NCBI GenBank assembly: GCA_949751835.1 | Contig: CATKHK010000057.1 | Coordinates: 62,001 to 126,000, forward strand | Direction of reading: 5' to 3' | Length of the DNA stretch: 64,000 nt | Source: Blepharisma japonicum | Taxonomy: Eukaryota > Ciliophora > Heterotrichea > Heterotrichida > Blepharismidae | Shown here: piece by piece, positions 1-64,000 of the stretch | Layout: each line of letters begins with the position of its first letter | Position numbering within the stretch: position 1 is the first letter of the stretch | The notes under the pieces: generated by a model | Databases searched by the model: none | What the model was told of the DNA's origin: nothing | The model's input: the letters and a program-made list of their open reading frames with translations, nothing else | Position numbers and translations under genes: made by a program

Positions 1-91
1 ACTCTTGTTTAGCTTGGGGATCCATAATAATTATTCTAAAGATTTGGAGGGAATTTTAAGATACTTATTTAAAAAATTAAAAATACAGGAA

Positions 92-1135
92 TTACACAGA
101 TTCAGCATCTTCTTTAGATAATCCTAAAAGCTTTTGTTTTTGTAAGGAATTCAGCTCTTTTTGTGCTTTTAAAAGAATATGTTTAAATTTGTCAATTTCC
201 TGCTTAATTTTTGATATTTTCATATCAATTGGCCCTTCTAAATCAAATTCCACCTTAATTTTTGAGCTTTCCAGATTTGATTTAATTTCAATGATTTTTG
301 CAATTTTTTCATTTCCCTCACTTTTTTCTGCTGCTTTTAAGCATGCTTTTGTGCAAGTTATATCATTTTTGCAATACTCGTAGCAAATATTATATTGGCA
401 TCTATTCATTTCAATAAAATCTTCAATATATTCATAGCAAGCTGAAGTAATCACACTAGAAATATTTATACTCTCTTTAGGAGCCTCTTCAATTTTTGAC
501 TTTTCCTCCACTTTTTGTACCCCACAATGAGAAGTGCATTCTCCATTCCCATCACAACATAAATCACAAAAATTTTCTAAGCATGAGTGGATTGTATGTA
601 GCCTCTTATCATTAGAATTCGGATCAAAAAATTTGGTGCAAAACTTGTTTGATTCATTTTCGCTACAACTTTTCTTTTCTTTTTCACCTTGGATATTTTT
701 TGAGCAGAATTTTATGCATTTTTGCATTTCTGTGTCAGTTTCTGAGTTTATTTTCAACTCTCCAGAGCAGCAGTCATAGCAAAAGCTATTATAGCATTTA
801 AGTTTATCTTCTTCTACTGAATTATATTTTTCACAATATGGTTTCATAGCTTCTTTCATCTTTTCACTTGAGCAGACTTTGATAAAAATTTCTTCAGGGT
901 CATTTTTTACGTTAGAGGCTATATGAGTCGATCTGCAAAGATTTAAGCAGTCACTTGAAGAATATGATTGGCAGCAATAATCACAAAAATTCACAAAGCA
1001 GGCAATTGTAGCAGCACTGCCATTGGAAGAGAGAAGTTTTGACTCGCAGAAATCTTTTTGAGTTCCGCTTGATTTGGCTTGGATGCATTCTTGATAGGAA
1101 AAGACTAAAGATATAAGTGTAAGAAATATGAGCAT
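92..1135 (-). CDS. Secreted cysteine-rich repeat protein
   Basis: A 347-residue protein with a clear N-terminal signal peptide (hydrophobic LIFLTLISLVF, then SYQ), so it probably enters the secretory pathway. Residues about 25-270 hold four related cysteine-rich units. Each has a core such as CFVNFCDYCC, CYNSFCYDCC, CLENFCDLCC or CQYNICYEYC, preceded and followed by further spaced cysteines, a pattern suited to disulphide-bonded modules. The last 80 residues lack cysteine and are rich in Lys, Glu, Leu and Ile, consistent with an amphipathic helix or coiled coil. There is no second membrane segment. The start is the first ATG ahead of the signal peptide and the frame ends with TAA; no intron is needed. 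I do not recognise a named family; surface or granule proteins of ciliates often have this style, which is inference. Confidence 0.75.
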   Translation of the reverse strand: MLIFLTLISLVFSYQECIQAKSSGTQKDFCESKLLSSNGSAATIACFVNFCDYCCQSYSSSDCLNLCRSTHIASNVKNDPEEIFIKVCSSEKMKEAMKPYCEKYNSVEEDKLKCYNSFCYDCCSGELKINSETDTEMQKCIKFCSKNIQGEKEKKSCSENESNKFCTKFFDPNSNDKRLHTIHSCLENFCDLCCDGNGECTSHCGVQKVEEKSKIEEAPKESINISSVITSACYEYIEDFIEMNRCQYNICYEYCKNDITCTKACLKAAEKSEGNEKIAKIIEIKSNLESSKIKVEFDLEGPIDMKISKIKQEIDKFKHILLKAQKELNSLQKQKLLGLSKEDAESV

Positions 1136-1368
1136 TTTAAATTTTAACAGTCATAATAAGGTAAAATTAATAAGAAATTTGATAATATGATGTTCAGACA
1201 AATTTTCTTTAGCAATCTGAAAATTATTTTTTTTTAAGTGAACGTTAAGACCGAAAATCTTTAGTTATTTAGCATTCTGATAAAGCATCAAATAAAAATA
1301 GACACAAAATAAATATCTTTCCTTTAACCTCCCAAAAAATCTTTCTTTACTAAAAATTCCCATAAAAA

Positions 1369-1794
1369 ATGCTTTTCCGTCCAAGAATTGCTTTCAGAGT
1401 CATGTCAACTTCCATGATGCAAGCAAGCGCCTTCCCCCACAATGAAAACACCACCAAAATCTCTCCTATGGTGTACGATAAAGAAGGGACCATTGTTCCA
1501 CGCAACTATTTAGTCCTTAGAAAAGAAGAAGAGATTGAAAAATACGTCCTTAACTTGCTTCACAATTATTTCCGCACGTGCAATAAAGCGGCTCTTTCTA
1601 TTGATAGCTATCTCCCTCATCATGGATTAGACAGCTTAGATGCCGTTGAGCTTGTAGTAAGGATGGAAGATGAGCTCGGCTATGTCATCCCTGCTGAAGC
1701 ACTCCCAGGTTTTAAGAATGTTAGAGCTTTCGTCAATTATATCAAACAGACTGAAGACTTTAAAGCTGAGTTTAATAAAAACCCAATAAACTAA
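1369..1794 (+). CDS. Mitochondrial acyl carrier protein
   Basis: A 141-residue protein. Residues about 50-135 form an acyl carrier domain with the phosphopantetheine attachment motif GLDSLDAVEL; the modified serine is residue 89. The motif is followed by helix VVRMEDELGYVIP and the recognition-helix region EALPGFKNVRAFVNYI. In the family, this serine carries the 4'-phosphopantetheine arm that holds growing acyl chains in mitochondrial fatty acid synthesis, and the protein is also a subunit of respiratory complex I and a partner of Fe-S assembly. The first ~45 residues are rich in Arg, Ser and Met with no acids near the start, typical of a mitochondrial targeting peptide. Codons are richer in G/C than in neighbouring genes, as in well-expressed conserved genes. 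It is the only plus-strand gene I am confident of here. It ends with TAA, without introns. Confidence 0.93.
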   Translation: MLFRPRIAFRVMSTSMMQASAFPHNENTTKISPMVYDKEGTIVPRNYLVLRKEEEIEKYVLNLLHNYFRTCNKAALSIDSYLPHHGLDSLDAVELVVRMEDELGYVIPAEALPGFKNVRAFVNYIKQTEDFKAEFNKNPIN

Positions 1795-3292
1795 GCTTAA
1801 TCTACAGGGTTAGATTATATAAGATAGATTTTTAGAATTAATGTTTATACTTTAGAAATTTGATTTTCAGGAATTAGGTGAAGGTAAAATTGCCAAATCG
1901 ATTGCACGATTAAAATTATTAATTGGGCTTATTTATAAACAACTTAAAAAATTTTTTATAAGGGAATCAGGTTTGCCCCTTTTTTGATATATAATTAATT
2001 GTATATTGCAATGATTTATGAGAGCTAATAATATAAGCAAGATAAAATTAGAGCTTTATATGCCTTCCCTGAAATAAATAAAGTGCTTCTTAGGTTAAGA
2101 ATAGAGCAGTTTAAATTTTTATTACCCAAGATAATTTTTCAATTTCCATATCTCCTGAATTCATTAGGTCGCACATATTAGCTGACATCTCCCTCTTAGC
2201 ACACAATTTCAGGTAAAGGAGTCAAGCAGAGAATTATAATGGTACCTTTAATATGTCCAGGCAAAGTTTATTTATGCTAAGGGTTATATACCTAGGACAT
2301 GGTCTTCCTTGCTGGAAATGGCACTTTATAATCTCCAAGATTAGATATGACTCCTACACATTAGGAATATGAAGGCAGAGCGTTTTCAGCGAGCAACTGT
2401 GAGTTTGCCCTTTAGTACCTGAAACCACAGAGTTTAAGTCAGATATCTCAGCATAGCATCACATGCATACGGGATCCATCAGGATCTCTCTGTAATAATT
2501 GGTATGATTAGATATCTGCTGCCATCTCTAAATAAGGTTGATAATTAATTTATCTATTGGTCATGCTTTTTTATTTTGGCTCAAACCCTATTTGTAATTC
2601 TTAGTATCCGAGGTCTCTGCAATCCTATTATATTCCAAATTCTCCTCATCAAACTTGCATATGCATGAGGTATATTAATAAATAAAATATTTTTGTTATA
2701 ATACAAGTATTTGAGCAGGGGTAAAACGGTGCATTCTTTACTATTCCTAGCTCCCCCTTTTTCTTGGAGCAGAAAATCTGTTTTAATATTAAAGAGGACA
2801 ATTAATAAATTATTATCACTCATTCACTTAGGTTCTGGAGTTAAAATTCTTGCTCTTGCTAATTAAACATTAATTTAAAATATTTTATAAAAAAATTATT
2901 TATAAAGTAATAATTGTAATAAATAGAGAAGCTCATTTTGAGTAGTCTTCATGCTTACCTTGGTATCATTTTGCAATTTGCTTCAACTTATAAAAATAAG
3001 TTTGCTCATATTTGTATAGGCAGTTGTATTTTGGAGTGTCCTCAATGTTAAATTGTAGCTTAATTTTTAAACTCTTTGATGTCAGAAAAATATTTTCAGA
3101 GCTTTTGCAAGTAAATAAGAATAATAAGTATGCTTGAAATTAATAATTCAGTAAACATGCACTTCAGATATTCTAATATAATAATACCTAATGCAAAAAA
3201 AGGCTGATTTTTAGAAACCATTAAAACAGCCTAAAGAATCAATCATTATTAAAATGATTCTAAACACAAAACTTCAATTTAACTTATATAAA
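1795..3292. other. Gap with relic-like reading frames
   Basis: No convincing complete gene. Base composition rises locally (about 2150-2500 is visibly richer in G and C than the rest). Reading TGA as Trp, two open plus-strand stretches appear, 1856-2077 (listed separately) and 2217-2456 (79 codons, containing SRQSLFMLRVIYLGHG). On the minus strand, 2581-2823 has an ATG and 80 codons. Because local GC is higher and this code has only two stops, such runs can arise by chance. I treat them as possible decayed genes or mobile-element debris. Confidence 0.4.
1856..2077 (+). pseudogene. Open fragment, possibly BRO1-like helical
   Basis: 73 codons open under the TGA=Trp code, bounded upstream by TAG and downstream by TAA, with no ATG at its start. 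The segment GEGKIAKSIARLKLLIG recalls the helical repeat of BRO1-type proteins, where a 'G-x-A-I-A-R-L' helix is typical. The resemblance is short and from memory. If real, it is the 3' remnant of a gene whose 5' part is missing. Confidence 0.22.
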
Positions 3293-3847
3293 TTAATTGC
3301 TTAAATAGTCATGCGAATCCATGCTTTCATTTCTAAGCACTTGAGATTTCATCTTGATATATTTTGCGCTCATATGACCAATAATCTTATTTTTCTTTCT
3401 TTTCAGATCAATATTTTTCAGTGAGTAAGGACTTAGTAAGTCTAATAAAGATGCACATTTAAAGCTGACCTCAGGCACATTTTCATATTTTTTCTTAATT
3501 GGAGGCAAATTTATGTTGCTTTCGTAAGAAACTTTAAGCATTTTGTGATGAAAATTGTTTCTTTTTAGCTTGTTTTGGCTCCTTTCAAAGTTATTTATTT
3601 TTGATAATTTAGAAGTTTTATAGCTGCTGTTGTCCTCTTTTATTTCTTGGTCATGGAAAATCTTTTTGACTTTTGTTTGGATTTTCAATTGATTTTCGTA
3701 AAATTTTGAAATATCTTCATGTTTTTTGTGGATTTTAATAAAAGGAATTTTTCTTGTTTTTTTCTTGTATAATAAATCTAATTCTGAGATTTCAAAAGAT
3801 GCTAAGTCTTTTGACAGCATTTGGATTTCTGAAGTATTTATACTCAT
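3293..3847 (-). CDS. Small basic hypothetical protein
   Basis: A 184-residue protein starting at ATG with MSINTSEIQMLSK and ending with TAA. It is strongly basic and rich in Lys, Asn, Ser and Ile, with clusters such as KKKTRK and LKRKKNK. No signal peptide, membrane segment, cysteine pattern or catalytic motif is visible. The composition suggests a largely disordered, perhaps nucleic-acid- or cytoskeleton-binding protein, but no family was recognised. The open length without any TAA/TAG in such AT-rich DNA, the real ATG and the protein-like composition support a gene. It lies 1.4 kb from the acyl carrier gene and about 570 bp from the transporter, on the transporter's strand. Confidence 0.55.
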   Translation of the reverse strand: MSINTSEIQMLSKDLASFEISELDLLYKKKTRKIPFIKIHKKHEDISKFYENQLKIQTKVKKIFHDQEIKEDNSSYKTSKLSKINNFERSQNKLKRNNFHHKMLKVSYESNINLPPIKKKYENVPEVSFKCASLLDLLSPYSLKNIDLKRKKNKIIGHMSAKYIKMKSQVLRNESMDSHDYLSN

Positions 3848-4418
3848 TTTCTTATTTAAATTTATTAAAAATTGGATTAGGGTATAAGTAAAAATCTTTA
3901 TAATCAGTAAAATATAATTAATTTTAGTGTGCTGATCTACTTTGAATATTTTTCTCCAAAAGCATAATAATAAATCTTATTTATTTAAAGGCATTAATTA
4001 CGATTAAATGCAGGCAAAGCAAACTAACTATAAGCTTTACCCATAATTCTGATGCAAATAATAATATAAGCGATGTCAAAATTAAGAATCCTTAATAGCT
4101 TTCAAGGACCAAGCATAAATTTGATAAGATATTGATGATAATTGCCTGATGCTTGAGGCTTGAGAAATGAAAAGGTTTATATTTGCTCTGAAATCTCTTA
4201 GAGATAATCTAGATAGTTTAATTTTGGCTTAATCAGTATAATTTCAAGCTCATCAGAAGTTTTTTTTTATATAAATTATTAAAAAAGCATTGATTTTGAA
4301 TATCTCACAAAGTAAAAAATTGATTTAAGATAAAAAGGGAAGCGAAAAGATATTCAAAGCTGGAGCTGCTCAAATTTTTCTTATATGCGAGTTAATTATT
4401 TTAAGTAAATATAATTAT
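3848..4418. other. Intergenic gap, nothing recognised
   Basis: AT-rich spacer between the small basic protein and the transporter 3' end. No reading frame, RNA fold or repeat was recognised. It should contain the 3' flank of the transporter and the promoter region of the minus-strand gene ending at 3293. Confidence 0.5.
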
Positions 4419-5816
4419 TTATCGTTTCTGATATAGCTCTACCCTGAGCTCAGTCCTACTTTTTCCTCTTGTCTCTATTAAATCGCATCAAAAATAAATG
4501 ATGCTTAATAGACAAATTCCTCCAAATATAAAAAACGTTATCGAAATCCCAATTCCATCATACATTAATGGAAAAATAAAAACAACAACAGCTGCAGCTG
4601 TTCAATCTAGCCCATAACAAATGCTAGATTCTTTTTCATCTAAAATTTCCCCTAAAATAATCCAGCATAGCGGCCCTATAGAAACCTCAAAAAATATTAA
4701 ATAAGCCAAAATAAAAATTAAATGAGGGAGCATTGAAGTATATTGAAGTGAAAAAGCTCCTAAAAATATAAGGCAAATCGCCATACCTAGGCATCCACAG
4801 TAAAGCGTAGGCTTTCTTTTATATTTGTCAATTAGTGGAAATAAAAACAACGCAGAGCCCATATTTGCAAATCCAGCACACAAAGTCAAAAGTCTTGCTA
4901 AAAATTCATCACCAAAATCACTAAAAATTTTAGTTGAATACGTCAAAATTGCATTAATTCCACAAATTTGATAAATAATATTAAGCATACAACCAATCCT
5001 GAGTGTTTTTGAATGATGCTTTCTACATAAAAATAAATCAGAATATTTTGAGCCATGAAGATTTTCACCTGCCTTTGATTCTTCAATGATTTTTTGTAAG
5101 GTTTGAATAATTGTAGTAACTGAATCTTGGCGATAAATCTGTGAAGAGCTTTTCCTTGCTTCTTCAATACGATTTTTCTCGACTAATCAGATAGGGCTGT
5201 CATATTTATATTTTACCATAAACAGTATAAGCTGTATAATTCCAGCTATTCCTTGTATAGAAAACATAAAAATCCATCAATAATTCATATCATAATCTTC
5301 ACAGTCTTCCTCTGGTAAAGGTAAAGCCAATGCATACATAAGCACAATCCCAAATGTTAAATTTAAGCTAATTAAAGCTCCTATTTTCCCTCCAATTTCA
5401 ATAGGAGCACATTCAAAGATATAGACAGGGCATAAAACAGTAAATAGCCCTGATGCAAATCCTGATAAAAATCGTCCAATTGCAAAACATTCTGTGAACG
5501 GAATGATAAAAAATATGGACGAGATAATTGATATTATATCAGAAAATATAAAGGCCTTTCGCCTTCCTTTTTTATTAGATAAAGGACTTGCAGCAATTGA
5601 TCCAAATATAGCCCCTATAGGCATTAATGCAGCCATTAGAGGAATTAAAAGATCTTTATGAGACTTCCATTGGAGGGTGTCAGAAATATTATTTTGGACA
5701 GAATTATAGTTCCCTAAATTACAACCAATAATAAAAAACCCAATAGCAATATGAAACCCGATTCTTCAAACTGATTTAGAATTATAAATTTCTTGAGATG
5801 CTGATGCAGTGCTCAT
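4419..5816 (-). CDS. Sugar-porter-type MFS transporter
   Basis: A 465-residue, 12-helix transporter, read through several in-frame TGA codons as Trp (for example in the VW-RIG, YWWIF and LDWTA contexts). It starts at ATG (MSTASASQEIYN) and ends with TAA. Major-facilitator landmarks are present: after TM2 a SNKKGRRKAF loop (the D-R-x-G-R-R loop in degraded form), then GRFLSGFASGLFTVLCPVYIFE with the sugar-porter 'P-x-Y-x-x-E' type motif. There is a central loop with SPIWLVEKNRIEEARK (compare 'E-S-P-R-W-L' in sugar porters), helix QICGINAILTYS (the Q-x-x-G-x-N motif), DKYKRKPTLY in the second half, and a final ETRGKS near the C-terminus (the 'E-T-K-G-x-S' tail). In the family these proteins import hexoses or related solutes across the plasma membrane by facilitation or proton coupling. 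The substrate cannot be read here. A truncated duplicate lies just upstream. Confidence 0.88.
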
Positions 5817-6026
5817 ATTTATTATTAATAAAAGTGATTTATTTTACTGTCAATTATAACTCTTAATTATACGATAAATTAGAATTATTTTTAAAATTAA
5901 GGACCTCTTTTTAAATTCATAGATAAATCATTTAATTTATTATATTATATTTATAAATTTATTATACATTGAATTTATTTTCTTGAGATATTTTTTTTTC
6001 TCAAAAAAGCCATATACTCTTAAATA

Positions 6027-6225
6027 TTAATTATCTTCTTTTATGCTTTTGAGATCTTTTTCAACAGCAAATTTATGGCTTGGAGAATTTAAAGTAATAA
6101 TTTCTTTTTCATTAGGTCTCTATCTATACATGAGATCTACCCCTCTTTGAGCATATAATAGCTGTGACTAAGTAGCTTGTTCACAATGGCAACTCCAAAT
6201 TCAGAAGTAATTTTTGAAGCTTATT
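6027..6225 (-). pseudogene. Decayed C-terminal gene fragment
   Basis: In the spacer between the transporter and its truncated duplicate, minus-strand sequence ends in a protein-like run (RPNEKEIITLNSPS ... KSIKEDN, then TAA at 6027-6029). Just upstream another frame carries NKLLSHSYYMLK. Joining them requires crossing a TAG and at least one frameshift, so it looks like a broken gene end. The product is unknown. The rest of 5817-6239 shows nothing else. Confidence 0.3.
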
Positions 6226-6239
6226 TTGACCAAGATTTT

Positions 6240-6574
6240 CTACTTTTGATTTTTCAATGATTTTTTGTAAGGTTTGGACAATTGTAGTAAAGGACTTGCA
6301 GCAATTGATCCAAATATAGCCCCTATAGACATTAATGCAGCCATTAGAGGAATTAAAAGATCTTTATGAGACTTCCAATTGAGGGTGCCAGAAATATTAT
6401 TTTGGACAGAATTATAGTTCCCTAAATTACAACCAATAATAAAAAACCCAATAGCAATATGAAACCCGATTCTTCAAACTGATTTAGAATTATAAATTTC
6501 TTGAGATGTTGATGAAGTACTCATATTTATTATTAATAAAAATGATTAATTTTACTGTCAATTATTTATAATAA
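6240..6574 (-). pseudogene. Truncated transporter duplicate with deletion
   Basis: Near-identical to the start and upstream flank of the transporter gene (source about 5583-5860), including the ATG at 6522-6524, which here opens MSTSSTSQEIYN. After residue about 73 the copy jumps to sequence matching about 5080-5119, which lies 463 bp further into the source gene; the junction shares TAA. The rest of the frame is out of phase with the transporter and ends with TAG at 6240-6242, giving a 94-residue product with only two membrane helices. It cannot be a working transporter. Its far end stops about 15 bp from the stop codon of array gene A, so the duplication landed directly beside the array. 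Confidence 0.8.
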
Positions 6575-6588
6575 TTTTATTGATTTCA

Positions 6589-9500
6589 TTATGGCATTAT
6601 CTTCATCATTGAATTTATTTTCTTAAGGTATCGTTTTTCTTTTCTGAAAAAAGTCATATAAAATCCAAAATACAAAAACATAGAAATTGCAATAAAAAGA
6701 ACCAAAACTGCCACAATTATACCCATTTGAGCATCAATTACTTTGTTAGATGAATTATCCACTTCATCAATCAGCTTACCACTATAATAGTTTAAATCAC
6801 TTAGTATATAAATTAGCATCACTCAATCTTCCATAGAATCCTTTGTGGTCGCAAGATTGCTAGCTTCTATAATAGAGATTTGGGCCGCTGTATGTACTCC
6901 ATATGCAAATTCTAAGTCACTGCTTCCATTCACTTCCTCATAAAGCATTTCTTTAAATTTCTCAGAAAAAATCGCAGAATACCGAGATTCTCTTAGACTA
7001 TTTTCTGAGTTCACCAACTTAAGCACAGCCTTTCTCATCATTTTTGTTGCGTCAGGAAAAGGGTTTACGTCAAATAATACAGCTTTCAAAGATCGGGGAG
7101 TATTTTCTATCATCACTTCAGTTGTCCAAATGCCTAAATTAATTGATAAAACTTGGGTTTGAATTAATTCACTTATTATTTTCGGCCGATAGGACAAATA
7201 ATCTGTAAGTGTTTCATACAAATAATTAATATTTAATAGTGAAAAAGTAGACACAGCTAAAAAGTATATGGAAATCCTTCATACATATTTCCAATAATTT
7301 TTCGAATTAAATTGCCTTTTAGACAGTGTTTTATCAGTGAGCATTACTTCTGGCTGCGCATGAACTCTTGCGAGCCTTTCGAAACATCCTTGTATAAGCT
7401 CAAAATAGTGGTCATGTGCATGCTCTCTTATATTATTTCAAAGCTTGTTTTCAACTTTTATAACAGAATAGCAGAAAGGAGCCATAGCAGCAATGCACAC
7501 TGTAAATATAAAGATTCCTAACACTAAAAGAGCAATCATTTGGGTTTTAAAATCGCTGACGCCTGATTTTTGGCAATCTATTATGTCAATTAATGATTGA
7601 TTGCAATACCGAAGGGATTCTCCATACCCATTCATTACTAGGAATAAAAATTCTTCAGAATAGTCTTCTGAATTCGCATATTTTCTTAATAACTCATTAG
7701 ACTACATATCTCTTACATTTTGTATAAATTGTGAAATCGTATTCAATAAATTGGTATCTTTCTTATAAATTCCATTATCAACGCCTCATATGTACAAATT
7801 ATCGTCAGTAAAAATGCTATTACCAGAGCAAGAATCCCAATGATTTATATTTGACATGATATCGCTATAAATAGTCTCTAATTCATTAACAGTGCGATTA
7901 AATGACTCATAAGTTTGATTAGCAATTACTGAAGCTTCTGGGCTTGTTGATGTTGAAAGAGCAAGTAAGGCTCTTGCAAAAAACGCACAAATTTGCAAAT
8001 CTTTCCCAACAGTGCCGACAGTTAAAGGAAGATCTAAATTACTTGCAACATCAACATTAGAATATGCATAAAACAGCACTGCGATATTTGTGGCAAGGAC
8101 TATAAGAATCTGTATAAAAATTACTGATATAATAAAAACACAGTGCAAAATGTTGATTGATTGTGAAGAGGTGGTCATCATTTTTATAAAATTTTTTTGT
8201 GAAGAAGGCTGAGATACTTGGGATTTTTCTTCTTCAGCCTTTTCTGAAATATGAATGCTTTCAGTCACTTCTAAAGTCTCTTCTAATCCAGTCTGGTTTA
8301 AATTTGCTTTTGAGTCAGCATAATCTTGAGAATCTTTATATAAAAGTGGCTTATTCCCATCAGAGCTCAGCGACCTTAGCAAATTTAGCGAAATTTCATG
8401 GGCTATTTGAATTTCTATTTCCTCAGTTCTTGGAACCCTACAAGTGTCTGCTTTTCATTTTAAAATTTCTAGAGGCTCATTTATAAGTAGTATATAAGGG
8501 ATTTTTATTTTTCTGAATACTAAATATTGTTTTATTAAAATGGTCTCTTTTTCAAAATACACCAATTGATAAGGGGCGTATGACTGCAAATCATACATTT
8601 TAAAGTTGGGAAATAAATTTTCTAAAGAATAGCCTATCAAATTCCCTTTAACTCCTTGGGCGATTTTTGAAAAATTTATGGTATGGCGCAGGATTTCGCC
8701 AGATTCTGAAATTAATGCAGCTTGATGTTTTGTTTTTTTTGGCTTGAAAACCCACATAGTGACTAGAAAATTGTTAATTGAAGTTATTGAAGCTTTTCCT
8801 GTGCATTCTACCAAAAAATTTGTGGGGAGATTCCAAAAAAATCCTTCAAGTAAATCGATTTCTGAAGCAGAGTCGAACCGAATAATCCGCTTCATTTCTT
8901 CGATAAGTATTTCTTTATGAGAAGAAGGAATAAAATATGTTATACAATTGCCAACAATAAAATGCAAAGGGCATTTTAAAACTTCAGAAACTTTAGAATT
9001 CGCAAAAAGAATTTCTCCAAAATTTTCTTTTTCATTAGAAATAATCATAACTCCATTACTGTCGTTGAAAAAACTGAAATTCTTAGAATCATTTATAGAA
9101 TTTTGTAAAATTCTGTCAAAATACCTCAATTTATTTTCAAGCAGCATTGATTTTTCACTATCATAAAGGACAGTTCTTGCAAACGATGCATAAAGAGATA
9201 ATGATTCTCTTGAGTTGAAAAATTTTGTGGTTAACTGGTTGTATTCTTGATTAAGGGTGGAAATACCATCGTCTACAAGATCTAAAAATTTGATAAGTGA
9301 TTTTAGGGAAGGCCTACTCGCTGTGACCTCTTTTCAAAAATCCAATAAATTCATGCATAGCTGTCTATCTGCTCTTTTGATTTTATTTAATTGCTGAAAA
9401 TTATTTAAAAATTTTGAACTTTCGCTGGATGATGATTTTTGAATATTTTTTTTGCATAAATAAACTTGGTAATTGGCTTCAAGTCCTCAATCAGAAATTA

Positions 9501-10782
9501 ATTTTATTTTGCTTAGTTTTACTTTGGCTAAAGATTCATCTTTTAAAGCAAATATGCAGTAATTTGTAGCCCATATAACTTGATATTTACTACCCTGCAA
9601 GCTTTTCTCAATAAAAAAACTTTCAAAAATCCCAGTAATCTGGTCTTTATTTTCGTCGTCATTTGAACATAATGCTCTTCTTAAAAAAATTTCTAATTTG
9701 TACTCATTATTTATATGGATTGTGCTACTTGGGATTCCCGTTGGGATTTTTCTTTGGAGTTTTGATGAAAAATGAATAATAAACACTGCTGATAATGGCA
9801 CCAAAGCTATTGCAAGCAAGCTAATAGACAATCCTTTATCAATCAAATATCCAAAAAGAAAGATAAAAGATATCAGCGCCACGTCGAAAAATTTTATTAT
9901 TGCTATGGAATTACAAAAAGGGGAAAAGTATGGGATAAATGCCATAGTTTCTACCATTAGTATGAGAGAAGTGAACATTGTCAAAAGCTGGAAATATATA
10001 ATATAGTCTTCTGCGAGTAAAGCATAAATTATTGGTAAAGAATATGTGGCAATAAAGGTGTGGGTGACTATTTTTGAATGAGCTTTTGCTTTTATATTCT
10101 TGCCTGAGGCAAAATGTCGGATTTCTCCAGAAAACTCTGAGTAGAATAAAAGCAAAAAGAAGCTAATTATTATACCAAAAATAATTCCAATTTGAACCAC
10201 AAGGACTATTTGAAAATCACTTGCATCATTGTTTGTTTTATATTCTGAGACTTTGTTTCTAGACCAAAAATTATATTTAAGAAAGATGGAAAATAGCGCC
10301 ATAGAAGGGACCAACAGTAAAGTTGTCCATATATACAAAATTCTTTTAAATAAACCAAAGAATATATTTGGTATTGTATAAGACTCATAGATAATAAAAA
10401 CTAAAGCAATAATACCCAAAAAATTAATAAAGGACATCAGAATGGAAAAATAAAGGCATTCACTCATTATTCCTAAGGCTGAGCAAGTGTGATCAAGCCT
10501 TAAGTACCCTATAACTTCTCAAACAATCATATTATCACTTCAGCCTGTAATTGACATATTCGGAGTCCATAATAAGCTAACAATCTGTATGCACCAAATA
10601 GTTGCCTCAACTATAACACCAGCTTTTTGCTTGTTAGCAGATTTTTCTCCAAAGTTTCTTTCAAAATGTAGCCTCCGATAAAGCTCAAATACCGAGTTTA
10701 TCAGTGATTTTTCTTTTTCAATTTTTCAAATTTCTTTTTTACATGAGAAGCTCTCATCAATATCAGCTTCTTGCCCAAACAT
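6589..10782 (-). CDS. PAS polytopic membrane protein, copy A
   Basis: About 1,387 residues, read with TGA as Trp and two 15-nt introns removed (8110-8124 and 7702-7716). The start is MFGQEADIDESF and the TAA stop directly follows KIMP. Layout, shared by all copies: cytosolic N-terminus (~1-60); about eight membrane helices to ~345, with the conserved loop GEIRHFAS near 215; a helical region ~360-560 with LLDFW and Y-x-x-F-x-x-x-I-L signatures, like the TPR-type repeats of TmcB/TmcC proteins; and a PAS domain (~575-700) containing NFGEILFANSKVSEVL. Then come a charged linker (~780-870), TM9 (~880), an outside domain with NYC/CQ-type cysteines, TM10 (~1070), TM11 (~1160), a second outside domain, TM12 (~1350) and a short tail. 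The family is taken to be a membrane sensor; its ligand is unknown. In A the sequence after intron 2 begins with Ser, where other copies have Gly. Confidence 0.8.
8110..8124 (-). other. 15-nt intron without a stop (copy A)
   Basis: GTAATTTTTATACAG on the minus strand lies exactly where copies E-K carry 15-nt introns ending TAG. Here it ends CAG, is a multiple of three and contains no stop, so unspliced RNA would simply add VIFIQ to membrane helix 9. GT...AG ends, identical position and identical length support an intron; retention cannot be excluded. Confidence 0.7.
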
Positions 10783-11124
10783 TAATATGGACTCTAATAT
10801 AAAACGAATTCTTTAATTATTTTAGATAAAAATAAAAAGAAAGAAACTTACGGAATTAATAAGGTAGAATTTCCAATAATTAATTATTATTAGTATCAGC
10901 TTTTAACTTAAATATTAACTGGATAAAATATAAAATGAATTCTGGAATATATCTTACAAATACGCAAAGAAATTTACGGAATTTATAAGGTAGAATTACA
11001 ATATAATTAATTATTTATTTAGCAAAAAATAAGCTTTAAATTATTATGAATTAAACACAGATTAACTAAGAGCTTAAGATAAAGTAGTTTTAAGGTAAAA
11101 GCGTTTATTCATATATTAAACTTC
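10783..11124. repeat. Spacer A/B with duplicated element
   Basis: Contains two imperfect copies of an element with the core ACGGAATT(A/T)ATAAGGTAGAATT, at about 10851-10880 and 10976-11010, each followed by an AATTAATTATT run. A third copy lies about 140 bp downstream of the stop of copy C (15910-15945), the same distance as the second copy from the stop of B. It therefore belongs to the 3' flank of the duplicated unit. Function unknown. Confidence 0.6.
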
Positions 11125-14100
11125 TTATGGTATTATTTCCATAATTATATGCATTTTGTGTAAAGACTTCTTTTCTTCGTTAAAAAATCTCAGATAGATT
11201 ACAAAATACATAATGAAGGAAACCACAATAAAAATCGCCAAAACAGCAACTATGATGCTGATTTGCCTATCAATTACTGATTGGGAATAATGATCAGCTT
11301 CACTGATCAGTTCATTTCACTTATAATATACTTCATTGAGTACAAGTATCACATGCAATCACAAATTTGCATCTTCATCCCCATATGCAAGGAAAATATT
11401 ATCCAATATTGATATTTCTCCTGCTGAATAAATTCCATAAGCAAATTCATTATAAATTTCGGAATCAACGTTTTCATATAGAGCTTTGTTTATTTTTTCT
11501 GATAAAATGCTTGAATATTTAGAATTTCTCAGCAAAATTTCTGTATGCTTTATTTTATTTATAGTGTCAGTCATTAATATTTGATCTTGTTTGAAAGGAA
11601 GCGAAAATTCTATTCAAGCTCCATCAGATGTGTAAACTTTTTTTAATGTTATTTCGCTTTGTCAAACACCTAATTCATCATATAACATCCTCAATTGTAT
11701 TAGTTCTCTTATAATCTCAGGTCTGTAAGACAAATAATCAGCGCACTGCTGATAAAGATAAAATATATTTATTAAAGAAAATGCTAATACAACCGCAAAA
11801 TATAGGAAAATTCTTCAAATATATTTTCAATAATTTTTGAAATTAAATGGCTCTTTACAAGGACTTTTACTATTATTTTCTATTTCAGGCTGATTGTGGA
11901 TTCTAGTTAGTCTGTCAAGACTTGATTGGGTTAGCTCAAAATAATGTTCACTGGCATTTTTTCTTATTTTATTCCAAAAATTATTCTCAATTTTTATAGT
12001 GGAATAGCAAAATGGAGCAATTATAGCAACGCAGATGGCTAGCACAATAATTCCCAACACTAAAAGAAAAATCATTTCAGCATGAAAATCGTCTATTTTA
12101 GATTTCTGGCATTCAATAATATCAAATAGAGAGCTATTGCAATAATTAAATGCATCCCCATATCCATTAAGAGCTAAAAATGAAACTTCTTTTGATATAT
12201 CACCTTGTTTATTGAATTTTGAAACCAACTCATTTCCCTATTTAAGTTTTACATTTTGAATAAATAAAGCCGTTGTATCCAATAAGTTTGTTCTTTTATG
12301 ATCTTCACTTTCTGGGTAGTATAGATTAATTTTTTTATCAGTGAATATGCTTTTGCTTGAGCAATAATCTCAGCTTTCTAAATTTGATACCGCATCTCTA
12401 TATATTTTTTCTAGGCTATCAATGGTATCTACCAAGCCATAATACATAGCGTCTACAGCATCAGTGTAGCCAGATGGGTTAGTATACATCATTCTTGCCA
12501 TATATCCAGAAATTTGAAAAAATTCTCCCAGATTTCCCACAGTAATTGGGAATGCAATCTTACTAACAAATCCAATACTCAGATATGCAAAAATTAAAAC
12601 TGCAACATTTGAGGCAATTACAACCAAAATCTGAATAAAAATTACTGAAAGCACATAAACTGTATGTAAAATGTTTATTGATCTTGAAGATGTGATCATC
12701 ATGCCAAGAAAAGATTTTTGTGAGGAGTGGGATGCAGGGGATTTTTCTCCTGGTCTTTCTTCTGATTTGCTATTTTCATCGATTTCTGAAGTTTCGCTTA
12801 AATTTATTGACTTTAGGTTTACTTTGGAGTCGTTATAGTCTTGCTGGATTACTTTATATAATTCTGGACTATCTTCTTCTGTATTTAAAGATAACGATAA
12901 ATTTGATGAATTTTGGCTTTTTTCTTCTATTTTTTCTTCTTCGGCTAAATTATATGGCAGCTCAAAGGCACCATCTTTTCATTTTTTTATTTCTTCAGGA
13001 TCATCCGTCAGCATTATATATGGTTTTTTTATCTTATTAAATATAAAATATAATAAGACGAGAATCGTTTCATTTTCAAAATTTCGTAAATGATGAGGAG
13101 TAAATGGCTTTAAATTAGTTTCTTCTAAGCCAGAGTACAGCTTTTTCAGTGAATATCCTACTAAATTGCTATTAATAAAATTCGAAAACTTTGAAAAATA
13201 TTCAGAATGACAATAAATTTCTCCTGATTCTGAAATTAAAGCACATTGATATTTTGTTTCTTTTGGTTTGAAAACTAAAATAGTGACAATATAATTATTT
13301 ATTGAAGTAATTGATGATTTGCCTGTGCATTCCAATAGAAAACCTGTTGGAAGAGTAAAAAAAAATCTATCATTTATATCTAATTCTGATTTTATCTGGT
13401 AATGAACATTTCACTTCATTTCTTTTCTAAATATTTCTTTATAACAATTTGGATGAAATGATAACATATTGGTGCCTAAGAGAAAATTTAAAGGAGTTTT
13501 TAGAATTTCTGTGGCTTTTGAGTTTGCATAAAAAATTTCTCCAAAATTTTCTTCTTCTGCTGAAATTATTAAAACTCCGTTATTCTCGTTAAAATAGTCC
13601 AAATTCTTTGAATCATTTTGAGAACTCTGCATAACTCTATTGAAATATTTAAATTTCCCATCAAGAAAAGCTGATTTTTTATTATCATAAAGAATGTCTC
13701 CAGCATATGATGAGTAAAGAGAAATAGGTTCTCTAGAATTGGAAAACTTAGCCATTAATTGAGGGTATTCCTTATTAAGGAATTCCATGCTATAATTAAT
13801 GAAATTTAGATATTTTATTAATATCCTGAGAGAAGGCTTACTTGTTGTAGCTTCTTTTCAAAATTTTAATAAATTCGTACATAGTTTACTGTCTTCCGTT
13901 TTTATTTGTTTTAACCACTGGAAATAGTTTAGGAACTTTGTGCTTTCACTTGGAGCAAAGTTTTGTATTTTTTTATTGCACAAGTATTGGTGATAATTTG
14001 CCTCTAGATTGTAATCGGAAATACTTTTAGTTTTACTTAACTTGACTTTTGCTAATGATTCATCCCTAAGCACAAATAAACAATAATTTACTGCTCATAT

Positions 14101-15312
14101 CACTTGGAGTTTGTCTCTGTCTAATGTCCTTTCTAAAAAGTATTTTTCAAAAATATAAATAATTTTGTTTTTTTGGTCAAAATTATTATTAGAGCATAAA
14201 GCATATCTGAGTGATTTTTCTAAAGAATACTTAGAGCTTATGCCAACTAAGTTTCGTGGAATATTTTTTTGTGTGTTCTTCTTGCTTAACTTCAATACAA
14301 ATGCAATAATTGATATTGAATAAAATGGTACCAAAACTATTGTCAACAAACTAATTAATAAAGAGTTGTTTAGTCAATATCCCAAAAGAAATATAAAGGA
14401 TATTAAAGCAACTGTAGAAAATCGAATAAATACTAGAACATAATAATAAAGAGAATAGTAAGGGGTAAAAATCATAGTTTCTATTGCAAGAAGTCCCAAA
14501 GTAATCATTGTATATAATTGAAAATAAACAATATGGTCTTCTGCAAGAATTGCATAAAGAATTGGAAATGAATAGGTAAAAATCATCTTGTGGACCTCGA
14601 TTTTAGAGTGAGCCCTTGATCCCAAATTTTTTAAAGCTGAAGAATGTCTAATTTCCCCGGAAAATTCAGCAAAAAACAAAAGTAAAAAGAATGCAATAAC
14701 CATCGCAATAATTGTCAGTACTTGCCATAGAGTACTTATCTCAAAGTCACTGAATTTATTGTGACTTTTGTATTCTGCAACCTCTTTTTTTGGCGAAAAG
14801 TTATATTTTAGAAATATGGAAAATAAAATCATAGAAGGTATAGAGAGCTGAGTTACTCATAAGTAAAGTATTTTTCTAAATATTTTAAAAATTGTATGAG
14901 GTATATTTATAGAATGATAAATAGTAAATACTAAAACTAAAATACCTGAAAAATTAATAAATGTAATCAAAATTGATAAATATAAGCATTCACTCATAAT
15001 TCCAAAACTCGAGCATGCCGTGTCAATTCTCAGGAAGTCAATAATCCTCCATAGCAATTCATTCTTACTTCAGTTTTTGATTGATATATTTGGGATCCAC
15101 AAAAGAGCTATAATTTGAATGCATCAAGTTAATTCTTCAATTGCTATTTGAATTCTTTGAGCCTTATAAAATTTTTCTCCAAAATTCTTCTCTAAATGAA
15201 GTTGGCGATAAAGCTCAAAAACTGAACAAACAATTGAATTTTGCTTCAAAATCTTAAAAAATTTCCTTTCAAAAGCTTGAGTTTCATCGATTCCAACTTC
15301 AAGCCAGGACAT
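11125..15312 (-). CDS. PAS polytopic membrane protein, copy B
   Basis: About 1,385 residues after removing introns 12631-12645 (stopless, ends CAG) and 12238-12252 (GTAAAACTTAAATAG). It starts MSWLEVGIDETQ and ends MEIIP then TAA. The PAS core is NFGEIFYANSKATEIL at about residue 589. It is nearly identical to copy C over the whole length and slightly less similar to D, so this is a recent duplicate. The linker between PAS and TM9 (about 12860-12990) is the main variable stretch and carries 15 nt net more than C. In-frame TGA at 11815-11817 corresponds to TGG in copy J, one of the clearest codon comparisons in the window. All pieces keep one reading frame across the introns, so the gene looks intact. 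Confidence 0.85.
12631..12645 (-). other. 15-nt intron without a stop (copy B)
   Basis: GTAATTTTTATTCAG at the same position as the TAG-ending introns of E-K. It is stopless and in phase; retained sequence would read VIFIQ. Confidence 0.7.
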
Positions 15313-16050
15313 AAATGGACAATAATATTAGAATCTTCAGATAGAAAACTAACCTTCAATGCTAAAAATCAATAATTATTTAAAGCAGCATTTAATATGC
15401 CACTCTAATTAAAAAAATATTGCATAATTGCTCACTGCATCTTACAAAAATATTTAATTTTTAATAACTAATTTTCGCCACTTTCTTATTTATCCATTTA
15501 AGCTCTTATGCAAAAACTATAATCTAATTTGAATCAATTTTAAAATAATACGGAAAGGAATTTAAAAGCGTATTTAATCAATAATGGCATAGACAATTAT
15601 TAGCTCAGAATGCAATAGAGTAAATTTGTGCTCTATGAAGCCACAAACGAATATTTTGAATAAATAATTTACAGGGAAAAACTATTATCCAATATTGATA
15701 TTTCTCCAACATAATAGATCCAGAGCACAAATTTTTTATAAACTATGCTATCCTCATTTTCATATAGTGTTTTTTAATTTTTTCTAATAAGTCGCTTGAA
15801 AAATTGGATTTTCTTAACACCTCTCTCTGTGGTGTTGCCGAAGTGCGAAAACCATATAATAATCAAAGTTAAGAATTCTGGAAGCATATGAGTAAAATAC
15901 TCATATAAATTTATGGAGTTAATAAGGTAGAATTACAATATTAATTAACTAACTATTTAACAAAAAATAATTTTTACATTATTATGAAATAAACACGATA
16001 GCTAAGAGCTTAAGAATGATGGCTTTAAAATAAAAATGTTTATTTGTATT
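15313..16050. other. Spacer B/C with family relic and flank repeats
   Basis: Near the B start the spacer shares a block (about 15567-15660, with TTTAATCAATAATGG and GACAATTATTAGCTCAG) with the upstream regions of C (20487-20600) and D (25825-25900). Its middle holds a decayed family fragment (separate entry). Its left-of-C part matches spacer A/B (about 15905-16040 against 10970-11110), including the GGTAGAATT element. No complete gene. Confidence 0.6.
15680..15860 (-). pseudogene. Relic of array gene, C-terminal piece
   Basis: About 150-180 bp closely match the second outside domain of copy D (about 21650-21810): the segment for 'SILDDNSF', the ENA-x-S region and the SDKTLEY-like antisense stretch are recognisable at DNA level. 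Single-base changes break the frame. It shows that an extra copy once lay between B and C. Confidence 0.65.
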
Positions 16051-19000
16051 TTATGGCATTATTTCCATAATTGTATGCATTTTATGTAAAGACTTCTTTT
16101 CTTCATTGAAAAATCTTAGATAGATTACAAAATACATAAAGAAGGAAATGACAATAAAACTTACCAAAACAGCAACTATGGTGCTAATTTGTCTATCAAT
16201 TACTGACTGGGAATGGTGATCAGCTTCACTGATCAATGCATTTAAGGTATCATATATTTCATGAAGTACTATTATCACATGCAATCACAAATAAGGATCT
16301 TCATCCCCGTATGCAAGGAAAATATTATCTAAGAGTGATATTTCTCCTGCTGAATAAACTCCATATATAAATTCATTAGAAGAAACGCCATCAACGTTTT
16401 CATATAGAGCTTTTTGTATTTTTTCTGATAAAATACTTGAATATTTAGAATTTCTCAACAAAATTTCTGTATGCTTTATTTTATTTATAGTGTCAGTCAT
16501 TAATAATTGGTCATGTTTAAAAGGAAGCGAAAATTCTATTCAAGCTTCATCATGTGCGTAAACTTTTTTTAATGTTATTTCGCTTTGTCAAACACCTAAT
16601 TCATCATATAGCATCCTCAATTGTATTAGTTCTCTTATAATATCAGGTCTGTAAGACAAATAATCAGCGCACTGCTGATAAAGATAAAATATATTTACTA
16701 AAGAAAATGCTAATACAATCGCAAAATATAGGAAAATTCTTCAAATATATTTTCAATAATTTTTGAAATTAAATGGCTCTTTACAAGGACTTCTACTATT
16801 ATTTTCTATTTCAGGCTGATCGTGGATTCTAGTTAGTCTGTCAAGACTTGATTGGATTAGCTCAAAATAATTTTCACCGGCGTTTTTTCTTATTTTGTTC
16901 CAAAAATTATTCTCAATTTTTATAGTGGAATAACAAAATGGAGCAATTATAGCAACACAAATTGCTAGCACAATAATTCCCAACACTAAAAGAAAAATCA
17001 TTTCAGCATGAAAATCGTCTATTTTTGATTTCTGGCATTCAATAATATCAAATAGAGAGCTATTGCAATAGTTAAATAAATCCCCATAACCATTAAGCGC
17101 TAAAAACGATACTTCTTTTGAAAAATCATCGAGTTTATTGAATTTTGAAATCAACTCATTTCCCTATATAAGTTTTACATTTTGAATAAATAAAGCAGTT
17201 GTATCCAATAAATTTGTATTTTTATAAGCTTCACTTTCAGGATAGTATAGATTAATTTTCTTATCAGTGAAAATGCTTTTGCTTGAACAATAATCTCAGC
17301 TTTCTAAATTTGATACTGTATCTATATATAATTTTTCTAGATTATCTATAGTACCTATCAAGCCAAAATACATCGCGACTACAGCATCAGTGTAGCCAGA
17401 TGGGTTAGTATACATCATTCTTGCCATATATCCAGAAAGTTGAAAATAATTTCCCAGATTTCCAACAGTAATAGGAAATGTAACCTTACTGACAAAGCCA
17501 ATACTCAAATATGCAAAAATTAAAACTGCAATATTTGATGCAATTACGACCAAAATCTGAATAAAAATTACTGAAAGCACATAAACTGTATGTAAAATGT
17601 TTATTGATCTTGAAGATGTTATCATCATGTTCAGAAATGTTTTTTGTGAGGAGTGGGATGCAGGGGATTTTTCTCCTGGTCTTTCTTCTGATTTATTATT
17701 TTCATCAATTTCTGAAGTCTCGTTTAAATTTACTGACTTTAGGTTTGCTTTGGAGTCGTTATAATCTTGCTGAATTTCTTTATATAATTCTGGACTGTTA
17801 TCTTCTGTATTTAAAGATAACGATAAATCTGATAAATTTGGGCTATCTTCTATTCCTGCATCATTTGGCACTTCAAAAACCCCGTCTTTTCATTTTTTTA
17901 TTTCTTCAGGATCATCTGTAAGTATTACATATGGGATTTTTATTTTATTAAATATAAAATATAATAAGATGAGAATTGTTTCATTTTCAAAATTTCGTAA
18001 ATGATGAGGAGTAAATGGCTTTAAATTAGTTTCTTCTAAGCCAGAGTACAAATTTTTTAGTGAATATCCTACTAAATTGCTATTAATAAAATTTGAAAAT
18101 TTTGAAAAATATTCAGTATGGCAATAAATTTGTCCTGATTCTGATATTAAAGCACATTGATGTTTTGGTTCATTTGGTTTGAAAACTAAAATAGTGACAA
18201 TATAATTATTTATTGAAGTAATTGATGATTTGCCTGTGCATTCCAATAAAAAGCCTGTTGGAAGAGTAAAAAAAAATCTATCATTTATATCTAATTCTGA
18301 TTTTATCTGGTAATGAAAATTTCACTTCATTTCTTCTCTAAATATTTCTTTATAGCAATCTGGTGTAAAAGATGACATACTGGCGCCTAGCAGAAAATTT
18401 AAAGGAGTTTTCAGAATTTCTGCAGATTTTGAGTTTGCATAAAAAATTTTTCCATAATTTTCTTCTTCAGCTGAAATTATCAAAATTCCGTTATTATCGT
18501 TAAAATAGTCCAAATTTTTTGAGTTATTTTGAGAACTCTGCATAAATCTATTTAAATATTTAAATTTTCCATCAAGAAATGCTGATTTTTCATTATCATA
18601 AAGAATTCCTCCTACATATGATGAATAAAAAGAAATAGGTTCTTTAGAGTTGGGAAATTTTGCCATTAATTGAGGGTATTCCTTATTAAGGAATTCCATG
18701 CTATAATTAATGAAATTTAGATATTTTATTAATATCCTGAGAGAAGGCTTACTTGTTGTAACTTCTTTTCAAAATTTTAATAAATTTGTGCATAGTTTGC
18801 TATCTTCTTTTTTTATTTTTCTTAAACGCTGGAAATAGCTTAAAAATTTTGTGCTTTCACTTGGAGCAAAGTTTTGTATTTTTTTATTGCACAAGTACTC
18901 TTGATAATTTGCTTCTAGGTTGTAATCGGAAATACTTTTAGTTTTACTTAACTTGACTTTTGCTAATGATTCATCCCTAAGCACAAATAAACAATAATTA

Positions 19001-20223
19001 GCTGCTCATACTAATTGAAGCTTGTCTCTATCCAAAGCCCTTTCTAAAAAATATTTTTCAAAAATGTAAATAATTTTGCTTTTTTGATCAAAATTATTAT
19101 TAGAGCATAAAGCATGTCTGAGTGATTTTTCTAAAGAATACTTAGAGTTTATGCCTACTAAGTTTTCCGGAATATTTTTTTGTTCGTTCTTCTTTCTTAA
19201 CTTCAATACAAATGTAATAATTAATATTGAGTAAAAAGGAACCAAAACTATTGTCAACAAACTAATTAATAAAGAGTTGTTTAGTCAATATCCCAAAAGA
19301 AATATAAAGGATATTAAAGAAACTACAGAAAATCGAATAAATACTAGAACATAATAATAAAGAGAATAGTAAGGGGTAAAAATCATAGTTTCTATTGCAA
19401 AAAGTCCTAGAGTTATCATTGTATACAATTGAAAATAAACAATATGATCTTCTGCAAGAATAGCATAAAGAATTGGAAATGAATAAGTAAAAATCGCCTT
19501 ATGGACCTCAATTTTAGAATGAGCCCTTGATCCAAAATTTTTTAAAGCTGAAGAGTGCCTAATTTCTCCTGAAAATTCAGCAAAAAATAAAAGTAAAAAA
19601 AATGCAATAACCATCGCAGTAATTGTCAGTACTTGCCATGGGGTACTGATCTCAATGTCACTGAATTTATTGTGGTTTTTGTATTCTGCAACCTCTTTTT
19701 GTTGCGAAAAATTATATTTCAGAAATATGGAAAATAATATCATAGAAGGTATAGAGAGCTGAGTTACTCATAAGTAAAGTATTTTTCTAAATATTTTAAA
19801 AATTGTATGAGGTATATTTATAGAATGATAAATAGCAAATACTAAAACTAAAATACCTGAAAAATTAATAAATGTAATCAAAATTGATAAATATAAGCAT
19901 TCACTCATAATTCCAAAACTCGAGCATGCCGTGTCAATTCTCAAGAAGTCAATAATTCTTCATAACAATTCATTTTTGCTTCAGTTTTTGATTGATATAT
20001 TTGGGATCCACAAAAGAGCTATAATTTGAATGCATCATGTTAATTCTTCAATTGCTATTTGAATTCTTTGAGCTTTATAAAATTTTTCTCCAAAATTCTT
20101 CTCTAAATGAAGTCGGCGATAAAGTTCAAAAATTGAGCACATGATTGAATTTTGCTTCAAAATCTTAAAAAATTTCCTTTCAAAAGCTTGAGTTTCATCG
20201 ATTCCAACTTCAAGCCAAGACAT
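16051..20223 (-). CDS. PAS polytopic membrane protein, copy C
   Basis: About 1,380 residues with introns 17557-17571 (stopless) and 17164-17178 (GTAAAACTTATATAG) removed. It starts MSWLEVGIDETQ as B does and ends MEIMP then TAA. The PAS core reads NYGKIFYANSKSAEIL, so the usual Glu of 'GEI' is Lys here. It differs from B mainly in the linker upstream of TM9 (17600-17880) and in scattered residues of both outside domains; membrane helices and helical repeats are almost unchanged. The frame is continuous through all TGA codons. Most likely functional and a very recent duplicate of B, or kept similar by gene conversion. Confidence 0.85.
17557..17571 (-). other. 15-nt intron without a stop (copy C)
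   Basis: GTAATTTTTATTCAG, identical to the copy B intron and in the same place; stopless and in phase. Confidence 0.7.
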
Positions 20224-21380
20224 AAATGGACAATAATATTAGAATTCATTCCTATAGAAGATTAACCTTTATGACGTTAAAAATCAGATAATTAATTCTA
20301 AAAAGATTTAACATGCATCTCATAATTATAAAAAAAATTGCATAACTTCTTACTGCATCTTGGGCAAATATTAAATTCTAATAACTAATTTATACAACTT
20401 TACTTATCTATCCTTTAAGCTTTTATGCAAAAACTATAATCTAATTGAATTAATTTTAAAGGCAAATAATGCGTAAGGCAATTTAAATCACCTTTGATCA
20501 ATAATGGTACAGACTAATATTGGCCCAGAATACAATACAAATTTGTAATCCAGAAAGCCATACTATAGGATTATACAAATGAAATTTTAAATAAATAATT
20601 TACCTTACTATTATCTGGCAGGATAAAGGAATCCCAAAAGCTTATAAGGCTCTTTCTTTAATTTATATGAAATTTTATTATTGCTGTTTTAAAAGTGAAT
20701 AATGTTAAAAACTTTTTTGATTTTTATCATAAAAAAAGAAATTCCTTCGAGAATATATTATGATAACTATGTCAAACTCTTTTAAATATTTTTTATCTTT
20801 TACCTCGTGACGTCACTTGCAGATTGTCAAGTAATTTTATTGAAAATTATTCCAATAATTTTAATATTAACGGAATCATATAGATAAAGTTAAATTATAA
20901 TATGTCTTTCAAATATTAAACCAAGCCAAAATATTTGATAAAATGTGAATTAAAAAATGATTTATATAATTACAGTTAAATATTATAATTTTATATTAAA
21001 TTTTATTATTATGATTTAATTTATTTGTTCACTCTTAAGAGGAATAAGAATTTTCATTTTTTAATATTAGTTTGCGTATTCTTGACTTCTGGTTAAAGAA
21101 AACTATTCCTTTATAATAATAGCAAACTACGAAATCAATTAAATAATATCATTTCATGCCTCCATAATAATTTCAGATTTTTCATTTTTACCTTTCAAAG
21201 CTACTACGCAATAATTTTTATGGCATATCATCTATCTTTAAGCAAAAAGAAGCTTTTAAATAAGCTAGGGTTGAATTTTAGAATTTTTGCAAGATTAAGT
21301 ATTAATAAATTATTATTCGGTAAATATACCCTAAAATAAAGCAGGTGAATTAAAGGTTTTCATTATATATTTTAATTTTT
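20224..21380. other. Spacer C/D, duplicated flank
   Basis: AT-rich spacer. About 20340-20600 matches the upstream region of B and D, and about 20680-21100 matches the D/E spacer (26030-26430), including a TGTCA...TTTTAAAT...TTTTATCTT...GTGA stretch. At about 21140-21220 the minus strand briefly reads KNYCVVALKGKNEKSE, which recalls the NYC-x-F-x-L-K-DESLAK stretch of the array proteins. It ends at TAA after 27 codons and may be a relic or chance. Confidence 0.45.
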
Positions 21381-24300
21381 TTATGGTATAATTTCCATAA
21401 TTGTATTCATTTTGCTTAAAGACTTTTTTTCTTCATTGAAAAATCTCAGGTATAATCCAAAATACATTAGGAAGGAAATCATTATAAAAAATACCAAAAC
21501 AGCAACTATAATGGTGATTTGCCTATTTATTATTGATTGAGAATAATGATCAGCTTCCGTAATCAGCTCATCGTAGTTAATATTCAATTCATTAACGAGC
21601 ATCATTGAATGCAATCATAATTGAACATCATAAGATTCAGAAGAAACAAAACTATCATCAAATATTGATATTTCTCCACCAGAATAGATCCCAAAAGCAA
21701 CTTCTTTATAGATTGTGCTATCTGCATTTTCATATAGTGTTTTTTTAATTTTTTCTGATAAAACACTTGAATATTTGGATTTTCTTAGTTGCAGTTCTGT
21801 ATGCTTAATTTTATTTATAGTTTCCTCCATTAAGATTTTGCTATTTTTAAAAGGAAGTGAGTATTTTATTCTATCTTCATCTGAATTATTGAAATTATTC
21901 AATGCCACTTCACTTGTTCAAACACCTAAGCCCGTATATAAAATCCTTGATTGTATTAATTCTCTTATAATTTCAGGCCTATAAGACAAGTAATCGACAC
22001 ATTGCTGATAAAGATATAAAATATTTATCAAAGAAAATGCTAATATAGCAATAAAATATAGCAAAACTCTCCAAGCATATTTTCAATAATTTTTGAAATT
22101 AAATGTTCTTTTTGATGGACTTTTACTGTTTAGTTCTACTTCTGGCTGATTATGCACTCGAACTAGCCTTTCAAGGCATGATTGGGTTAGGTCAAAAAAA
22201 TGTTCACTTGCGTTTTTTCTTATTTTATTCCAAAAATTATTCTCAATTCTTATGGTGGAATAGCAAAATGGAGCAATTATAGCAACGCAGACAGCTAGCA
22301 CAAGAATTCCTAACCCTAAAAGAAAAATCATTTCAGCTTGAAAATCGTCTATTTTTGATTTCTGGCATTCAATAATGTCATATAATGAGCTGTTGCAATA
22401 ATTAAACGCATCGCCGTATCCGTTTTGCATTAAAAATGAGACTTCGGTAAAATAATCTTCTGAATTATTGTATTTCGAAATCAGTTCATTTCCCTATATA
22501 AGTTTTACATTTTTAATAAATAAAGCAATTGTATCCAATAGATTTTTCTTTTTGTAAATTTTTGATTCTGCATCGTAAAAATTAATTCTATCATTAGTAA
22601 AAATGCTTTTGCTAGAGCAATAATCCCAGCTTTCTAAATGATTTACAGAATCTCTATACATTTTTTCTAGATCCCTAATGTGATTTATTAAGGCGGGATA
22701 CATAGTATTTTCAATATCAATGCTACCAGAGGAGCCAAAATACAACACTCTTCCCATAAATCCTGAAATTTGGAAATAATTTCCTATTTTTCCAACAGTG
22801 ATTGGGAATGAGATATTGCTGACAAAATCAATATTTATATATGCGAAAATTAAAACTGCAATATTTGAAGCAATTACGACCAAAATCTGCATAAAAATTA
22901 CTGAAATCACATAAACTGTGTGTAAAATGTTTATCGATCTTGAAGATGTTATCATCATGTCAAGAAAGGATTTTTGTGAGGAGTGGGATGCTGGCGATCT
23001 TTCTCCTGGTCTTTCTTCATTTTTGCTTGTTTCATCAACTTCTGAAGTTTCGTTTAAATTTATTGGTTTTAGGTTTGCTTTCGAGTCATTATATTCATGC
23101 TCGATTTCTCTACTTGATTTTGGACTATTATCTTCTGTATTTAGCGATAATGATAATGATGAATTTGATAAATTTTGGCTGTCTTCTTCTACTTTTTCTT
23201 CTTCTGAATCATTTGGCAGCTCAAAGGCTCCGTCTTTTCATTTTTTTATTTCTTCAGGATCATCTGTCAATAATACATATGGAATTTTAATCTTATTAAA
23301 AAAAAAGTGTGATAGAACTAATATTGTTTCATTTTCAAAATTTCGTAAACGATAAGGGGTAAGTGGCTTTAAATTCGATTCTTCTAAGCCAGAGTACAAT
23401 TTTTTCAAGGAATATCCTATAAGATTGCTTTTTGTAAATTTCGAAAATTTTGAAAAATATTCTGAGTGGCAACAAATTTCTCCTGCTTCTGAAATTAAAG
23501 CAGATTGATATTTTGGATCCTTTGGTTTAAAAACTAAAATATTGGCGATACAATCGTTTATTGAAACAAGAGATGATTTGCCTATGCATTCCAATAGAAA
23601 ACCTGTTGGAAGCGTCACAAAAAAGCCATCATTAAAATTTCTTTCGGAATTTGATTGGAAATGAATACTTCACTTAATTTCGTTTCTAAATATATCTTTA
23701 TAGCAACCAGGTGTAAAAGAAGACATAGTGCTGCCTATAAGAAATTTTAAAGGAGTTTTTAGAATTTCTGCAGATTTTGAATTTGCATAAAAAATTTCTC
23801 CAAAATTTTTCTCTTCAGCTGAAATTATCAAAATTCCATTATTCTCGCTAAAATAGTCCAAATTCTTTGAGTTATTTTGAGAATTCTGCATATCTCTATT
23901 GAAATTTTTAAATTTCCCATCAAGAGAAACTGATTTTTCATAATCGTAAAGAATTCCTCCTACATATGAAGAATAAAAAGAAATGGACTCTCTAGAATTG
24001 GAAAATTCTTTCATTAATTGAGGGTACTCCTTATTAAGGAATTCTACGCTATAGCTAATGAAATTTAGATATTTTATTAATATCCTGAGAGAAGGCTTAC
24101 TTGCTGTGACTTCTTTTCAAAATTTTAATAAATTTGTGCATAGTTTGCTATCTTCTTTTTTTATTTTTTTTAAACGCTGAAAGTAGTTTAAGAAATTTGT
24201 GCTTTCACTTGGAGCAAAATTTTGAATTTTTTTATTGCACAAGTACTCTTGATAATTTGCTTCTAGGTTGTAATCGGAAATACTTTTAGTTTTACTTAAC

Positions 24301-25565
24301 TTAACTTTTGCTAATGATTCATCTTTGAGCACAAATAAGCAATAATTCGCTGCTCATATCACTTGTAGCTTGTCTCTATCTAATGTCCTCTCTAAAAAAT
24401 ATTTTTCGAAAATGTAAATAATTTTGTTTTTTTGACCAAAATCATTAGAACATAATGCATATCTGAGTAATTTTTCTAAAGAATACTTAGAGCTTATGCC
24501 TACTAAGTTTCCTGGAATAATTTTTGATTTCTTCTTACTTGATTTCAAGACAAATATAACAATTAATATTGAGTACAAAGGCACCAAAATTACCGTAAGC
24601 AAAGTAATTAATAAGGAGTTGTTAAGCCAATATCCCAAAAGAAATAAAAATGATACTAATGAAACTACAGAAAATCGAATAATTACTAGAATATGGTAAT
24701 AAAGTCAATAATAAGGATTAAATATAATAGTTTCTATTGTAAAAAGTCCAGAGGTTATCATTGTATATAATTGAAAATAAGCAATGTGATCTTCTGCCAG
24801 TATAGTATAAAGGATTGGGAATGAATAAGTAAAAATTGCCTTATGGACTTCAATTTTCGAGTGAGCCCTTGATCCCAAATTTTTTCAAGAAGCAGAATGC
24901 CTAATTTCCCCAGAATATTCAGCAAAAAATAAAAGTAAAATAAATGCAACTATCATTGCAATAATTGTCAGTGCTTCCCATGTAGTATTTATTTCAAAGT
25001 CACTGAATTTATTGTGACCTTTGTATTCTGCCACCTCTTTTTGAGGCGAAAAGTTATATTTAAGAAAAATGGAAAACAAAATCATAGAAGGTATAGAGAG
25101 CTGAGTCACTCATAAGTAAAGTAATTTTCTAAATATTTTAAAAATTGTATGAGGTATATTAATAGATCTATAAATAGCAAAAACTAATACCAAAATACCT
25201 GAAAAATTAATAAATGTAATCAGAATTGATAAATATAGGCATTCACCCATAATTCCAAAACTCGAGCATGTTGTATCAATTCTCAAGAAATCAATAATAT
25301 TTCATAGTAAATTGTTATTGTTTCAATTTTTAATTGGCATGTTTGGGGTCCACAAAAGCGCTATAATTTGAATGCATCATGTTAACTCTTCAACTGCTAT
25401 TTTGACCTTTTGAACCTTATAAAATTTTTCTCCAAAATTCTTTTCTAAATGAAGTCGACGATAAAACTCAAAAACTGAGTTAACAATTGAATTTTGCTTC
25501 AAAATCTTAAAAAATTTCCTTTCAAAAGCTTGAGTTTCATCGATTCCAACTTCAAGCCAGGACAT
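21381..25565 (-). CDS. PAS polytopic membrane protein, copy D
   Basis: About 1,384 residues; introns 22887-22901 (GTAATTTTTATGCAG, stopless) and 22494-22508 (GTAAAACTTATATAG). Start MSWLEVGIDETQ, end MEIIP then TAA. The PAS core is NFGEIFYANSKSAEIL near residue 587. It is the more diverged member of the B/C/D group: the linker before TM9 is Ser-rich with several acidic runs, and the first outside domain differs most (a DAESKIYKK stretch). The conserved outside motif GYGDAFNYCNSSLYDIIECQ is intact. The frame is coherent from start to stop. Confidence 0.85.
22887..22901 (-). other. 15-nt intron without a stop (copy D)
   Basis: GTAATTTTTATGCAG at the conserved intron position. Stopless; retention would read VIFMQ. 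Confidence 0.7.
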
Positions 25566-26607
25566 AAATGGACAATAATATAAGAATTTTATTCTGATGG
25601 AAAACTAACTGTCCCAATTTTAAAAATAAGGTAATTAAATCTAATCGGAATTTGATATTCTACTGATAATCATAAAAAGAATTTGCATATTGTTTACTAT
25701 GGCTTTAATAAATATTTAATGCTAAAAGCTAAGTTTTGCTATTTCTTATTACTTTCTTAAGGAAAAACTATAATTTGTTTAATAGATATATAAGCAAATT
25801 AAAAATACAACAATTTAAAATTATCTTTAATCCATAATGGCACTAGATAATAATTCAATACAAATTGAACTCCAAAAGGCAATTAGTATGGAAAAAAATT
25901 ATATGGGCTAATTTTTTAGATAAATTCTTCAATTCTTTATCAAATAGCATCATTCGGCCGAGCAAAAATATTTCTAAAATATTCAAAAGAAGCTTGCATT
26001 AAATTAAATAAATCTTTATAGGTTTCTTGTCATGAAGTGGATAATTTAAAAATATTTAATTAAAGCTAGCTTAATTTGTCATTATAAAAAAGAAACGCAC
26101 ATGAAATTCGATATAAAATTATGTCATGCTTTTTAAATTATTTGTGCATTTTTATCTTGTGATGCCAGCTAAAAATGCCAATTAATTTATCGAAAAATTA
26201 TAGGTGATGTTGGATAAGAAACAATATGAGAAACGATTATGAAATATAAAGGTAAATCTACTTTTGTTGAATAATTTAATATTAGATTTTATTATTACTA
26301 TTCATTCGATTATGGTGATTTAAACTGTTCTTATCATTTTTCCTATAGTAGCTTATTACTTAGACTTGAAACTTTATTTTTAATATCCAGCCTAGCAGTC
26401 TTGGCCTTTGGTCAAGAACATAAATCTTTATCATAATATGCCATAAAATGCATTTGTTGAGCTCTGGAAATTAAAATGTTCAGAATCTCTGAAAATCCTA
26501 AAAAGTTTTGTTAAACTAGCAATTTTTCATATTGCCAATTATTAAGTTACCATTATTTCAGGATAAAAATAGCGTGAATATGTGCATAAAAAGAATAGAA
26601 TAAAGGA
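25566..26607. other. Spacer D/E, duplicated flank
   Basis: The first ~350 bp upstream of D resemble the upstream regions of B and C, and 26030-26430 resembles 20680-21100. No gene was seen. The spacer marks the edge of the B/C/D duplication unit. Confidence 0.5.
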
Positions 26608-26979
26608 TTATTCCATGTGACCGAGATATGTTGGCATCGAGGCCTCTGAATCTACTATGATAAATTCTTCTTCCACAGCTGGCGAATTTACAGCAACAAC
26701 TTCACTGCATGTGAAGATATAAAATGAACATTTTAGACAAAAGATAAAGGAAGAGGCTGAATTCTTATTTTGCGCTGGAACAAGGAACAATTGGATGGCA
26801 ATTTGCGAGGAGATGGAGGATGTTGCATAGGAAGAGGCTACATTTAAGATTTTGTGCTGGTACTGGATTGATTTGGATTTTTGCTTAGAAGCTATTGTAG
26901 TATGGATTAAAGTATATCAAACTGCAGGAATTGCAACGATTATGACGCCAAGTATTGCATAGAATTTATAATCGTCCAT
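26608..26979 (-). CDS. Small single-pass membrane protein, unknown
   Basis: 123 codons from ATG (MDDYKFYAILGV) to TAA, with one in-frame TGA read as Trp (PAVWYTL). Residues ~7-29 (YAILGVIIVAIPAVWYTLI) form one hydrophobic helix, followed by a Ser/Gln/Lys-rich stretch, a second moderately hydrophobic segment with FCLKCSFYIFTC, and an acidic tail (EEEFIIVDSEASMP). The FCLKC pair could bind metal but lacks a clear second pair except the distant C. The region is richer in G/C than its surroundings and contains an imperfect internal DNA repeat (AGCCTCTTCCT twice, 65-100 bp apart) in different frames. It is not related to the array proteins. Real ATG, membrane helix and codon quality favour a gene; an undetected intron or a decayed gene are possible. 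Confidence 0.45.
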
Positions 26980-27237
26980 CTAATACTTATAGAAGGGGCT
27001 TTAAGAAATTTTAATATCTAATTATTTATTTTTCTAAGTAACACATTATGATATTTTAGCATTTTTTAATAGTAAAAAATTAGAGGTATAAGGTACCTGC
27101 TATAGATAAAGCCTAAATTTTAAACAATAGATTCCATTAAGCTTTAATTCAGTAATAAAATTTGTCTAATTATTTTTTATTTATAACACTAATAATGTCA
27201 TTAATATTATAAAAATTATATTATATGTTTAATGATA

Positions 27238-30200
27238 TTATTTTGTAGGAATAAGTCGTGATATTGTCTTCATTTTTTCAAGATTTTTTCTTTCTCTAGC
27301 TAAAAAGAACAAATAGCACCCGAAATATAAAATAAATGAACTTACTACAAAAATCACCATTGTAATAATAATTCACTGCAATTGTTCTAAAATTACATTC
27401 TGTGAGTCTTTATTTGCTAAATCTACTAATACATCATATTCTAAATCCAATACTATTGCGTCTTTAGCAAATTTAAATCACATCATAAGTCAATCACTTC
27501 GACCTGAAAATTCTAAATAATAAGCATCTATTGGTATTATCCCTCCAGCTGAATAAATCCCATAATCTGCAATTTCTGTCAAATTTTCTGTTTTTTTATA
27601 AAATTTCTCTTTAAATTCTTCAGATAGCAATGGGAAATATTCTGAGCTTCTGATCTCTTTTTCAGAAAATTTTAAAGATGATATTATCATATCAAGGTTA
27701 TTATAAGCATCTATAAATGGATACACTTCTGGGGTTTGATATATTAGAGAAGCAGGCGATTTTACTACTAATGCTTCACTTGTCCATACTAATAAAGTTT
27801 TATACAGCACTTGTGAATTTATAATAGACCTCAACAAACTTGGCCTTAAATGCAAAAATGCTGCACAATTATGGTACAAATAAAAATAATCCACTAAAAA
27901 GAAAATCAGTGCCAATGCCAAATAAAGTGAATTTCTTCAATAATATTTTCAGCGGTTTTTAAAATTTGCAGTTTTACTTGTACGCTTGCTATCAGAAAAT
28001 AAAGTGTCTGCTTTATTATGAATTACTGATAATCTTTCAAGGCAAGTTATTTTCAGAGCTTCGTAGCGGTTATGAGCATGCTTTTTTATTTGGTTTCAAA
28101 GGCTATTTTCTCTATTTATCACATATTCAGCAAAAGGTAAAGTAATAACAAGACAAATAACTAAAACCCCAAAACCAAGAGATAAAAGAAAATTCATCTT
28201 TAATTCCAAATCCTTAGTATTATTTATCTCACAGTCAGCTAAATCAAATAAAGTTCTGTTACAATAATGGAAAACTTGATCCAGTCCATTTATAACAAAA
28301 AATTGAAGTTCCTTATTTCCGGCTATATGGGTATCATCTCATTTACTAATAAAAGCATTTCCCTAAATATCATTTACGTAATGAATAAATAATGAAATAG
28401 TATCAATTAAATTGCTTTTTTCTAGGTAAAGCCCATTATCGACTTTTCATAGAGGAATATTTTTCTCTGTGAAAATTTCTTTTCCTCCACAGTTTTTCCA
28501 ATTTTTTAGATTTTGTGTGATATTTCATTGGACTTCTTCTAAAATTCTTATGCTGTTAATGGTATGATAATAAGAAAAATCAAAATACTCTTGAGGTGCT
28601 TGAAAGTAATATAGAGCATTCACACCTCTTGAAAAATAAGCAAGTGCCTGCACGGATTTTTGGATTTTTCCTAATAAAATAGGGAGCTCTATGCTGCTTT
28701 CAGCTGTAATTGCGGCTGAAATGTAGATCAGAACAATTGAATTTGCAAAAATCACAATCAAAATCTATATACTTTTTACTGCTAAAATGAAAACGATATG
28801 GAAAATTTTTATTGATCTAGATGATAAAGATACAATATGATCTATTTTATAATACTGTGATGGGGTTTGCAAATCGTGATACGGCTCTATTTTATCATCA
28901 AAATCTGTTTTAAATACACCAGTTGATACATTTTCTTCTTTTCGCTGTGAAAAATTGCAGTAAAGTCTATCTTTTGGGCTAAACTCAAACGTTTTATCAA
29001 TATTTTCAATTTTTTTATCAGTTTTTCAAGCTTCTACTTCAATAGGGTCATTGATTAGCAAAACATAATTTATTTTTAAGCCATAAAACTCTATGAAACA
29101 GTAAATCAAATAGGTGCTTATATCAGTAAGGAATAATGGTGTAAATGCTTGAATATCAATAATTGCCAGGCTTGGAAATAAATGCTTTATATTATATCCT
29201 CTTAAATCTGTTGATATTATTCCTGCTACTTGAGGAAAATTTTCGCTATGTGAAGAAATGTCTCATTCTGGAGAAATTATAGCAAATTCTTGAGAAATAT
29301 TTATTTTTTGAAAAACAAAGAGAAAAAATAGACTGTTATGCATAGAAACCAGGGAGCCTTTTGCACTACAGTCAATAAGAAATTTGTTAGGTAGTGATAA
29401 GAAAAAATGATCAGGGAATTTTATTGCTGCTTCTGTAACTTGTTGTAAATAATAAGGCAACTGATTTAAATTATTATTATAAGGAGGCGGAATAAAAAAA
29501 GAAATTTGATTCCCTATAATTTCGTTTACAGGGAATTTCAGTATTTCTGCTGATTTTTGATTCGCAAATGCGATTTCTCCAAAATTTTTATTTTCACAAT
29601 AAATAAGCATCACTCCATTATTTTCATCTAAAAAGCTAGTGTCTTTATATTGACTTGACAGCTCTGATAATTCACGAATACTCTGAATTTTATAGCTTAA
29701 ATGTGTTGCTTTATCAATATCGCACAAAATATGCTTTGTAAATGTGAAATAATAAGTCAAAGCTTCCTTAGATTTTGGAAATTTTTCATGTAAACTTGAA
29801 TAATTTTCTGTAATAGCAGTCACTGAATTTGATACCAAATCCATCATTTTATTTAATTTTATTAAATTTGGTTTTTGTGAGACCACTTCTTTCCAAAAAT
29901 CCAAAAGTTTAACACATAAATCAGCGTCTTCCTTTTTCGTTTTATTTATTTTTTGAAAATAGACTAAAAATTTTTCACTTTCACTTGCATTAAATTCTGA
30001 CACAATTTTTTTGCATATATATTCTTGGTAGTCTCCTTCAATGCTATGGTCAGAAAATTTTGACTTGCATAACTTTACTTTTGCAAGAGCTTCATCACCA
30101 AGAGTAAAAACACAATAATTCACCTCCCAAATAATTAGAAGTTTATTTTTATACAGCATAGTCTGGTTAAAGCATTTTCCTAAAAATGATAATATTTCTT

Positions 30201-31335
30201 CTCTTTTTTCCAAGCTACTAGAGCAGAAAAAATCTCTAAGACGATGCTCAAGACAAAAAATATTTTCAACTTTTTCAAGATTAATGAGCGTTTTGGTAAA
30301 AATACTTTTCTTTGAATACTGTAATTTATAGATAACTATTACATTTATGATTGGCAAAATAATAATAAAAAGCAGTAGAATTATAAATGATGCGTCAATT
30401 ATTTTTGCAAATATAAAGAATGACGACATTAAGGAAATCTGCAAGCATTTCATTGATGTTAGACAGTTTGTAAAAAGGTTAAAATATGGCAATTTTTTAA
30501 GTGTTTCTATTGCTAAAGCCCCAAAAATAACTATTAAAATAGCCTGGAAGAATATGATATTGCTGCTCTCAATTGTTGTAAAAAATATAGGTATCAAAAT
30601 TGCAGAGAACGCTAAATAAATATCTATTTTTGAATGGGCTTTTGAATAAATAATATGATTTGCCATTGAATGTCTAATTTCTCCTGAGCATATCACACCT
30701 ATTACCACATAAATAAAGAAATATCCAATAAGCCCTGCTATAATAAGGATTTGTACAGGAATATTCACTTCGAAATTCGAAATTTCATTATTTTCATAGT
30801 ATTCATATGCATAAGCTTTTGGAAATCAGTTATACTTTAAGCATATAGTTAGCAATGAAAACATAGGAATTGTAAAAAAAATTGAAAAAATATAAAGAAT
30901 TTTTTTTACAATCTTTAAAATAAATGATGGAATTGATTTTGAGTAAAACACCATAACTGCCATAAGAGAAATTACTATAATACTAACTATAGTAATTAAA
31001 AGCGAAGCATAAATACAAAGATTTATAATTCCATAAGCGGAGCATGCATTGTCTAGCCTTATATATCCAATAATTCTTCAAAAATCGCTGTTTTCTTTTC
31101 AATTTCTTATATTCAAGTTAGGAATTCATAAAAAACTAGCCATTTGAAGGCATCAAATAGATGATTCTATTAGCAAAAATAATTTCTGTGTCATAAGTGA
31201 TTTTGGCTTTGGTTTATACTCATAATGTAAATTTCTAGATAACTCGAAAAATGGGTTAAGCCAAAATGTTTCGCTAGGAGATTCTGATATATTTGCATCA
31301 TAAGGTTCAAGCTTTTTCAAGTTAAGAATTTCCAT
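27238..31335 (-). CDS. PAS polytopic membrane protein, copy E
   Basis: About 1,355 residues after removing introns 28765-28779 (GTAAAAAGTATATAG) and 28363-28377 (GTAAATGATATTTAG). Start MEILNLKKLEPYD, end SRLIPTK then TAA, a slightly longer tail than in A-D. It forms its own subfamily with F. The helical region is well seen (LLDFWKEV at ~477, YYFTFTKHIL at ~528) and the PAS core is NFGEIAFANQKSAEIL at ~584, followed by IIGNQISFFIPPPY. The first outside domain is shorter than in the B group, which accounts for the smaller size. The outside motif SAGGIIPIDAYY replaces SAGEI. The longest uninterrupted stretch, 29263-30768, shows that this copy uses TGG more often than B-D. Confidence 0.85.
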
Positions 31336-31754
31336 AGGTTTAATTTATATTTATTAGAGTTCAGTAAAAATATCACACTTACAAGTATTTTTGTTATTTT
31401 GTATATTAACTTTGAATATTGCTTGCTTATTAGATATGATGACTTTAATAAATATTTCAATCTATTTTTATACCTTGAAAGCAAGGTGAAGCCAGTTTTT
31501 TTTTTTACCAAAGCTAAAGAAAATGTAAAAGACAAAAAAACTATATTTTTCTAATCAAAATTTCGATCAAGTGATATATCTTAGCTCTATCTATTAATAA
31601 AATTAGTTGCGTCTTCTATATTATCTGAGCCTTTTGCAAATTTAATTCATTAAATGCCCATTAAATACAATTTACTTTTATTTAATTTATTTCTTAAAAT
31701 TTTTATGTTAAAATTAAATAAAATAAAAAACAATCTCTAATTTTATATAGGCAT
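31336..31754. other. Spacer upstream of copy E
   Basis: AT-rich upstream region. About 31340-31680 matches the region upstream of copy F (39530-39860), so it was duplicated together with the gene and probably holds the promoter. No gene seen. Confidence 0.5.
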
Positions 31755-33810
31755 TTTTTAACTAAGCTTTTCCAATTTTTTTTCCTCCCTTGTCAAAAAA
31801 GACAATTAGCATCAAAAATAAAAAGCTAAAAAGCTGAAATAAAGGAAGCTCATGAACAATTATCAGCTCTAATTGAAATTTAATGATTTTTTGTGAATCT
31901 TTATCTACTAAGTCCATAAGCAAATCTAATTTATCATTAAGTTCATTTAGCTGCATAGAAATATTAACCCCTGTTTCAATAATGCTTCCATATTTGAATG
32001 AGGAAGATTTGGCTTTCAAAAACTATTACATTTCTAGTTGAATAAATTCATAGTCTAATCAATTTTTAGAATTTCCCCTTTTTCCTAAAATATAGCTATA
32101 TAATAGTTGGAAAGTAAAGGAGAATATTTTTTTCTCATATTTGCTTTACTGATAGAAAGCTTCTTCGAATTGCATTTTGAAGTTCGAAAAGGGATAATTT
32201 TCTGTCAATAAAACTGTCAGAGATTGTGGAATATTAATTACCAGATCAAATTATTAATGCCTTATAAGAATTATTTCTATTAATTCAAGTTTTAATAAAC
32301 TTCTAAATTTATGATTTCTTTCATGTCACTCTTTTATTCAGTATCAGACGATAAAATATTAATTTGCGTTACCTTTTCACCTAAATTCAAGTTTGTAGCA
32401 TCTAAGACTCGTTTTATTTCTAATTTTTCCAAATCAAATTGATATATCTTTGATTATGAAGGAAATAATTTGATCCTTCGTAAGAACCAAGAAAATTATA
32501 ACCAAGATTAAATTCAAATCATGATAAGTTATTTTTAAAAGAGTAAATAAAATTTCAATCTGATAAAGGATCATCACAACTGTAAATTCCTCTTAAATCT
32601 GAAAAGATTAACAAATAAATTTTTCCTGCATGTTGAGTTAGTCATTGATCTGAAAATTCAGAGTCAATTGGTAAATAACGAGTATAAGAATCTATCAATG
32701 CATCATAAATTCATATTCCGGCACGATGCTCAGCGATAAAAATAATTTTTTGGTTAAATCATATACATCGGTGGGGAAAAGCCGGCGGGTCAGCTAAAGT
32801 TTCCCATTTATTCTGTTGAATTAAGTATCTTTTATGGTTCATGCAGGAGTATTCATATAAATCATATACATCTCAATCACTTACAGTGTATATACCTTTA
32901 AAAATTGATATTGAGTCAGCATAAAAACAAGAACTAACAAGAGGTCTAGATTCCAAATTTCTGAACGTTTTAGCTTCTATTATTTTGATATTTAAATTTT
33001 CATCTGAAATAAACAAACTCTGGGATAATGACTCGTCTTTTATTCCTAAAAATTGATTATTTTGAAGATTTATGATACGTGAAGCATAGATAGGATATCC
33101 AAATTCTTGCACAAATTCGACTAAAAGTGTAGTAAGATTAAATTTACATAAAGCTTTATTCTTTGCATTATGATCTCAATATCATAAGTACTTGGATTCT
33201 ATTTGATTTTGGTCAATGTTTTATTAATTAATGTCTTCTAAGAAACTTTATCATTTATTATATCCCGTATTAAGGTTGGCCTTAAATAAAAATAATGATG
33301 AACGCTTCTTTAGAGTTATCTATTTAAAAACTAAATAAAGAGCAATAAATAAACCCCAATTCTTCAGAAATATTTTCAATAATTCTAAAATGGATTATAT
33401 ACTTATTTTCTTATCATCATTATCAAATAAAAACCTTTATGAACCTTTCAAGCCTCTCTATGCAGGCTTTCTTGGAATATAAGTATTATTTTTAATTAAT
33501 TCCAAAATTTATTTTCCATGAGATGTCTGAACGATAAACAGAATAATTATAACGAGACATGCAAGAAGCTCCCCAAATCCTGCAGTCGATAAAACACCCA
33601 TTTAATACTCTTGAGCCAATATCTTCAATTTTGTGTTCAATAAGGTTATATAGCGAATTATTGAAAATCTAAAAGATCCAAGTATCCATTTATACTGAAA
33701 ATTGCAGCTTTGGTATTATCTTCATGGCTGATTTGTTTTTTAAAAAATTTTCCCAGTTTTTAAGAATTCTGAAACATTATTAATCAAGCTATTGTATTCT
33801 TGATCAAGCA
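31755..33810 (-). pseudogene. G/H-type array pseudogene with insertion
   Basis: Two blocks match copy G: 31755-32268 (C-terminal part, with the recognisable QLNELNDKLDLLMDLVDKDS helix) and about 33240-33800 (TM10/TM11 region and the stretch encoding the YCN motif). Both carry many small deletions and stops (for example TAG and TAA in all frames at 33600-33700). The 5' two thirds of the gene are missing. Between the two blocks sits a ~970-bp unrelated segment (separate entry). The pseudogene belongs to the G/H subfamily although it lies between E and F. Confidence 0.85.
32269..33240 (-). pseudogene. Inserted kelch/propeller-like gene fragment
   Basis: With TGA as Trp the minus strand is open from about 33221 to 32457 for roughly 255 codons, then continues in another frame to TAA at 32334-32336. 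The product shows repeated blades of the kind found in kelch-like proteins: a 'W-x-x-L-x-D-P-P' type turn (NKWETLADPPAFPHR), GIWIYDALIDSYTRYLP, and the end piece SKIYQFDLEKLEIKRV. It has no start codon or 5' end: it begins right at the insertion edge and breaks in frame near 32455. It is therefore a 3' gene fragment, not a working gene. Flanking sequences are near-duplicates (ATTAATGCCTTATAAGAA at the left, ATTAATGTCTTCTAAGAA at the right), as expected for an inserted segment. Confidence 0.65.
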
Positions 33811-33989
33811 TAAAACTCAATAGGATATACCCACACATACTTTGAAAAATGGTCAATTATTGATGGTAAGTATCTATAGTTAGTATAATTGCTTATTTTA
33901 TCTGTAAGCTTAAACAAATCCTTCTAGAGGTCTAATTAAAGGTATCATGCACTTAACCGTTCCTTATATTTTTAAAAAAGTAGAGCCCA

Positions 33990-34127
33990 CTATCAAGACA
34001 ATTTCAGAGTAGCTTTTGCAATCATTTTATATCGTGGCCAATACATTTCTTTATCTGATATCCAAACAGTCATTTGCATAGAGGGTGTATGCATATGAGC
34101 GAGTTTTAGCAATTTATGAATTTCCAT
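33990..34127 (-). pseudogene. Short open frame, possible gene start
   Basis: 45 codons from ATG (MEIHKLLKLAHMHTPS) to TAG, with Trp at both TGG and TGA and good amino-acid balance (MTVWISDKEMYWPRYK). It has no similarity to the array proteins. It may be the first exon of a lost gene, or chance. Confidence 0.25.
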
Positions 34128-34328
34128 TTTGTATTGTATTCCTTTGTATTTAATATTTTATAACAATCGTGAACTTGAAAGTAAATATAACCCTTCAAAT
34201 ATATGACTGTAGGCTTGGCCCTTTTATTTAAATTTTTCTTTTTATTTGCTCTTTTTTTCAGATCTTAAAAATAGGAGATAGATTTTTTGGATACTTAAAA
34301 GATAATTGTAAACCCCTTCATAAGACTG

Positions 34329-34819
34329 TTAATAGCATTGTGGAAATAATCCATCTTCTTTTTCTCTCTTTATGGTGTCAGCATTAAGTTTTGATTTTCA
34401 AAGCTTACCTCTTTGATCTTCTAAGTTTCCATTAAATTGAGAAATTTTAAAAATATCCAGCGAGCTTCTGTTGAAATTGTTTTCTTTTAGGGCGTCAAAA
34501 TAAACGCCATTTGTATAAATAGATGAATTGTTTGGTTTGTATTTTCGACTATTAATATTAGAGCGAATGGCAATGTTTAAATCCAAAGTTCAGAAGCAGC
34601 AGAAATTTCAAGGTCTCTTCCTCAATATCTCAATTCTCTTACATTTTGATTATATTGATTAATTGTATGACCATGATTTGATACTATATCTTGAGGTGCT
34701 TCGTTGCAACTCACTAAGTTTCTTTCAATGTGATCTACAATTAACTGTCTTATAGAAACGTGATTGGTTTGATCCCTACTAGAATTTGGGCTAAAATCTG
34801 TATAGACAGTTTCCATCAT
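34329..34819 (-). pseudogene. Frameshifted unknown gene
   Basis: An ATG-started frame (MMETVYTDFSPNSSRDQ) runs from 34819 to TAA at 34577 with RELRYWGRDLEISAASELW at its end. The adjacent frame then runs on from DLNIAIRSNINSRKY to TAA at 34329-34331, also reading TGA as Trp. The two fit as one polar, Asn/Ser-rich protein of ~160 residues if the frame is shifted by one base near 34585; no 15- or 16-nt GT...AG intron gives that phase. Unknown family; most likely a decayed gene, less likely a sequence error. Confidence 0.4.
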
Positions 34820-34873
34820 CTCAAATAGTTATTATTTCAAGAATTGGCTTTTCTTAGCTTCATCAATTGGAAA

Positions 34874-35074
34874 TTATTTGGCTCTTCTTCGTACTCTAAA
34901 ATTTTCTCAGATGATCAGAATTCTCATCTTCATTAGCCTTAGTGAGTTTATGCTTGCCCAGTCAAAGTCCAACCTAACGTTTTCAGTGCGACAAAATCGG
35001 GGAAGGCACTTCCTGGGGGACTGGAGGAATTTGGATATATTCCTAAAGCTGAAATGGAGGCAGCCTAGATTGCG
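34874..35074 (-). pseudogene. G+C-rich open fragment, unknown
   Basis: 66 codons open between TAG and TAA, without an ATG near its start, and clearly richer in G and C than the flanking AT-rich DNA. It reads basic, mixed sequence (RNISKFLQSPRKCLPRF, LIIWENFRVRRRAK). The opposite strand is also open over most of this stretch (ATG at 34878), so neither strand is certain. Possibly the C-terminal end of a transposed gene. Confidence 0.25.
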
Positions 35075-35429
35075 CTACCCACTAATGGACTTTAAGCAAT
35101 ATAATTAATTTAGATTTAAGCTAAATAATTGGCTGATTTGAAGATAGAATTAATTTTTTTATATCCTTCTCAAAAACTTCTTGATAGAAATTTTATAAAT
35201 ATTTTCTAAGATTGAAAACTATGACAATAATAAAATTATCGAGGTATACTAAAATATTCTATAAAAACACTTCGCGATGGAATTGGCTAGTTTTCTTAGT
35301 CATATAGTAAATATTTCGATAAATTGAAAATATTTTGGTTGTAGCGATTTTGAGGTGTCTAAAAATATACCCAAAATTTAAAATATTAAGGTAGGATATT
35401 AAAAAAATTATATTGTATGTTTAATGATA

Positions 35430-38400
35430 TTATTTTCTAGGAATAAGTCTCGATATTGTCTTCATTTTTTCAAGATTTTTTTTTTCTTTAGATAAGAAAA
35501 ACAAATAGCACCCGAAATATAAAATAAATGAACATACTACAAAAAGCGCTATTGCAATAATAATTCACTGTAATTGTTCTAAAATCACATTCTGTGAGTC
35601 TTTATTTGCTAAATCTACTAATACATCATATTCTAAATCCAATATATTTGCATCATTAGCAAATTTATATCACATCATAATTCAATCGCTTTGACCAGCA
35701 TATTCTATATAATAAACATCTATTGATATTATCCCTCCAGCTGAATAAACTCCATAGTCTGCAATTTCTGTCGAAATTTGTGCTCTTTTATAAAATTTCT
35801 CTTTAAATGCCTCAGACAGTAATGAAAAATATTCTGATCTTCTAATTTCTCTTTCAGAAAATTGTAAAGATGATATTACCATATCAAGGTTGTGATAGGA
35901 ATTAATATATGGATATACTTTTGGGGTTTGGTATATTAAAGAAGCAGGCAAATTTACTATTAATGCTTCACTTGTTCATACTAATAAAGTCTTATACAGC
36001 ACTTGTGAATTTATAATAGACCTCAGCAAACTTGGCCTCAAATATAAAAATGCTACGCAATTATGATATAGATAAAAATAATTCATTAAAAAGAAAACCA
36101 ATGCTAATGCCAAATAAAGTGAATTTCTTCAATAATATTTTCAGCGGTTTTTAAAATTCGCGGTTTTACTTGTATGCTTGCTATCGGAAAATAAAGTGTC
36201 TGTTTTATTATGAATTTCTGTTAATCTTTCAAGGCAAGCTGTTTTAAGAGTGTCGTAGTGGCTATGAGCCTGCCTTTTTATTTGGTTTCAAATGTTATTT
36301 TCTCTATTTATCACATATTCAGCAAAAGGTAGAGTAAAAGTAAGACAAATAATTAAAACTCAAAAACCAGCCAATAAAAGAAAATTCATCTTCATTTCCA
36401 AATCTTTAGTGTTATTTATTTCACAGTCCGCTAAATCAAATAAAGTTTTGTTACAATAATGGAAAACTTGATTATATCCATTTAAAACAAAAAATTGGGT
36501 TTCCTTAACTCCAGCTATATGGGTGGCATCTCATTTACTAATAAAAGCATTTCCCTAAATATCATTTACATAGTGAATAAATTGTGAAATAGCATCAATC
36601 AAATTACTCTTTTCTAAGTGAATTTCATTTTCTACGTTTCATATAAGAATATTTTCTTCAGTGAAAATTTCTTTTCCTCCACAGTTGTTCCATGTTTTTA
36701 TATCTTGTGTGATATTTCAATGGACTTCTTCTAAAATTGTTATGCTGTTAATGGCATGATAATAAGCAAAATCAAATAAGTCTGGCGGTTGTTTAAGGAG
36801 ATATAGAGCATTCACACCTCTGGAAAAATAAGCAAGTGCCTGGACTGATTTTTGGATTTTTCCTAATAAAATAGGAAGTTCTATGCTGCTTTCAGCTGTA
36901 ATTGCAGCTGTAGTGTAGATCAGAACGATTGAATTTACGAAAATGACAATCAAAATCTAAATATTTTTTACTGCTAAGATAAAAGCATAATGGAAAATTT
37001 TTATTGATCTAGATGATAAAAATACAATACGATCTATTTTACAATACTGTGATTGGCTCTGCAAATCGTGATATGGCTTAATTTTCTTATCAAAATCTGT
37101 TTTAAATGCACCATCCGACATACTTTCTTCTTTTCGCTGTGAAAAATCGGAGTAAAGTCTATATTTTGGGCTAAACTCAAACATTTTATCAATATTCTCA
37201 ATTTTTTTATCTGTTTTTCAAGCTTCGACTTCAATAGGGTCATTGACTAGCAAAACATAATTTATTTTTAAGCCATAAAACCCTACATTACCATAAATCA
37301 AATATTTGTTTATATCAGCAAGGAATAATGGTGTAAATGCTTTAATATCAATAGTTGCTAAGCTTGGAAATAAATGCTTTACATTGTATCCTCTTAAATC
37401 TGTTGATATTATTCCTGCTACTTGATGGAAATTTTCGCTATGTGAAGAAATGTCTCATTCTGGAGAAATTATAGCGAATTCTTGAGAAATATTTATTTTT
37501 TGAAAAACAAAGAGAAAAAATAGACTGTTATGCATCGAAACTAGAGATCCTTTTGCAGTGCAGTTAATAAGAAATTTGTTAGGCAGTGATAAGAAAAAAT
37601 GATCAGGAAATTTTATTTCCGCATCTGTAACAAATTGCAAATAGTAAGGCAGCTGATTTAAATAAGTATCATAAGGAGGCGGAATAAAACACGAAATTTT
37701 ATTCCCTATAATTTCATCTATAGGGAATTTCAATATTTCTGCTGATTTTTGATTCGCAAATGCGATTTCTCCAAAATTTTTATTTTCAAAATAAATAAGC
37801 ATCACTCCATTGTTTTCATCTAAAAAGCTAGTGTCTTTAGATTGAATTGACAGCTCTGGTAACTCACGAATACTCTTAACTTTATCTCCTAAATTTTTTG
37901 ATTTATCAATGTCATACAAAATATGCTTTGCAAATGTGTAATAATAAGTCAAAGCTTCCTTAGATTTTGGGAATTTTTCATGTAAATTTGAATAATTTTC
38001 TGTAATATTAGCAACTGAATTTGATACCAAATCCATCATTTTATTTAATTTTATTAAATTTGGTTTTTCTGAGACCACTTCTTTCCAAAAATCCAAAAGT
38101 TTAATACATAAATAAGCGTCTTCCTTTTTCGTTTTATTTATCTTTTGAAAATAGACTAAAAATTTTTCACTTTCACTTGACTGAAATTTTGACACAATCT
38201 TTTTGCAAACATATTCTTGGTAATCTCCTTCAATGCTGTGGTCAGAAAATTTTGACTTGCATAACTTTACTTTTGCAAGAGCTTCATCACCAAGAGTAAA
38301 TACACAATAATTTACTTCCCAAACAATCAGAAGCTTATGTTTATATAGCATAGTCTCGTTAAAGCACTTTCCTAAAAATGATAAAAGTTCTTCACTTTTT

Positions 38401-39527
38401 TCCAAGTCACTTGAGCAGAAAAAATCTCTAAGTTGATGCTCAAGACAAAAAATATTTTGAATTTTCTCGAGATTAATGAACCCTTTGGGGTTAATATTTT
38501 TCTTTAAATACTGTATTTTATAGATAATTATTGCATCAATGATTGGCAAAATTATAAAAAAAAGCAGTAGAATTATAAATGATGCATCAATTATTTTTGC
38601 AAGTATAAAGAATGACGACATTAAGGAAATCTGCAAACATTTCATTGATGTTAGACAATTTGTAAAAAGACTAAAATATGGCATAGTTTTAAGTGTTTCT
38701 ATTGCTAAAGCGCCAAAAATAACTAATAAAATAACCTGGAAGAATATGATATTATTGCTCTCAATTGTTGTAAAAAGTATAGGTATCAAAATCGCAGAGA
38801 ACGCTAGGTATATATCTATTTTTGAATGGGCTTTAGAATCAATAATACGGTCTGCCATTGAATGCCTAATTTCTGCTGAGCATATCACACTCATTACCAT
38901 ATAAATTAGGAAATATCCAAAAAGCCCTGCTATTATAAGGATTTGAAAGGGAAGATTAACTTCGAAATTCGAAATTTCATTATTTTCATAGTATTCATAT
39001 ACATTGGTTTTTGGAAATCAGTTATATTTTAAGCATATAATAAGCAGCGTAAATGTAGGAATTGTTAAAAAAATTGAAAAAATATTAAGAATTTTTTTTG
39101 CAATTTTTAAAATGAATGATGGAATTGGCGTTGAGTAAAAAATCATGATCGTCATGAGGGAAATCGCTATAACACTAATAATAGTAATTAAAAGTGAAGC
39201 ATAAATACAAAAATTTATAATTCCATAAGCGGAGCATGCGTTGTCTAGTCTTATATACCCAATAATTCTTCAGAAATCACTGTTTTCTTTTCAATTTCTT
39301 ATATTTAAGTTAGGAATTCATAAAAAACTGACCATTTGAAGGCATCAAATAGCTGATTCTGCTAGTAAAATTAATCTCTGTGCTATAAGTGATTTTGGCT
39401 TTGGTTTATACTCATAATGTATATATCTAGCTAACTCGAAAAATGGGCTGAGCCAAAATGTTTCACTTGGTGATTCTAATATATTTACATCGTAAGGTTC
39501 AAGCTTTTTCACGTTAAGAATTTCCAT
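35430..39527 (-). CDS. PAS polytopic membrane protein, copy F
   Basis: About 1,355 residues; introns 36957-36971 (GTAAAAAATATTTAG) and 36555-36569 (GTAAATGATATTTAG). Start MEILNVKKLEPYD, end SRLIPRK then TAA. It is the sister of E with the same length and the same intron positions, and its upstream 300 bp is shared with E. The PAS core NFGEIAFANQKSAEIL is identical to E; the following loop reads IIGNKISCFIPPPY. Differences from E concentrate in the helical region (IQSSKDTSF) and in the first outside domain. The frame is coherent over the whole gene. Confidence 0.85.
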
Positions 39528-40926
39528 ACGTTTAATTTATATATTATTTTTGATTATGTTCTGGTATTAGCTTTAAACAATGCTTGATTATTGAATATGG
39601 CGACTTTTATGAATATTTCAAGCTCTTTTTATTTATTGAAATAAGATCCAGCTAGGGTTTTTTTTACCAGAACTAAAGAAAATGTAAAATACAAAAAGTC
39701 TATATTTTTCTGATCAAAATTTCAATCAAACAATAATTTAAGCTCTATTTATTAATGAAATTAATTGTTTATTCTGAAATATCTGAGCATTTTTGCAAAT
39801 TTGATTCATTAAGTTATCACCAAATGCAAATTACTCTTATTTAGTTTATTTCTTGAAATACTCTATCCTTTAAAGCTTAATTAATGAAAGTTAAAGACCA
39901 ATTTTATATAGACTTCTTAAATTAAGCATTTTTCTAATTATTTTTCAGCCTTTTCTTTAGTCTATTTTTATCAAGCATTATCCCATCTTTTGTCTTAAAT
40001 AATTTATATACTTTTAGATTATTTATCATTTTAAAATTAAAGCGAATAATTTTCATTAAATAGCTTTTATTAGCATTAAGCTTAATTTGGTCTAATTAAT
40101 AATTTATTTTTAATTTTAAATGATAAATATTATGTTTTACTTACGAAGCAAATCGTACATCTCTGATTTAATATATAAAACTATAATTAAAATTTAAATA
40201 TTTTAAAAAAATTTATTTATAGGAAATTATATCAACTTTTACGTGCTCTTCTTTTTTGAAAAATGGAAGGTAGAATCATAAATTAACTAATCATCAGAGT
40301 TTGATATCAATTTGCATTATTCTAGTAATTAATATTTTCTTATATTTTAAATATATAATTAACTCAAAAATAAAACTCAAGCATGCATATTGTAATTAAT
40401 TTATTTCCAAAAATATATATTAATTCTTCTCCCGTAGTTTATCCTTACATAGCAATCGAAGGTAATCCCCTTCATATATCTTATAGGGATACAGTATCCA
40501 ATACATATTTGTTTATTTTCTTTTAAGTTTTAAAAATTAAAAATATTTTATTAGAGAGAATTCAATAATAAATAGTCAAATAAATAATTATAAAAAAAAT
40601 CCCTTAATTTTATGAATATTTCTTGAATTAATCGCTGACTACAATTTTAAATTTTTTGGCAAATTTTATTGTGTATTGTTCAATCTTTTCTCTTATATAG
40701 TTTGAACTTTTACTTATTCATTTATTTATCCATCTATAGTAACTTCTGTAAATGATATCCAATGACATTGTCATTTCTTAATCATATAATTTTTTTCAAA
40801 AAAAATTTAAACCAAAATATTGAATTATTGTTACTCAATTTATAAAATTTTTTATTTTGTCTGTAAAGTACAGCAAATAGCATTATTTAAAACTAATAAT
40901 TATTGTAATTTAACTGTTTTAAAACT
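39528..40926. other. Spacer F/G, AT-rich
   Basis: The 300 bp next to the F start repeat the E upstream region. From about 39900 to 40926 the DNA is very AT-rich with many stops in every frame; no gene, relic or repeat was recognised. Confidence 0.5.
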
Positions 40927-43900
40927 CTATTTAAAAGGCTTGTGAGGGATTATCTTTGCAATTACGTTTAGCTTTTCCAATATCTTCTTCTCCCTGTCAA
41001 AAAATGGCAAATAGCATCAAAAATATAAAGCTAAAGAGCTGAAAACGAAAGAAGCTCATGAAACAATTATCAGCTCTAATTGAAATTTAATTACATTTTG
41101 TGAATCTTTATCTGCTAAGTCTATAAGCAAGTCTAATTTATCATTAAGCTCGTTTAGCTGCATAAAAATATTAGAACCTACTTCAATAATGTCTTCCATA
41201 TTTGCATGCGAAAAAACAAGACTTTCAAAAGCTATTGCATTTCCAGCTGAATAAATTCCATAATCTAAAAGATGATTAGAATTTGGGAAATTCTCATAAA
41301 ATATATCAATAAAATCATCGGAAAGCAAAGGAGAATATTTTTTATCTCTAATTTGTTTTACTGGATAACTGAATGATTGGAAAGCTTCTTCGAATTGCGT
41401 TTTTAAGTTCGGAAAGGGATAATTTTCAGCCAGTAAAACCGTCAGAGATTGTGGAATATTTAATTGTGTCACTTCACCAGATCAAATTATTAATGCTTTA
41501 TAAGAAACTTTGGCGTTTATTATATCCCTTAATAAGGTTGGCCTTAAATGCAGCAATGATGAGCAGCTTCTATAGAGATGGCTATTTAAAAAATAAAATA
41601 AAATTGCAATTAATAGATAAACCCCAACTCTTCAGATATATTTTCAATAATTTTTAAAATTGGATTTTATGCTTATTTTCCTATCATCATAAACAATATA
41701 AGCCTTTTTATGTACCTTTTCAAGCCTCTCTATGCAGGCTTTCTTCAGTTCTGGATAGCTGTTATAAGCGTTTTTTTGGATTAAATTCCAAAATTTATTT
41801 TCCATACCGATGACTGATACGCAAAATAAAGAAATTATAACGAGACATACAAGAAGCACGCCAAACCCTGTAGTTGATAAAGCACTCATCTGATACTCTA
41901 GTGAGTCAATATCTTCCATTTTGCTATCAATAAGGCTATATAGCGAAGCATTGCAGTATCGAAAAGATTCCCAGTATCCATTCATACTGAAAAATTGCAG
42001 TTCTTTGGTATTATCTTCGTGGCTGATCTGTTTTTTTATAAAGCTTTTCCCAATTGTTAAGAATTCTGAAACAGTGTTAATCAAGCTTGTGTATTCTAAA
42101 TGGATTTTCCCATTTGTGCTCCACAATTTATTAGACTCCTCAATAAATACATTTACTGAGCCTGATTGCCATTCTAATAAATTTGATAAGATTTTTTTAT
42201 AAAGATCTTCCAAAACAGCGAACTCTGCATAATAATTTTGATAAGAGTATTCAAGAAGTTCAGCTGGCCCATGAAAATACTCAGATACCGAAATTCCTCT
42301 TGCGTAATAGGTAACTGACAAGTAGATTTCTTGGAGCTTTCCCAATGAAGTATATACCTCTATGCTACTTTCCTCTGTGACTTTTGTTGATATATAAAAA
42401 AATATAATTAAGTTTGTGGAAATTGCAATTACCATCTAAATATATTATACTGATAAAATTAGCACGATGTGAAAAATATTTATAGAGCGAGATGATAATT
42501 TTCTGATTCTATTAAAAACTAGAGGCTGACAAAAGCTATCAGATTTTACTGAATTTTTGACAATATCCAAATTTTTTTCCTTTGCTATGTCATCGTGTGT
42601 GCTATCAACAGGCTGTGCATTATTTTTAAAAGTATTTTCTTTTATCGCTGAATTTTGTCTTGAAAAATGAATTTTTTTTAATATTTGTTGATTAGAAACA
42701 GGGAATTGAGCTGCACATGAAGTATTGTATTGTTTTTCAAGGTTTTTGGTCCCACAAGGTTGGATTTCATATGAATTTTCTCTTTTCCATTTTTCAATTT
42801 CAGATGGATCATTTATAAGTAAAATATAAGGGATTTTTATATTAAAAATTTCTAAAATGCAATACTCTAAATGCGTGCCAGATTTAGATGATGGAATGTG
42901 ATAAAGCTTTGAAGGCTCCATACTCATATAAGGTAAACTTGGAAAAATTTGTGAAATATGGAGATTACTTAAATCTCTCTGATTAGTGCTTATCATACTC
43001 GAGAATTTTTCAGAGTGAGCAGAAATTTCTCAGTTTTGTGATAACAAAGCACATTGAGAACTGGTTGATTTTGGCTGAAAAAGCAAAATAAATATCAATT
43101 TATCAGAAAAGCAAGCTATTGACAATCTTACAGTGCATTCAATAATATAGCCATCAGATAGAGCTAAGAAACCACTTTCTGGCAAATTTATATTAGAACT
43201 ATTCGTAAGTAGCAATAAATCACATATGCTCTTATTGAAAAATTCCTTATATGCTGGTGGAATTAGTGAAACAATATTGTTTCCTATAATTCAATCGATT
43301 GAGCTCTTCAAAAATTCTCCAGACTTTGAATTAGCATATATAATATTCCCAAAGTCTTCTTTTTCAGCAGATGCTAAAATAAGCCCGACATTTTCATCAG
43401 AGTGATTGAAATTTTTTAAATCTTTAGCTGAAGTGATCGAAAATTTCTCAATTGATTTTGCTTTACACTCAAATACTGTTGCTTTTTCAAGATCCAGCAA
43501 AATATTTTTGACAAAGGATGAATATAAAATTAATGGTTCTTTGCATTTTGGAAAAGATTTCGATAATTCAGAACATTCTTTTTCTAAATATGTAAATGTT
43601 TCAGATATTGATGTTAAAAACTTGTTTAAACTTTGCAAATTTGGCTTAACAGAAACGATTTCTTTCCAAAAATCTAAGAGTTTTATACACAAAATTTCAT
43701 CTTCTAACTTATAGTCATTAAATTTATGAAAATAGTCCAAATAATCTGAGCCATCATTGCTATTTGCTTCTGAAAGAGTTTTTCTAGATGCATACTCTTG
43801 ATAGCTTCCTTCTCAGCTGAAATCTGAATTTCTTGTTTTACTTAGCTTTATTTTAGCTAAAGCATTATCATTTAGAGAGAAAATACAATAGTTTACTTCT

Positions 43901-45111
43901 CAAATCGCTAAGAGTTTGTTTTTATATAATTTATGATCGCTACAGCATTTTCCTAATAAAATAAAAATTTCTTTTGCATTCTCTGCATTTTTTAAACAAA
44001 GATAATGTCTTAGGCAAAGCTCTAAATCATATAAGTTTTCAAATCTTTTTGGATTAGATGGAATTTTTGAATCAATTTTTTTTATTCTATATCTTAATAA
44101 TTTAACTGAAAATATACAGAATAGAGGCATAACTGTAAATGTAAACAGAATTATAATAATCGAGCTATCAAGGAGTTTTCCAAATAAAAATTGGCATGAA
44201 AGACAAGAAATAACACAAAATTTTATAGTATTCAAGCAATTCATAAAAAAACTAAAATATGGGATATTCATTAGCGTTTTTATAAGTAAAACTACAGAAG
44301 CTAGCATCAAAAATAATTGAAAATACTCAATATAGCTATCTGAAAGCATGGCATACATAATCGGTAAGCTTAATTTAAATATTGCATCTCAAAACTCATT
44401 TTCTGAATATGCTTTTGCTTTTAACCTATATTTCGCCATTGAGTGCCTAATTTCCCCCGAAAACAAAGCATTCATTAAAATAATAAAAGCCCCTAAAATC
44501 AAACAAAAAATAATCAAAATTTGTACTGTTACATTTACTTTTAAGTCCTCCATATTGCTTTCTTCATAATTAAGATGTTTCTCTTTATCTTGAAAATTAT
44601 ATTTTAGACATAAAGCAAGAAGTGTGAATAAGGGAACTACTAAGTAATTTGCTAAAAAATAAGAATTCTTCTTGTAAATCTTATACCAGAGCCCAAAAAT
44701 TTTCAATGATTTATAAATCAAGACTATTGGAAACATTAATAAAAGGCCATTTATCATAATAGCAACAATTGACGCGTAAATACAAAAATTAATAACACCT
44801 AGAGCAGAGCATAAGTTATCTAACCTAGCAAAGCCTATAATGTGCCAAAAATATCTGTTTTTATGCCAATCTGAAATAGAGAGGGTTGGAATTCACAGTA
44901 AGCTTGCCATTTGTAAAAATCAAGTAATTGCTGCAAAAATTGCATGAATTTTTTGTGTGTAAAAAGATTTTTCCTCAGGAACTGTCCTATAATATGCAAC
45001 CCAATAGAATTCAAAAATTGATTTTAATAGGGATTTCTTGCCTTTAAGCTTTGGTGAAGGGCTGGTATCTAAGTTCATTTCATCTGGATTTGAATCATAG
45101 AAATTCATCAT
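40927..45111 (-). CDS. PAS polytopic membrane protein, copy G
   Basis: About 1,389 residues with a single intron, 42436-42450 (GTATAATATATTTAG). The second intron of other copies is absent: the reading runs uninterrupted through FLTIGKSFIKK. Start MMNFYDSNPDEM, end IIPHKPFK then TAG. With H it forms a distinct subfamily: the PAS core is DFGNIIYANSKSGEFL near residue 588, with Asn in place of the Glu of 'GEI'. The linker before TM9 is rich in Ser and Asn, and the first outside domain is longer and contains ESFRYCNASLYSLIDSK in place of the GYGDAF...DIIECQ motif, so one conserved cysteine is lost. Frame coherent. Confidence 0.85.
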
Positions 45112-45136
45112 TAATTATTAATATATAAAATAATTC

Positions 45137-45415
45137 TTAAAATATATATTTAAGGAGAGACTTATATAAATCGCCATCATTTTTATTAAAGAGATTTTTA
45201 TGAAGATTATAATTATTAAAAAAGAAAATAAAAAATATAAAATTTTTCAAATAAATCTTTGTACAGAGGAATAAATCTGCCAAAAAAGTAAATTCATTAT
45301 TTTGGCTGGATATATTTTTTAATTTACGCATATTTTCCTCTAATAAGTTTTGCTGATTAAATCTATTTAATATCATTTTTAAAGTAATTTCAATTAATTT
45401 TATCTTATCCTTCAT
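45137..45415 (-). CDS. Short hypothetical frame between G and H
   Basis: 92 codons from ATG (MKDKIKLIEITLKM) to TAA. The first half is polar and helical, and the second half has a strongly hydrophobic Phe/Ile run (NFIFFIFFF) that could be a membrane segment but also matches plain T-rich DNA. It ends only 26 bp from the G start, so it would sit inside G's promoter region. No family recognised; this may be chance. Confidence 0.25.
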   Translation of the reverse strand: MKDKIKLIEITLKMILNRFNQQNLLEENMRKLKNISSQNNEFTFLADLFLCTKIYLKNFIFFIFFFNNYNLHKNLFNKNDGDLYKSLLKYIF

Positions 45416-45444
45416 TGAATTATATTATTTAAAGCCGTTTTGGG

Positions 45445-45695
45445 TTAGATTTTTTGCTTCTGAAAAGAATCAGTTAATATTTGATGGAATGCGAATGATG
45501 ATCCCGTCAATTTTATTAATTCAATTGCTTCTAATGTTGAAAATGTTTCCCGGTCTAAAAAATTATATCATATGAAATCTCCTCTTCAATTCTGTCTTCT
45601 TGGCGATAGAGTCTAGCCTTAAGGCTAAAGAGAGCTGGAATAGATTCTGAGCTAAGGTTAAACAGCCAAACATATTTATATATATTGTAAATTTA
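45445..45695 (-). pseudogene. Frameshifted gene remnant near 45.5 kb
   Basis: Upstream piece: YKYVWLFNLSSESIPALF, then KARLYRQEDRIEEEISYDIIF, ending at a TAG created by a run of six T on the minus strand (45557-45562). One more base in that run would continue directly into LDRETFSTLEAIELIKLTGS and on to ...HQILTDSFQKQKI, TAA at 45445-45447. The fit across the T run is good, so a single-base loss (or a homopolymer sequencing error) splits one C-terminal coding segment. Upstream of 45695 the frame is closed; a G/C-richer region follows to about 46050 with another short open run (VARPKLPVSIYIY at ~45740-45790). Family unknown. Confidence 0.4.
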
Positions 45696-45699
45696 TTGC

Positions 45700-46247
45700 T
45701 TTCATGTGGGGAACAAAGTGCCCAGCAGTGTCTTCTGGACTCTTAAGAGATATATATATATAGAGACTGGGAGTTTCGGCCGAGCTACAAAGAGAAATTT
45801 TTATTCTAACGATAAAGGAAGACATTTCTGTATCTATCAGGATCCAAAATAATAATTGGAATCAAACTAATTTAATTGTCCACTCCTGGGCTGAGAAACA
45901 ATAGGCATCACTCAAGACTAAAGAACGAGGAATCATACTGTTATTACTTTCTAGAGTCTCTGAAAAATAGGTACTTCAAAGCAGATAAAACTCCTATCTG
46001 GGAACCTAAATATGGCTAATCCCTATCTTTAGTAACCTAACCTAGCCTGGGAGCATAGCAATGAGCTTTCATTTTTATCTCAAAAAGCATTTTTTATTTA
46101 TATTCCTTAAAAACTTTTGATTTTAAATATGTTGGCTATTATAAGTTGTCTGCCTCTTATATTTAGCTATATATAAACAAAATTAGCTGGTTCTTATTAT
46201 AATTAATCTTTACAATTAAAATATAAATTAATTATTTTTAAAAATTT
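45700..46247. other. G+C-richer spacer segment
   Basis: About 45700-46060 is noticeably less AT-rich than other spacers and contains a short TA run (about 45750-45764). There is no complete frame on either strand. It probably belongs with the broken gene at 45445-45695. The last 180 bp are ordinary AT-rich 3' flank of copy H. Confidence 0.35.
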
Positions 46248-49200
46248 CTATCTAAAAGACTTATGAGGAATAATCTTTGTTATTGCTTTCATTTTTTCTA
46301 AATTCTTCTTTTCTCTACTAAAAAATGGTAAATAGCATCATAAATATAATGACAAAGAGCTAATAACGAAGCAGGCCCATGACAAAATTATAAGAACTAG
46401 CTGGAATTTAATAACATCTTGTGAATCTTTATCAGCTAAGTTTATCAATAAATCATACTTATCATCAAGCTCATTTAACTGCAGCATAATGTCAAGTCAA
46501 ACATCAAGAAAATCACTCCTTTTTGAGTATACTAGGTAAGGACCTTCAAATGTCATTACATTTCCAGCTGATAAGATCCCATAATCTAAGAAATCCTTAG
46601 AGCTTGCCACTTTTTCATAAAATATTGTCATAAAATCGTCTGAAAGCAAAGGAGAGTATTTTTTATCTCTTATTTGCTTTACTGAATAAGTGGCTGATTG
46701 AAAAGATTCATTTAATTTTGCTTCTAAGTTTGTGAACGGATAAGTGTCTCGTAATAAAACGGTTAGAGACTGAGGAACATTTACTACTGTCATTTCACTA
46801 GATCACACTATCAAAGCTTTATAAGAGACCTGCGTATTTATAATATCTCTTAATAAGCTTGGCCTTAAATGCAGCATTGAAGCACAGTTTTTATACAAAT
46901 ACAAACTATTTAATCAATAAAACAAAAGTGCAATAAACAAATAAATCCCAATTCTTCATATAAATTTTCAATAATTTTTAAAATTCGATTCTAAGCTCCT
47001 TTTGCCATCATCAGTAACACTATACAATTTTCCATGAACTTTTTCAAGTCTTTCTATACAAGCTTCTTTAAGTGTTGGATAGCTATTATAAGCATTTTTT
47101 TTAATTAAATTCCAAAATTTATTTTCCATATTAATAGCTGATACACAAAATGGGATAATAATAAAGATACAAATAAGGAGCACCCCGAATCCTATGCTTA
47201 ATAAAGCATCCATTTGTACCTTTAAAGAGTCTATATCTTCCATTTTGCACTCAATAAGGTCATAAAATGAGCTATTGCAGTATCTAAAGGACTCCCAGAA
47301 TCCATTAATACTAAAAAATATAAGCTCTTTGGTATTATCTTCGCGACTAATTTGTTTTCTAATAAAATTGTTGCCTATTTTTATGAACTCTGACACAGTG
47401 CTTATAAGATTTGTATATTCCACATGGATTTCACCAGTTGTACTTCATATTTTGGCAGCTTCATCAGTAAAAATGCTGACAGAGCATGATTTTCATTTTA
47501 TTAGTGTAGATACTATGGTTTCATAAAGACTCTCTAATAGTGCTGCTTGAATATAATAATTTTCATAAGAAAATTCAATAATATTGCTTGGCCCATTAAG
47601 GCTTTCAATTACAGAAATCCCTCTTGCATAATGGGTGACTGCATGAAAGACTTCTTGGAGCTTCCCCAAGGTAATATATACATCTATATTGCTTTCATGC
47701 GTAACTTTTGCTGATATATAAAATACAACAATTAAATTTGTGACCGTTACTGCTACCATCTAAATAAAATTTACTGATAAAACAAGGGCTATGTGGAAAA
47801 TTTTTATTGTACGAGATGAGTGCTTTACTATGTCATTTAGAATAGGGGATCGTGAAAGAGTGTCTGATTTTACTGAACTTTTATCATTTTCGATGTTTTT
47901 TTCGTTTATTATGTCTTCATATATATTATCAATATGCTGTGAATCAGTTTTAAAAGTAGTTTCTTTTACAGTTGAGTTTTGTCGAGAAAAAGGATTATCT
48001 TTTAGAATTTTTTGATCAGAAATAAAGTTTTGGGTTAGATGTGTAGAATTTTGACGTTTTTGGAATTTTTCCAATTTTAAAGGTTGAATTTCATATAAAT
48101 TTTTTTCTTTTCATGATTCAATTTCAGAGGGATCATTTATAAGTATGATATAGGGAATTTTTATATGGTAAAATTCTAAAATGCAATAAGATAGATATGT
48201 GATAGATTTAAATGAAGGAATTTGGTAAAGCTTTAAAGGCTGCAGATTCATATGAGGCAAATTTGGAAATAATTGTTTAATGTGACAATCTCTTAAATCA
48301 TTTTGATTTTGGGCTGCAAATTTTGAGAATTTATTAGAGTGTGCAGAAATTTGAAAGTTTTGCGATAGCAAAGCATATTGTCTCTTGGCTGATTTTGGCC
48401 TGAAAATCAAAATGAATCACAATTTATCAGAAAAGCAAGCTATTGACAATTTTCCTGTGCATTCAACAATATAGTCATCAGATAATGTTAAGAAAAAGCT
48501 ATCAGGCATTTTTAAATCAGCATCATCTATAAGTTGCAGTAAACCACAAATCTGCTTATTAAAGTATTGATCATAAGGTGATGGGATAAGCGAAGAAATA
48601 TTATTTCCTATAATTCCATCTATCGAGTATTTCAAAATTTCCAACGATCTTGCATTAGCAAAAATAATATTTCCAAAATTTTCCTTTTCAGCAGATGCTA
48701 AAATTAGTCCATTATTTTCATCAAAATAGCTGAAATCTTTTAGATCTTTTGTTGAGCTCGTTAAAATTTTATCAATTGATCGAATTTTATACTCGAATAC
48801 TGTAGCTTTATCAAGATCTCATAAAATATTTCGTGCAAACGAAGAATATAAAATTAATGGCTCTCTGCATTTAGGGAATGATAATGATAATTGTGAATGC
48901 TCTCTTTCTAAATATATAAGAGATTCGGATATTGATGTTATAAGATTGTTTAGGCTATGTATATTTGGTTCCTCAGAAACGATTTCCTTCCAAAAATCTA
49001 AAAGTCTTATACACAAAACTTCGTCTTCTAGCTTAAAGTCATAAAATTTTTGAAAATAATCCAAATATTCAGCGCTGTCATTGGTATTAAATTCTGAAAG
49101 AATTTTCCTGCACGCATACTCCTGATAGTTTCCTTCTCAGCTGAAATCTGAATTTCTGATTTTACTTAGCTTAATTTTAGCTAAAGCCTCATTATTTAAT

Positions 49201-50435
49201 GTGAAAATGCAATAATTTGTTTCTCATATGGCCAAAAGTTTATTTTTAAATAATTTGGATTCATTATAGCATTTCCCCAAAAAATAAAGAATTTTTTCCG
49301 CAAATTCTGTATTGTGTGAGCAGAAATAATGTCTTAAGCGATGCTCTAAGTTATATAAATTTTCAACTCTTTTAGGATTTGATGGGATATTTGACTCAAT
49401 TTTTTTTATACGGTATACTAGTATTTTGACTGAAAATAGACAAAATAGAGGCATAACTGTAAATGTAAATAAAAATATTAAAGATGAACTATCAAGGAGT
49501 CTCCCGAATAAAAATTGGCATGCTAAACAAGCAAGAGCACAAAATTTTATAGTATTTAAGCAGTTCATAAAAAAATTAAAATATGGAAGATCCTTTAGTG
49601 TTTCTATCAATAAAACAGCAGAAAAAATCATAAAAATTAACTGAAAATGCTCAATATAGCTATCTGAAAGTACTGCATAAAAAACTGGAAGGCTTAATTT
49701 AAATATTGCCTCATGAAACTCATTTTCTGAATATGCTTTTGCTGCTAGTATATATTTAGCCATCGAGTGCCTTCTTTCACCTGAAAACAAAGCATCCATC
49801 AAAATAATAAAAAAACCCAAAATTAAGCTAAAAACTATCAAAATTTGTATTGCAAAATTCACTTCAAAATCCTCCATATTGCATTCATCATAATTAGAAA
49901 TTTTATCCTGTTGCGGAAAATTATATCTCAGGCATAAAGAAAGGAGTGTTATTGAAGGAATTATAAAATAATTCGATAAAAAATAAAAACTTTTCTTGTA
50001 AATTTTATGCAAAAATTCTGAAATGTTCAATGATTTATAAATCAAGACTATTGGGATCAGTAATAAAAGAGCATTAATCATAATGGTAATGAATGATATG
50101 TAAATACAAAAATTAATAACACCTAAAGCGGAGCATACGTTATCTAACCTAAAAAAGCCTAAAATGTGCCAAAAAGTTCAGCTTTTATTTCATTCTGATA
50201 TAGAAAGAGCTGGAATTCATAATAGGCTTATTATTTGAAAAGACCAAATAATAGTTGTCAAAATTGCATGGATTTTTTGCTTGAAAAAAGATTGCTCATC
50301 AGGAAATTTCCTATAATAGGTAATTCAATAGAATTCAAAAATTGACTGTATTAGTGTTTTTTTGTTTTTAAGTTTTGCTGAAGGGTTGGCATCAAAATGA
50401 ATTTCTTCTGAAATTGGCAAGGTTAGATGTGTCAT
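46248..50435 (-). CDS. PAS polytopic membrane protein, copy H
   Basis: About 1,390 residues with one intron, 47760-47774 (GTAAATTTTATTTAG). As in G, the second intron position is uninterrupted (EFIKIGNNFIRKQI). Start MTHLTLPISEEI, end IIPHKSFR then TAG. The PAS core is NFGNIIFANARSLEIL. The outside motif is ESFRYCNSSFYDLIECK, closer to the other subfamilies than G's version because it keeps the second cysteine. The TGA at 50217-50219 aligns with the TGG of copy A in the TM1 motif LLW-x-P. The upstream start region shares the LDNVCSALGVI stretch with G. The frame is coherent from start to stop. Confidence 0.85.
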
Positions 50436-50842
50436 TAATTATTTATTTGGAAAATTATTTTTGAGAATAAAAGCTTAAAAAGAGGTTCTGCTAGCTTGTC
50501 AGTATTATTTATGAAAAATGATATATTAAAAAGAAATTAAAAAAACACAGATTTATCTTAAAAACACTTAAATAATATTAAAAATATTTTAATTAATGAT
50601 TTTATCATGCTTTTTAATTTACTAGTCAGGTTTCGCTACTAAAGATAGCTAATAGTTATATTTTTCTCAGCCCTCTATATTTCTTTGAATTTTTTACTTT
50701 ATTTTAAAATTTACTTGAATTACGTAGGCAGTTTCAAAGTTTATTTATTGTATGTATTAATCTTATAATTTAATATATAATTAATTTGATGTTTAGATTA
50801 GAAAATTCTGATATAAATAATTGACATTAGATTATTTTTCAT
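50436..50842. other. Spacer H/I
   Basis: About 400 bp of AT-rich spacer between the H start and the I stop. It should contain the H promoter and the I 3' end signals. Nothing else recognised. Confidence 0.5.
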
Positions 50843-53800
50843 TTAAACCCCTTGCGGCATGATCTTCATCATCGAGTTTATTTTCATCAAATATTTTTTT
50901 TCATTCCTGAAAAATATTAAATACTTTCCGAGATAAATTATTAAAGAAATCATAATAAAAATGACAAGGATCGTCATTATCAAGTGTATTTGGTCGTCAA
51001 TCACATTTTGAGAGTATTTATCAACTTCAATAATTATTTGACTATAATATTTATCAAGCTCAAATATAAAAGTCAAAAAACGTAGCCACGCATAAAGGTC
51101 ATAATAGAGATATATAAGAGCTCCAGAGTCATATTGTGCTATTTCTCCAGCTGAGTGTATTCCTTTTGCTAGCTCATTTCATGCTGAATCAACATTTTCA
51201 TAATATATTCTACTGAATCAATTTGACAAAATATCAGAATACTTAGAATCTCTTAGAACGATTTCTGAATATTTTATTTTCGAAATTGCCTTCTGTAGTG
51301 CAGACTCACTATTGGCAAAAGGATACGCCATATACAATTGATTTTTTATACTGCTATATGTGTAATCTCCTGAAATCTCAGTCATCCATATTCCTAGATT
51401 TATATATGACGTTTGAATAGTTAATAATTCTCTAATAACCTCAGGCCGATAAGATAAATACTCGGCACATTTTTCATAAAAATACACTATATTTGTTAAT
51501 GAAAATAAAAATACAATTATGCAATAAATAAAAATCCTTCATGTATATTTTCAATAATTTTTGAAATTAAATGGCTTTTTTGAGAGTTTTTTGTCGTTTG
51601 GTGAAATTTCATCTTGATGATGAATATTTGCAAGCCTATCAATACTTGAATTTACAAGCTCAAAATAGTTCTTATATGCAGATTTTCTTACTTTATTTCA
51701 TAGATCATTCTCAATTTTTAGAGTTGAGTAGCAAAATGGAGCCATAATAAGAATGCAAGTGCCAAGAACAGCAATTCCTAATACTAATAAAATAAACATT
51801 TTCGATTTAAAATTATTGATTTCAGTTTCTTGGCAGTCTATAACGTCATACATAGAGTGATTGCAATAGTAAAACGCTTCACCATATCCATTTATTAACA
51901 TAAACTTAGCTTCTTCTGTAAAATCTTCTGAAGTATTAAATTTTCTAATAAATTCTTTTCCCTATATAGATAGTTACAGTCTGAATAAACTGAGTTATAG
52001 TATCCAATAAGTTTGTTTTTTCGCGGTAAATACCATTATCTAAATGCCATATTTCAATATTTTTATCACTAACTATACTTCTGCCTGAGCATGAGTCCCA
52101 GCTTGTTAAATTCTTAGCAATATACGAATGAATATTCTCCAATTCACCAATTTTTGTTTCAAATCCTGCAAAAATTGGAGGCAATATTGAACTCGAATAA
52201 ATTGCGTAGGGTGACAATATTAAAACAATTTTTGCTATATAAGCAGTTAATTGCAGAGTTTTACCAGCTTCTCCAACAGTTAAAGGAAGACTCATATCAC
52301 TGACTAAATTTATGCTGGAAAATGCATAAAATAAAACTGCGATATTTGTAGCAATTACAATTAAAACCTACATAAACTTTACAGAGAGGACAAAAACAAA
52401 ATGCAAAATATTTATGGACCTTGAGAATATTTTTATAACTCTCAAAAATTGTTTTAAGGATGTATGTAAAGAAACTTGGGATTTTTCATCAAGTTTTTCT
52501 GAAGATTGATCATTAAGAATATCTGAATTTTCATCTCTTTTAGACAGAATTAGTCTGCATTCTGTATCAAAGCTAAGCTCTCTATTTTCTTGAGATTTTG
52601 GAGTTATTGGCTGACTCAAAGGGATTTCAAGATTGTCCAATAGCTTTGATTTTCTTTTTTTGCAATTTTCAATTGGATTGATAAGGCAGGAGCATTTATC
52701 AAGCACATTTTCTTGCCATTTTTGCATTTCTTCGGAGTCATATATTAATAAAATATATGATACTTTAATACGGCAGACTTCAAAATACATAGAAACTAAG
52801 ATTTTTTCTGATAAATGGTAAGGAATAAATGGTTCTAAGCGTAAATTTTCGATATAAAATATTTTGTTTAGATCATATCCTATCAAATTGCTATAAGAGC
52901 ATTTAGCATATTTAGAAAAACTCTCTGTATGCCCTAAAATTTCCCCATAATCAGATATTAGTGCGACCTGATGGTTAACAGGCTTTAATTTGAAAGCAAG
53001 TACTGTAATAAGAAAATTATTAATTGCTGTAATTGATGCTTTTCCTGTGCACTCTATTAAAAAATTTGAGGGAAGATTTAGAAAAAATCCATCTTCTAAG
53101 TCAATTTCTGAGTCCGAGCTAAACTGGACATACCATTTCATTTTTTCTATGAATATTTTTCTATAATAAGGTACAATAAAATTAGATATGCAATTGCCCA
53201 CAAGTGAAGAAGATTTTAGGGTTTGTGAAGCTGTAGAATTAGCAAAAAGAATTTCTCCAAAATTTTCTTCTTCATTAGAAAATATTAAAATTCCATTTCC
53301 ATCATCAAAAAAGCTAAAATTTTTTACATCATTCGTTGAATTTTGAGCAAGCCTATCAAAATATCTTAATTTATTATCGAGCATAATTCCTTTTTCTATA
53401 TCAGAAAGAATATTTCTTGTATATGAAGCGTAAAGTGCTAAAGATTCTCTGGAATTTGAAAATTTCATTATTATTTTGTTATATTCTCTACTGAGAGTAA
53501 GAATATTTTGATCTATGAAATTTAGCTTTCTTATGAGTCTGTTAAGAACTGGCATATCTGAAGCAACCTCTTTTCAAAATTCTAGTAAGGTTTCACATAG
53601 TTTTTTGTCTTCTTTCTTTATTCAGTTTAATTGCTGGAAATAATTTAAAAACTTTGAGGTCTCACTTGTATAGGAATCATCAATATTTTTCTTACACAAA
53701 TATGCTTGATAATTCGCTAATAAACTCCAATCAGAAACCTTGTTGATTTTGCTTAGTTTAGCTTTAGCTAAAGATTCGTCCTGCAGTGTGTATAAACAGT

Positions 53801-55013
53801 AATTTGTTTCCCATATAACTTGCAATCCAGTACTATTTTTTGTCTTTTCTATAAAAAATGCTTCAAAAATGTAAATAATTCGAGATTTATTTTCAGTATC
53901 ATTTTCACATAAAGCGTGCCTTAAAGCTTTTTCTAATTGATATTGGGAATTAATTTCTCTTAAATTATTTGGTAGATTGATGCCTGCTCTTTGTTGATGT
54001 TTTAAGATAAAATGAATAAAGCATAATGATGATAAAGGCACCAACACAATTGAAAATAAAATAATTGATAGAGAATTGTCTAGCAAATATCCTAGCTGAA
54101 AAATAAAGGATATAACGGCAATAATAAAAAATCTAAGAATCATTAGCGAGTTGTAAAAAAAAGAAAAATAAGGAATAAAATTAACAGCTTCCCACGTCAA
54201 AAATAGCGAAGCAAGCATTACCATAAATTGATAATAAATAATATGATTTTCTGCAATTATCGCATAAAAAATCGGTAAAAAATACATAAAAATTGTCATA
54301 TGAGTATCTACTCTTGAATGCGCTTTTGCTTTGATAGTTCGCTCAATTGCAAAATGGCGAATTTCACTTGTAAGCTCAGAGTAAAATAATATCAGAAAAA
54401 AAGAAATCGCCATTGCAAAAATGATCAATATCTGCAAAGCAGTATTAATTTCAAAGTCTTTAAAATGATTGTTTGAGTGATATTCTGACACCTTTTCCTC
54501 AGGAGAAAAATTATATTTGAGATAAATGGAAAATAAAGTCATCGAAGGAATAAAAAGTATAGTAGCCCATAAATAGGAAAATTTTTTAAACACAATAAAG
54601 ATTTGTTGAGGCAAGTTAAATGCTTTGTATAAAAGAATCGCAATAATTAAATGACCAAAAATTATAAAGAAACTCGTCAAAAATGATAAGTATAGGCATT
54701 CATTAATAATGCCTAGCTCAACACAGGCGCTGTCAAATCTCAAATATCCAATGATCTCTCAAATAAAAATATTTCCACTCCAATTTTTTACTGGGAGGTC
54801 TGGAATCCATATTAAAGCTGCAACTTGCAGGCATCAAATTATTGTTTCGAGCGCCGCTTTTGCCTTCTGTTTCGAGTTCGATTTATTTTCGAGGTTCTTT
54901 TTTGAGTACAATTGTCGATAAGCCTCAAAAATAGCTTCTAGTCATAATTTTCTGTTTTCAGTTTCCCAAAACTTATTTTTTGTTTTGTCTAATTTAATAT
55001 CTGATCTTATCAT
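50843..55013 (-). CDS. PAS polytopic membrane protein, copy I
   Basis: About 1,379 residues. The gene length is not a multiple of three until one 15-nt intron (52368-52382, GTAAAGTTTATGTAG) and one 16-nt intron (51962-51977) are removed; the reading frame changes exactly at the latter, confirming it. Start MIRSDIKLDKTKN, end MKIMPQGV then TAA, three residues longer than in A, J and K. It has two of the longest uninterrupted stretches of any copy (53622-54743 and 52368-53555), which makes the domain order easy to read. Helix GEIRH is TSEIRHFA here; the PAS core is NFGEILFANSTASQTL near 591. The linker holds many Ser/Glu/Lys residues (DENSDILNDQSSEK). It belongs to the A/I/J/K group. Confidence 0.87.
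51962..51977 (-). other. 16-nt intron (copy I)
   Basis: GTAACTATCTATATAG on the minus strand, at the position of the 15-nt second intron in A-F, J and K. Coding frames upstream (codons ending at 51978 and above) and downstream differ by one base, exactly what a 16-nt removal corrects; the exon then resumes GKEF-x-RKFN like its relatives. Confidence 0.88.
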
Positions 55014-55524
55014 AATTAATGCTATTATAAGAAAAAAGAACGAGATTAAATATTGGATTCATAAGCTAAAGATGAAGACTTCAATTTTATGCTGTTTTTT
55101 AATATATGGAAAAACTATTAGTAATCAGTTACATAAACGTTTTTGGAATATCTAATGCTTTTAAATTAAAAGAATTTCAGGGGAAATTTTTGAAAATCCT
55201 TTATTTGTTTTGGAATAGATTAGCCATACCTTAGTTTTTTAATTTTGAAATTGCAAATTTAAAGCAAATAATTATTGCATTTTCTATCAAATAAGCAAAA
55301 GGCTTCAGACAACCTTATTTATGCTTATTAATAATTTATTAAATATGCTTTAAAAGGAAGCCAATATAACTGTTATTCTTCAAGGCTGGAGAAATTCGAA
55401 GACAATTCAAAAATCTTTGGCACTAATTTTTAATGTTTTGCTGCAAAAAGATTCAAAATCTTCTTAGAGTTTATAAACGTTCGATCTTGTCTCTAGCTTT
55501 AATATGCAAAACTCTTAAGCTTAA
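55014..55524. other. Spacer upstream of copy I
   Basis: AT-rich. A weak plus-strand run near 55370-55500 reads RLEKFEDNSKIFG but is broken by TAA. No gene. Confidence 0.4.
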
Positions 55525-56030
55525 AGAAAATAAATTTTAAGGAAATCCTAAATACATTCCAAAATATAAACCAGAAATTATAATAAAAATCGCCAAAAAT
55601 GTTATAATTAGGTGTATTTGATCACCAATTACTCTTTGTGAATATTGACAAACGTTATCAATTAAATGTGTAAAAATTCATAAAGTTAGTTCATGCATCT
55701 ATATCTGCAGTTATATAAATGGCAGCTTAAACTTCATATAGTAATATTTCCCCTGAAGAACACAAATGCAAATTCATAAAAATAAGGTCATAATCATTTT
55801 GATTAAAATTTTTATGATATTTTGAATTTCTTAACAAAATTCTGAATATTATATTTTTTGAATTAGCATTTTCATTGAAATTTTTACTATCAATAAAAGG
55901 ATATACATAATATAATTGATTCCTGTAGATTCTGTTGCTAACATAAGATTTTATATTGTATTTTGCACTATTTAGTAACTCTCTTATTTATACTTCTAAA
56001 AACTTATTTAACGCTTCGAGATTAAATTTA
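55525..56030 (-). pseudogene. Decayed C-terminal relic of array gene
   Basis: About 500 bp aligned by eye with the last ~170 codons of copy J (56190-56760): the last membrane helix, the LRNSKYH-like segment and the SLID-like stretch are recognisable. Frames are broken by several indels and stops. It lies directly downstream of the true J 3' flank, on the same strand, and shows that another A/I/J/K-type copy once stood here and lost its 5' nine tenths. Confidence 0.7.
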
Positions 56031-56142
56031 TATTTGGCACTTCAAAATTAATGACTGAGCTTAAACTTCTATATACTTAATAATTATTATTTACATTCTT
56101 ATAAATATATCCTTTCGAAATAAGCTAAAACTTCATAAATAT

Positions 56143-59100
56143 TTATGGCATTATTTTCATTATTGAATTGATTTTCGTCAAATATTTTTTTTCCTTCCTA
56201 AAAAACTTTAAATACATCCCAAAATACATTGCCAATGAAATAACAATAAAAACTATAAGAATTGCCATTATTAAATGAATTTGGCTATCAATTACCTTTT
56301 TTGAATAATGGTTAACTTCATCAATCATTTGGCTGTAATAATAATCAATATCAGTTGCCATAAATATAAATTTTGTTCATGCAGCATAGTCAGTAAGTTC
56401 ATAATAAATAGCAGTAGCTTCATACATTGTAATTTCTCCAGCTGAATATACTCCATAGCCAAAATCAGCATAAGGATAATTATTTACGTTTTCGTAAAAT
56501 ATTTGATTGAAATTTTTTGATAAAATAGGAGAATTTTTTGGATCTCTTAAAACAATTTCTGAATAATTAATTTTTTCAATTGCTAATTGCATTGCAGCTT
56601 TACTATCAACAAAAGGATAAGCATAATATAAAATATATTTGGCAGCAGTTCATGTAAATTCCCCTGCCGCTTCTGAAGTTCATATCGCTAAGTTTGTGTA
56701 TAATATTTGCATATTTATCAATTCTCTTATAACCTCAGGTCTATAAAACAAGTATTCAGCGCATTTTTCATAGAAATAGCTAATATTAATTATGGAAAAC
56801 ACAAGGACAATTATAAAATAAATAAAAATTCTCCATGCATATTTTTGATAATTTTTGAAGTTAAATGCTTTTTTTGAAAGATTCTTATCACTGAGTGGAA
56901 TTCCATCTTGATGATGAATATTTGTAAGTCTTTCTGTAACTGATTGGAATAGCTCAAAATAATGCTTATAAGCAGATTTTCTTACACTATTCCAAAGATT
57001 GTTTTCAATTTTCAGTGTCGAATAGCAAAATGGAGCCATAATAAAAATGCATGCACCGAGAACAGCAATGCCCAAAACCAATAAAATAAGCATTTTTGTT
57101 TTGAAATCTGATATTCCTGATTGTTGGCAATCTATAATATCATATAATGAGCTATTGCAATAATGAAACGCATCTCCATAGCCATTCAAAAGCATAAATG
57201 AAGCTTCATATGTAACATCTTCTGAATCATTGAATTTTCTTATAAATTCATTTCCCTATATAATCTTTACATTCTGGACAAATTTAGTTAATGCATCCAA
57301 TAAATTTGTTTTTTCTCTATAAACGCTGTACTTTACATTTCATAATTCAATGTTTTGATCAGTAAAATAATGTTGGCCTGAACATGAATTTCAATTAGTT
57401 AAATTTGAAGTTACGTATGAATGAATCTTTTCCAATTCTATCAATGTTTTTCCAAATCCTACCAGAGTGCCCAAAGCATATTCTCTCATATCAGGTCCGC
57501 CATAAGAAAGGACTAAAATACTTTTTGCAAGATAAGCAGAATACTGCAAGTTTTTACCAATACTTCCAATAGTCAAAGAAATACTAATATCACTGACTAA
57601 GCTAATGCTAGAAAATGCATAAAATAAGACTGCAATATTGGTTGCGATAACAATTAAAATCTATATAAAATTTACTGATAAAACAAAAACAGAATGCAAA
57701 ATATTTACAGACCTTGAAAATATTTTTGTAATATTTATAAATCTTTTTAAAGTTGTGTGTTGAGATAAAAGAGATTTTTCGTCCATTTTTTCTGAAGAGA
57801 GATTGCTATTGATATCTAAATTTTCATCAGACTTATTGATAATAAGTTTGCAATCAGAATCATAACTCTGCTCTTTGCAATCTTGTGAAACTGGACTAGT
57901 TAGTAATTTCAATGGAATCTCTAAATTTTCAATTGGTTTTTCTTTGCTTTTGCTAAAATCAGGAAAATTATTATAGCTAAAATACTCATTGAATCCTTTA
58001 TCTTTTCATTTTTGTATTTCTTCAGAGTCATTAATTAACAAAATATATGGTATTTTAATTTTATGAATCTCAAAGTATGCCAATACAAGGATAATTTGTC
58101 TTTCAATACCAGATAGATTGTAAGGTACAAATGGATTTAAATTTGCCATATCTAGATTAAGGATGTTGCTTAAAGCAAATCCTGCTAAGTTGCTTTGCTT
58201 ATTTACAGAGAATTTCGAAAAATCTTCAGAGTGACATAAAATATCTCAATTTTCTGATATCAATGCAACATGGTGTCTAACTTGTTTAGCTTTAAAAACT
58301 AGCACTGTGATAATAAAATTGTTAACTGCGGTGATCGACACTTTTCCTGTGCATTCTAATATAAAATTTGTGGGAAGATATATAAAAAACCCATTATCTA
58401 AATTAATCTCTGAATTCGAACCAAAGTGAGCAAACCATTTCGCTTCATCAGTAAATATTTTTCTGTAATACGGAGGAATAAAATTGGATATGCTATTGCC
58501 AATAATCAAATTTGAAGGAGTTTTTAAAATTTTAGAAGCAGTTGGGTTACTAAAAAGAATTTCTCCGAAGTTCTCTTCTTCGTTCGAAAAAATAAGAATT
58601 CCATTTGTATCATCAAAATAACTAAGTTGCTTAGTATCAGCTGCAGAGCTTTGAGCAAGCCTATCAAAATATCTTAATTTATTATCAAGCATTATTGATT
58701 TTTCAATATCATACAAGATATTTCTTGTATAAGATGCATAAAGTGCCAAAGATTCTCTGGAATTAGAAAATTTCGTTATTATTTGGCTATATTCATTGTT
58801 AAGGAAAATAACGCTATCATCAATAGCTTTCAGCTGCGTTATTAGCTTTTTCAAAATGGGAGTATCTGATGTAACCTGTTTTCAAAATTTGAGTAAATTT
58901 ACACATAATTTTTTATCTTCCCTTTTAATCCAATTTAATTGGTGAAAAAAGCTTAAAAATTTTGAGCTCTCACTCATAAAAGAATCTTCAATATTTTTTT
59001 GACACAAATAAGCTTGATAATTTGCTTCTCAACTCCAATCCAAAATTTTTTTAATTTTGCTCAACTTTACCCTTGCTAAAGACTCGTCTTTTAAGGAATA

Positions 59101-60333
59101 TAAACAATAATTTGTTTCTCATACAATTTGTAGTTTACTTCTATTTAGAGTCATAAAAAATCATTCAAAGATTTGAATAATTTGATTTTTGTTGTTAGTA
59201 TCATTTTCACATAAAGAATGCCTAAGAATTTTGTCTAATTGGTACTGAGTATCAACCCCTATCAGACTATTCGGTAAGCTGACACCCAATCTTTGCTGCC
59301 ATTTCAGTATATAATAAATAAAGTATATTGATAATATTGGAAGTAGAACTATCGTGAATAAGATAATAAATAAAGAATTATCTATTCAATATCCCAATAG
59401 AAAAATAAAGGATATTAAAGCAATAACAAAAAATTTGAGGGCCAATATAGAATTGTAAAATATCGAAAAATAAGGAAGGAATTTCATACTCTCCACCATA
59501 AGAATTAATGAAGCTATCATTATCAAAATTTGATAAATAATAATATGATTTTCTGCAAGCACTGCATAAAAAATTGGTAAAAAATACATAAAAATTGCAG
59601 TATGAGTATCAATTCTTGAATGCGCTTTTGCTTTTATAGTTCTGTTGCTTGCAAAATGTCGAATTTCACCAGAAAATTCAGTATGGGCCAAAAGTATAAA
59701 AAAAGAAATAATCATTACAAAAATGATAGCTGTTTGAAATGCTGAATTAATCTCAAAATTTTTAAAACCGCTGTTAAAACGGTATTCTAAAACCTTATCT
59801 TGAGGTGAAAAATTATACTTCTCAATGATGGAAAATAGTGTAAGCGAAGGTATTAAAAGCAAAGTCAATCATAAATAGAATATTCTTTTAAACATGACTA
59901 ATGCCTGAGTTGGAATTTCAAAGGAATTATATATACAACAAACTAAAAGAAAAATACCTAAAAAATTGAAAATAGCTATAAAGACTGCTAAATAAAGGCA
60001 CTCGCTTATAATTCCCATTTCAGCACAAGTATTGTCAAGTCTCAAGTATCCTACAATTTCCCAAATAAAAATATTCCCACTCCAATTTTTAATTGGTAGA
60101 TTCGGGATTCAAATCAACGCTATAATTTGGAAGCATCATACTGTGACTTCAAATATTGCTTTTGCTTTTTGCTTATAAACTGATTTATCACTTAAAGCTT
60201 TTTTAAAGTAAAGTTGCCGATGAACTTCATAGAGCGATTTTACTATTGATTTTCCTCTTTTTACCTTCAAAAACTGACTTTTTAAGTTTGAGACTTCGCA
60301 TCAATCAGCATTTAGTTCAGTAAATGAAGACAT
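56143..60333 (-). CDS. PAS polytopic membrane protein, copy J
   Basis: About 1,386 residues; introns 57661-57675 (GTAAATTTTATATAG) and 57256-57270 (GTAAAGATTATATAG). Start MSSFTELNADWCE, end IMKIMP then TAA. Used here as the reference for residue numbers: TM1 ~57-78, TM2 ~110-135, TM3 ~156-173, TM4 ~196-218, TM5-TM8 ~243-345; helical repeats ~360-560; PAS ~575-700 with NFGEILFSNPTASKIL; TM9 ~880; TM10 ~1065-1090; TM11 ~1155-1177; TM12 ~1340-1366. The first outside domain carries GYGDAFHYCNSSLYDIIDCQ, the second begins YFYEKCAEYLFYRPEV. In copy J the conserved NFKNYQKYAWRIF segment uses TGG (56833-56835) and CAA where B-D use TGA. Confidence 0.87.
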
Positions 60334-61271
60334 TATAAGAAAAACTCAATGACAATTATTTTTAGTTTTTAATAGAGCAAAAGTGTTTTATTATAAAATT
60401 TTTATTACTATAGTTATTGAATTACAATAATTAAATTCAGTTATAAATTGTATAAATCAGTATTTATAATTCTGATATTAATAATTTAAAATTTTGGGAA
60501 AATTAAACATAGAAGAGATTGATGAGCTTTCCTGAATTATAACGACTGGAAAATTTGAGAAATGAAATATATAAAAAAAGTGTTGAACTTTTTGGCTGGC
60601 AAACATTTAATGACAGTATAAAAAATATTGGTGCTATTGGTAGCTTGATTTGATTATTTGCTAATATAAGCTTATCATAGTTTATTCTTAATATTTTACG
60701 ATCAACCAAGCTCAAAAAATATTAACAGATTAATAAAATTATGCCTTAGGCTTACTATGGGATTGAGTTCATTTTAAAATTATATAGTGCTGACTGGTAC
60801 ATAAGAAAATGATTCCTTCATAGCATCATACACCTAGACAATTATATGATGTCCAGTTAATTTAATTCAATAAATAATCAGAAATAGAAAACCCATGAAT
60901 TTTTTTATATATTGAGATTCTCAATTTTCCATTTACTTTTATATTTATCTCTAGTTCTAATTTTTCAGCTAGGTTATGCTTATAAATAGGCATAAATATG
61001 AACAAATTTTCAAAATAACTAATTCCATGTATGGCACCTGCACTCTGCTTGCTCCTTTGATGCGAAAATAGTGCAGATGCTGTATTAATTTTATTTATAT
61101 TTATTATTGCTGTGGTATAGAGGTATAACAATTATTTAGAAATATGTGAGTAACAATTTTTCTTTAAACAATTATCTCTCGCAAATATTTAAAATTTATT
61201 ATATTTTAGCAATTAAAATTATTTACAATGTCACATTGCAAACTCCTAATAAACCGTAAGTTTTAAAAAAA
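60334..61271. other. Spacer J/K with weak frames
   Basis: Two weak signals. The plus strand at about 60540-60680 reads RLENLRNEIYKKSVELF and SIKNIGAIGSLIWLFANISL, somewhat like leucine-rich repeats, but a TAA separates it from the nearest ATG (60522), so it would be a relic. The minus strand at 60862-61131 is an 89-codon frame with ATG (MLYLYTTAIININK, later SHQRSKQSAGAIHGIS) of unknown nature. Neither is convincing. Confidence 0.3.
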
Positions 61272-64000
61272 TTATGGCATAATTTTCATTATTGAATTGA
61301 TTTTTGCCAAATATTTCTTTTCCTTCCTGAAAAATCTTAAATACATCCCAAAATACATTATAAAGGATATCACAATAAAAACTATAAGAATTGCCATTAT
61401 TAAGTGGATTTGTTTATCAATAACACTTTTTGAATATTGATCAGCTTCATCAATCATTTGGCCATAATAATAATCGATACTAGCAATAACATTTATGAAT
61501 TTTGTCCATGCCATAAGATCTGTAAATATATAAATTATAGCAGTAGCTTCATACATTGTGATTTCTCCTGCTGAATATACTCCAAATCTGAAGTCAGGAT
61601 AAGGAGGATTATTGACATTTTCATGAAGTATTTCATTAAATTTTTGTGATTTAATGGGAGAGTATTTGGGATTTCTTAAAACTTTCTCTGAGTGTTGAAT
61701 CTTTTCAATTGTGAACTGCATTGCAGTTTTACTATCAATAAAAGGTAGGGAATAATATAAAATATATTTTACTGAAGTTCCTGTAAAGTCTTGGGACACT
61801 TCGGTTGTTCATATCCCTAAGCTCGTATATAAGGTTTGTGAATTTATTAATTCTCTTATGATCTCAGGCCTATATGACAAGTATTCTGCACATTTTTCAT
61901 AAAAATAGCTTATATTAACAATAGAGAACACTAATACAATTATAAAATAAATAAAAATTCTCCATACATATTTTGGGTAGTTTTTGAGATTAAATGATTT
62001 TTTCGAAAGATGTTTTTCTTTAGGTGGAATTTCATCATGATGATGAGTATTTGCAAGTCTGTCCACAATTGACTGTGTAAGCTCAAGATAATGCTTACAA
62101 GCAGATTTTCTAACACTATTTCAAAGATTATTTTCAATTTTTAGAGTTGAATAGCAAAATGGAGCCATAATAAGAACACATGCACCAAGGACAGCAATAC
62201 TTAATACCAATAAAATCAGCATTTTTGCCTTGAAGTCTGATAATCCTGATTGTTGGCATTCTATAATATCATATAACGAGCTATTACAATAATGAAATGC
62301 TTCTCCATAGCCACTCAAAACCATAAATGAGGCTTCATATGTGACGTCTTCTTGATTATCGAATTTTCTTGTAAATTCATTTCCCTATATAGCTTTTACA
62401 GTATGAATAAATTTAGTTACTGTGTCCAATAAGCTTGTTTTTTCTCTAGCAACGTTATAATTTACATATCATAGATTGATATTTTGATCAGTAAAATAAT
62501 TCCTCCCTGAGCACGAGCTTCAATCTGTTAGATTTGAAGTAATATATGAATGAATATTGTCCAGCTCTGTTAATACACCTTTAAACGCTGACATAGTGTT
62601 AACAGCATACTCTCTAGTCCCAGCCTCCGGATAAGAAAGCACTAAAATAGTTTTCGCAAGATAAGCAGCATACTGCAAGTTTTTACCAACATTTCCAATT
62701 GTCAAAGGAAGGCTCATATCACTGACTAAGTTAATACTGGAAAATGCATAAAATAGGACTGCGATATTTGTGGATATAACAATTAAGATCTAAATAAAAA
62801 TTACTGATAGGACAAAAACAGAATGCAAAATATTTATGGCTCTTGAAAATATTTTTGTAATATTTATAAAATTTTTTAAGGAAGTGTGCTGAGACATTAC
62901 AGATTTTTCGTCTATTTTTTCTGAAGAAAGATTCCCATGAAGGTCTGAGAAATTGTCAGCTTGATTAAAAATTAGTTTGCAATCGGAATCATAATCATGC
63001 TCTTTGTTTTCTTTTAAAGCTGGAGTAGTTGGCAAATTTAATGGGATTTCTATATTTTCGAATGGTTTTTCAATTCTTTTGGTATGACTAGGAGTTGTAT
63101 CATAGCTAAAATTCCCATGAAATCCTTTTAATTTTCACTGCTGTATTTCTTCAGGGTCATTTATTAATAAAATATATGGGATTTTAATATCATGAAACTC
63201 GAAATAGGCAAACACAAGGATGATATCTCTTTGAATACCAACTAAATTGTAAGGAGTAAATGGATTAAAATTAGACATTTCTAATTTTAGGATATTGCTT
63301 AAAACAAGTCCTGCTAAATTGCATTGGTCATTTCCAGAAAATTCAGAAAAGTTTTCAGTGTGGCATAAAATTTCCAAACTTTCTGTTATTAATGCAATTT
63401 GATGGCTAACTTGTTTAGCCTTAAAAGCAAGCACTGTTATAATACATTTGTTAATTGCAGTGATTGATGCTTTTCCTGTACATTCTAATATAAAATTTGA
63501 TGGCAGATATATAAAAAATCCATCATTTAAATTAATTTCTGAATTTGAGCCATAATGAGTAAACCACATAGATTTTTCAATAAATTTTTTTCTATAATAA
63601 GGAGGAATAAAATTAGATATGCTATTGCCAATTATGGAATCTGAAGTAGATTTTAAAAGTTCTATAGCTGCTGGATTAGTAAAAAGGATTTCTCCGAAAT
63701 TTTCTTCTTCATTTGAAAAAATTATAATTCCATTTGTATCATTAAAAAAATTAACTTGCTTAGTGTCGATTGTAGAGCTTTGAGCAAGTCGATCAAAATA
63801 TCTTAATTTATTATCAAGCATAATTGACTTTTCAATGTCATACAAGATATTTCTTGTATAAGATGCATAAAGTTCGAGTGATTCTCTAGAATTAGAGAAT
63901 TTCGTTATTATTTGACTATATTCATTGCTAAGAAGAGCAACACTGCTATCTATCGATTTCAGCTGCGTTATGAGCCTGCTCAAGATGGGTTTTTTTGATG
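61272..64000 (-). CDS. PAS polytopic membrane protein, copy K (partial)
   Basis: The C-terminal ~900 residues are inside the window; the 5' part continues past 64000. Introns 62790-62804 (GTAATTTTTATTTAG) and 62385-62399 (GTAAAAGCTATATAG). The part seen starts in the helical region (SKKPILSRLITQLKSID), then PAS core NFGEILFTNPAAIELL with IIGNSISNFIPPYYRK, the linker, TM9-TM12 and the end KINSIMKIMP, TAA. Closest to J. The first intron differs from the stopless introns of A-D by little more than its last codon (TAG instead of CAG). The frame is coherent over all the sequence present. Confidence 0.87.

Follow-up and report, generated by a model that had tools for sequence, protein, structure and literature searches.

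What does a single-celled organism do with a long row of large, related membrane proteins? The 64,000-nt stretch of DNA analysed here (hereafter, the window; contig C57, positions 62,001-126,000) carries such a row, and an earlier note, made from the sequence alone, read it as a diversifying set of sensory receptors. We find that it is a real, large and mostly old tandem set of TmcB-like membrane proteins with a sensor-like architecture, and we consider below what such proteins might do.

Extent and content of the array

Genes were modelled with an intron-aware gene finder made for this analysis, and five low-scoring intron calls off the conserved sites were dropped. Eleven minus-strand genes occupy 6,589-64,000, ten of them complete and the eleventh running on to contig position 127,453. 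With in-frame TGA read as Trp, their spliced products measure 1,355 to 1,390 aa and are free of internal stops once introns of 15-16 nt are removed from one or two conserved sites. Besides these genes, the gene finder predicts just one ORF in this interval, an antisense one of 162 aa with a score of 1. The array genes in the window are:

6589-10782, minus strand: copy 1, 1,387 aa; introns 8110-8124 and 7702-7716
11125-15312, minus strand: copy 2, 1,385 aa; two introns of 15 nt
16051-20223, minus strand: copy 3, 1,380 aa; 89% identical to copy 2
21381-25565, minus strand: copy 4, 1,384 aa; one unsupported intron call removed
27238-31335, minus strand: copy 5, 1,355 aa; TPR_TmcB match at 1.9e-10
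35430-39527, minus strand: copy 6, 1,355 aa; 83% identical to copy 5
40927-45108, minus strand: copy 7, 1,388 aa; single intron
46248-50435, minus strand: copy 8, 1,390 aa; single intron
50843-55013, minus strand: copy 9, 1,379 aa; introns of 15 nt and 16 nt
56143-60333, minus strand: copy 10, 1,386 aa; reference for residue numbering (spliced)
61272-64000, minus strand: copy 11, 1,383 aa; extends beyond the window to contig position 127453

Eight more copies lie past the window, for a total of 19, all on the minus strand, over 100 kb (contig 68,589-168,522). Both conserved introns are present in 15 of the 19 and the first alone in the other four; one second intron is 16 nt long. Eighteen copies, together with the downstream part of the nineteenth, have no internal stops. 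The earlier note was right about the eleven genes, their near-equal lengths and the run-off, with the qualification that decayed copies lie in between:

15678-15830, minus strand: short decayed remnant of the outside domain 2 region (tblastn best E 2.4e-6)
31761-33799, minus strand: decayed C-terminal remnant, nearest to copy 7 (tblastn best E 1.5e-28)
55543-55987, minus strand: decayed C-terminal remnant (tblastn best E 3.3e-16)

Past the window, another decayed C-terminal remnant (C57:163,396-164,178; tblastn best E 9.8e-8) separates two copies, and a plus-strand N-terminal fragment of an array gene (C57:152,819-153,043; 73% identity to the copy at 128,668) is an inverted remnant, on the strand opposite to the array. 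In the copy at contig 147,494-152,067 the reading frame is interrupted by an insert of about 440 bp (L014:4760-5198, equivalent to C57:150,760-151,198), a 420-base piece of which occurs once in the genome; its GC content is 0.38, against 0.25-0.31 in 2-kb blocks of the window, and it is possibly a retained internal eliminated sequence.

Contig ends carry the telomeric repeat CCCTAACA, a three-unit query of which gave 168 matches (overlaps counted) against none for the reversed control; among the matches listed, the repeat lies at coordinates 2-421 of a contig or, for C5, C17 and C38, whose lengths are known, at the far end. TGA as Trp, 15-16-nt introns and CCCTAACA telomeres are all stated for Blepharisma stoltei in passages of PMC9942806, so that a genome of the Blepharisma type is likely at genus level. 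A Sugar_tr gene (3.4e-74; window 4419-5816) adjoins the 3′ end of the array, and farther along the contig (C57:187,855-211,782; L018-L020) stand three plus-strand genes in tandem, encoding 2,386-2,399 aa, the first of which has LNR repeats of the Notch type (8.3e-20) as well as a beta-helix region (5.9e-16).

Predicted architecture of the array proteins

Each protein is predicted to run from about eight membrane helices through a TPR_TmcB region, a PAS region and a linker to two successive modules of helix, outside domain and helix. In copy 10 the parts are placed as follows:

59284-60168, minus strand: N-terminal membrane domain, residues 56-350, about eight helices (hydropathy, low-confidence model)
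58654-59256, minus strand: TPR_TmcB region, residues 360-560 (Pfam match; limits from alignment)
58009-58641, minus strand: PAS region, residues 565-775 (Pfam scan, model; limits from alignment)
57661-57675, minus strand: conserved intron 1, 15 nt
57094-57612, minus strand: predicted outside domain 1, residues 903-1070 (hydropathy, fold); contains intron 2
57256-57270, minus strand: conserved intron 2, 15 nt, inside outside domain 1
56299-56748, minus strand: predicted outside domain 2, residues 1186-1335 (hydropathy, fold)

All ten copies scanned match Pfam PF25474 (TPR_TmcB) at E <= 0.1 (scan best 2.6e-10), a profile match of the kind whose absence, for PAS and TmcB/TmcC together, the earlier note had named as evidence against its reading. 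The three copies shown score 34.2-41.2 bits, against a curated cut-off of 27. This TmcB/TmcC-like family is presumably linked to the tiny macrocysts proteins of Dictyostelium. Hydropathy places a multi-helix membrane domain ahead of the TPR region (seven peaks in copy 10, one of them broad, so the exact number of helices is uncertain), as does BLASTP against L004, a dispersed relative with which copy 5 is collinear over the membrane domain, the TPR region and the start of PAS (21% identity, E 6e-16). The dispersed relative L024, in the same genome, is a full gene with the array's order of parts, three of its four C-terminal hydropathy peaks lying above the threshold used. The TmcB/TmcC-like layout proposed earlier is thereby borne out, and the array therefore expands a known, uncharacterised family. 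Within this family the array members stand apart by a PAS that is weaker by sequence, a shorter linker and their occurrence in large arrays.

The PAS region, which directly follows the TPR region, is weak by sequence but clear by predicted fold, so that the label "PAS-bearing" holds at the level of structure models (copy 5, first 770 codons, 29026-31335, for the N-terminal part); in matched rows it shares 8-19% identity with the PAS sensors FixL and DosP. The C-terminal half shows four hydropathy peaks, corresponding to the two helix-domain-helix modules, and was modelled in copy 8 (46248-47759). For outside domain 1, the model and the VIA rows agree on a four-helix bundle between two membrane helices, predicted to be nearest to the bacterial sensor domains of PcaY_PP, Tsr and NasR (the last a NIT domain), among the highest-ranked Foldseek matches listed, families beyond that list being possible too. 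This likeness, as modelled, is new here; for outside domain 2 the model points less clearly to a fold. Plain Foldseek gave nothing at E <= 0.001, and 4HB_MCP, TarH and NIT are not among the 19 Pfam families matched by the 11 C-terminal halves at E <= 1. Outside domain 1 also bears a near-invariant glycosylation sequon and a cysteine pair; sequon enrichment failed as a test of topology, and that near-invariant one is the only sequon used.

Several other candidates were set aside. An origin of the two outside domains by internal repeat is unsupported (profile comparison probability 0.1%). Matches of C-terminal halves to 7tm_1, TRP, Orai and others are weak, in one or two of 11 members each, and were taken as chance. 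For instance, 7tm_1 matched two of the 11 halves (best 4.5e-4) and none of the ten copies scanned with Pfam at E <= 0.1, and the halves show four peaks and two long helical domains rather than the form of a rhodopsin-type GPCR. The best sequence relatives among solved structures (E 0.5 for the C-terminal alignment, 0.41 for the N-terminal) were likewise taken as chance. In prokaryote contigs, none of 50 matches to two short patterns was confirmed by tblastn, and plasmids searched with the N-terminal part of an array protein gave no match.

Family size, divergence and selection

How many members the genome holds, a question posed by the earlier note, was addressed in 45.2 Mb of sequence on 224 contigs. 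The TPR_TmcB profile matched at least 146 places (150 of 174 candidates scored), listing just eight of the 11 window copies, and protein queries added at least 85 matches for the C-terminal half (85 of 202 candidates scored) and at least 58 for the N-terminal part (58 of 195). Merged by estimated gene start, these searches give at least 157 loci spread over 38 contigs, with the highest numbers on C38 (30), C58 (25), C57 (19), C50 (11), C56 (11) and C40 (8); the count is a lower bound on detection and may include decayed copies, since few genes were read outside C57. C38 and C58 hold more arrays of the family, on mixed strands, unlike C57.

Most pairs of array copies are 30-60% identical, one trio stands at 76-89%, and neighbour pairs stand at 83, 73 and 65%, so the recent duplication proposed in the earlier note applies to some neighbours, but most copies are old. 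A midpoint-rooted tree divides the C57 array into clades of ten and nine genes that interleave along the contig. A gene from C38 groups inside the ten-gene clade (support 99/100), and the C57 and C38 arrays therefore have a common history; the nine-gene clade (support 93/97) contains an open fork, and the placement of C58_L022 and C5_L024, long branches that meet, is unsure. Distance along the array is weakly linked to divergence (Mantel r 0.19, equalled by 98 of 5,000 shuffles).

These relationships bear on whether the array could be an artefact, with one or a few genes multiplied or misjoined in assembly. Among the seven pairs tested, even the closest, at 89% protein identity, has a dS of 0.23, and the copies vary in length, introns and spacing and have remnants of their own. 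Because of that dS and these copy-specific features, we judge the collapsed or misjoined assembly raised in the earlier note to be highly improbable, a judgement made from the assembly rather than from reads; the interleaving of two deep clades also argues against it.

Whole-gene dN/dS is 0.22-0.34 in the seven pairs. Pooled over four recent pairs, it is 0.20 for the TPR region with the N-terminal membrane core, 0.27 for PAS and 0.44 for the linker. In outside domain 1 the same pairs give 0.57 [0.39-0.87] for the membrane-distal half and 0.21 [0.15-0.30] for the proximal half, and in outside domain 2, 0.37 [0.26-0.51] and 0.24 [0.17-0.34]; the first distal windows were picked after conservation had been seen, and the halves were then drawn from the model's helix list, also after that look. 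With five pairs, distal and proximal values are 0.44 and 0.20 for domain 1 and 0.35 and 0.25 for domain 2; the pairs are not independent, as one copy enters twice. A 28-residue tip, picked post hoc, reaches 0.99 [0.60-1.93]. Within the outside domains, constraint is thus weakest at the outward end of domain 1, and positive selection is not established, no region clearly exceeding 1 in the pooled pairs. What the earlier note called variable outside domains is partly supported, in the sense of faster change in the distal half of domain 1 on this measure.

Candidate functions of the family

In the reading that we prefer, and to which we give an even chance, the array is a tandemly expanded TmcB-like branch whose products would be cell-surface chemosensors. 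The N-terminal domain of about eight helices would anchor each protein, the TPR_TmcB helical region and PAS fold would lie inside the cell, followed by the fast-changing linker, and the chain would then span the membrane four more times, presenting two outward helical domains with a membrane helix at each end. A cue might bind close to the tips of the outward bundles and shift the helices that enter the membrane, a change that the PAS/TPR part might relay, either to a partner or to the N-terminal membrane domain. Individual copies may recognise distinct cues, since the greatest differences between them fall in the membrane-distal half of outside domain 1. The architecture and the faster distal half suggest, short of proof, the diversifying sensory receptor set first proposed. 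Gene structure, array and TPR_TmcB match are observed, whereas the PAS fold, the four-helix fold and the topology are predicted, and ligand sensing, signal path and output are inferred.

Outside domain 1, in its predicted fold, resembles the sensor domains of PcaY_PP, Tsr and NasR, the C-terminal half has a generally similar layout, and as in bacterial chemoreceptors the outward domains would be held by membrane helices at both ends. The array proteins differ from those receptors in lacking a sequence-profile match, in having two separate membrane-anchored modules per chain, and in the absence of HAMP and the MCP signalling domain from the eight Pfam families matched by ten copies at E <= 0.1. 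Large tandem clusters, local recent duplicates and remnants recall the tandem chemoreceptor families of animals; those are unrelated proteins, and the present array differs in its single-celled owner and in a function that is unproven. Among abstracts on TmcB, tiny macrocysts and PAS in ciliates we recognised no account of the array family, which does not imply its absence from print.

Purifying selection throughout, conservation that is strongest in the TPR region, the membrane helices of the C-terminal half and the short tail, and a dispersed relative whose parts follow the same order would suit membrane regulators that bind nothing outside. The array would then supply a TmcB-like transporter, channel or regulator in dosage or stage-specific variants, and the outward bundles would be structural. 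The faster evolution of the distal half of domain 1 and a predicted bundle geometry nearest to ligand-sensing domains weigh against this account, which we regard as unlikely, if worth keeping in view. Less probable still are receptors for cell-cell recognition or mating, whose outward domains would bind partner-cell proteins or secreted gamones instead of environmental chemicals. The near-invariant sequon and the faster distal half would fit them, and Blepharisma conjugation begins with secreted gamone 1 and gamone 2, according to the abstract of PMC10892320, but two pheromones do not require at least 157 loci, and no observation here connects the family with conjugation. We see a slim chance that these are variable surface proteins of which one or a few are used at once, as in antigenic variation. 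Ciliates do switch surface antigens, and the remnants in such multigene arrays could serve as donors; most copies, however, are too diverged for frequent conversion, and these large proteins, with their conserved cytosolic domains and some twelve predicted membrane helices, are unlike the known surface antigens of ciliates.

To return to the chemosensor reading, its fullest form would be a ciliate repertoire of at least 157 surface-chemosensor loci, each combining two four-helix bundles like those of bacterial chemoreceptors with a PAS/TPR part, diversified at the tips, and unlike GPCRs or insect-type receptors; in that detail we hold it tentatively and think it somewhat doubtful. Chemical sensing by single-celled eukaryotes is poorly understood. 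If the family is indeed a chemosensor repertoire, it would supply specific candidates, point to a domain likely to hold the binding site and offer a natural set of diverged copies on which cue specificity could be tested. It would also connect a eukaryotic receptor family with a sensor fold that is best known in bacteria.
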